The notes under the pieces were generated by a model, which searched no databases, was not told the DNA's origin, and saw nothing but the letters and a program-made list of their open reading frames with translations. From a virus, in the IMG/VR virus record IMGVR_UViG_3300044971_002284, positions 1 through 30,087 of that record: DNA of 30,087 nucleotides; one strand, given 5' to 3'. This document shows, piece by piece, positions 1-30,087 of the stretch (position 1 is the first letter of the stretch; each line of letters starts with the position of its first letter). The position numbers and the translations under genes are program-made.

Positions 1-128
1 CCTTCACCACGTACGTCCCAGTTAAGGAGATCGCCTTCTAACCAGCCATGGTCTTCGATTACTTCGTCTGGCAGGACGATAAACTGATCTCCGTTCTCGT
101 CTTCTTGTACTTCAACGACGTAGGTCAT
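1..128 (-). CDS. AbrB/MazE-like small protein, 3' part missing
   Basis: The start codon lies at 128-126 and the frame runs off the left edge, leaving about 42 codons. The visible part is acidic and contains a VLPDEVIEDHGWLEGD segment. This resembles the swapped-hairpin AbrB/SpoVT or MazE-type motif (LPxEhhxxLGhxxGD) seen in small cyanophage and antitoxin proteins. Its ATG overlaps the stop of the upstream gene as ATGA, so translation is probably coupled. A DNA-binding or antitoxin-like role is inferred from family resemblance only; the C-terminus cannot be judged. Confidence 0.7.
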   Translation of the reverse strand, partial: MTYVVEVQEDENGDQFIVLPDEVIEDHGWLEGDLLNWDVRGE

Positions 129-418
129 TTGGACAAAATCTTTTCCATTAGCTTATCAAGCTTATTATTTATTTCGCGAAAATTATTGTGCATTTCTTGG
201 ATCTCTCTTAGGAAGTCAACCTTAAGAACGTATTCCATCGGCATGCGATTAATTTGGTCTTCCAAAAGATCAATCCTGCGTTTTTGAGATCCGATGTAAT
301 CAAAGGCCTGCTGGACACGTTCCTGCTGCCTATCAAGTATTTTATTCGCTGCCCAGGAACCGCCTGTAACAGCAGATACAATGGCGGTTAAACCAATGGC
401 TATGTATTCCGGACCCAC
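125..418 (-). CDS. Small membrane-anchored coiled-coil protein (holin/spanin-like candidate)
   Basis: This 97-residue protein has a moderately hydrophobic N-terminal segment at about residues 7-28, then a long charged helical region with heptad-like spacing of I, L and M to the C-terminus. That layout (one membrane helix plus a coiled coil) fits small phage lysis proteins such as inner-membrane spanins, or pinholin-like proteins. It lies directly downstream of the large terminase gene, where T7-like phages keep lysis genes nearby. No lipobox or second membrane segment is visible, and no diagnostic lysis motif was found. The coding call is firm; the function is a guess from layout and position. 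Confidence 0.75.
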   Translation of the reverse strand: MGPEYIAIGLTAIVSAVTGGSWAANKILDRQQERVQQAFDYIGSQKRRIDLLEDQINRMPMEYVLKVDFLREIQEMHNNFREINNKLDKLMEKILSK

Positions 419-450
419 GAATCTGAATTACTTTTCTTTTAATTCTAAAA

Positions 451-1977
451 TCAGTAATCAATTTGGAGCTGACCTTTTCTTGCCAGGCCGGTCACCAACC
501 AAACCAAAGCATCAACGCAGTCGTCATGACTGCTGACACCAAAGTTAGTCAGTTCTTCAAACATAGCCGTGAAGTTGCGGAACCGATTAAAAATGATCTT
601 GCGGTCCTCGAACATTCCCATGATTCCACGGAAACGTGCCAATTTATCGGAACGGAAACCTTTGACCGGATGCCAGATCAAGTTGTAAAGACTCTCGTTG
701 TTTAAACAGACACGCTTAAAGTCAGCTTCTAAGGATGCCTGGTACTGGACTGCCTCACTCCAGATGTCACATGTTGAGTAAGTCGGGAAGTAATTGCCAT
801 TGTCGTCCTTACCAAGGATTGACCAGTCGTTGAGAAGTTCCTTAAGGGCATCCAATTTTTCCAGGTTGCCCATGACACGCAAGCGGCGGTAATCAATGAT
901 GTGTACTTGGTCTCCGATCCTCCCTCCCAGTACCATCACCGTGTAGTCATTCTTTTCTTTCGTACCCGCCGACAGGTCCACACCCACACCAAGCGCGTCA
1001 AATTCCGTAGCGATTTCCGCCTTAACAATCAGCTCTGGTGCCAGGGACAGCTCATTCTGTCTGACAATCTGATTCATGTACTGGAACGAGAAGGCAATCG
1101 GTGCCTGCCTTTTCTTTTCCCGCAGGTAGTCAAGAGACCACATCTCCGGCCAGTAAGACTTTTCTTCCCCAGTCTTGGGATCGTTCAAGATGGCGGAAAG
1201 AACAATCTGCATCCAGTTGTTCTGCGGATTGAAAGTCGTGGAATGAATGTCGTCATGCCGGAAGCGAGTTCCCAGGCAAATGGCACGACCGCCTTCAAAC
1301 ATGGTTGGTGCGATCACCGCGTTCCAGTTGTCCTGCATCTGCTTACGGATATCAGGGTTGGAGATGTCCGCTGCAGACTTGATGGCGTCATCGATGATCA
1401 CCAGGTGTGAACGCTTGGAGGTCACCGAACCTTTTAGACCAGCAGCGCAGAGTGTGAATTGTTCTTCACCAGTGGTGTCAATGCCTGCAAATTTGTGATC
1501 AATGGACCAGTACTCATTACTAGTAACGTTTTTGAGAAGGCGTACGGTAGGGAAGACTTCTTGATACCGCTTGCTTTCAATGATTCGTTTAATGGTTGCA
1601 GACTTGGAGCGTGCAATATCAACCGTGTACGACAAGTAAAGAATTTGAAGTGGCTTCTTGGCCATGGTGTGTACACCAATAGCCCATGCAGTAAATAGAC
1701 CAAGGATCGTGCTTTTAGCAGAACCCCGTGGTGCAAGAAGGTCAATGTTTGGACCAGCAATCTTCAATAGGCAGCTGCTGTCCTCTTGGGTAACAAAGTG
1801 CCGGTGCCACTCTTTGTGGTGTTCAGCCGGAGGTTTGTCAGCTACGTAGTCGCAAAAGAAACCAAAGTCATCCCTGGCTTGTTGAAGAGTTTCCAGGTTC
1901 TTTGGTGGACGGATCTGTTGCCTACGTGCAGCAGCTCGTGCGTTACGTCGGTATGCGAGATGCTGGTATGCAGGCAC
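451..1977 (-). CDS. terL: Terminase large subunit
   Basis: This is the 508-residue DNA-packaging motor, an ATPase plus headful nuclease that docks on the portal. The ATPase half shows a Walker A-like APRGSAKST at residues 82-90, a Walker B LVIIDD at 192-197 and a coupling segment GTRFRHDDI near 236-244. The nuclease half begins with GVGVDLSAG (Asp334) and ends with DDCVDALVW near residue 490, supplying the acidic metal ligands. The length is typical for TerL. The start is GTG at 1977; an in-frame stop lies five codons upstream and no ATG is nearer. No strong ribosome-binding site precedes it. Portal and capsid genes are not in view and probably lie beyond the left edge. Confidence 0.95.
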   Translation of the reverse strand: MPAYQHLAYRRNARAAARRQQIRPPKNLETLQQARDDFGFFCDYVADKPPAEHHKEWHRHFVTQEDSSCLLKIAGPNIDLLAPRGSAKSTILGLFTAWAIGVHTMAKKPLQILYLSYTVDIARSKSATIKRIIESKRYQEVFPTVRLLKNVTSNEYWSIDHKFAGIDTTGEEQFTLCAAGLKGSVTSKRSHLVIIDDAIKSAADISNPDIRKQMQDNWNAVIAPTMFEGGRAICLGTRFRHDDIHSTTFNPQNNWMQIVLSAILNDPKTGEEKSYWPEMWSLDYLREKKRQAPIAFSFQYMNQIVRQNELSLAPELIVKAEIATEFDALGVGVDLSAGTKEKNDYTVMVLGGRIGDQVHIIDYRRLRVMGNLEKLDALKELLNDWSILGKDDNGNYFPTYSTCDIWSEAVQYQASLEADFKRVCLNNESLYNLIWHPVKGFRSDKLARFRGIMGMFEDRKIIFNRFRNFTAMFEELTNFGVSSHDDCVDALVWLVTGLARKGQLQIDY

Positions 1978-2010
1978 AATAATTGGTATTCACTATCAAT
2001 GAATACTAAC

Positions 2011-2163
2011 CTACTTCTTTTTCTTTTGTTCTTGATATTTACGCGCTTTGTCGAGAGCCGCTTTGCGCTTGTCTTTGTCCGACATTTCGCTCCCGTCCTT
2101 GTTCTTCTCGCCCTTTTCCTTGAAGTGGGCGAGGAGTTGAGGTGGCATCTTGCTTTTGGACAT
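2011..2163 (-). CDS. Lys-rich 50-residue protein, or the shifted C-terminus of the upstream frame
   Basis: The frame begins MSKSKMPPQLLAHF and continues as a highly charged Lys/Glu/Asp helix ending in a run of lysines. It looks like real coding sequence: the competing frame over the same bases is a Gln/Arg/Ser/Pro mixture typical of an out-of-phase reading. A second ATG lies at 2148. It ends 34 bases before the TerL start. It overlaps the frame at 2039-2347 by 125 bases, in the +1 phase. Either it is an independent small gene, or it is the second half of one protein made by a +1 shift. Function is unknown. Confidence 0.6.
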   Translation of the reverse strand: MSKSKMPPQLLAHFKEKGEKNKDGSEMSDKDKRKAALDKARKYQEQKKKK

Positions 2164-2347
2164 CAGACCGGTTATTGCGAAGGGCGTTTAGAACTTCTGC
2201 TCCTTGCTGCGACTCTCCACCAATTGGTGCGCCTTGAAGTTGACGAGAACCAGAAAGACGATTCTTTTGCAGCTGCTGAACAATATTGATCATGCCGCCG
2301 GCAAGTCGTGCATCTGGCGCTGATTGTGCTTGGGGTGAAGGGTTCAT
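2039..2347 (-). CDS. Gln/Asn-rich small protein, real at least over its first 60 residues
   Basis: The 102-residue frame starts MNPSPQAQSAPDARLAGGMI. Its first part, to about AEVLNALRNNRSD, looks protein-like. After residue 62 the composition turns to Arg/Gln/Ser/Gly, which is the shadow of the Lys-rich frame at 2011-2163. The natural reading is therefore an N-terminal part in this frame and a C-terminal part in the other. The shifted frame opens only after a stop at 2190-2188, so any shift must occur downstream of that. Position between candidate TerS and TerL suggests a packaging or head accessory role; this is inference. Confidence 0.55.
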   Translation of the reverse strand: MNPSPQAQSAPDARLAGGMINIVQQLQKNRLSGSRQLQGAPIGGESQQGAEVLNALRNNRSDVQKQDATSTPRPLQGKGREEQGRERNVGQRQAQSGSRQSA

Positions 2348-2365
2348 TACCTAATTTAATTCAGC

Positions 2366-2902
2366 TTAACTTTCTTCAAATTGCATTTTAGCCCACACAC
2401 TCATTGATGCCTCTTCCAGTGGAAGCTCAATTGGGTCATCCTTAAAAATGGCCATCAATTCACGAATGGCACGGTCTGCACCAGCCATCAGCAAACCTTT
2501 ACGATCACGGCTACCAGTGGCCGCCTCAACCTGTGCAATCGTCCCACGAAGTTCTTTTTGCATGCCGGCAATGCGTGCTACGCCAGCATCCCGTTTAACA
2601 ACACCGTTATCAACGTCATCCCTTAACTTACGAATATCCTCTTGCATCTCCTCAATTTCATAGAGGAGTTTCTTGCGGTGATCAGGCTTTGGATAGTGGG
2701 ACTTAACCCACTGCTCACATGGAATGATGCTACCTCTGTAACCAAGGAACCTGGCGTAAAGGTAACATTCAATTACTGAGAAATTATCAGCAGCAAATTG
2801 CGTGAACGATTCCTGCTCAGCGGATGTTAAGTTATCGACCCATTGGTCAAATAACTCAATATCGATAAGCTCGTTGGGCCTGGTTGTAGTCGCGGGCTTC
2901 AT
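2366..2902 (-). CDS. Candidate terminase small subunit
   Basis: The protein is 178 residues when started at the ATG at 2902, beginning MKPATTTRPNELIDIEL. A longer reading from 3025 would add an Arg/Lys/Ser-rich segment that is only the shadow of the overlapping gene, so I reject it. The N-terminal third is a compact helical domain with YLYARFLGYRGSI. Residues of about 85-135 are a long charged helix likely to oligomerise. An N-terminal domain followed by a helical oligomerisation core, placed just upstream of terL, fits TerS. I see no clear helix-turn-helix signature, so the assignment rests on position, size and composition. Confidence 0.55.
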   Translation of the reverse strand: MKPATTTRPNELIDIELFDQWVDNLTSAEQESFTQFAADNFSVIECYLYARFLGYRGSIIPCEQWVKSHYPKPDHRKKLLYEIEEMQEDIRKLRDDVDNGVVKRDAGVARIAGMQKELRGTIAQVEAATGSRDRKGLLMAGADRAIRELMAIFKDDPIELPLEEASMSVWAKMQFEES

Positions 2903-3113
2903 CACCCTGCTTGAACTGCTGCGCTTGTTCAGCAGAGGTTCTTTGTTCTGTGGCACCTTTACCAATCGTCTCACGTTCTTGTGTGCCGGCTTCTTCCATT
3001 TTTTTCTTGGAGAAACCGTAAGCAACCTCAGCTGCCTGTTTGTACTTATCTAGGTCAAACCAGTCATCAACATCTGTTTGACCAGCTGGTACGCTAGGGA
3101 GACTTGAAGTCAT
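2856..3113 (-). CDS. Small virion-arm protein with DWFDLDKYKQ motif
   Basis: This 85-residue protein begins MTSSLPSVPAGQTDVDDWFD and continues as an Ala/Gln/Glu/Lys-rich helix. The N-terminal motif D-[YW]-F-D-[IL]-x-K-[FY]-x-Q is shared with the 54-residue protein immediately upstream, so the two are probably tandem paralogues. Its 3' end overlaps the start of the candidate TerS gene by 47 bases in another frame. No known domain is recognised. Location in the minus-strand arm suggests a structural or packaging accessory role. Confidence 0.7.
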   Translation of the reverse strand: MTSSLPSVPAGQTDVDDWFDLDKYKQAAEVAYGFSKKKMEEAGTQERETIGKGATEQRTSAEQAQQFKQGDEARDYNQAQRAYRY

Positions 3114-3130
3114 TGTTAAGTATACCTAAA

Positions 3131-3295
3131 TCAGAAGTTGCTCATCACGTTGGCGATACCAGCGGCAAACTGATCGCGGCGACCTTCCAATGACTCTTGA
3201 CGCTTTTGGCGACCTTTGGAAGCCTCAAGCTTATCAAGCAGTTGCTGGAACTTGCTGATATCAAAATAATCGGTAGGAGAACTAGAGGTGGTCAT
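3131..3295 (-). CDS. 54-residue protein, paralogue of the next gene
   Basis: The frame starts MTTSSSPTDYFDISKFQQLL and ends IANVMSNF with a TGA at 3133-3131. The central part is a basic, Arg/Gln/Lys-rich amphipathic helix. It shares the D-[YW]-F-D-[IL]-x-K-[FY]-x-Q motif with the neighbouring 85-residue protein and sits 17 bases upstream of it. Composition is protein-like and no competing frame looks better. Function unknown. Confidence 0.65.
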   Translation of the reverse strand: MTTSSSPTDYFDISKFQQLLDKLEASKGRQKRQESLEGRRDQFAAGIANVMSNF

Positions 3296-3330
3296 TGTTT
3301 TCCGTTACTAATGTCCTTATTCTAAGAGTA

Positions 3331-4107
3331 TTAACCGAAGGCAGCGTTAATCAAATTGTACATGTTGCCAGCGAGTTGCATGCCGCCGATCTGCTTGTCG
3401 GCTTCACCACGGACGCGGATGCCTTCAACGTTGTACTTACCAGTGGTCTCGGCTACATCGCGCTGAGCTTGTGCTTCGATACCAGCCACCCTCTCAAGAC
3501 CTGCGTTAATGATGGGCTGCAGATCAAGCTTGCCTTTGACTTCGATGTTGGCTACTGCTTGGCGCCACTCGGATTCTTTATCTGCACCGTACTTGACTCC
3601 TTCCAGAGAACGCGCAGAACTAATATCAGTTCCTTTCAGCTCGTTGTCGGAGATGTACTTATCTGCTTCGCTACGAAGGCGAGCAGCTTCTGTAGTGGCA
3701 CCAGCGCCGATAGTGGCTACTTGAACATCGTAGCCACCAACGATATTGGCCAGGCTTTCTTGAGCGGCTTGAATCCGCTCAAAATAACCACCGCCGCCTA
3801 AATCTTCTGCTGCATCCCCTCCACTCTTGTCAATGTTTTTATCTTTATTTTTATCTTTATCTTTATCTTTATCTTTGCCTTTGACTTTGCCTCCACTATC
3901 TCCTTTAACTTTATTTATGACACCAATTTTATCTTTAAAGTAATCCTTGGCATTTGGACCAAATTTTACATCGTCTTCTTTTTTGACATATTTGACAACA
4001 GCTTTTACTGGTTTATCCGGAAATCTGGACTCAAACTTTTTAACTTCTTTGGCACTAACTTTTGAGCCAAAACTTTTTAACAGTTGAGTGGGTTTTTTTT
4101 TGGCCAT
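3331..4107 (-). CDS. Lys-rich virion-arm protein with a KD-repeat linker
   Basis: The 258-residue protein has three parts. Residues 1-70 are very basic (MAKKKPTQLLKSFG start). Residues of about 75-95 are an almost pure Lys/Asp alternating linker. Residues 100-258 form an Ala/Glu/Gly-rich helical domain with repeated stretches such as AARLRSEADKYI and VRGEADKQIGG. The C-terminal pattern of weakly related repeats resembles phage internal or tape-like helical proteins. The Lys/Asp linker comes from a six-base DNA repeat (see the repeat entry). No enzyme motif is visible. The protein could be a DNA-contacting virion component; that is inference from charge and position. Confidence 0.75.
   Translation of the reverse strand: MAKKKPTQLLKSFGSKVSAKEVKKFESRFPDKPVKAVVKYVKKEDDVKFGPNAKDYFKDKIGVINKVKGDSGGKVKGKDKDKDKDKNKDKNIDKSGGDAAEDLGGGGYFERIQAAQESLANIVGGYDVQVATIGAGATTEAARLRSEADKYISDNELKGTDISSARSLEGVKYGADKESEWRQAVANIEVKGKLDLQPIINAGLERVAGIEAQAQRDVAETTGKYNVEGIRVRGEADKQIGGMQLAGNMYNLINAAFG
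3838..3878 (-). repeat. Six-base tandem repeat encoding the Lys/Asp linker
   Basis: On the minus strand the unit AAAGAT recurs about six times with a few changes. It reads in frame as alternating Lys and Asp inside the 258-residue protein. Six-base units keep the frame when they expand or contract, so linker length may vary between relatives. Confidence 0.8.
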
Positions 4108-4110
4108 GAT

Positions 4111-4689
4111 TTAAACACTCCACATGTAATCGTTGGTATAAACACCGGATTCGGTACGGCGCGGTGCGCCAAACATATATGAAAGCATCTCTTGCTGTGG
4201 TGTCATCACTTTACCTTGAGCCATCAGATTTTGTTTTAAGAAATCACCAAAAGCTCCTGAGCCACGAATACCCGCTTTTTCAGCGCGTTTTGCCATGTTC
4301 TGATATTCGTCTTCAGTGAAGGTCAGTCCTGCATTTGTGTAGATCTGATCTGCTGTGTCCCAGCCGCTGCTGGTTAAATCAACCGGTTTTTTAAGACTTC
4401 GCCTCAAGCCTTTTGAATATGCCTTTTCATTCGGATACATATCCGCCATCATGCGGTAGAAATCCTCTCCCGCACCACGGTCACCACTTTGGACGTATTG
4501 ACGAAACTGCGCCTTATCAGCTTTCTTCTTCCACTTAGGAACATCAAGCATTGAAAGGCCGTAGCCTCCAAGTGCCGACATCGTTGGAGAGGGCTGGAAG
4601 CCGGGACCTGCCGTTGCTTTGCCGAGTAGGTTACCAAATAAGGAACCACCAGCACTTACGGCCATACCTCCAAGTATCGCTGGTAACAT
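4111..4689 (-). CDS. Virion-arm protein of unknown function with hydrophobic Gly-rich N-terminus
   Basis: This 192-residue protein starts MLPAILGGMAVSAGGSLFGN, a Gly/Ala-rich hydrophobic segment of about 25 residues that could insert in a membrane. The rest is mixed helical with WKKKADKAQF near residue 55 and no recognised enzyme motif. It ends three bases before the next start, so the two are probably co-translated. Short hydrophobic N-termini recur in this arm and would suit proteins carried in the capsid and released into the cell envelope at ejection. That role is inferred, not shown. Confidence 0.75.
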   Translation of the reverse strand: MLPAILGGMAVSAGGSLFGNLLGKATAGPGFQPSPTMSALGGYGLSMLDVPKWKKKADKAQFRQYVQSGDRGAGEDFYRMMADMYPNEKAYSKGLRRSLKKPVDLTSSGWDTADQIYTNAGLTFTEDEYQNMAKRAEKAGIRGSGAFGDFLKQNLMAQGKVMTPQQEMLSYMFGAPRRTESGVYTNDYMWSV

Positions 4690-4732
4690 GTGACCTTATA
4701 ACTTCTATCTTTTTATTTTAACGCCTATGACT

Positions 4733-5155
4733 TTAAACGATAAAGGCAGAGTACTTACCAGCAAGACCTGGGTTTAGTAAAGTGTCACGCACTTGTCCAC
4801 GACGATACTCAGGATTTAGTTTGATACGAGCTTCATCAATGGGCGCTTTACGCTGCAAAAAGTAATCGTAATTACGATCAAACAGGCTGCGACCAGTGTT
4901 GGCGTCAAACATGGCCATGGTGGCATCTTGCGCATTCTGCGCAGACTGAGCAGCTTGTGCTTGGCCAAAACCACCAATAAAAGAGTTGATGCCAGCAGAA
5001 GCCATCATGCCTCCTGGCCCACCAAGAAACTTGCTGAAGTCACTAAGACCACCGCCCGCTGCTGCAGGTGCTGCTGATGCAGGGCTAAAAGAAAGACCTG
5101 GCGCCGGAATGAAAGAGCCCGGTTCAGCGTATTGCTGCCAACCAAACATACTCAT
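4733..5155 (-). CDS. Virion-arm protein with N-terminal GWQQYA motif
   Basis: This protein of 140 residues carries FGWQQYAEPGSFIPAP at its N-terminus, a Pro/Ala/Gly-rich low-complexity region to about residue 35, then a Gly/Ala-rich helix (AQAAQSAQNAQDA). The N-terminal motif is also at the start of the 160-residue protein encoded immediately upstream (GWQQYAPAGSYIPAT). A shared short N-terminal tag on otherwise different proteins suggests a common docking or packaging signal, or a partial duplication. No known domain recognised. Confidence 0.75.
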   Translation of the reverse strand: MSMFGWQQYAEPGSFIPAPGLSFSPASAAPAAAGGGLSDFSKFLGGPGGMMASAGINSFIGGFGQAQAAQSAQNAQDATMAMFDANTGRSLFDRNYDYFLQRKAPIDEARIKLNPEYRRGQVRDTLLNPGLAGKYSAFIV

Positions 5156-5165
5156 GGTTTTACTC

Positions 5166-5648
5166 CTACAAGTTGATGTACTGACGGGTTACGTAGGAAG
5201 GAGCACCTGCATTCTCACGCAGTACACCTAACTGGTCACCAAAGAAGCGATACTTTTCAGCCATCGCACGTTGGAATTCTTTTGGAGCGTCAAGCAGACT
5301 CTTGAAGACGTTGGCCTCCATGCCAAGACGCTGATTCTCACGGGCTACATCCTTGAAGTAAGGCCCAAGCACGTCCAGTTGTTCTTGTAGTCTTCCGGGG
5401 GAACTTTCTTCTTGGCGAAAAAGATCAGCAAGAACAGCTAAGCCACCATATTCATCTCCGACCAACTCACGAATCTTGCGAGCCCTTTCCTCATCGAAGT
5501 AGGAACCCGCAAGACCGGGAGGCATTGTATTCCTCGAAGCTCCAGCAGGTGCACCGGTTACCGGAGGAGTTGCTGGGATGTAAGAACCAGCAGGAGCATA
5601 TTGCTGCCAACCGGAACCTAATTGAAACTGTTTAGGTGCCATGATCAA
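5166..5648 (-). CDS. Virion-arm protein with N-terminal GWQQYA motif, paralogous tag
   Basis: This 160-residue protein has the tag GWQQYAPAGSYIPAT at residues 13-27, then a Pro/Gly-rich linker and a charged helical domain from about residue 50 (FDEERARKIRELVGDEYGG and following). Its start overlaps the end of the upstream 302-residue gene by four bases (ATGA type), so translation is probably coupled. The tag matches the downstream 140-residue protein while the C-terminal domains do not. A second Met two codons in could also be used. Function unknown. Confidence 0.75.
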   Translation of the reverse strand: MIMAPKQFQLGSGWQQYAPAGSYIPATPPVTGAPAGASRNTMPPGLAGSYFDEERARKIRELVGDEYGGLAVLADLFRQEESSPGRLQEQLDVLGPYFKDVARENQRLGMEANVFKSLLDAPKEFQRAMAEKYRFFGDQLGVLRENAGAPSYVTRQYINL

Positions 5649-6553
5649 CCAAAGCGGATGGCAGGAGCCTGAAGAGTAGAGCCGGCGTAAGGATTAGAGG
5701 TCAGTGCAGTACGGAGCGTTGCACCAGTCTCAGCTTGTGCACCTTGGGCCAGAGCGCCGCCGGTAGCAAGAACACCAAGACGCGCTTGGAGCTGACCCTG
5801 GGTATTTAACAGAGCTTGTTGACGAACCAGGTCGGCATTCTTCATCTGTTGAATGATTGGATTCGTCCGCTGCAGATCATAGAACGCTTGATCGGAATAA
5901 TACTTAGACAGATCTTTGATAGCGCTGGTCTCAACGCCAAGATTGTTGCGGTACTGAGTTGTACCTAACTCGCCCATTTGCTGGGCCATCGCCATCTGAG
6001 TAGAAAACTGACCTTCTTTGCCTTTGGTTGGTTCACCGGTTGCTTTTTGGCGAACCGACTCAGAAGCACTAGCAGCTAGCGGAGCGAAAAGCATGCCACC
6101 TACTGCAGGAAGAACGGCTTGAGCAACCTTGCCAAGACCACCAGGAATAAGGCGTGCAACACCTGCACCGATGGCAGCACCCGCACCACCGCCAACAAGA
6201 GCACCAGCTGCACCTGTAGCTCGGCCTGCAGCTGCTTCTTCGGCAGCGGTCATTACTGGAGAAACAAGGCCTGCTACTAAGCCGTAACGACCGACTGGCA
6301 CGTTTTGAAGAGCGGCACCGGCTTTTTGTGCTCCGCCACGAACAAAGTCAACGGCTTGATTGGCCATCTGTTGGGCACGTTCTCGACGACCAGGAGCAGC
6401 AGCGCCTGTTAAATTTACGTCGCCCGGTTGAGGTACAGAAGGACCGCCACTAACTCGAACAGAAGGAGATACGCCAGCGCCAAAGGTTGTAGGTCCAGTA
6501 GTTTGAAGGCCGATGCTTGGCATCCCCATGTAGGGATTGTAATACGGATTCAC
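5645..6553 (-). CDS. Gly/Ala-rich membrane-active virion protein candidate
   Basis: This 302-residue protein has a Pro/Gly-rich N-terminus (MNPYYNPYMGMPSIG). A long Gly/Ala hydrophobic central region at about residues 85-165 includes stretches such as GALVGGGAGAAIGAGVARLI. The C-terminal half is a Gln/Ala-rich helix. Glycine-zipper hydrophobic centres of this kind occur in podovirus ejection proteins and pore formers, which leave the capsid and cross the envelope. No lytic transglycosylase signature is visible. Membership in an ejection complex is inferred from composition and from similar neighbours. Confidence 0.75.
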   Translation of the reverse strand: MNPYYNPYMGMPSIGLQTTGPTTFGAGVSPSVRVSGGPSVPQPGDVNLTGAAAPGRRERAQQMANQAVDFVRGGAQKAGAALQNVPVGRYGLVAGLVSPVMTAAEEAAAGRATGAAGALVGGGAGAAIGAGVARLIPGGLGKVAQAVLPAVGGMLFAPLAASASESVRQKATGEPTKGKEGQFSTQMAMAQQMGELGTTQYRNNLGVETSAIKDLSKYYSDQAFYDLQRTNPIIQQMKNADLVRQQALLNTQGQLQARLGVLATGGALAQGAQAETGATLRTALTSNPYAGSTLQAPAIRFG

Positions 6554-6583
6554 GTCAACAACTCTACTTTTTTATAAATTCTA

Positions 6584-7531
6584 TCACTGCATCATTTCAT
6601 ACTGAGCAGTGGTAGGTAACTGAGTTTCGGATGGTTTTGCTGCAAGTACAGCATTGGCTAAGTTGCCCATAATTGCACCTGCAGCTGCGCCGCCGGCAGC
6701 ACCGGCAAGTCCACGCCTGAATGCGTTCTTAACTAACGGTGCTGTTCTAATAGCGGCACCAGCACCCACAATTCCACCAACAGCAGTAGTAACAGAAGGA
6801 ATAGTGACTGGATAACCAAGGACACGAGCTTCTGGAACACCTTGTAAATTCTCTGGAGTTGCTTTGACAATGCCAAGGAAGCCCTTGTCTTGGTAGTAGT
6901 TCTGAAGATAGTTCCCATAGCGCTCAGGCGTCAAGGAAGGGATGTCTTCCTTTGCAGTTTCATACTTCAAAGGGCGTCCCGTGCGTCCCAAGAAGAAACG
7001 TTCAAACAACTCACTGGCTGGCTGGGAAGTTTCCCGACGATCTTCTGAGCCTTCTTCTGCATAGGCTTGGGAGAAACCCTTTGGTCTAAACATTTCACCA
7101 ATATTAGTGATGTCGTAAGCACCAGCCAATGCAGTGGTTGGAACGGCAATTGTTGCACCAATTAGGCCCGTCTTTGTTGGGCCTAATGCACGATATGCTT
7201 CTTTACCAATAGCCGCCTCTGCCCCCGCCCCCATGATCGCCAAAGGGTGGTTGTAGCGCCAATAAATACCACGGGTGCCATCGTTCGTGATATCAGTTAA
7301 CAACCTTGCGCCGAAGGCGCCCACTGCTTGAGTAGGCGTCTCCTGCATCGACACTCCTAAGGACTTAAGGTTGCGGTGGTATTCACCACGGAGCCCTGGA
7401 ATGTCCTTGAGAATAGTGGGGTTGTACTCACCTTTTAAGTAAGCCTGACGACTGGCTTCTGCGCTTTTACGCGCACCGGTCATCAACTCATCTTTGAACT
7501 GACCAACTTTATTTAGAAAATCTTGAAACAT
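6584..7531 (-). CDS. Virion-arm protein with two Gly/Ala hydrophobic patches
   Basis: This 315-residue protein begins MFQDFLNKVGQFKDELMTGA, a charged amphipathic helix. It has a hydrophobic patch near residues 120-145, a hydrophilic middle with many Tyr, Glu and Arg, and a second hydrophobic Gly/Ala region at about 240-300. The stop of the upstream 171-residue gene is only one base from this ATG, so the genes are an operon. The twin hydrophobic patches resemble its neighbours and fit a membrane-interacting ejection component. No catalytic motif recognised. Confidence 0.75.
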   Translation of the reverse strand: MFQDFLNKVGQFKDELMTGARKSAEASRQAYLKGEYNPTILKDIPGLRGEYHRNLKSLGVSMQETPTQAVGAFGARLLTDITNDGTRGIYWRYNHPLAIMGAGAEAAIGKEAYRALGPTKTGLIGATIAVPTTALAGAYDITNIGEMFRPKGFSQAYAEEGSEDRRETSQPASELFERFFLGRTGRPLKYETAKEDIPSLTPERYGNYLQNYYQDKGFLGIVKATPENLQGVPEARVLGYPVTIPSVTTAVGGIVGAGAAIRTAPLVKNAFRRGLAGAAGGAAAGAIMGNLANAVLAAKPSETQLPTTAQYEMMQ

Positions 7532-7532
7532 A

Positions 7533-8048
7533 TCACAGCCTCGGATTAAGAACGCCTTGAACCATTGCCTGATCTTCTGGACTCAAGTATTGCATCCACT
7601 GGTTACGTGGCATCTGGTTAAGTAAGTTCTCGAAATGCTGAGGATCAGCAAGAGGAAGTTGGTATTGAGTTCCAGGGGAAAGCTCAGTGAGTTGTTGATT
7701 TAAGGGAAGTTGATTGACAACGGAACGTTGTTCAATCTGTTGTGCAATTTGCTGAGGCTGACCCGCCATCAAGATCGAGGAACCAAGCTCAGTGCCGACC
7801 AAGGAACCAGCAATGTTCGCACCGCCTTCAATCAAACCACGAGCCGTTTTGTTAGGTATGTTGCGTGCTGCGTAACGACCAAGCAAAGTTGCTGGTAATG
7901 ACGTGGCAAGATCCGAAAGACCAAACGCTAAAGCACCTTTGGGACCTGCGGTAAAAGCACCAAAACCTGCGTTAAGTGCAGTACCAGGGAGAACCGACTT
8001 AACGACGGAACCTAAATTCTTGCTTAACCAGCCTCCAGCTAAGGCCAT
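7533..8048 (-). CDS. Small Gly/Ala-rich hydrophobic virion-arm protein
   Basis: This protein of 171 residues has an N-terminal two-thirds of mixed hydrophobic Gly/Ala/Leu composition (GFGAFTAGPKGALAFGLSDL and GGANIAGSLVGTELGSSI). The C-terminal third is Gln/Pro-rich and soluble. It could form two short membrane hairpins. It belongs to the same tightly spaced series as the 302- and 315-residue genes downstream. No family recognised. Confidence 0.7.
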   Translation of the reverse strand: MALAGGWLSKNLGSVVKSVLPGTALNAGFGAFTAGPKGALAFGLSDLATSLPATLLGRYAARNIPNKTARGLIEGGANIAGSLVGTELGSSILMAGQPQQIAQQIEQRSVVNQLPLNQQLTELSPGTQYQLPLADPQHFENLLNQMPRNQWMQYLSPEDQAMVQGVLNPRL

Positions 8049-8079
8049 CTACTTATCCCTTTTTATTCATTATAAATTG

Positions 8080-8613
8080 TTAGTCTTTGGTATCTTCTTT
8101 GTCACCAGCAAGAAGCTGAGCGACTGACTTATCGCCTTCTGCTTCGTTCTCAACTTTTTGCTCCATTTGCGCCATGATGTAGCCCTTGGGATCTGGGTTC
8201 TTCGCACGAGGCATTGGGTTGCTGATTCTTTTACCAGGATCCATGGTTGGGCTAAGGGAGTAGAACTCACCCCAGGTGGTGTTGAAGCCTGGTTGTTCTT
8301 CTGGACGCTGGTTTGTTTTGGCTCGACCATTCATGAAGTCGTAGTCTTTGTTGCGATCAAAGCGACCGATACCAGCAAAGACTTCAGTAGGGCCTTCGCC
8401 AACTTGTTGAAGGCCTGGGTTCTGAATTAACTTCTTGGTTTGAATCCGACGAAGTAAGTCGGTACTATCAAAACGGTTTAGGTTCCAGGGCGGTGCACCA
8501 CTATTTGCTTTAACGGAGAACAGATCGTCAAAGTTAAGATTTTTCTTTTTAACGAAAAGATCTTTACCGTAATCAAGATAACGATCTAGTTCAAGCCTGT
8601 GGTCTTTAGCCAT
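8080..8613 (-). CDS. Hydrophilic virion-arm protein, unknown
   Basis: This 177-residue, charged protein begins MAKDHRLELDRYLDYGKDLF. It has no membrane segment and few repeats. The C-terminus is Glu/Lys-rich (MAQMEQKVENEAEGDKSV). Its start codon overlaps the stop of the upstream 74-residue gene (TGATG), implying coupled translation. No family recognised; structural or scaffold-like by position only. Confidence 0.7.
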   Translation of the reverse strand: MAKDHRLELDRYLDYGKDLFVKKKNLNFDDLFSVKANSGAPPWNLNRFDSTDLLRRIQTKKLIQNPGLQQVGEGPTEVFAGIGRFDRNKDYDFMNGRAKTNQRPEEQPGFNTTWGEFYSLSPTMDPGKRISNPMPRAKNPDPKGYIMAQMEQKVENEAEGDKSVAQLLAGDKEDTKD

Positions 8614-8837
8614 CAGCTTTCCTTCTTGCCGTCTTTATTCTTCTTCAAGCCTACCAGCGTCTTGCGAAGCCGTGCCTGTTTTACAGTCTTTTCATCGTAC
8701 TGATCAGGATTGGAAAGGACATTTGCCTGGAGCTGAGCAGAGGTAATACCTTTGCGCTTAGCTTTGGCAGTGAAGGCGCCTTCCTTCATATCCATGCCTT
8801 GGATCCACTTTTTGTCTTTCTTTTTCTTTTCAGCCAT
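8613..8837 (-). CDS. Small Lys-rich conserved phage protein (DKKWIQ type)
   Basis: This 74-residue, strongly basic protein starts MAEKKKKDKKWIQGMDMKEG. The pattern KDKKWIQxxxxKxGAhTxxAKRxG is familiar from small hypothetical proteins common in bacterial-virus genomes. These often lie near virion genes and are usually annotated without function. It starts two bases after the stop of the 979-residue gene. High Lys content and small size would suit a DNA-condensing capsid component, which is inference. Confidence 0.75.
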   Translation of the reverse strand: MAEKKKKDKKWIQGMDMKEGAFTAKAKRKGITSAQLQANVLSNPDQYDEKTVKQARLRKTLVGLKKNKDGKKES

Positions 8838-8839
8838 GA

Positions 8840-11779
8840 TTAGCGAATACGACGTTTTGCGGCAGCTTGTGACATTAACCGATTACCGAAGTTTTGAAGC
8901 TGAGAACCAGAGAGGCCATAACGCCTAATGGTTTCAGACTCAGATAACTGACCAATGCCACCCGGTACAGAACCTAGACCTAATCCTAATTCCTGTTTAC
9001 CACGGACGACCTGTCCTCCTGGAGTTAAATTAGCAGCCAACGCGAATTGATTGCGTTGTGCACCTTGACTAAGAGAACGTGGTTCCATAGAGACTTGGAG
9101 TTGGCTCTCTGGGTATTGATAATTACCTGTTGAAACTCGGCTGATCGGTCCCATTGCAGGAGCAGCTGGTCCAGTGTAAGGATTCTGCGTACGAGCAAAG
9201 GAACCAATATTCATGGTTGGGACACGCGTGCGTCCGACCACATTGCCGGTCTGAGGATCACGCACAGGAACAACCTTCATACCTTCACCGGTTTGAGGTG
9301 TTTCCATCTGGCTGCGTAGAGCAGACATCTGAGCACCAGTTACAGTAGAGGGCTCAATGGCAACACCAGTTGTCCTCAGGGGAGCTGTAGAAATACGCGG
9401 TGAGTAATAAGCCACATCGACATCAACGCCGCCATCCCCAACGGTCATTGGATCAATTCCACCTTCGCCTCTGACTTGGTATTGACCAGGGATTGGAGCT
9501 GCTTTACCGGTGGTTTTGTAAATCGGATAGCCGTATGGATTGAAACCAGCAACAACTTTTTTACCTTCTTTGTTGACTTGGATTCTTTCACCAAAGATTG
9601 GTGTATCCTTCTCAGTCTTCAGAAGACCCATCACCATTGCATTGGCCTCTTGTGGGTAATAAAGCTTGCCGGAAGCTTGACTGATTTGTGGCTTAAGAAT
9701 GGGAACATCGATCCCTTCTTTATTCATTAAGTAATCATCAACTGCTTTAACGATGAACCCTTGGTAGTCATAAGCCTCACCGATGTCGGAAAGCGTTTTG
9801 CCTTGCGCCAGGCCCAACTCTAGGGCTTCGGGATTGTTCTCACGTAAGTAGGCAGCTTTAGCGGAAGGATTATTGAAGTAATCCGATTGGGCTCTTTCTG
9901 CCACACTTTGGATCGTGGCACGGTCCAGGGCCACAGGCTCTGGTTTTGCCGTTTTCAATGTGGTCCAACCAATACGTTGTTCACCTTGCGTTAAAGGTGT
10001 ACGTCGAATACCAAGCAAGGGGCCTTCGCCAACAATCACTCGCCGAGACGTTGGTTTGTACGGCTGGCGAATATTTGTGCCAGGAATGGTTTCTCCATAC
10101 ATGATGTCTGGAGCCCAATCCGAAATAGGTTGGGTTGTGATCTTGGCAGGAACAACATCAACAGCCGTTTCAAAACCACCGATCAACTTATTGGTGCCAA
10201 CATTGATGTCAGAAGTTTCAATACCCATTCCACCCTTGTAACCAACATCTTGCATGCGAAGAAGTTGACCAAAGGAAAGATTGGGATCTTGGCCAAGAAC
10301 ATTAATACCAGCGGTCTGAATACCAGAAGGATCACGGCGCAGTGGAACAACGACATCGGCAGCGCGTAACTGACGTTCAGAGCCAGGAGCAGCAGCTGAA
10401 GCTTCTTGAACAACACCAGGAATTTGAGTGGTACCTTTGTTAGTGCGTTCTCGGAAAGACTCCGTTTCGATTAAAAGGTTACCGACACCTTCCGTATCGC
10501 CATAATCCGTACCCATTTCGCGATTGGCGGTCATGACCTCAGTTGGGTCATAGTCGTAATCGTCGACTTCTTGGTAGTAGTTACCAGTGTTGGGGTCGTA
10601 ACTAAAACCTGCTTGCTCTAGTTTTTCTTTCTGCTGGAGCTGCTTCAGGTTTGTTGTGTCGTGATAGGTCAAGCCCGTACCACCAACGCCAGCGGTCTCA
10701 AGCTCTTCCACCAATGCATCCGGCATGGAAGCACGAGCGCCACCAGCAATCTCCATGGTTGGGTTGCTGCTAACAGCCCCGCCGCGAATTTTGGGAGTTG
10801 TACCGAGATACTCAGTGATCCTTTCGCGTGGTACTTCAGGATTCAAGATTTGATCACGGATTGCCCGTGGATAAGAAGCGGCAGCCATTGTCCGCTCCAA
10901 AATTTCCTCTGGTGTAAAGCGATTGCGTGCAGTAGCCGATTCAGAAACCGTACTTAAATCAAGAGCGCGACCTGCACTTAAGCCACTACGTGTAGAAACA
11001 CTACCAATCTTGGCACCACGTAATAAACGAGCTTGTTGTGGGGTTAGTTCCAGCTCACCAGTTAGATCTGAGACTGAACGTCCGGTTCTTTCATAACGAG
11101 GTCCGTAAAATTCCTGAGCCTGGCGGCCAAGGTTCTCAAGCTGCTCTTCTAATTCCCAAGCGTTACCGCTGACAATTCTTTTGGGAGTTGTTTGAGCAAT
11201 ACGTTGAACTTCTTGGGGGAATTGGGAAACTTGCTCAGCAACTTGGGAAGTTCTTGCGATACGGTCAGCATCTCGACTGAAACTTACAAAGTTATTGACT
11301 TCACGTTGTTCGGGTATCACAATGCCCTTGGAAATAACTTGATCAAGACCTGCGTCAGAGGCTTCGACCTGCTGACTGCGAACTTCATCGATCAGATTCT
11401 GCTGAATGCTGGTTAAATCAACAGTTGCCTGCGGAATTGCCGTTTCAGGCGCTGCAACTTTGGAAGGACGGACCAAAGGTGCCTGAGATATGGCTCGAAG
11501 ATCGGATTCACGCGGAACACGAGGCTTTCCAACGGGAGCAGGCGCCTGACGACCGCGTAATGCCCGGTAACCAAGGGTGCCAGCTCCCAATGCACCTAAG
11601 CCCAGGGCTGCGGCACCCAAAATTCCCGCCAATGGGGACTCTTCTTGTGGTTGACGGAGCTGATTGGCGCGAAAATCACGAACTGCTGGGGCTAAAGCAG
11701 CCCTTTCCTCCGGATCTTCTGGGTATGGGGTACCAGTGGCGCGGCTGTAGGCAGCAAAATCGGCAGGTGACAGGGCCAT
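8840..11779 (-). CDS. 979-residue virion protein with one N-terminal membrane segment
   Basis: This is the largest gene here and the first of the minus-strand arm. Residues of about 48-75 form one Gly/Ala/Leu membrane segment (GILGAAALGLGALGAGTLGY) followed by basic residues. The remainder is long, hydrophilic and Gln/Thr/Gly/Pro-rich with no recognised enzymatic motif; a Tyr/Asp-rich acidic patch (DDYDYDPTEV) lies near residue 410. Size and place recall giant internal or ejection proteins of podoviruses. I see no tape-measure-type heptads over the whole length and no transglycosylase triad. It has only a weak site (TAAG) before ATG. A tail or fibre-associated role is the alternative. Confidence 0.8.
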   Translation of the reverse strand: MALSPADFAAYSRATGTPYPEDPEERAALAPAVRDFRANQLRQPQEESPLAGILGAAALGLGALGAGTLGYRALRGRQAPAPVGKPRVPRESDLRAISQAPLVRPSKVAAPETAIPQATVDLTSIQQNLIDEVRSQQVEASDAGLDQVISKGIVIPEQREVNNFVSFSRDADRIARTSQVAEQVSQFPQEVQRIAQTTPKRIVSGNAWELEEQLENLGRQAQEFYGPRYERTGRSVSDLTGELELTPQQARLLRGAKIGSVSTRSGLSAGRALDLSTVSESATARNRFTPEEILERTMAAASYPRAIRDQILNPEVPRERITEYLGTTPKIRGGAVSSNPTMEIAGGARASMPDALVEELETAGVGGTGLTYHDTTNLKQLQQKEKLEQAGFSYDPNTGNYYQEVDDYDYDPTEVMTANREMGTDYGDTEGVGNLLIETESFRERTNKGTTQIPGVVQEASAAAPGSERQLRAADVVVPLRRDPSGIQTAGINVLGQDPNLSFGQLLRMQDVGYKGGMGIETSDINVGTNKLIGGFETAVDVVPAKITTQPISDWAPDIMYGETIPGTNIRQPYKPTSRRVIVGEGPLLGIRRTPLTQGEQRIGWTTLKTAKPEPVALDRATIQSVAERAQSDYFNNPSAKAAYLRENNPEALELGLAQGKTLSDIGEAYDYQGFIVKAVDDYLMNKEGIDVPILKPQISQASGKLYYPQEANAMVMGLLKTEKDTPIFGERIQVNKEGKKVVAGFNPYGYPIYKTTGKAAPIPGQYQVRGEGGIDPMTVGDGGVDVDVAYYSPRISTAPLRTTGVAIEPSTVTGAQMSALRSQMETPQTGEGMKVVPVRDPQTGNVVGRTRVPTMNIGSFARTQNPYTGPAAPAMGPISRVSTGNYQYPESQLQVSMEPRSLSQGAQRNQFALAANLTPGGQVVRGKQELGLGLGSVPGGIGQLSESETIRRYGLSGSQLQNFGNRLMSQAAAKRRIR

Positions 11780-11899
11780 TGGGTACTTATTAGCTATAAA
11801 TTCCTTGTTCTTTGTATTTTACTGGGGGAAACTTAGGTAAAAAGTGAATACGGTAGACTATTACCAAAAGAATCGCTGAACATCCGGGTTAATAAGGAC
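11780..11899. other. Divergence region between the two arms
   Basis: This 120-base AT-rich spacer must carry the start signals for the minus-strand virion arm and probably the plus-strand arm. The best bacterial -10-like hexamer for the minus arm is TAAAAT (complement of 11816-11821), but there is no convincing -35 at the right distance. No phage-type promoter repeat was found. Toward the plus side, AAGGAC at 11894-11899 directly precedes the first ATG. Confidence 0.4.
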
Positions 11900-12109
11900 A
11901 TGAACCCTAAGAATGCTTTAGAAAAAGCAACTGCACTGTACGCAATTGCGGATGCGGCCGAAGATTTAGAGAAAGCTGGGGCTGCACCATTCGAAGTCAA
12001 GGCGTTTACGACTGGTGCCAGGGAAAAATTGGCAGAAGAACGACCTGATTACGACAAATACGCCAAAGCTTACGCTGCTTCTTCCCGTTTTGCACAAAGC
12101 AACCAGTAA
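11900..12109 (+). CDS. First right-arm protein, small Ala/Lys-rich helix
   Basis: This 69-residue, Ala/Glu/Lys-rich and almost wholly helical protein begins MNPKNALEKATALYAIADAA. An AAGGA sequence lies just upstream of the ATG. It is a single-gene unit closed by a strong terminator about 30 bases downstream, unlike the polycistronic groups that follow. This arrangement suits a separately expressed early gene. No DNA-binding motif or known family is recognised. Confidence 0.75.
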   Translation: MNPKNALEKATALYAIADAAEDLEKAGAAPFEVKAFTTGAREKLAEERPDYDKYAKAYAASSRFAQSNQ

Positions 12110-12139
12110 GTAAAAGCGTTAATTAGCACATTGTTAATA

Positions 12140-12168
12140 GCCGGGGCCACAAACCCCGGCATTTTTGT
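12140..12168 (+). terminator. Rho-independent terminator
   Basis: A seven-base-pair GC stem, GCCGGGG with CCCCGGC, encloses the loop CCACAAA and is followed by ATTTTTG. It ends the transcript of the 69-residue gene. Confidence 0.85.
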
Positions 12169-12367
12169 GTGTTTTCTTGGGTAAAACCCCTGTAAACATG
12201 ACACTTTTTGCAAGGGCCGCCCCCTATAGGGGCCAAAAAGGATAAAAAATTTCCTGACGCTTCTCCAACACCCCACGCGACGCGAGTTGCGTATAGAAAA
12301 AAAGAAAGGGCGGGGGCTGCGCATCCGAAGAACGCAGGCAAATCAAGTCAGTTTACCGACAGGAACC
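12169..12367 (+). other. Non-coding stretch with palindrome and A-rich tracts
   Basis: No protein-like frame was found here. It contains the perfect 12-base palindrome CCCCTATAGGGG (12221-12232), followed by A-rich runs (AAAAAGGATAAAAAA) and a GC-rich patch with GCGACGCGAG. CTATAGGG matches the core of a T7 promoter but the upstream specificity bases do not. It may hold an operator, a promoter or an origin; nothing decides among these. Confidence 0.4.
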
Positions 12368-12667
12368 ATGACTCAGGCCAAAGTTAGCACCAAGGGACAG
12401 CGCTGGCAGCATGACTGGCGGCGTCAAGTAGGCGAGCGCCCAACAGAGAGTAACGCCAAGCTTTTCCACAGCTATGTGGAGATGGCGTATCAGTTGCTCG
12501 AGGAGTTTAGCTCAGCCGACTTTATCTACAGCGAAGTCAGGCAAGTCTGCCAACCCCAGTATCTCTTCCAGGTGGTCTGTGACATGCGAAGCGAGAAGCT
12601 AAGCATGCGCATTTGGACCACCGAGGAAGGATATAAGGCGGTGTCCATCCACAAAATCCCTGTCTGA
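12368..12667 (+). CDS. Small protein of unknown function
   Basis: This protein is 99 residues from the ATG at 12368, which has AGGA five bases upstream (AGGAACC then ATG). An upstream in-frame start at 12287 would add a Lys/Arg-rich non-coding-looking segment and is rejected. The sequence starts MTQAKVSTKGQRWQHDWRRQ and has an alpha/beta C-terminal half with LFQVVCDMRSEKLSMRIW. No known domain. It is followed directly by the UUCG hairpin at its stop codon. Confidence 0.7.
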   Translation: MTQAKVSTKGQRWQHDWRRQVGERPTESNAKLFHSYVEMAYQLLEEFSSADFIYSEVRQVCQPQYLFQVVCDMRSEKLSMRIWTTEEGYKAVSIHKIPV

Positions 12668-12681
12668 TACGTTCGCGTATC
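12666..12681 (+). repeat. UUCG hairpin, copy 1 (family E)
   Basis: ATACG-TTCG-CGTAT forms a five- to six-base-pair stem with a UUCG loop. It starts inside the TGA stop of the 99-residue gene. An identical hairpin lies at 14533-14546. There is no T-run, so it is not a classical terminator; it may protect or define a transcript 3' end. Confidence 0.7.
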
Positions 12682-12762
12682 GCGTACGGGAAAGATCTGC
12701 TCCCCGCCCCGCACTTGTTCATACAGAACAGTTTCGCAACAGGAGCGTGGTCAAGTCACGGT

Positions 12763-12796
12763 CTTGGCAGCTGCAATCCCGCAGCGTAAGTCCAAG
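12763..12796 (+). promoter_or_regulatory. Structured RNA element family B, copy 1
   Basis: The order is P1 CTTGG, CA, P2 GCTGC with loop AATCCC and GCAGC, then GTAAGT, then P1' CCAAG. Both helices are perfect. Three more copies with the same CA and GTAAGT joints but different helix bases lie at 16618, 17751 and 20258. The next start codon is 18 bases downstream. Confidence 0.65.
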
Positions 12797-12813
12797 CTCA
12801 CCGGAGTAACACC

Positions 12814-13041
12814 GTGACCAACACCATCGCCACCGTCCGTCGTATCGACTGCGTGGACATCACCAAGATGTCACACGAGGAGATCTTCGACATGTGTGGC
12901 GTACCAACCCGGCAAGAAGCTGGCGACAACGTCATGCTTCAGGTCCTCGACCTGCTTGAGCACGGACGTAGCCAGGTACTTACTGCCGAACACCTCCAGG
13001 TCATCAAGTCCTACGTGGACGAGATGCTGGAGACCAACTGA
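12814..13041 (+). CDS. Small acidic protein with GTG start
   Basis: This 75-residue protein starts MTNTIATVRRIDCVDITKMS. The initiator is GTG at 12814, with GGAG nine bases upstream. It is alpha-helical and acidic, with a leucine-rich middle (DNVMLQVLDLLEHG) that could dimerise. It is flanked by a family B element upstream and a family A element that begins at its stop codon. No family recognised. Confidence 0.7.
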   Translation: MTNTIATVRRIDCVDITKMSHEEIFDMCGVPTRQEAGDNVMLQVLDLLEHGRSQVLTAEHLQVIKSYVDEMLETN

Positions 13042-13103
13042 TCCGTTAAAGCGGGCGGCAGGGTGCAAACCCCTGCCCAGTTATTGCCTACAGCGGAGAT
13101 AGG
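13041..13103 (+). promoter_or_regulatory. Structured RNA element family A, copy 1
   Basis: It begins at the stop of the preceding gene with ATCCGTTAAAGCGGG. Stem 1 is GGCAGGG with CCCTGCC around the loop TGCAAAC. After CAGTTAT comes stem 2, TGCCTA with TAGGCA. Copy 2 at 13207 keeps the loop and joints but changes both helices in a compensating way. It lies upstream of a 26-residue membrane peptide. Confidence 0.7.
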
Positions 13104-13126
13104 CACCGCACACACAGGAGTTACCT

Positions 13127-13207
13127 GTGCACTTCACCACCTACGAATCCGTCGCACTCATCACGATCTTCATCGTGAGTTGCGTAATCGGATACGTAAC
13201 CGACTGA
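13127..13207 (+). CDS. 26-residue single-helix membrane peptide
   Basis: The GTG start at 13127 has AGGAG seven bases upstream. The product has a short polar N-terminus (HFTTYESV), one hydrophobic helix (ALITIFIVSCVIGYV) and a TD tail. It is enclosed by two copies of the family A RNA element. Ribosome-binding site, codon frame and helix together support a real microprotein. A role at the cell membrane is implied; a specific target is unknown. Confidence 0.65.
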   Translation: MHFTTYESVALITIFIVSCVIGYVTD

Positions 13208-13270
13208 TCCGTCTAAGCGGGTGACCAGGTGCAAACCCTGGTCCAGTCATTGCCACCCACCGAGGGTGGC
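13207..13270 (+). promoter_or_regulatory. Structured RNA element family A, copy 2
   Basis: The conserved lead ATCCGTCTAAGCGGG starts at the stop of the 26-residue gene. Stem 1 is GACCAGG with CCTGGTC around loop TGCAAAC. After CAGTCATT comes stem 2, GCCACCC with GGGTGGC. An A/T/C linker with ACTCAGCTC then leads to the ATG at 13288. Confidence 0.7.
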
Positions 13271-13287
13271 TTAATTTAACTCAGCTC

Positions 13288-13443
13288 ATGCGAGTTACCT
13301 ACCAAGATCTGCTGCAGTGGTTCACTGAACAGCAACTAGATGATGCCGTCATCATTGCCCGTTGCACAGCAGATGCATTCCCTCACCTCAACTACGAGCA
13401 GCGACTTGTCAAAGTCCTGGTCGAAATGAAGACCTACGCCTGA
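13288..13443 (+). CDS. 51-residue helical protein
   Basis: The product starts MRVTYQDLLQWFTEQQLDDA and is predicted all-helical and soluble. The ATG has no Shine-Dalgarno sequence; it follows the linker TTAACTCAGCTC downstream of RNA element A copy 2. The next ATG is nine bases after its TGA. Composition is coding-like, with evenly spaced hydrophobics. No family recognised. Confidence 0.65.
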   Translation: MRVTYQDLLQWFTEQQLDDAVIIARCTADAFPHLNYEQRLVKVLVEMKTYA

Positions 13444-13452
13444 TCTACTACC

Positions 13453-13701
13453 ATGCTGATCTATCAACCCAAGTGTGACGACCGTACTCGCGTAGCCTGG
13501 TACGGAGGAGAGTCTACACAGCTACACTTCCAACACCGTGGTATCACCGAGAGGTGGATCGACATCGAGACACGTACTCTCATGGGTGATATCCCAGGTG
13601 GTGTGAAGGAACTGCTTGCAGAAATGCAAGACTTTTACAACTACTGCTACGGCGAGACTTCCATCCTCGACCAAGATAACCTCATCGGCACGATCTTCTG
13701 A
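13453..13701 (+). CDS. Small alpha/beta protein, unknown
   Basis: This protein of 82 residues begins MLIYQPKCDDRTRVAWYGGE. The N-terminal half alternates strand-like segments (TQLHFQHRG, WIDIETRTLMG) and the C-terminal half is helical and acidic. It follows the 51-residue gene by nine bases, so they form one unit. A UUCG-capped hairpin follows the stop by ten bases. No known domain. Confidence 0.65.
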   Translation: MLIYQPKCDDRTRVAWYGGESTQLHFQHRGITERWIDIETRTLMGDIPGGVKELLAEMQDFYNYCYGETSILDQDNLIGTIF

Positions 13702-13711
13702 CTCCTGCTCT

Positions 13712-13729
13712 AAGGGCCTTCGGGCCTTT
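13712..13729 (+). terminator. C(UUCG)G-capped hairpin, weak terminator or processing stem
   Basis: AAGGGCC and GGCCTTT pair (one G-T) around the very stable TTCG tetraloop. The 3' arm ends in TTTA with no longer T-run, so termination may be partial. Confidence 0.6.
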
Positions 13730-13732
13730 ACT

Positions 13733-13751
13733 GCAGGACTCAACATCCTGC
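13733..13751 (+). repeat. Leader hairpin family D, copy 1
   Basis: GCAGGA and TCCTGC enclose the loop CTCAACA. The same 19 bases occur at 14564-14582. The CTCAA-rich linker and the ATG at 13777 follow. Confidence 0.75.
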
Positions 13752-13776
13752 CGTCCACTCAACTCAGCTCAACACA

Positions 13777-13992
13777 ATGACAGCTCTTAACTTCCGCAAG
13801 AACGTGCGTGAGTTTATGCCTTGGGCCATCAGTGCTAGCCAGACTACCGCTCGTGTAGTCACCAAGGCAGTCACTGATACTGCAACCAAGGCCAAGGCTA
13901 CTGAGAAGCTACATGACATCCGTTGTCGTGCAGCAGCACTCATCATGCCAAACGACATGGCATTCATCATCACTCCTAAGAACAACATCTGA
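13777..13992 (+). CDS. Basic 71-residue protein
   Basis: The sequence starts MTALNFRKNVREFMPWAISA and is rich in Thr, Ala and Lys with a basic helical middle (VVTKAVTDTATKAKATEKLH). The ATG has no Shine-Dalgarno sequence; the linker ACTCAACTCAGCTCAACACA precedes it, downstream of hairpin D. The next gene starts three bases after the stop. No recognised motif; the charge would allow nucleic-acid contact. Confidence 0.65.
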   Translation: MTALNFRKNVREFMPWAISASQTTARVVTKAVTDTATKAKATEKLHDIRCRAAALIMPNDMAFIITPKNNI

Positions 13993-13995
13993 CTC

Positions 13996-14205
13996 ATGAC
14001 TAAGAACCACATGGTTGACTCTGTGCTTGCCCTCACCATGGGCACTGGCATCGGCTTGTTACTTTCTGTCTTTGGACAGAAGCTACTCAACAAGCATTAC
14101 GTTGCCAACTGCCACAAGCAACCACACCATAACCTCGTGTATGTCGATGGTTTCCTCGGCGACACGTACTACTGCATCAAGAATGCAGACTTTAAGCAGA
14201 ACTGA
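13996..14205 (+). CDS. Small membrane protein
   Basis: This 69-residue protein has one membrane segment at about residues 7-27 (VDSVLALTMGTGIGLLLSVF), then a hydrophilic tail with several His, Tyr and two Cys. Its start is three bases after the preceding stop, so it is in the same operon. It is convergent with the GIY-YIG gene, whose end lies nine bases away. Function unknown. Confidence 0.65.
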   Translation: MTKNHMVDSVLALTMGTGIGLLLSVFGQKLLNKHYVANCHKQPHHNLVYVDGFLGDTYYCIKNADFKQN

Positions 14206-14214
14206 AGCCTGCAC

Positions 14215-14520
14215 TTAACCCTTCCGTACGATCCGCTCTTGACAGAAGCTTGGTTTCCATCGGACTATCAAGCTTCTTTCTGAATCGTATGCATCCCATC
14301 CTTCTATCCAGGAAATCTTAGTGGTGGTGTAATCAACATCACCACGTTGAAAGCCTGGATGTTTAGATGGGTTACGCAATCGATTCCACAGTATTTTGCT
14401 TCGACCAATGTACAAGACATTGTCATTGGCATCAATCAATGCATAGCATCCAGGTTTGGCTGGTATATTTCTGGCGTCTTGCCAGCACACCCACTGCCAT
14501 TTCCTCGGATCTAGTTCCAT
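14215..14520 (-). CDS. GIY-YIG nuclease-domain protein
   Basis: The 101-residue protein is little more than the nuclease domain. It shows GCYAL (GIY position), VLYIGRSKILWNRL (YIG plus the conserved Arg and following Arg/Leu helix), and a later Glu in DSERSLI followed by KPSF. The Asn often found after KPxx is replaced by Cys. This matches UvrC/homing-type GIY-YIG folds, which cut DNA with the Tyr, Arg and Glu residues. It is the only reverse-strand gene in this stretch and is not inside another gene, so it looks like a free-standing homing-type endonuclease. A lost-activity relative is possible. Confidence 0.75.
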   Translation of the reverse strand: MELDPRKWQWVCWQDARNIPAKPGCYALIDANDNVLYIGRSKILWNRLRNPSKHPGFQRGDVDYTTTKISWIEGWDAYDSERSLIVRWKPSFCQERIVRKG

Positions 14521-14532
14521 TGATCTAGCTTA

Positions 14533-14546
14533 ATACGTTCGCGTAT
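14533..14546 (+). repeat. UUCG hairpin, copy 2 (family E)
   Basis: ATACG-TTCG-CGTAT, identical to the hairpin at the stop of the 99-residue gene. Here it lies between the divergent starts of the nuclease gene and the next plus-strand gene. Confidence 0.7.
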
Positions 14547-14563
14547 CGTGCGGTGGGTTTTCT

Positions 14564-14582
14564 GCAGGACTCAACATCCTGC
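14564..14582 (+). repeat. Leader hairpin family D, copy 2
   Basis: Identical to copy 1: GCAGGA, loop CTCAACA, TCCTGC. The linker with CACTCAACATCTCAACTCAG leads to ATG 14611. The two copies flank the block 13777-14520, which includes the GIY-YIG gene. Confidence 0.75.
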
Positions 14583-14610
14583 ACTCAGTTCACTCAACAT
14601 CTCAACTCAG

Positions 14611-14805
14611 ATGAAACGTCTTTACTCCATGGGTAAGAACAGGTACATCACCTTGGATACTTACCACACACACCATGAGTCACTGCGTAGCAAATTGCTA
14701 CAAGCAATCTTTATCGCCATCATTGCATCCATCACTGGTTCTGCAATGGTCGGCGTAGACCTCATTCAACTTCCATCCACTAACAACAATGTATTCACTC
14801 GCTGA
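14611..14805 (+). CDS. Small membrane protein
   Basis: This protein is 64 residues from ATG 14611, starting MKRLYSMGKNRYITLDTYHT. A single membrane helix spans about residues 31-50 (LLQAIFIAIIASITGSAMVG). A longer reading from 14548 would translate hairpin D and is rejected. The start has no Shine-Dalgarno sequence. Its last 17 bases overlap the start of the next gene. Function unknown. Confidence 0.65.
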   Translation: MKRLYSMGKNRYITLDTYHTHHESLRSKLLQAIFIAIIASITGSAMVGVDLIQLPSTNNNVFTR

Positions 14806-15139
14806 ACACACCCAAGTTCTAGAAGCACGTATCAATCGCTTGATCGATAAGCTTCTGGAACACTACCACAAACAGTACGGAGATGGTTGCATCGAATTCA
14901 ACATTGTGCGTGGCACCAAGTATTACAAGATCATCCAGCGCAACGTCATACGTAACAACCTTGGCAGTTACGAAGGCAGCGTCCACGCCTTTATCCATCG
15001 TCAATCAGGTGCTGTTTACAAGCCCGCTTCATGGAAGGCACCAGCCAAACATGTGCGGTACAACCTGTTAGACGATGTGTCTTATGAGACCTGCCTCCTG
15101 AAAGCCGACTGGGCTGGATCGTATTTGTACATGAAGTAA
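14789..15139 (+). CDS. Conserved phage protein with KPASWKAPAK motif
   Basis: The 116-residue protein has an N-terminal helix (ARINRLIDKLLEHYH). It is followed by a beta-rich part with YKIIQRN and then VHAFIHRQSGAVYKPASWK with APAKHVRYNL, closing with GSYLYMK. The core F-[IV]-x-x-x-[ST]-G-x-V-[YL]-K-x-[AS]-S-W-K-A-P-A-K is familiar from hypothetical proteins of many phages. To my knowledge it has no assigned function. It overlaps the preceding membrane-protein gene by 17 bases, suggesting coupled translation. Confidence 0.75.
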   Translation: MYSLAEHTQVLEARINRLIDKLLEHYHKQYGDGCIEFNIVRGTKYYKIIQRNVIRNNLGSYEGSVHAFIHRQSGAVYKPASWKAPAKHVRYNLLDDVSYETCLLKADWAGSYLYMK

Positions 15140-15181
15140 CTACACACTACCTCTGGTGTCCTCACTGCCTGAACCACTACG

Positions 15182-15211
15182 GCTGGTACTTGCATCCTTG
15201 TTTGTACCAGC
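15182..15211 (+). promoter_or_regulatory. Leader hairpin GCTGGTAC/GTACCAGC
   Basis: A perfect eight-base-pair stem encloses a 14-base pyrimidine-rich loop (TTGCATCCTTGTTT). It is the only strong structure in the gap before ATG 15254. The linker after it contains CATTCAACGCAACA, similar to the other leaders. Confidence 0.55.
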
Positions 15212-15253
15212 TATTCTCCATCTGCATCCAACGCATTCAACGCAACACGATCC

Positions 15254-15691
15254 ATGGAAGCGCTCAGCCAGCTCGACGTTCACAACCCTGATCACATCAG
15301 TGTCATCACTCGCGATGGAAAGATTACCGTCTCGGTTACCAAGGACGGAGCATCCGTGACCCTTGGCTTTCCTATCCGCAATACATTTGACACTACCCCC
15401 CGATTCCCCCTGCAACAACAGCCAGCACCACAGGTAACGGCTGTTAAGGAGATCCAGGAGACACCTAAAGTTCTCAAGAAGAAGAAGACAAGGGTTAGTC
15501 CTGTAGGTAACTGCAAGCTAACCCCTGAGAAAGTCAGGAACATTAAGCAAGGTCTTGTTGATCCAGGCGTTGCTAAAGGTTTTGACAGCCGTCAGAAACT
15601 TTACGAATGGTTTGCTGACATTTATAAGGTGAGCTACCACACCATCTCCAACATTGACAAAGGTCTGGCCTGGAGAGGCGTAAAGATCTAA
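15254..15691 (+). CDS. Putative DNA-binding protein with C-terminal helix-turn-helix
   Basis: In this 145-residue protein, residues 1-45 look beta-rich (ISVITRDGKITVSVTKDG). A Pro/Gln linker leads to a Lys-rich patch (KVLKKKKTR) near residue 75. The last 55 residues read LTPEKVRNIKQGL, then YEWFADIYKVSYHTISNIDK and GLAWRGV. This matches the helix-turn-helix pattern VSxxTISxIxxGxxWxxV found in the DNA-binding tails of phage HNH/NUMOD proteins and small regulators. No nuclease domain is present, so a sequence-specific regulator of the phage programme is the likeliest role. Confidence 0.7.
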   Translation: MEALSQLDVHNPDHISVITRDGKITVSVTKDGASVTLGFPIRNTFDTTPRFPLQQQPAPQVTAVKEIQETPKVLKKKKTRVSPVGNCKLTPEKVRNIKQGLVDPGVAKGFDSRQKLYEWFADIYKVSYHTISNIDKGLAWRGVKI

Positions 15692-15727
15692 CTACCGCCG
15701 CTAGTACATCAGTACTACGACTGGACC

Positions 15728-15750
15728 TGGACATGTCCTTAAACTGTCCA
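15728..15750 (+). promoter_or_regulatory. Structured RNA element family C, copy 1
   Basis: TGGACA and TGTCCA pair around the 11-base loop TGTCCTTAAAC. Compared with copy 2 an A-T pair replaces a G-C pair at one stem position. CCTTTTACTCAGTTCAAACC then leads to ATG 15773. Confidence 0.7.
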
Positions 15751-15772
15751 TTCCTTTTACTCAGTTCAAACC

Positions 15773-15910
15773 ATGACTCAACTCGATCCCAACTACAACG
15801 CTGACTTGCTTGATGCCATGGCCGACATGGCATACGAACAAGAGCAAGCCATGCGTGAAGAATATGAACTCAACCCACCTGAACAGGAGACTTATGATGA
15901 CCAAGCATGA
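15773..15910 (+). CDS. 45-residue acidic protein
   Basis: The product begins MTQLDPNYNADLLDAMADMA and is rich in Glu, Asp, Gln and Met, predicted helical. It is directly downstream of family C copy 1 and its linker, with no Shine-Dalgarno sequence. The next frame starts inside its 3' end. Strongly acidic small proteins in phages often bind host enzymes or mimic DNA, but nothing here proves that. Confidence 0.65.
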   Translation: MTQLDPNYNADLLDAMADMAYEQEQAMREEYELNPPEQETYDDQA

Positions 15911-16298
15911 ACACGACGATGACATCATCTTGCATGTCATCGTTATCATTTCAATCTTCATTCAAATCATTCTGGAGGCACTCCAATGTCTTACATCTCA
16001 GAACTCAAGAAGTTCTACCCCAAAACTTACAAGGTCCGTTACGCAGTCAACGCCTACAACACTCACAAGTACTTCGAACACGAAGACCCAACGGTCATCA
16101 CCGTCCACCAAACAACGCTCAACTACGGCGGTCCAGAGGAAGGTGGATGGTGGTACCAGCAAGGCAACCCAGTCCTCAGCCACTGCATCTTCTCCAAGAA
16201 GCAGGCGATCCAAACCTACGTCAAGTACTTCGAAGAGTACGAGATCGAAGGTCAGCCCAGTCTTGGAGACACCACAACAAGCTCAAACATTGAGCTAA
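15894..16298 (+). CDS. Membrane peptide whose frame overprints the next gene
   Basis: From the paired ATG codons at 15894/15897 the product reads MMTKHEHDDDIILHVIVIIS and continues as one clear membrane helix to about residue 31. The frame does not stop there: it runs through the 122-residue gene in another phase and yields a Ser/Thr-rich low-complexity tail, 134 residues in all. The N-terminal 31 residues look real and the tail looks like a shadow. Either the peptide carries an overprinted tail or a stop was lost. The region also holds the GGAGG site for the next gene. Confidence 0.4.
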   Translation: MMTKHEHDDDIILHVIVIISIFIQIILEALQCLTSQNSRSSTPKLTRSVTQSTPTTLTSTSNTKTQRSSPSTKQRSTTAVQRKVDGGTSKATQSSATASSPRSRRSKPTSSTSKSTRSKVSPVLETPQQAQTLS

Positions 16299-16354
16299 GT
16301 TTCTCCAACGGATACGCTCAAGTGTATCCTCAGATTCGTCCACACTATTGCTAA
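15986..16354 (+). CDS. Conserved phage hypothetical protein (RPHYC end)
   Basis: This 122-residue, Tyr-rich and mixed alpha/beta protein starts MSYISELKKFYPKTYKVRYA. It contains GGPEEGGWWYQQGNPV, a helix SKKQAIQTYVKYFEEYEI and ends YPQIRPHYC. The GGPEEGGWW and YPxxRPHY elements are familiar from hypothetical proteins in phages and plasmids with no set function. A textbook GGAGG lies seven bases before the ATG, inside the overlapping membrane-peptide frame, so this internal gene uses a normal ribosome site. Confidence 0.75.
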   Translation: MSYISELKKFYPKTYKVRYAVNAYNTHKYFEHEDPTVITVHQTTLNYGGPEEGGWWYQQGNPVLSHCIFSKKQAIQTYVKYFEEYEIEGQPSLGDTTTSSNIELSFSNGYAQVYPQIRPHYC

Positions 16355-16357
16355 GTC

Positions 16358-16600
16358 ATGCAAGCAACTGCTGTACCAAACCTCAGCATTAATCAACGCA
16401 ACATCTACATGTATTTCCTGAACCACAGGAAGAAGTACGGCAAGACTCCTTGCTTCGTACCAAAGTGTACAACTCAAGTATCAAGGCTTGATCAATATCT
16501 CAACGCCTTAACGAAACTTGAGCAGTACGGATTACTACGCGTTGAACGGTGCAGTGATAACTACACCGGCTGGATCATGACTGAACCTAGACAACACTAG
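16358..16600 (+). CDS. Small winged-helix-like protein
   Basis: The 80-residue protein begins MQATAVPNLSINQRNIYMYF. Its pattern is helix (NQRNIYMYFLNHRKKYG), helix, recognition-type helix (SRLDQYLNALTKLEQYG) and a beta wing (LLRVERCSDNYTGWIM). This order is that of a winged helix-turn-helix as in small MarR/PadR-type or replication-initiator domains. It starts three bases after the preceding stop. DNA binding is inferred from the fold pattern only. Confidence 0.6.
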   Translation: MQATAVPNLSINQRNIYMYFLNHRKKYGKTPCFVPKCTTQVSRLDQYLNALTKLEQYGLLRVERCSDNYTGWIMTEPRQH

Positions 16601-16617
16601 CGTTATACGCACATAAG

Positions 16618-16658
16618 CCTGGGCATCACCGACGTAAGTACGGTGTGTAAGTCCCAGG
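16618..16658 (+). promoter_or_regulatory. Structured RNA element family B, copy 2
   Basis: P1 CCTGGG pairs with CCCAGG. The joints are CAT on the 5' side and TGTAAGT on the 3' side. P2 CACCG pairs with CGGTG around ACGTAAGTA. It lies 18 bases after one stop and 21 bases before ATG 16679. Confidence 0.75.
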
Positions 16659-16678
16659 ATTCACCTCAACCTAAACCA

Positions 16679-16954
16679 ATGACCTATCCCGAAGTCAACT
16701 GGAAGAAGAACGAGTATCACCAACTGCAAGAGGTGGTGAACCTCCTCAAAGCAATCCAAGAACGTGAGAGCAAGCGCCATCAAATGGACGAGCATCTCAC
16801 TCCACATACCGCAGATGTGGTACTGGAAGTCATAGGCATGCTCGAAGATGAGATCGACTATGACCCAAGTCCTTCCGAAGGGGGCGAACCGCCTATCACA
16901 CTGGATGAAATGCATACTGCTGCATGGAAAGAACATCAAGCCATGCATAGCTAA
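16679..16954 (+). CDS. Acidic helical protein, unknown
   Basis: This protein is 91 residues from ATG 16679, beginning MTYPEVNWKKNEYHQLQEVV. A reading from the GTG at 16643 would translate the RNA element and is rejected. It has a long amphipathic helix (residues 12-35), then an acidic stretch (LEVIGMLEDEIDYD). The leader CACCTCAACCTAAACCA has no Shine-Dalgarno sequence. No recognised domain. Confidence 0.65.
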   Translation: MTYPEVNWKKNEYHQLQEVVNLLKAIQERESKRHQMDEHLTPHTADVVLEVIGMLEDEIDYDPSPSEGGEPPITLDEMHTAAWKEHQAMHS

Positions 16955-16999
16955 CCCCCCTGCACCCCCCGAAGGGAGTACCAGGAGCTAACCTTCTAT

Positions 17000-17020
17000 T
17001 AGATAAGACATACTTATCTG
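17000..17020 (+). promoter_or_regulatory. AT-rich leader hairpin
   Basis: TAGATAAG and CTTATCTG pair (one T-G end pair) around ACATA. It lies in the 140-base gap before ATG 17095, which also holds C-rich runs and TTGACT at 17051 without a matching -10. The linker CACTTACTCAACTCATCTCA precedes the ATG. Confidence 0.5.
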
Positions 17021-17094
17021 TTGCTCTCTGTTACTTCCCTTCCTTACCCCTTGACTACCCTGGTAGACTCAACACACTTACTCAACTCATCTCA

Positions 17095-17301
17095 ATGAAA
17101 GACAACACTCCTCGCATACCAGACTCACTGGATATGCAAAGACTTCAAGCCATGCAACTTGTTGCTCGCATGAAGGAAACATCAGATCGTCTCGGCATCG
17201 GATTCATCGGGGGCTTTATTGCCCCCAATGGAGAGAAATTCGTCATGTCCAATATGGACGATGAAGACTACAACGCACTCATGCCGGAGGATCTGAAATG
17301 A
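17095..17301 (+). CDS. Small protein, unknown
   Basis: This 68-residue protein begins MKDNTPRIPDSLDMQRLQAM. A charged N-terminal helix leads to a Gly-rich beta part (RLGIGFIGGFIAPNGEKFVM) and an acidic tail. The start uses the CTCAACTCATCTCA linker with no Shine-Dalgarno sequence. Its stop overlaps the next ATG (ATGA). No family recognised. Confidence 0.65.
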   Translation: MKDNTPRIPDSLDMQRLQAMQLVARMKETSDRLGIGFIGGFIAPNGEKFVMSNMDDEDYNALMPEDLK

Positions 17302-17369
17302 ATACCTTATTCATCGCAGTACTTTCTGTGATGATTATTTGTGGAACAATCATGATTTTAGAGAAATGA
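17298..17369 (+). CDS. 23-residue membrane peptide
   Basis: The product is a single hydrophobic helix, MNTLFIAVLSVMIICGTIMI plus LEK. Both ends overlap neighbours by the ATGA arrangement: its ATG with the preceding stop and its TGA with the next ATG. This double coupling strongly supports translation of such a short frame. It would sit in the inner or thylakoid membrane; its target is unknown. Confidence 0.65.
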   Translation: MNTLFIAVLSVMIICGTIMILEK

Positions 17370-17563
17370 CCAAGCGTTTGCCCATCAGCTTTGATCGCAC
17401 CATCCATGGTGTGAACATCACCGAACACGGTGTCAAATCTTATAGCAAAGCAGTGAAGCTTGGTCCTTTCCAAGTAACACTCAATGCTAGTCCGAATGGT
17501 GTCAAGGGATCAATCAGTATCCCTGGCACAGGACTTAGCATTCCAAACATTAAGATAATCTGA
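17366..17563 (+). CDS. DUF4236-like small protein
   Basis: This protein is 65 residues from ATG 17366, beginning MTKRLPISFDRTIHGVNITE. Its core KAVKLGPFQVTLNAS then VKGSISIPGTGLSI matches the pattern of DUF4236-type bacterial proteins (KSIKLGPGhRhNhS ... hPGTGLSY). That family is a short beta-rich domain of unknown function. It is coupled by ATGA to the membrane peptide before it. The reading from 17339 would overlap that peptide in full and is rejected. Confidence 0.65.
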   Translation: MTKRLPISFDRTIHGVNITEHGVKSYSKAVKLGPFQVTLNASPNGVKGSISIPGTGLSIPNIKII

Positions 17564-17569
17564 AGAATT

Positions 17570-17746
17570 ATGACCTATCAAGAACTTTTATCTCAACTTG
17601 AAGTAATGAGTCAAGAACAATTAAACATGGATGTAACTGTTTATGTCTGTGATACTGAAGAATATTATGCAATCCAAGATGAAATTGTTTTTGCCACAGA
17701 AGAATGTGGCGTACTTGATATAGATCATCCCATATTGTATTTGTAA
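17570..17746 (+). CDS. Conserved cyanophage-type small protein (MTYxELLxxL)
   Basis: The 58-residue product begins MTYQELLSQLEVMSQEQLNM and continues DVTVYVCDTEEYYAI to a C-terminal VLDIDHPILYL. The pattern MTYxxLLxxLxxLxxEQLxxDVTVY then D-hP-hL is common among short cyanobacterial and cyanophage hypothetical proteins. This gene is visibly more A/T-rich than those around it, which hints at recent arrival. Start support is a weak GAAG. It is followed five bases later by RNA element B copy 3. Confidence 0.7.
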   Translation: MTYQELLSQLEVMSQEQLNMDVTVYVCDTEEYYAIQDEIVFATEECGVLDIDHPILYL

Positions 17747-17750
17747 GTAA

Positions 17751-17777
17751 CTGGGCATCCTTACGGTGTAAGTCCCA
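17751..17777 (+). promoter_or_regulatory. Structured RNA element family B, copy 3
   Basis: P1 TGGG pairs with CCCA. The joints are CAT and TGTAAGT as in copy 2. P2 is reduced to CC-TTAC-GG. ATG 17806 follows after CACTTACTCAATTCAACTT. Confidence 0.6.
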
Positions 17778-17805
17778 AACCTTGTCCACTTACTCAATTC
17801 AACTT

Positions 17806-17994
17806 ATGTCTGCTTACACTGAAGACCTTACCATGTTTGATCGAATTAATCTGGCTGCCTGCGCACAGCGCAGAGCAACAGATAATCTATTTGATTCAAA
17901 TCGTTGGAATGGCGAGTACGACACAGCACGTTTGTGGATGAAGTATCGCCTCATCAAGACCACCACTTATTCGTACATTGACGAAGACTCATGA
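17806..17994 (+). CDS. Small protein, unknown
   Basis: This protein is 62 residues from ATG 17806, beginning MSAYTEDLTMFDRINLAACA; an upstream TTG at 17782 is not needed. It is helical with two Trp and several Arg (RWNGEYDTARLWMKYRL) and an acidic end. No Shine-Dalgarno sequence is present; the start follows the CAATTCAACTT linker. Its stop overlaps the next start as ATGA. Confidence 0.65.
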   Translation: MSAYTEDLTMFDRINLAACAQRRATDNLFDSNRWNGEYDTARLWMKYRLIKTTTYSYIDEDS

Positions 17995-18248
17995 CTGTCC
18001 TTGCAATCGAAGACACCCTATTCACTGACACCCATGTCACTGTTACAGCAGTTGTTGACGAAATGCGGTTGCTTTATCACGCAACTCATCTCGACCCTGA
18101 AGAGTGGGCTCCTGCATTGTGTACAACAACTGTTGAACTGGATCCAGAGGAACCAATCCCTCTTGATGAAGATGGCTTCTGTGCCTATCTTGATCAGCTC
18201 GATCCTCAATGGGAACTGGTCGAACGCGATGACTTCGATCTAGATTGA
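17991..18248 (+). CDS. Strongly acidic protein
   Basis: The 85-residue product starts MTVLAIEDTLFTDTHVTVTA. The second half is very rich in Asp and Glu (ELDPEEPIPLDEDGF, ending RDDFDLD). Translation is coupled to the gene before it by an ATGA overlap. The acidic surface is compatible with DNA mimicry or binding a basic host partner. That idea comes from composition alone. Confidence 0.7.
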   Translation: MTVLAIEDTLFTDTHVTVTAVVDEMRLLYHATHLDPEEWAPALCTTTVELDPEEPIPLDEDGFCAYLDQLDPQWELVERDDFDLD

Positions 18249-18274
18249 TCGACTAATCATCTGACCAATCGTCC

Positions 18275-18297
18275 TGGGCATGACGTTAAACTGCCCA
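18275..18297 (+). promoter_or_regulatory. Structured RNA element family C, copy 2
   Basis: TGGGCA and TGCCCA pair around TGACGTTAAAC. About 50 bases, from CCTGG through the linker CCTTTTAC to the ATG, align with copy 1. Confidence 0.75.
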
Positions 18298-18318
18298 TCC
18301 TTTTACCCATTCAAATCA

Positions 18319-20043
18319 ATGCAATTCCAACTCCCCTCCAACCTGCAAACCGAACTCCTTGCTTATGACCCAACACTGAAGGTGTTGGCTAAGCAGACTA
18401 GGACCGCATCAACCAAGAAGGCTAAGTATCCCCTCGGTAACATTCCGCACCTTATCCCACATAACGTGGTGCGCGAATCAGATCAGCAAGCTGCGATTGA
18501 TGATATCAACCAGCAGAAAGCACCTGATCGTTACAGAGTATTTACCACGCCTGTGGACGTAGCAACTCCACAGGCCAGACTCAAAGTCATTGCCATCTTG
18601 TATCACTACGAACAAGTATGGTACGCAGCATGGCTACCTCCCAAGCAGCAAGCTGATGAGTATGTGTATGGCTATGCCTACGCATTCAAGAACACAGCGG
18701 CTGCTGCTAAGACTGCACCCCATCACATCTGGACCAGCAAAGACAAGTGCATCGAGCACGAAGGTGCTCGTGGCGTGCAGACCTTTACTTATTCAATGAA
18801 CATCACCGAGGGTGATGTTCAATCAAGTGAAGGTAGTGGCTGGCGTGCCTACCAATGGCAAGCCTTTAATCTTCACTGCCAGAAAGGACGCGAGATTATT
18901 GAGCATTGCGTCCGTCCATACGAAGCAAGCCTACGGGAAAATATGCCCACATGGTCTGATTCCCGTGGATTGTTTGATCGTATCCGCTGCAAGAACGTCT
19001 TTGATGCTGCTGACATTCCTCCAAAAATGGCCGAGCTTCTTGATCTAGAGCAAGGTCTAACTGTTGATAACTTACTCAATGCAGCAATTGAATTCAACAA
19101 GAACCCTAACTTTCCATCATCAACGTTTTGTGTACTGGAAAGAATCAGTCACATCATTTCCAAGCCAGCAATCAAGAAGCTGCTGCAGGCAGAGCTTGAT
19201 CGCTGCACACTTGCATACAACAACCCTAATAACACTGAGCGCAAGCCAATTACTCAAGGCTTTAGAACCTTTGTCCACGTCATTGATTCCATTGACTGGA
19301 TCAACAGGCTATGGCCTGACTGCCCACTTGATTACTACCAAACCTATTACAAAGAACTTCGTTACATCAGACTGAGTCAAGTGCGTACAAGCAGCATTAG
19401 CTCCAACTCAAATGCATTTGTTAGTTGGTTGCGTGAACACATGCCTGTTGCATCGATGTTCACAATGCTGCGCAAACAGCTCGAACAACAAACCTTGACT
19501 GGTCGAGATGCGGAGGTTGGCTATGCACGCTTTAGTTTCTTTGAACTAAATGACACATTTTCCATGGCAATCCGTATCCTTGACCATGGCAAAGAACTTG
19601 CACCACCCAAGCGTTGGCGCATTGATGACTTCCATGACTATGTGCAAGCTGAATCCTGGAAGATCCAGAACCCTAACGAATCGTTGCGTCAAGATCTATT
19701 CCCTGAACCCATCAGGGTTACACGCAATGGTGAGACCTGGTCATTTTTCCAGCCTGTTGACACACATCAACTAGCTATGTGGGGCCAGGCCGTACGCAAT
19801 TGCGTCGGCTCTGCATCACACTATGCTGATGACATCAAGAAGCGTAAGCACTTCATCGTGCTGTGCATGATTGATGGTAAGCCCACATTCACCATCCAGT
19901 TGGTGGTTGACATGGGCCTGATGTCCGTCAAGCAAATCTCTGGTGTCGCTAACCAGCGGCTCACTGAAGACCAACGTGAGGCTTACACAGAAGCCTTCCG
20001 TGAGGTCTTGCAACAACGGGAGAAGCAGCTACAATCTGCCTGA
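18319..20043 (+). CDS. PcfJ-like protein
   Basis: This protein is 574 residues from ATG 18319, beginning MQFQLPSNLQTELLAYDPTL. The C-terminal 90 residues hold the recognisable part: MWGQAVRNCVGSASHYADDI, then HFIVLC, a strand pair ending TFTIQLVVD, and VKQISGVANQRLT. This is the pattern of the PcfJ domain (LxxCVGSYxxxhxxG ... hxhh ... QxxGxxNxxh), first noted on a conjugative plasmid and seen in phages, with function unsettled. The upstream 480 residues are unrecognised. A start upstream at 18280 would translate the family C hairpin and is rejected. It is a single-gene unit with RNA hairpins on both sides. Confidence 0.7.
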   Translation: MQFQLPSNLQTELLAYDPTLKVLAKQTRTASTKKAKYPLGNIPHLIPHNVVRESDQQAAIDDINQQKAPDRYRVFTTPVDVATPQARLKVIAILYHYEQVWYAAWLPPKQQADEYVYGYAYAFKNTAAAAKTAPHHIWTSKDKCIEHEGARGVQTFTYSMNITEGDVQSSEGSGWRAYQWQAFNLHCQKGREIIEHCVRPYEASLRENMPTWSDSRGLFDRIRCKNVFDAADIPPKMAELLDLEQGLTVDNLLNAAIEFNKNPNFPSSTFCVLERISHIISKPAIKKLLQAELDRCTLAYNNPNNTERKPITQGFRTFVHVIDSIDWINRLWPDCPLDYYQTYYKELRYIRLSQVRTSSISSNSNAFVSWLREHMPVASMFTMLRKQLEQQTLTGRDAEVGYARFSFFELNDTFSMAIRILDHGKELAPPKRWRIDDFHDYVQAESWKIQNPNESLRQDLFPEPIRVTRNGETWSFFQPVDTHQLAMWGQAVRNCVGSASHYADDIKKRKHFIVLCMIDGKPTFTIQLVVDMGLMSVKQISGVANQRLTEDQREAYTEAFREVLQQREKQLQSA

Positions 20044-20056
20044 GCCCGCACGGTTT

Positions 20057-20086
20057 ACCAGCCTTAGCCTCGATACTAGGGCTGGT
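20057..20086 (+). promoter_or_regulatory. 11-base-pair leader hairpin
   Basis: ACCAGCCTTAG pairs with CTAGGGCTGGT (one G-T) around CCTCGATA. It ends seven bases before ATG 20094, with TTCAACT between. There is no T-run for termination. It could block or place the ribosome, or end the upstream message. Confidence 0.65.
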
Positions 20087-20093
20087 TTCAACT

Positions 20094-20321
20094 ATGACCG
20101 ACTACACCGATGATCAGCTACTCGCTATGGCTATGGCCAACATTGGTGAGTACATCACTGACAACTCACCGCAGTACATCCTGATTGACGAAGATCCTCG
20201 CAATGAGGATGACTACGACACATGGGACTATGGCACTGAGCCATTACCCCAAGATCACACTTGGCACTCCACATCAATTGATGTAGAGGTAAGTCCAAGT
20301 GACGCAGACGTGACGGAATAG
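20094..20321 (+). CDS. Acidic 75-residue protein ending inside the tRNA gene
   Basis: The product begins MTDYTDDQLLAMAMANIGEY and is dominated by Asp, Glu and Tyr. Its stop codon TAG at 20319-20321 lies within the D-arm of tRNA-Leu, an 18-base overlap. The bases 20258-20301 also form family B copy 4, so the last 20 codons serve as structured RNA too. The start lies seven bases after an 11-base-pair hairpin and has no Shine-Dalgarno sequence. Function unknown. Confidence 0.65.
   Translation: MTDYTDDQLLAMAMANIGEYITDNSPQYILIDEDPRNEDDYDTWDYGTEPLPQDHTWHSTSIDVEVSPSDADVTE
20258..20301 (+). promoter_or_regulatory. Structured RNA element family B, copy 4, inside a CDS
   Basis: P1 CACTTGG pairs perfectly with CCAAGTG. 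The 5' joint is CA and the 3' joint GTAAGT, as in the other copies. P2 CTCCACATC pairs with GATGTAGAG with one C-A mismatch, loop AATT. It ends two bases before the tRNA acceptor stem. Confidence 0.65.
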
Positions 20322-20389
20322 GTATACGTAACGCACTTAAAATGCGTCGGCCATTGGCCTTGCGGGTTCGACTCCCGCCGTCTGCACCA
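20304..20389 (+). tRNA. tRNA-Leu (anticodon UAA), CCA encoded
   Basis: The acceptor stem GCAGACG pairs with CGTCTGC. The anticodon stem ACGCA/TGCGT carries loop CTTAAAA with anticodon TAA. The long variable arm (GGCC-ATT-GGCC) marks a class II leucine tRNA, and the T-arm GCGGG-TTCGACT-CCCGC is canonical. The 3' end ACCA is encoded. It reads UUA codons, which a GC-richer host would use less. It sits where other operons have a leader hairpin: the linker CACTTACTCAACTCAAGACC and ATG 20413 follow directly. Confidence 0.97.
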
Positions 20390-20412
20390 ATCCACTTACT
20401 CAACTCAAGACC

Positions 20413-20775
20413 ATGCAATTCTTTGCTGCTTTCAAGTCCCTCATCCCTGAGTTCCATGCTTATTCAGATGAGGACAACCGCTACAACCTTGGTGCCACCT
20501 GGACTGCAGCCGATGGCCTGAAGGACTATCACAACCTGGAGCTACGGTACATCCGTAACTCTGAGCGTCTTGCTCTCCAGGGTGAGCCCTGTCCTGATGG
20601 CAGCTGGCGCTACGTCGAGCCCAGTGGTGCAGTCCATACCATCAGCCCTGAACGTGCTAAGCACTTCATGGAGCAGACACAAGCTCATGCCACACTCATG
20701 GTTGGCATGCTTGATAAGTTACGAGATGCTGGCATCCTCGATCAGATGGTAGACACCACGGCAGAACCTGCCTAA
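20413..20775 (+). CDS. Small protein, unknown
   Basis: This 120-residue protein begins MQFFAAFKSLIPEFHAYSDE. The middle is beta-rich with Trp (GATWTAADG, DGSWRYVEPSG) and the C-terminus is an amphipathic helix (HATLMVGMLDKLRDAGIL). It has a leader of CTTACTCAACTCAAGACC directly after the tRNA and no Shine-Dalgarno sequence. Processing of the tRNA 3' end would leave a short 5' leader on this message. No known family. Confidence 0.65.
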   Translation: MQFFAAFKSLIPEFHAYSDEDNRYNLGATWTAADGLKDYHNLELRYIRNSERLALQGEPCPDGSWRYVEPSGAVHTISPERAKHFMEQTQAHATLMVGMLDKLRDAGILDQMVDTTAEPA

Positions 20776-20795
20776 GATCACTGCGGAATGTTCGG

Positions 20796-20823
20796 CCCCT
20801 GCGCAAGCGGGGGTCTTTTCTTC
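20796..20823 (+). terminator. GNRA-capped hairpin with T-rich tail
   Basis: CCCCTGC pairs with GCGGGGG (one T-G) around a GCAA tetraloop, followed by TCTTTTCTT. It follows the 120-residue gene by 20 bases and runs up to ATG 20824, so read-through or a later start is needed for the next gene. Confidence 0.75.
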
Positions 20824-21153
20824 ATGATCACTCCAGCTCAGTCAGAGATAGTTACAGATGTAACTGAACTCATTGCAGATTGTATCCCTGATTCCGAATG
20901 GGATCGGGTACGCAATGCAATCGTCGAACGCATTGTCGACAACATGCCATCACAAGTTTTGCTGCAGTTAACTGACAGCATCGATAACTTTGATCTGGCT
21001 GAACTAATCCTCATTACCCACTACAAGGAAGCACCAAATCTTGAGTTGATTGTTGACGCATTCAAACTCATTGGTGCTGAACAAACTGCTGACCTCCTCG
21101 ACTCACTCAACATTCAACAAGAGAATGGCATTCCAGAAGGCGATCCTTCCTGA
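20824..21153 (+). CDS. Acidic helical protein, unknown
   Basis: This protein is 109 residues from ATG 20824, beginning MITPAQSEIVTDVTELIADC. A start at 20788 would translate the terminator hairpin and is rejected. It is all-helical, with repeated hydrophobic heptads (VLLQLTDSIDNFDLAELILI) and net negative charge. Its end overlaps the zinc-ribbon gene by 29 bases. It heads a run of five more overlapping genes through thyX. Confidence 0.65.
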   Translation: MITPAQSEIVTDVTELIADCIPDSEWDRVRNAIVERIVDNMPSQVLLQLTDSIDNFDLAELILITHYKEAPNLELIVDAFKLIGAEQTADLLDSLNIQQENGIPEGDPS

Positions 21154-21529
21154 CTGTCCTCAATGCAATCAACCTGGACTCAGAGTTATTGAATCCAGGA
21201 AGACAGCGATGTCTACCAGACGACGCAAGAAGTGTGAATGCTGTGGCTACAGGTTTACAACTCATGAAGTTACAGCAGACTTCTTTGAAGAAGCCAAGCA
21301 CAACCTCTATCTTGTTGAACAACTCCACAAACTTATGAAGGGAACACCACTCACATCCGGGGTGGAACCACCCCCATCTGGGGTGAGTGCATCTGAATTC
21401 AAAGCACTCAACAAATGCAGTGACTGCCATCACAACATTGATGGTTGTCATTGCGCCTTTGACTTTCCTGAGTACGACACTGCTGAGTCGTACGACTGCA
21501 ATCACTTTCAACTCTGGAAATCCAAATGA
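21125..21529 (+). CDS. NrdR-like zinc-ribbon protein
   Basis: This protein is 134 residues from ATG 21125. CPQC at residues 11-14 and CECC at 37-40 bracket a basic STRRRKK patch, followed by GYRFTTHE. This copies the zinc ribbon of NrdR (CPxC ... RRRxxCxxCxxRFTTxE), the repressor of ribonucleotide reductase genes. The ATP-cone that should follow is absent; instead there is a second Cys/His-rich segment (CSDCHHNIDGCHC). It may be a DNA-binding regulator derived from NrdR, or a general zinc-ribbon phage protein. It is coupled to neighbours by overlaps at both ends. Confidence 0.7.
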   Translation: MAFQKAILPDCPQCNQPGLRVIESRKTAMSTRRRKKCECCGYRFTTHEVTADFFEEAKHNLYLVEQLHKLMKGTPLTSGVEPPPSGVSASEFKALNKCSDCHHNIDGCHCAFDFPEYDTAESYDCNHFQLWKSK

Positions 21530-21828
21530 CTACCAAGCGTCAATACGATTACATCATTGGTGATCGCGTAGCAGAGCGCCCTAAATCCCATGGCATTTTT
21601 GCTGTACGCAATGAAACCAAAGATCGTATTCAGCAGTACAGGTCCCAACGCTACGGCACTGTTGTTGGTATCAACCTGAAACCAAACAAGTCAGGTGCCA
21701 AGCAGAAGTTCCTACTAATCAGGTGGGATCATCTGCAGACTCCCACGGAACATGCACAGATGAGGATCTGTCCTGCTGATCAGCTTCAGCGTTTACAATC
21801 TGAGGGTTATGGATTCGAAGTCGAATGA
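21526..21828 (+). CDS. SH3-like small barrel protein, unknown
   Basis: The 100-residue protein begins MTTKRQYDYIIGDRVAERPK. The pattern GDRVAExP followed by RYGTVVGI, KFLLIRWDHL and a late RICPADQLQ is that of a KOW/SH3-like beta-barrel, as in several small phage proteins. Both ends overlap neighbours by ATGA. No named family can be assigned with certainty. Confidence 0.65.
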   Translation: MTTKRQYDYIIGDRVAERPKSHGIFAVRNETKDRIQQYRSQRYGTVVGINLKPNKSGAKQKFLLIRWDHLQTPTEHAQMRICPADQLQRLQSEGYGFEVE

Positions 21829-22181
21829 AAGTCGACAAGCCATGGGGTTGGTACAACACACTGACCCCAGAACAAACCTCATTGTTCCGTGGCTACCTCG
21901 TTAAAGAACTCCATGTCAACAAAGGCCATCGCCTCAGTCTTCAGCGCCATCAACACCGGTGTGAACACTGGATCGTTGTCAATGGCGAAGGATTGTTTGA
22001 GTGTGATGGCCGTACACAAATTGTGAATGAAGGTACTCACTTGTACATTCCAAAGCAATCAGTGCATCGCCTTACTGCAACAGAGCAAGACATTCGTATT
22101 GTCGAAGTTCAATGCGGTGAAGTAATCTCTGAAGACGACATCGAACGTCTGGAGGATGACTATGATCGATCACAGAACTAG
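21825..22181 (+). CDS. Cupin, mannose-6-phosphate isomerase type II-like
   Basis: This 118-residue single cupin has the N-terminal PWGWYNTL and YLVKELHVNKGHRLSLQRHQ, then HRCEHWIVVNGEGLFECDG. It closes with EGTHLYIPKQSVHRLTA and IVEVQCGEVISEDDIERLED. The metal-site His/Glu residues (HxHRxEHW and later H) are present. The pattern matches the isomerase domain of type II phosphomannose isomerase/ManC. In a phage it may adjust sugar nucleotides for surface glycans or metabolism. It overlaps both neighbours. Confidence 0.8.
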   Translation: MKVDKPWGWYNTLTPEQTSLFRGYLVKELHVNKGHRLSLQRHQHRCEHWIVVNGEGLFECDGRTQIVNEGTHLYIPKQSVHRLTATEQDIRIVEVQCGEVISEDDIERLEDDYDRSQN

Positions 22182-22374
22182 CATGGTTGTTCAAGCAATC
22201 ATTTGGAGTGTAGTCATCACAGGATTCAGCCTCCTACTCGTTGGCATGATCTTTGGTGAGCCAGAAACAACCGAGGATAAATTCAAAGTTGTTGACAACT
22301 ACAAAGATTGCCAAGTCATCCAGTACAGTCCAAGCAACGCTGCTCGCTACCAGTACTTTCTTCACTGTCCATGA
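22156..22374 (+). CDS. Small membrane protein
   Basis: This 72-residue protein has a membrane helix at about residues 11-33 (VVQAIIWSVVITGFSLLLVG), then a soluble tail with VVDNYKDCQVIQYS and YQYFLHC. Two Cys at the ends of the tail could form a disulphide. The pattern VxDxxxCxVhxY ... YFLxC is familiar from short cyanophage proteins. It overlaps the cupin by 26 bases and thyX by ATGA. A second Met at 22162 is an alternative start. Confidence 0.65.
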   Translation: MTMIDHRTSMVVQAIIWSVVITGFSLLLVGMIFGEPETTEDKFKVVDNYKDCQVIQYSPSNAARYQYFLHCP

Positions 22375-23009
22375 ACGTTGAACTTACCTGGGTAACACCC
22401 AACGCAGAAGAACTCATTGTCAAGATGGCACGGGTATCTGCACCCAAGAATCAAGACAACATGGACACTGCTCCACGGTTGTTGCGGTATCTGATCAAAC
22501 ACAAGCACTGGTCGCCATTTGAAATGGCAAACATGTGCGTAGAAATTGAGACGACGCGTGCAATCTCACCACAGATTCTTCGTCACAGATCATTCTCATT
22601 TCAGGAATTTAGTCAGCGTTATGCAGACACCAGTGAGCTTGGCTCAGCTGTTATTCCTCATCTGCGTCGTCAAGATCACAGGAATCGTCAGAACAGTATC
22701 GATGATCTGTCTGCTGATGCAATCAGTGGTTATTACCGCCGCATTAGCAAGTTGTATGAAGACGCTGAACATCTCTACCGCGAGATGGTTAGCAGCGGCA
22801 TTGCAAAGGAATGTGCAAGGTCCGTCTTGCCACTTTCGACACAGACTCGTCTTTTCATGAACGGTACACTGCGTTCATGGATCCACTACCTCCAGCTTCG
22901 TTGTGACCCAGGAACCCAGCTCGAACACAGGCAAATCGCAGAAGCAGTCAAAGGAATCTTCTGCAAAGAATTCCCCATCATTGGAGAAGCAGCCTTTGCA
23001 GAAGACTGA
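22371..23009 (+). CDS. thyX: Flavin-dependent thymidylate synthase
   Basis: This protein is 212 residues from ATG 22371, overlapping the previous stop as ATGA; an earlier in-frame start adds a shadow sequence and is rejected. The ThyX signature RHRx7S is exact (RHRSFSFQEFS, residues 71-81), followed by QRYAD. It makes dTMP from dUMP using methylene-tetrahydrofolate and FAD. Length and spacing are typical for the family. In cyanophages ThyX supplies dTTP for replication, consistent with the polymerase genes downstream. It is the last gene of the overlapping cluster. Confidence 0.95.
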   Translation: MNVELTWVTPNAEELIVKMARVSAPKNQDNMDTAPRLLRYLIKHKHWSPFEMANMCVEIETTRAISPQILRHRSFSFQEFSQRYADTSELGSAVIPHLRRQDHRNRQNSIDDLSADAISGYYRRISKLYEDAEHLYREMVSSGIAKECARSVLPLSTQTRLFMNGTLRSWIHYLQLRCDPGTQLEHRQIAEAVKGIFCKEFPIIGEAAFAED

Positions 23010-23028
23010 TGAACTCAAGCAGTGGCGA

Positions 23029-23145
23029 TCAGAAGGTCGCGGCGCTTTGTTTTTTTAATTCCATCACGGCATGCTTGGACTCCACATCCTTGCGTGCCAG
23101 CTTCTTCCGTTTGTCCACCAAGTAAACGATCAATGCTTTGTTCAT
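23029..23145 (-). CDS. 38-residue basic peptide in a reverse mini-operon
   Basis: The product begins MNKALIVYLVDKRKKLARKD and ends KKQSAATF, a Lys-rich amphipathic helix. A GGAGG lies nine bases before the ATG, and the ATG overlaps the stop of the DUF4278-like gene (ATGA). These two features support translation despite the size. It is convergent with thyX, about 20 bases away. Function unknown. Confidence 0.65.
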   Translation of the reverse strand: MNKALIVYLVDKRKKLARKDVESKHAVMELKKQSAATF

Positions 23146-23294
23146 TTGATTTGACCTCCAGTGACAAAGGGAAAGTAGCAAACGTTACGGTAGGTCAGGC
23201 AGAGCCAGGGACGGTGGGCTAAGTTCCACCAAGCTCTGTCTGCCTTGGCCTGATCCTCTTGGTTGTATTTGCAACCACGATACGTTAACGTCAT
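23142..23294 (-). CDS. DUF4278-like small protein
   Basis: The 50-residue protein starts MTLTYRGCKYNQEDQAKADR. The LTYRGxxY motif, repeated imperfectly as LTYRNVCY near residue 33, is the hallmark of DUF4278-type proteins widespread in cyanobacteria, function unknown. The longer reading from 23465 would overlap the opposite-strand gene and is rejected. A small hairpin (GTATC-AATA-GATAC, minus strand) lies just upstream of the ATG. It is one of the few reverse genes in this arm, suggesting acquisition as a cassette. Confidence 0.75.
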   Translation of the reverse strand: MTLTYRGCKYNQEDQAKADRAWWNLAHRPWLCLTYRNVCYFPFVTGGQIK

Positions 23295-23377
23295 GGTTTT
23301 AGTATCTATTGATACGGAAACTATATGACGATTGATGTATATGATGTCGTTCACCAGGTAACACAACTCAAGATTCA

Positions 23378-23674
23378 ATGAAAGGTTTTGGTTCAACTCA
23401 ACAACCAACGAAGTCAGCAGCGTATTGGATCGCTGCCTATGCCAAAGACAATGAAGATGAACCACTTGGTGTGTTCAAAAAAGTTCTGGCCTACAAACCA
23501 GGTCAGGACAAAGAACTCTTGATGATTCGTTACTGCAATTCAGTCATGAAGATCAACCGAAACATATGGGAGATGTTGGTCCACCAAGGACCAACTGAAA
23601 TCCCAGACTCTGGTGACCAAATTGTTTTACGATTATCCAGGGAAAAGTTTAAGGGCTCTGCTCAAGTAAACTGA
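23378..23674 (+). CDS. Small alpha/beta protein, unknown
   Basis: This 98-residue protein begins MKGFGSTQQPTKSAAYWIAA. Strand- and helix-like segments alternate (VFKKVLAYKPG, ELLMIRYCNSVMKI, QIVLRLSREKF). The ATG follows ACACAACTCAAGATTCA with no Shine-Dalgarno sequence. It is divergent from the DUF4278 mini-operon across an 83-base AT-rich gap that probably carries opposing promoters. No family recognised. Confidence 0.6.
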   Translation: MKGFGSTQQPTKSAAYWIAAYAKDNEDEPLGVFKKVLAYKPGQDKELLMIRYCNSVMKINRNIWEMLVHQGPTEIPDSGDQIVLRLSREKFKGSAQVN

Positions 23675-23697
23675 CTAACCATTACCACTAATCACCC

Positions 23698-23880
23698 ATG
23701 AACGCTGAAAACAAACGATTGATCAAACAGTTTGTACTGGATCGCCTGTGGAGCGACACAGATCAGCTTCGTCTTGATCTCGACGTTTATTCAATTACTC
23801 GCAGTATTGATCCGCTGGAAGCAATGGAGGAATACGAGTACCAAGTTGAGCGAATCCAAAAGATGCTTGCCTGCTACTGA
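23698..23880 (+). CDS. 60-residue helical acidic protein
   Basis: The product starts MNAENKRLIKQFVLDRLWSD and is predicted all-helical with two amphipathic stretches and a Tyr/Glu-rich middle. Its leader ACTAATCACCC just before ATG is nearly the same as the leader of the next gene (CCCAATCACCC), and neither has a Shine-Dalgarno sequence. No family recognised. Confidence 0.6.
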   Translation: MNAENKRLIKQFVLDRLWSDTDQLRLDLDVYSITRSIDPLEAMEEYEYQVERIQKMLACY

Positions 23881-23901
23881 AAAGCCGCTCCCCAATCACC
23901 C

Positions 23902-24261
23902 ATGACACAACAACATCTCATCGCCCCACCGCCTGAGCTGGTGCAGCAGTGGCGAGAAGCGCCCGAGTTCTCTGCATTGTCTCCGTGTGTGATGGTCACT
24001 TGCACCACTACCAAGCTGCAAGACATCGCTACTCAAGCTGCCCAATGGGGCGCAGACCAGGAGCTGGAGGCGTGCTGTGCGCTGATGGACGACTGGGGTC
24101 TTGATGGCGAAGACCTTATGCAGTGCCGCCGCCCCAAGCCGCCGAGCTTGAAGGAGCAGGCGCTGGATGATCTGCACATTGCTTTTGACAGGGGCTGTCT
24201 CAGCGAAGGACAGGCCGACACTATCCGCCGCGCCCTTGAACAACTCGCCGACAACGAGTAG
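23902..24261 (+). CDS. Conserved Synechococcus/cyanophage protein (PPPELVQQW type)
   Basis: The 119-residue protein contains PPPELVQQWREAP near the start. Later come TQAAQWGADQELEACCALMD and a C-terminal RRPKPPSLKEQAL. This order (PPPELVxxW ... ATxAAxWGADxELEACC ... RRPKPPSLKEQAL) matches a family I know from many marine Synechococcus genomes and their phages, function unknown. It is the best host clue in the window. The gene is richer in G and C than its neighbours, consistent with transfer from a host. Start leader is CCAATCACCC without Shine-Dalgarno. Confidence 0.8.
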   Translation: MTQQHLIAPPPELVQQWREAPEFSALSPCVMVTCTTTKLQDIATQAAQWGADQELEACCALMDDWGLDGEDLMQCRRPKPPSLKEQALDDLHIAFDRGCLSEGQADTIRRALEQLADNE

Positions 24262-24300
24262 TCACCTTCACTAACATTCCCGATCAGGAAGATGGACCTA

Positions 24301-24319
24301 AGTAAGTCCTTAAACTGCT
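24301..24319 (+). promoter_or_regulatory. Structured RNA element family C, copy 5 (weak stem)
   Basis: The loop AGTCCTTAAAC is close to copy 1. The stem is only AGTA with TGCT (one T-G pair). A wider TCAG/CTGA closure is possible. The ATTCAATTCAACTCAACC linker and ATG 24355 follow. Confidence 0.5.
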
Positions 24320-24354
24320 GATTAGTTTTTCTTATCATTCAATTCAACTCAACC

Positions 24355-25125
24355 ATGAAACTTCTCAAGTTTTCCAAGGGCAACGGCAAGCTCAGCAACC
24401 GCCTGATCTTTAGCCTGCCTGCTGGCTACTCATGCCCACACGCTGGTGTGTGCAAGACCTTTGCTGATCGCACTACTGGTGCCATCACTGACCTGCCTCA
24501 GTACACAGGTGTGACAGCTGAACGGGACTTCCGTTGCTTTGCTGCCATGGCAGAGGTACGGCCTAACGTGCGGGAAGCGCGTTGGCACAACTGGGATCTG
24601 CTGCGTGAAACCATTCACATGAATGGGAATCAAGCCATGTTGATTCGTGACTTGATCGACCTGTCTCTCCTGATGCATCCGCCCAAGAAGCTGGTTCGCA
24701 TCCATGAGTCTGGTGACTTCTGGACTGAGAACTATATGAAGGCTTGGATGATGGTTGCCCAGGGTAGGCCCGAACAAAAGTTCTATGCCTACACCAAGTC
24801 CCTTGGTATGTGGTACAATCTGCGTGACATGATTCCACCCAACTTCTATCTCACTGCATCGCACGGTGGTACGCTCGACTACCTAATGGAAAAGTATCCC
24901 GAAGTATTCACCAGGGTTGCTCACGTTGTATACACAGAAGAACAAGCCGCAGAGCTTGGTCTTGAGATTGACCATGACGACAGCCATTGTCTTGGTGACA
25001 AACCATTCGCACTACTGGTCCATGGTTCCCAGCGGGCTGGTAGTGAGGCAAGTCAAGCCATCTCTCAACGTAAGAAAGAAGGTGGATTTGTGGGATACGG
25101 CAAATCAAATCAGAAGACAAGCTGA
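24355..25125 (+). CDS. Gp88-family phage protein
   Basis: This 256-residue protein has an ordered set of motifs matching the 'gene product 88' family of phage proteins. These are LPAGYSCPHAGVCKTF near residue 22, FRCFAAMAEVRPNVREARW near 60, VRIHESGDFWTENYMKAW near 118, KFYAYTKSL near 142, YLTASHGGTLDYL near 162, and LGLEIDHDDSHC near 200. FALLVHGSQRAG near 222 completes the set. Cys residues in the first two motifs and the final DDSHC could bind metal. The family's biochemical role is unknown to me. It stands alone between a family C element and a 13-base-pair hairpin. Confidence 0.8.
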   Translation: MKLLKFSKGNGKLSNRLIFSLPAGYSCPHAGVCKTFADRTTGAITDLPQYTGVTAERDFRCFAAMAEVRPNVREARWHNWDLLRETIHMNGNQAMLIRDLIDLSLLMHPPKKLVRIHESGDFWTENYMKAWMMVAQGRPEQKFYAYTKSLGMWYNLRDMIPPNFYLTASHGGTLDYLMEKYPEVFTRVAHVVYTEEQAAELGLEIDHDDSHCLGDKPFALLVHGSQRAGSEASQAISQRKKEGGFVGYGKSNQKTS

Positions 25126-25140
25126 AGACACTTGCGTTAT

Positions 25141-25175
25141 TTGAAAGATCGGATAACATCTGTCCGGTCTTTCAA
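25141..25175 (+). terminator. 13-base-pair hairpin between the Gp88 and polymerase units
   Basis: TTGAAAGATCGGA pairs with TCCGGTCTTTCAA (one T-G) around TAACATCTG, then TTATTC and ATG 25182. The T-tail is weak, so it may end the upstream message only partly or mark a processing site. Confidence 0.6.
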
Positions 25176-25181
25176 TTATTC

Positions 25182-25415
25182 ATGTCGTACGTCATTGCCA
25201 CTTGGAAGGAGGGTAAGGCATTTGCCATTACTGCCTGCTCTTCTTCCAATCAATTCCAATTAATTCCATTAGATTCAGAAGTAGCTCTGAACAAGATTTT
25301 CTCCCATCCTTACCGGGCTGGTGCTCAGTCGATCTTGGCGTGGATTAACAACAATGACAGCAAACTTGCCGGTGCACAGCTCTCAATTCAAGATGAAGCC
25401 AGATTCCGTAAATGA
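25182..25415 (+). CDS. Small protein upstream of DNA polymerase
   Basis: The 77-residue protein starts MSYVIATWKEGKAFAITACS. It is beta-rich in the first half and helical later (GAQSILAWINNNDSK). The polymerase start lies inside its last 23 bases in another frame, so the two are likely translated together. No family recognised; a polymerase accessory role is possible by position only. Confidence 0.6.
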   Translation: MSYVIATWKEGKAFAITACSSSNQFQLIPLDSEVALNKIFSHPYRAGAQSILAWINNNDSKLAGAQLSIQDEARFRK

Positions 25416-27213
25416 ATCCTGGTTGATCTTTGACATTGAAACCAATGGCTTGTACGACCAGGCAACGGAAGTCTTTTGCATTGTTATTTATGACATCAAC
25501 AAACAACAGACTTTTAGTTATGGGCCTGATCGCACTGCTGATGCTCTTGCTCATTTGGCAACCGCTGATGTACTCATTGGTCACAATGTGATTTTTTATG
25601 ACGTTCCTGTTCTGCAAAAGCTGCATTCATTTGTCAGCAAAGCACGCATCATTGACACGCTCATTTGCACCAGATTGATCTGGCCCAAAGAAATCCTGGA
25701 GGATCTTGACAATGAACAATATCCGCAGGTTCCCAAGGCGAACCGTGGATCCGCATCACTTAAGGCCTGGGGATGGCGCCTGGCCAATCACAAGATCACG
25801 TTCAAAGACTTCTCCGAATTTTCTCAGGAGATGTTGGACTACTGTGTCCAGGACGTTATGGTCACCCGTAGCCTTTGGCAATTCATCGTCAAACAAAACT
25901 ATCCAGAGTCATCGCTCCGGCTTGAGCACGACTTTGCTCTTGCCATTAACAAACAAATTAGAGCAGGTTTTCCTTTTGATGTTGATGCATGCCTTGATCT
26001 CGTGGATGGTCTTAGAGCAAAACAGAAAGAACTGGAATCTCATCTGAAGGAACTCTTTCCGCCCATTAAGCACGAAGAGATCTTTGTGCCCAAGGTCAAC
26101 AACACCAAACGTGGTTATGTCAAAGGACAACCTTTCACCAAAGTCCGCTACGAAGAGTTCAATCCAGGATCTCGTGATCAGATTGTTAATCGACTCGGCG
26201 CTAAGTACGGATGGAAACCACAGAGCTTTACTGAAAAAGGAAATCCAATTGTTAATGATGAAGTACTAGAGCAGCTTCCGTATCCTGAAGCACAACCACT
26301 GGCTGAGTACATGCTTATAAAGAAGAGGCTCGGTCAAATCGCTGATGGAAACAATGCTTGGCTCAAGCTTGTCAACAACGATGATCTCTGTATACACGGC
26401 GATCTGGTTACTAACGGCTGCATTACTGGGCGCTGTTCACACCGTTATCCAAACATGGGTCAGGTCCCGGCAGCTTACTCACCGTATGGAAAAGAATGCC
26501 GAACTTTGTTCCATGCTCCTTACGGGTGGGACCTTGTTGGTGTTGACGCTAAAGCACTTGAACTTCGTTGCCTCGCTGGATACCTTGCCGTCTGGGATGG
26601 AGGTGAGTACGCCACTCTGGTGACAGACGAATCGATTGACATTCACACCTACAACCAACAGCAGTTTGGTGTGGAGACCAGGGACATCAGCAAACGTTTG
26701 CTGTATGGAATGCTCTATGGATGTGGTGCGGTGAAGGCTGGCACTATCATTGATCCGAATGAAAAAGATCCAGAAGTTCTGCGTCAACTAGGAAGATCTG
26801 CAATTAATTCATTCATGACAGGTGTACCAGCGCTCAAGAAATTGAAGCAACAACTAGAATACACTGTGCAAGAACGTGGATTCCTGCGTGGATTGGATAA
26901 GCGTGCACTCTTCTGCCGCTCTGAATTCAAAGCATTGAATGTATTACTCCAGGCAGCTGGTGCTCTCATCATGAAGCAGGTGGTCATCAACCTGCATAAC
27001 AACCTGGAAGGACTGGGACTTGTACATGGCAAGGACTGGATCCAACACGCCATGGTTCACGATGAAGTACAGCTGTCTTGTCCCAAGGATCTGACTGCAA
27101 CAATCCAAGAACAAGCTTTGCTTGCATTCCCGCAAGCCCAAGACTTCTTTGGATTCCGCTGTAAGATTGAAGGCGACTCACGCGTCGGCTCGAACTGGGC
27201 ACAGACACACTGA
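25393..27213 (+). CDS. T7-like family A DNA polymerase with 3'-5' exonuclease
   Basis: This protein is 606 residues from ATG 25393; the upstream in-frame ATG at 25321 adds a segment that overlaps the previous gene and looks non-coding. Exonuclease sites: DIE (Asp14, Glu16), NVIFYD (Asp70) and YCVQD (Tyr150, Asp154). Polymerase: motif A VGVDAKALELR (Asp385); motif B RDISKRLLYGMLYG with Arg430, Lys434 and Tyr438; motif C HDE at 556-558. Whole segments track T7 gp5 (NPGSRDQI, KGNPIVNDEVLE, NWAQTH). Tyr in the O-helix, as in T7, allows dideoxynucleotide use. It is the replicative enzyme; no thioredoxin-loop judgement is possible by eye. No primase-helicase is in view. Confidence 0.96.
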   Translation: MKPDSVNESWLIFDIETNGLYDQATEVFCIVIYDINKQQTFSYGPDRTADALAHLATADVLIGHNVIFYDVPVLQKLHSFVSKARIIDTLICTRLIWPKEILEDLDNEQYPQVPKANRGSASLKAWGWRLANHKITFKDFSEFSQEMLDYCVQDVMVTRSLWQFIVKQNYPESSLRLEHDFALAINKQIRAGFPFDVDACLDLVDGLRAKQKELESHLKELFPPIKHEEIFVPKVNNTKRGYVKGQPFTKVRYEEFNPGSRDQIVNRLGAKYGWKPQSFTEKGNPIVNDEVLEQLPYPEAQPLAEYMLIKKRLGQIADGNNAWLKLVNNDDLCIHGDLVTNGCITGRCSHRYPNMGQVPAAYSPYGKECRTLFHAPYGWDLVGVDAKALELRCLAGYLAVWDGGEYATLVTDESIDIHTYNQQQFGVETRDISKRLLYGMLYGCGAVKAGTIIDPNEKDPEVLRQLGRSAINSFMTGVPALKKLKQQLEYTVQERGFLRGLDKRALFCRSEFKALNVLLQAAGALIMKQVVINLHNNLEGLGLVHGKDWIQHAMVHDEVQLSCPKDLTATIQEQALLAFPQAQDFFGFRCKIEGDSRVGSNWAQTH

Positions 27214-27216
27214 ACC

Positions 27217-27393
27217 ATGAGCAACAAAACTACTGTTGAACTTACAGGAAAAGCAATTGGCTCTTTGCTTGCTTTTGTTTTGTTTTCTGTGTTGATTAAG
27301 TACGCTTTTGATTTTACCTGGTTTCAAGGATGTGTCCTTGGATATTTGTTTTGGTTAATCCGAGAAGGTATCCAAACCATTAAGAGTAATTAG
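27217..27393 (+). CDS. 58-residue membrane protein
   Basis: The product begins MSNKTTVELTGKAIGSLLAF and has two hydrophobic segments, about residues 14-32 and 36-47, separated by a short polar turn. It is A/T-rich and starts three bases after the polymerase stop. The pattern suits a small two-helix membrane protein. Family C copy 3 follows 13 bases after its stop. Confidence 0.65.
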   Translation: MSNKTTVELTGKAIGSLLAFVLFSVLIKYAFDFTWFQGCVLGYLFWLIREGIQTIKSN

Positions 27394-27405
27394 TAATTCG
27401 TCCTC

Positions 27406-27426
27406 AGGTATGACGTTAAACTGCCT
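27406..27426 (+). promoter_or_regulatory. Structured RNA element family C, copy 3
   Basis: AGGTA pairs with TGCCT (one T-G) around TGACGTTAAAC, the same loop as copies 2 and 4. It precedes the SSB start at 27448. Confidence 0.7.
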
Positions 27427-27447
27427 TAACACCAACTTCTCAAAACA

Positions 27448-28278
27448 ATGAACATTGCTGATGTCTGCGCTGTCCTCATGGAACAACCCCGTGAGGTATT
27501 CACCAGTGCGACTGCATCCAACCTGCGTGCAGTAGTTAATCTACCTCCGGTTGGTTCCAACAAAGCTCCAACTCCAGTCGAACTCAATGTCTACGGAAAA
27601 GCCTGCGATCGGTTCCGTCACAACAAAGCAAACGACCGTCTACTTATTTACGGCTCCAAGCTACGTTTCGACGTTAACACCCGAGCGTATTCGTTACATG
27701 GAGGAGTTGTCCACCAGATCACGGATGAGTTTCCAATCCTCAATCGCGTCATCCTCTCGGGACGTTGCGTGAAAGATCTGGATCTCAGTGATCCTCGTGT
27801 GTTTAAAACAACGCCTGATGGCTTGATGATTTGTAACCAGAGCCTTTCTGTTTACATGGGTAAGAATCAGGCTGATCTGTTTAACTTCTATGCCATCAAT
27901 ACGGCTAACGATAAGTTAAACAACGCAGAGATCATTGCTAACTTCACCCGTAAAGGTGTGGGCATTACAGTGTCTGGTCGTCTGGTCACCGATGCCTGGA
28001 CCGATAAGCAAAGCAATGAACGCAAGATCAACACCAAGATCCAGGTGAATCAAATCACCTTGGCTCCCAAAGCTGATGCCACCAAGAACACTGAGTCTCA
28101 GACAAAACCTGTGCAAACCAACACACCGGTTGCACCAAGCTCAAGTGACGCTAGCCTATGGGGCGCAGCTAACGCACCACAACCTACTGATCCCTGGACC
28201 CACGCCTCTGGCGGTGGTCTGCCTGACCTCCCTGGTCAATACTCCAACTCACCTTCATTCGACGAAGTTCCTTTCTAA
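27448..28278 (+). CDS. Single-stranded DNA-binding protein
   Basis: This 276-residue protein has a beta-rich body consistent with an OB-fold region (VILSGRCVKDL, LSVYMGKNQADLFNFYAI, GVGITVSGRLVTDAW and KINTKIQVNQITL). A Pro/Ser/Gln/Thr linker of about 60 residues follows. It ends in SPSFDEVPF, the acidic tip that SSB proteins use to recruit partners. It is longer than typical bacterial SSB. It follows the polymerase unit and starts after family C copy 3 with no Shine-Dalgarno sequence. SSB genes are often autoregulated, which makes the leader hairpin of interest. Confidence 0.85.
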   Translation: MNIADVCAVLMEQPREVFTSATASNLRAVVNLPPVGSNKAPTPVELNVYGKACDRFRHNKANDRLLIYGSKLRFDVNTRAYSLHGGVVHQITDEFPILNRVILSGRCVKDLDLSDPRVFKTTPDGLMICNQSLSVYMGKNQADLFNFYAINTANDKLNNAEIIANFTRKGVGITVSGRLVTDAWTDKQSNERKINTKIQVNQITLAPKADATKNTESQTKPVQTNTPVAPSSSDASLWGAANAPQPTDPWTHASGGGLPDLPGQYSNSPSFDEVPF

Positions 28279-28508
28279 TGACACTCCCAAGAGTCAACAA
28301 CTACACGCTCTTGCAAGAGAGCGATAACTCCAGTTGCATCTACAAGTTCCAGGGTGATTACTTTCCTGATGTACTTGTTCACATGGTGGACTTTCTAAAG
28401 GGAGTTGGTTTCCTTGAAGAGACAATCCATCGTGGAATGTACGATGCTGCTGAGGAGTACTTCAAGTACCAGCAAAGCATCTGCTCTGAGTCAAGTCCAT
28501 TTGACTAA
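28278..28508 (+). CDS. Small acidic protein coupled to SSB
   Basis: The 76-residue protein begins MTLPRVNNYTLLQESDNSSC. A beta-rich start (CIYKFQGDYF) is followed by a helix (VLVHMVDFLKGVG) and an acidic, aromatic tail. Its ATG shares one base with the SSB stop (TAATG), so translation is coupled. No family recognised. A role with SSB in replication is inferred from coupling. Confidence 0.7.
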   Translation: MTLPRVNNYTLLQESDNSSCIYKFQGDYFPDVLVHMVDFLKGVGFLEETIHRGMYDAAEEYFKYQQSICSESSPFD

Positions 28509-28518
28509 GAACACGTCC

Positions 28519-28541
28519 TGGGTATGACGTTAAACTGCCTA
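28519..28541 (+). promoter_or_regulatory. Structured RNA element family C, copy 4
   Basis: TGGGTA pairs with TGCCTA (two G-T pairs) around TGACGTTAAAC. It lies 11 bases after one stop and 21 bases before ATG 28563. Confidence 0.7.
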
Positions 28542-28562
28542 ACTCCAAACCCTGAACTAACT

Positions 28563-29579
28563 ATGACCGCATCCATGACTACTAAGAAAACGTCTGCACT
28601 TGCCACTCGTGGACTGGAATCTTTCAAGATGTTCCAGTCCAAAGAATTTGTATCTGGTTACCAGAACCTTGTTACAATTCAACCCCTGAACAAATCAAAA
28701 GTTCGTGGTTGGTTTGTCCGTAAGTCCGACCTGGATACTTGCGGATGGAATGCTACTGAAGATGACTTTGATTCCAGTTCTGTTATTTGGAACTACAAGC
28801 AGACCTTTGGTATGGCGCCCAATACCTCCATTGAGGAGGGCCTCAACTTTGTTGCGCCTCGCATGCAGATCTTGTTGCGTTCTCCCCTGATGGTTGAAGA
28901 AACCACAGGGATGCGTCAAACGATTGGCACCTTTGAGCATCCAGAGGTGAAGGAAATGTTTGAGAACGACAAGCTGGCTGCTGATCTTGCCAATAGTAAA
29001 GGTGAGATGTACAAGCGTAAGTACAGCGTGCGTACCAAGTATCTGGTGTATGTGCTGACCAAGGACAACAAGCGTGCTCATAAGATCCCCATGGTCCTGA
29101 CCTTGAAGGGATTGAATGGCACTGATGTGTCCGAGAAGGTCAAGCTGTATGAAAAGGAAATGTCCAAGTGCCTGAGCAAAGCACTGGACTCTGAGGTGCC
29201 CCTGGCATTCAACGAAAAGTTCTATGCCACAACGGTGTTTATCCCCATGCTTGCCAACGAGATGCGTGGTGCCAACAACGTTGAGATTTGCGCCATCGAA
29301 TCCTTCGAGATTCCTGACTACAGCTCCCAAGATGAAGCGATTAGCTCACTGAATCGCCTCAGCATTCCCGATGAAGATCGTGAATCAACCTGGAAGTTCC
29401 AGGAAATGTTTGGTGATTACATCAACCAACACGCTCGTCAGGATGCAGAACGCCTTGGTGGTGCCTATGGAATCAAGCAAGGTGTTGAAATCCTTCCCGT
29501 GTCCCGTACTACGGATGCAGTTGAAGTAAAAGCTTTACCTGCTCGTGACCCGATGACTGGTGAGGATGAGTCACTCTGA
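28563..29579 (+). CDS. 338-residue protein of the replication arm, unknown
   Basis: From ATG 28563 it begins MTASMTTKKTSALATRGLES; a start at 28524 would translate the family C hairpin and is rejected. The middle has TIQPLNKSKVRGWFVRKSDL and NFVAPRMQILLRSPLMVEE. This vaguely recalls cyanobacterial proteins known only as DUF5895, though I am not sure. The second half is helical with a beta insert. It follows SSB and carries the same leader hairpin, suggesting shared control and a replication or recombination role. Its last nine bases overlap the convergent gene. Confidence 0.65.
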   Translation: MTASMTTKKTSALATRGLESFKMFQSKEFVSGYQNLVTIQPLNKSKVRGWFVRKSDLDTCGWNATEDDFDSSSVIWNYKQTFGMAPNTSIEEGLNFVAPRMQILLRSPLMVEETTGMRQTIGTFEHPEVKEMFENDKLAADLANSKGEMYKRKYSVRTKYLVYVLTKDNKRAHKIPMVLTLKGLNGTDVSEKVKLYEKEMSKCLSKALDSEVPLAFNEKFYATTVFIPMLANEMRGANNVEICAIESFEIPDYSSQDEAISSLNRLSIPDEDRESTWKFQEMFGDYINQHARQDAERLGGAYGIKQGVEILPVSRTTDAVEVKALPARDPMTGEDESL

Positions 29580-29834
29580 TTGACCAATGATCGGGGGGTT
29601 ATCCAAGCCGCCTTCAACTGAAACATTGTTGAAGATAAACATATCTTGGACTAATCCCCTGATTACACCTTGACGATTAGTGGCGATCTGCGCAAGCAAG
29701 GTCGCCATTTCTTTTAAGGCACTTACCGAATTACATTCTTCTATTGATCGTTTGATCTTTTCGAGCCAGAACTTGTCATCAAGCGTTGGCTCAATCTGGA
29801 ATTGTGTAAGAGGTACGTACTTAATCTCGTCCAT
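29571..29834 (-). CDS. Reverse-strand helical protein (LAQIATNRQGVIRGL type)
   Basis: The 87-residue protein starts MDEIKYVPLTQFQIEPTLDD. The core ALKEMATLLAQIATNRQGVIRGLVQDMF is predicted to be one long helix; the LLAQIATxRQGVIRGLV pattern recurs in cyanophage hypotheticals I have seen. It converges on the 338-residue gene with a nine-base 3' overlap, so opposing transcripts would be antisense there. Function unknown. Confidence 0.7.
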   Translation of the reverse strand: MDEIKYVPLTQFQIEPTLDDKFWLEKIKRSIEECNSVSALKEMATLLAQIATNRQGVIRGLVQDMFIFNNVSVEGGLDNPPIIGQSE

Positions 29835-29915
29835 TTTGTATTCAATTGTTACAGCAATTCTACTTCTACAGTTAAAGGTATCTACAAACTTTGCAATGTA
29901 TTAAGGATTACACAC
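29835..29915. other. Divergent spacer with TTAAGGATT before the last gene
   Basis: This AT-rich gap of 81 bases lies between the reverse gene and the final plus-strand gene. AAGGA at 29902-29906 is a plausible ribosome site for ATG 29916. No clear -10/-35 pair can be named. Confidence 0.4.
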
Positions 29916-30087
29916 ATGAAACCAGAAGACAAAGCAGCAATCAAGGCAGGTGGCGCCACGGCTTTGGTCGTTGGTACTATTGCCACATTCATGGCCAACC
30001 CTGTAGCATGGGGTGCGGTCCTCTACGGATCGTATAAGATGGCCAAGCTAGCTCGCGATCACGTTCGTGAGACCAAAGCTAAGCAGA
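29916..30087 (+). CDS. Small membrane-associated protein, 3' end missing
   Basis: About 57 codons are present before the right edge. The product begins MKPEDKAAIKAGGATALVVG and has a Gly/Ala/Val membrane segment at about residues 11-38, followed by a basic stretch (YKMAKLARDHVRETKAKQ). It has a Shine-Dalgarno-like AAGGA ten bases upstream, unlike most plus-strand genes here. Whether a further domain follows cannot be seen. Confidence 0.7.
   Translation, partial: MKPEDKAAIKAGGATALVVGTIATFMANPVAWGAVLYGSYKMAKLARDHVRETKAKQ

Follow-up and report, generated by a model that had tools for sequence, protein, structure and literature searches.

The gene 32 leader of phages T4, T2 and RB69 carries, like the locus described here, a ~28-nt H-type pseudoknot located between cistrons upstream of a gene for a single-strand DNA-binding protein (SSB), and the T4 knot is followed by an unstructured A/U-rich stretch, as the relevant passages of two reports describe (PMC535899, PMC3014915). 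STAXI RNAs (RF01728) are also simple pseudoknots, often found near SSB genes according to the pertinent passage of their description (PMC2864571). The flaviviral exoribonuclease-resistant RNAs (xrRNAs) resemble the present element in its proposed role, being small folded RNAs that form a protein-independent mechanical block, and a folded flaviviral RNA is reported to block bacterial RNase J1 in vitro (PMC5760640). Frameshift and readthrough pseudoknots are likewise of the H type and start a few nucleotides after the A-site codon.

Five pseudoknots in the window and their relation to known RNAs

The window, the whole 30,087-nt stretch of cyanophage DNA analysed here, contains five copies of an element that a first-pass annotation had described as leader hairpins with a conserved 11-base loop. 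The five loops and stems are present in the window sequence at the positions given for them, and the word TTAAAC is unremarkable there by itself (17 matches vs 13.8 expected by chance). The four bases 5' of each noted stem (GGAC, CGTC, GGAC, CGTC and CGTC in copies 1 to 5) are complementary to the opening bases of the "loop" (GTCC, GACG, GTCC, GACG and GACG), and this complementarity predicts that all five window copies are H-type pseudoknots in which the loop is partly paired with upstream bases. From 5' to 3' the element, 26-30 nt in length, would comprise S1 (4 bp), L1 beginning with C, S2 (4-6 bp), L2 (1 nt), S1', L3 (UUAAAC) and S2'. The stems of the first-pass description stand, but its hairpin topology was rejected because the S1 pairs cross it; the L3 part of the "conserved loop" is indeed conserved, whereas the other part is an S1 strand and covaries. 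The window coordinates (Table 1) agree with the earlier placement of all five copies after a stop codon and ahead of the following ATG, which is on the same strand in each case. The knot-to-ATG distance is 21-22 nt, or 35 nt for the Gp88 copy; the upstream stop lies 5 nt from the SSB and 338-residue knots and 31, 21 and 32 nt from the 45-residue, PcfJ-like and Gp88 knots, respectively.

Table 1. Predicted pseudoknots, neighbouring hairpins and downstream genes in the window
Feature	Position	Strand	Parts	Basis or remark
Pseudoknot 1, before 45-residue protein (ATG 15773)	15723..15750	+	S1 15723-15726/15735-15738; L1 15727; S2 15728-15733/15745-15750; L2 15734; L3 15739-15744	Sequence/pairing
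Hairpin between upstream stop (15691) and pseudoknot 1	15703..15716	+	AGTAC-atca-GTACT	Sequence; link to element uncertain
45-residue protein, after pseudoknot 1	15773..15910	+		No Pfam or PHROG match
Pseudoknot 2, before PcfJ-like gene (ATG 18319)	18270..18297	+	S1 18270-18273/18282-18285; L1 18274; S2 18275-18280/18292-18297; L2 18281; L3 18286-18291	Sequence/pairing
PcfJ-like protein, after pseudoknot 2	18319..20043	+		PF14284
Hairpin directly 5' of pseudoknot 3	24277..24290	+	TTCC-cgatca-GGAA	Sequence; link to element uncertain
Pseudoknot 3, before Gp88 (ATG 24355)	24294..24319	+	S1 24294-24297/24306-24309; L1 24298-24300; S2 24301-24304/24316-24319; L2 24305; L3 24310-24315	Sequence/pairing; S2 only 4 bp
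GP88 family protein, after pseudoknot 3	24355..25125	+		PF17338
Pseudoknot 4, before SSB (ATG 27448)	27399..27426	+	S1 27399-27402/27412-27415; L1 27403-27405; S2 27406-27410/27422-27426; L2 27411; L3 27416-27421; upstream stop TAG 27391-27393, spacer 5 nt	Pairing; kept in 44/44 SSB relatives
Single-strand DNA-binding protein, after pseudoknot 4	27448..28278	+		PF00436 / phrog_44
Pseudoknot 5, before 338-residue DUF5895 protein (ATG 28563)	28514..28541	+	S1 28514-28517/28526-28529; L1 28518; S2 28519-28524/28536-28541; L2 28525; L3 28530-28535; upstream stop TAA 28506-28508, spacer 5 nt	Sequence/pairing
DUF5895 protein, after pseudoknot 5	28563..29579	+		PF19247

Unlike this element, the T4 gene 32 leader, as paired here, has A at L1, a 7-bp S2 and neither an L2 nor the AAAC of L3; its pseudoknot is known for one gene and is SSB-bound, whereas the element stands before many genes. 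The T4 knot was therefore rejected as a relative: the descriptor given below misses it, and the C of L1, the NNAAAC word and L2 are not shared. STAXI RNA differs in its tandem array with UUCG hairpins and in its conserved letters; a working STAXI model has no match in the window, nor does the descriptor detect a copy in 10 STAXI loci, so this candidate was rejected as well. The xrRNAs have a ring-like fold and lie in viral 3' UTRs, and the comparison, with the resistance of the present element putative, claims no common sequence or topology. In contrast to frameshift and readthrough pseudoknots, the element has no common slippery codons and no long frame-0 extension (median 18 codons), and it travels with the next gene; stop-codon readthrough and frameshifting were rejected on the first two of these grounds. 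One other frame is open for at least 50 codons in 28 of the 92 listed copies with a stop at 5 nt, and these open frames are read as the next gene's own. No description of the element was found in the titles and abstract openings of the papers listed in searches of the open-licence PMC literature. With Rfam 15 the sole match in the window is a tRNA away from the knots, six further weak window matches at E up to 10 include none over a knot, and no match covers a knot in six further loci; the earlier remark that the element belongs to no named class thus holds as to Rfam, whose models do not score pseudoknot pairing and could miss a short family.

Covariation of the two helices

The pairing of S1 was assessed with a search that left S1 free. 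This was a complete scan yielding 107 stretches, of which those whose contexts lay too close to the end of a locus were left out (83 kept for the S1 test, 80 for the mispair count). S1 is perfectly paired in 63 of the 83 contexts and has at most one mismatch in 79, with compensatory changes at all four S1 pairs; among the matches listed in a second sample, the corresponding counts are 51 and 69 of 70. G-U pairs greatly outnumber A-C mispairs, both in S1 (15 vs 2) and, in the loci of one search pattern, in S2 (35 vs 5), an excess indicating that the sense RNA folds. Covariation and this asymmetry together rule out a chance repeat or a DNA-level element, and they bear out the earlier proposal of a selected RNA structure with compensating changes, S1 covarying where it was not searched for. 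As both S1 and S2 pair where their pairing was left free, the element is predicted to be an H-type RNA pseudoknot of two crossing helices.

A combined descriptor (S1 pairing, C at L1, S2 pairing and NNAAAC) gives at least 342 distinct matches in 439 viral loci, compared to 0-2 for each of eight permuted or replaced L3 words and 1-2 for each other L1 letter in the same loci, a contrast that is overstated because these loci were picked by patterns containing parts of the element. The viral scans are samples rather than measures of prevalence, with counts holding among the matches listed, and pairing was required for inclusion in the sets of at least 342 matches, at least 340 contexts and at least 289 non-redundant copies. 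Pooled counts for S2, for both helices and for TTAAAC drew on several patterns, some of which fixed pairs, and were recounted on the loci of one pattern: S2 is perfect in 70 of 85 contexts (pooled 164/190), both helices in 20 of 78 (pooled 31/97), and TTAAAC occurs in 40 of 60 (pooled 116/146). The S1 test is untouched by pooling, since its S1-free search was complete; this search also supplied 48 rows of the alignment, to which 2 window rows were added. A new RNA class is strongly supported, and the mechanism is not supported to that degree. Tandem knots exist in two loci (L017 and L026).

Genomic context and distribution

The knot precedes SSB in all 44 relatives with upstream DNA, the remaining one of the 45 SSB loci having none. 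The strict descriptor misses 13 of these 44 copies, in which L1 looks longer or S2 weaker by eye, and a relaxed descriptor finds all 44. The gene directly 5' of the SSB knot, found in 42 of the 44 loci, falls into 12 clusters. In 31 loci the polymerase gene ends 118-848 nt ahead of the SSB knot, and no knot is found within ~110 nt after its stop; in one of them (L531) the knot-adjacent upstream gene also clusters with polymerases. Over 156 knots, H(up|down) is 1.23 bits vs 0.46 bits for H(down|up). Because all 44 SSB loci keep the knot while their upstream neighbours vary, the knot is a leader element of the downstream gene, as the first-pass annotation had proposed. That annotation had also asked whether copies might be absent from related phages or lose their pairing there; copies abound in related phages, and pairing is kept in all 44 SSB relatives, in 13 of them by the relaxed descriptor only.

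At least 129 clusters of called downstream ORFs follow knots, and the downstream genes are of many kinds without a common pathway, the family search having covered 62 of 113 listed downstream-ORF representatives. Three named phages carry the knot before the scaffold gene. Both called neighbours are on the same strand in 200 of 289 listed copies, which places those copies inside an operon. A further count with a crude gene caller puts 42 of the 289 inside a called ORF, 31 of these antisense, and for ORFs of more than 150 codons only 9 of 340 listed contexts lie inside. The leader from knot to ATG contains 5.6% G in the 110 listed copies without a Shine-Dalgarno motif.

The distance to the upstream stop is strongly peaked: among listed copies, open-frame upstream stops lie at 5 nt in 91 and at 6 nt in 30, with 1-2 at each closer distance, and the 122 knots with such stop spacing represent 53 upstream protein clusters. 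A second sample of 70 listed copies has the stop at 5 nt in 19 and at 6 nt in 9, while the spacing at 2,396 knot-less TTAAAC sites is flat (19 at 5 nt and 13 at 6 nt vs 8-21 elsewhere). No qualifying stop lies within 12 nt in 155 of 367 listed copies, including three of the five window knots. Judged by this spacing, a ribosome occupying the upstream stop would often directly abut the knot. A tRNA gene begins 3-9 nt after the end of the knot in six contigs (6 of 289 listed copies); a tRNA within 10 nt was found in 0 of 70 copies of the second listed sample, so the basis of this adjacency is the first sample together with two named phages, of which one has an annotated pseudo-tRNA.

A general promoter at the knots was not seen among the listed copies. 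A sigma70-like promoter in locus L116 would place the RNA start at a Gp88 knot, and L045 has three different knots, each with a TATAAT-like box 4-5 nt upstream, which would put the starts at the knot or slightly within it; in L043, L066 and L216 such a box lies 3' of the knot. A box 13 nt upstream is in weak excess (9 of the 155 listed copies without an adjacent stop, vs 0-7 at other offsets). A constant upstream hairpin was dropped as part of the motif, its enrichment being weak and mainly found where the stop is not adjacent.

Unrelated phages carry the knot, their hosts being Firmicutes, Actinobacteria, Cyanobacteria and Alphaproteobacteria, with isolated phages infecting Lactobacillus, Roseobacter, Corynebacterium, Mycobacterium and Synechococcus, and a weaker form in Staphylococcus. 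A strict-descriptor copy is present in 9 of 14 named-phage loci, in L495 away from the BLAST match; five others (L485, L489, L490, L493 and L498) fit by eye only, with a weaker helix or longer L3. A Vibrio phage match also folds, though antisense to an annotated short ORF. Vibrio is not known to have RNase J, and a restriction of the element to RNase J hosts was dropped on account of this match. A match in coliphage phiEcoM-GJ1 falls outside the descriptor. Bacterial genomes gave 39 loci, about the chance expectation for 17 fixed bases, but S2 is perfect in 11 of 41 bacterial contexts; in four of the bacterial loci, which may represent something distinct, the knot is overlapped by a small ORF common to all four. 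A search of 5,426 E. coli genomes with one knot variant, at low sensitivity, gave one low-identity plasmid match. Among plasmids, 20 of 72,556 records gave weak matches.

Possible roles of the knot

We tentatively favour a role for the knot as a self-sufficient mechanical 5' boundary that shields the downstream transcript from decay. Transcription would start at the knot, or a polycistronic RNA would be cut upstream of it, leaving the knot as a structured 5' end; this end would block 5'-end-dependent decay (by RNase J, or by 5'-sensing RNase E/Y), and the downstream cistron would persist longer and be expressed at a higher level than the cistrons next to it in the operon. The knot would then be the equivalent, in phages of bacteria, of exoribonuclease-resistant RNAs and 5' mRNA stabilizers. 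S1 covariation, the G-U excess, retention at SSB loci, the spread over many downstream genes and hosts, the L116 and L045 promoters, the tandem and scaffold copies and the flaviviral precedent with RNase J1 count for such a boundary. Counted against it are the lack of general promoters, the 5-nt stop spacing, which fits a ribosome-facing role equally, the tRNA-adjacent knots, where RNase P would remove the knot from the tRNA, the boxes 3' of the knot in L043, L066 and L216, the Vibrio match and the copies inside called ORFs. Slightly more doubtful is the broader proposal of a hitherto undescribed, general-purpose, protein-independent 5' boundary in Caudoviricetes (perhaps also Microviridae) of very different hosts, which would set the expression of chosen cistrons in compact operons and sit at the closest distance that a terminating ribosome allows. 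How neighbours in compact phage operons reach very different expression is a long-standing question, and a ~28-nt knot, recognisable by sequence and placed ahead of SSB, scaffold, primase or tRNA genes, allows it to be tested directly. The knot would give phage annotation a further RNA class and may serve as a portable expression part.

The stop spacing would also suit a knot that abuts the ribosome terminating on the upstream stop and keeps post-termination ribosomes off the next RBS or tRNA. Frameshift pseudoknots act at a similar spacing, the peak is replicated and spans 53 upstream clusters against a flat background at knot-less sites, and the tRNA-adjacent cases fit. We nevertheless consider this insulating role rather unlikely: the 155 copies without a nearby stop do not share the arrangement, and some may start a transcript; the spacing may reflect no more than the tightest arrangement in which the knot stays folded; and post-termination scanning is rare according to the passage concerned of one report (PMC10666635). 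A translational operator, as T4 gp32 uses on its own leader, is quite unlikely. In this phage, SSB might attach to the knot and extend along the G-poor leader, which recalls the unstructured stretch noted after the T4 knot in the passage cited above (PMC535899), and retention before SSB in all 44 relatives with upstream DNA agrees with this; but the S1 and S2 sequences vary, so that a binder could read mainly L1 and L3, and the T4 knot lacks the conserved letters. The unrelated hosts, the many downstream ORF clusters and the tRNA-adjacent copies weaken the suggestion, made in the first-pass annotation, that a single phage protein binds the knot as its operator, a shared phage protein being an unlikely partner across at least 129 such clusters and phages of four bacterial groups.

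If the knot acted on RNA polymerase, as an antiterminator, a pause site or a weak terminator, it would have a universal partner, and some knots come immediately after a terminator-like hairpin (Enterococcus loci, D6E). The T content of the 6 nt after the knot is modestly raised in the non-cyano group (40% vs 27%), but its mean is far below that of a terminator U-tract, there is no room for such a tract where a tRNA starts 3-9 nt later, and most listed copies lie inside an operon by their same-strand neighbours; such a role is distinctly unlikely. A ligand-sensing riboswitch is barely credible, since the downstream genes share no pathway, no expression platform was seen and no Rfam match covers a knot, even if a compact leader pseudoknot with conserved unpaired letters would be in keeping with one. 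REP-like protection of the 3' end of the upstream transcript is improbable in general and already unlikely for the SSB copies, in which the knot, where other genes separate it from the polymerase gene, accompanies the downstream gene instead; on its side are the fixed distance to the upstream stop and the knots directly before tRNAs, where RNase P would leave the knot as an mRNA 3' end.

Fold and affinities of the element

The five copies reported in the first-pass annotation are all present in the sequence of this 30,087-base virus record. A 4–5-bp stem with an 11-base loop was described there, but the structure is not a simple hairpin: in all five copies a 4-base word immediately 5' of the stem (GGAC or CGTC) base-pairs with the start of that loop (GTCC or GACG), so the element is an H-type pseudoknot (hereafter, knot). 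The predicted order from 5' to 3' is helix S1 (4 bp), loop L1 (C first), helix S2 (4–6 bp), L2 (1 nt), S1', L3 (UUAAAC) and S2', primes denoting 3' strands. Its strict descriptor comprises S1 pairing, C, S2 pairing and NNAAAC; a relaxed version also finds copies that, by eye, have a longer L1 or weaker S2.

No Rfam match was obtained over the element in the window or the further loci searched, in agreement with the annotation's failure to recognise a named class. Identity with STAXI RNA, which matched 44 of 246 genomes searched within one bacterial family, was rejected, as sequence and layout differ in the ten STAXI loci compared; in one locus an EFASI RNA lies ~1.2 kb from a STAXI RNA. The T4 gene 32 pseudoknot resembles the element in general form and in its SSB setting but is without its conserved letters; a passage in a 2010 review (PMC3014915) presents it as possibly the sole viral pseudoknot in translational autoregulation. 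A literature search of open-licence PMC papers by title and abstract opening found no description of the element, which we file as a new RNA class of an already known kind, the cis-acting leader pseudoknot.

Conservation of the two helices

A search of IMG/VR with the 15-base core gave at least 119 loci among the matches listed, 89 of the 119 containing at least one complete strict knot. Later searches each left one part of the element free. With S2 and L3 fixed, a complete scan found perfect S1 in 63 of 83 contexts, and at most one mismatch in 79. With S1 and L3 fixed, a perfect 5-bp S2 occurred in 70 of 85 contexts (new loci among the matches listed; the pattern itself fixes one S2 base). 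When another S1' was used and both partners left largely free, both helices were perfect in 20 of 78 contexts (again new loci among the matches listed); the remainder mostly failed in both helices at once, as expected of chance matches. With L3 free, TTAAAC was found in 40 and NNAAAC in 57 of the 60 S2-paired contexts among the matches listed.

In an alignment picked blind to S1, except for two window rows, compensatory changes occurred at all four S1 pairs and 91.3% of S1 cells were paired. None of 500 shuffles reached its covariation score, while 2 reached the observed count of both-side-changed pairs and 30 that of further pair types. A second, later sample of 70 non-redundant contexts had perfect S1 in 51 and at most one mismatch in 69, with 36 S1 pair types. 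Mispairs were G-U rather than A-C (15:2 in S1, 35:5 in S2), so the folding strand is the sense strand of the neighbouring genes.

Genomic setting

Single copies were compared to INPHARED by blastn, and annotated regions and raw sequence were then inspected; the copies found are intergenic and on the coding strand (see table). Those recognised by eye have a weaker helix or longer L3. In bacterial genome contigs S2 was perfect in 11 of 41 contexts, and two Enterococcus contexts with one mismatch precede what is presumably a phage scaffold gene. In two Enterococcus loci (L448, L449) and in phage D6E (L496) the knot immediately follows a terminator-like hairpin with a U-tract, and tandem knot pairs with differing stems occur in L017, L026 and, by eye, L489.

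Knot copies in annotated phages, and coordinates of associated features
Record	Position	Setting or feature	Identification
Lactobacillus phig1e		before scaffold	strict
Thermophilic phage D6E		portal, knot, scaffold	strict
Roseobacter SIO1		after ribonucleotide reductase	strict
Lentibacter ICBM1		ribonucleotide reductase, knot, glutaredoxin	strict
Corynebacterium phi673		after exonuclease	strict
Mycobacterium Labelle			strict
Synechococcus S-H35			strict
Rhizobium RHph_Y65			strict
Nostoc NMeng1		before annotated pseudo-tRNA	strict
Staphylococcus Sushi		minor capsid, knot, scaffold	by eye
crAss-like cr7_1		two copies before primase	by eye
Arthrobacter Molivia		SSB, knot, tRNA-Gly	by eye
Microvirus (one record)			by eye
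Microcystis Mwe-JY13			by eye
L452	7014	tiny-ORF knot	
L453	325	tiny-ORF knot	
L471	6753, minus	tiny-ORF knot	
L475	823, minus	tiny-ORF knot	
L507	140–287	EFASI RNA (RF02957)	
Window	16619–16657, 17751–17777	second recurrent leader element, before other genes	
Window	17051–17069	TTGAC(A/T)-N5-9-GGTAGACT	
Window	20304–20386	tRNA gene	sole above-threshold Rfam match in window

Judged from gene order, the knot is a leader of the downstream gene. With the SSB protein as the sole query and no reference to the knot, 45 loci were recovered, of which 44 include upstream DNA; the knot precedes SSB in 31 of these 44 by the strict and in all 44 by the relaxed descriptor, and the genes immediately upstream (identified in 42 loci) fall into 12 clusters. 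The polymerase stop lies 5–7 nt from the SSB knot in 11 loci, 16 nt in one and 82 nt in one; in the remaining 31 it is 118–848 nt distant, with no knot within ~110 nt after it, although in one of these (L531) the knot-adjacent gene also clusters with polymerases. For the 156 knots whose neighbours were both assigned, knowing the downstream gene left more uncertainty about the upstream gene (1.23 bits) than the other way round (0.46 bits). Synechococcus phage S-EIV1, the sole phage record matching the window SSB protein, has knots before homologues of the PcfJ-like (41% identity), Gp88 (68%), SSB (55%) and DUF5895 (79%) genes; two of these knots satisfy the strict descriptor, and L3 is altered in those before PcfJ and DUF5895. 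The downstream ORFs, as called, sort into 129 clusters, those matched to families being diverse (e.g., SSB, scaffold, PhoH, thymidylate synthase, integrase). Six tRNA genes start 3–9 nt after a knot, versus ~0.07 expected (scaled from a 60-nt figure); the second sample, which has few tRNAs, had none within 10 nt.

Among 289 non-redundant copies, counting upstream stops with at least 40 open codons, the stop ends exactly 5 nt before S1 in 91 and at 6 nt in 30; distances 0–4 have 1–2 each, and at all others up to 30 nt the count is 13 or lower. The spacer is unconserved, all three stop codons occur, and 53 upstream protein clusters are represented among 122 copies with the stop at 5 or 6 nt. A lesser peak (54 and 36 at 5 and 6 nt) was also seen for control TTAAAC sites not belonging to the strict set, because 131 of them contain a relaxed knot, with 35 and 23 at these distances; the 2,396 sites without a knot showed no such peak (19 and 13, versus 8–21 elsewhere). 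In the second sample (n=70), 19 stops were at 5, 9 at 6 and 5 at 4 nt. Start codons without a Shine-Dalgarno sequence peak 20–22 nt downstream, and the knot therefore often lies at the shortest possible distance from the ribosome positions on either side.

Possible function

This spacing could reflect either mere tight packing or functional ribosome contact. The knot is kept whether it is preceded by a stop codon, by a hairpin or, in a few cases, by a promoter (L116; less exactly L045), and it travels with the downstream cistron. Because both observations direct attention to the 5' terminus of that cistron's transcript, we tentatively favour a mechanical 5' boundary, in which the knot would slow 5'-dependent decay. 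A ribosome insulator is ranked second and appears doubtful. The annotation's operator for one phage protein has become unlikely given the spread over so many different phages; a single phage protein common to all of them is improbable as partner, which therefore is probably host machinery. A protein operator in general is placed after the insulator as an unlikely candidate, and a transcription element is judged less likely still.

The motif TTGAC(A/T)-N5-9-GGTAGACT, found 39 times in the searched loci and ~20–45 nt upstream of the pseudoknot in L031, L049 and L064, resembles a promoter or operator of the phage kind with unusually short spacing. The second leader element consists of CTGGGC, a variable inner part and GTAAGTCCCA, the latter found 99 times in the searched loci with the same layout in most of 14 listed, and probably represents a further RNA family in these phages. 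Four MAG contigs have a tiny ORF whose end is overlapped or abutted by the knot and which, in a by-eye translation, contains a VAHC-like motif; in L475 an in-frame TGA, near the Cys position of another such ORF, possibly encodes selenocysteine.
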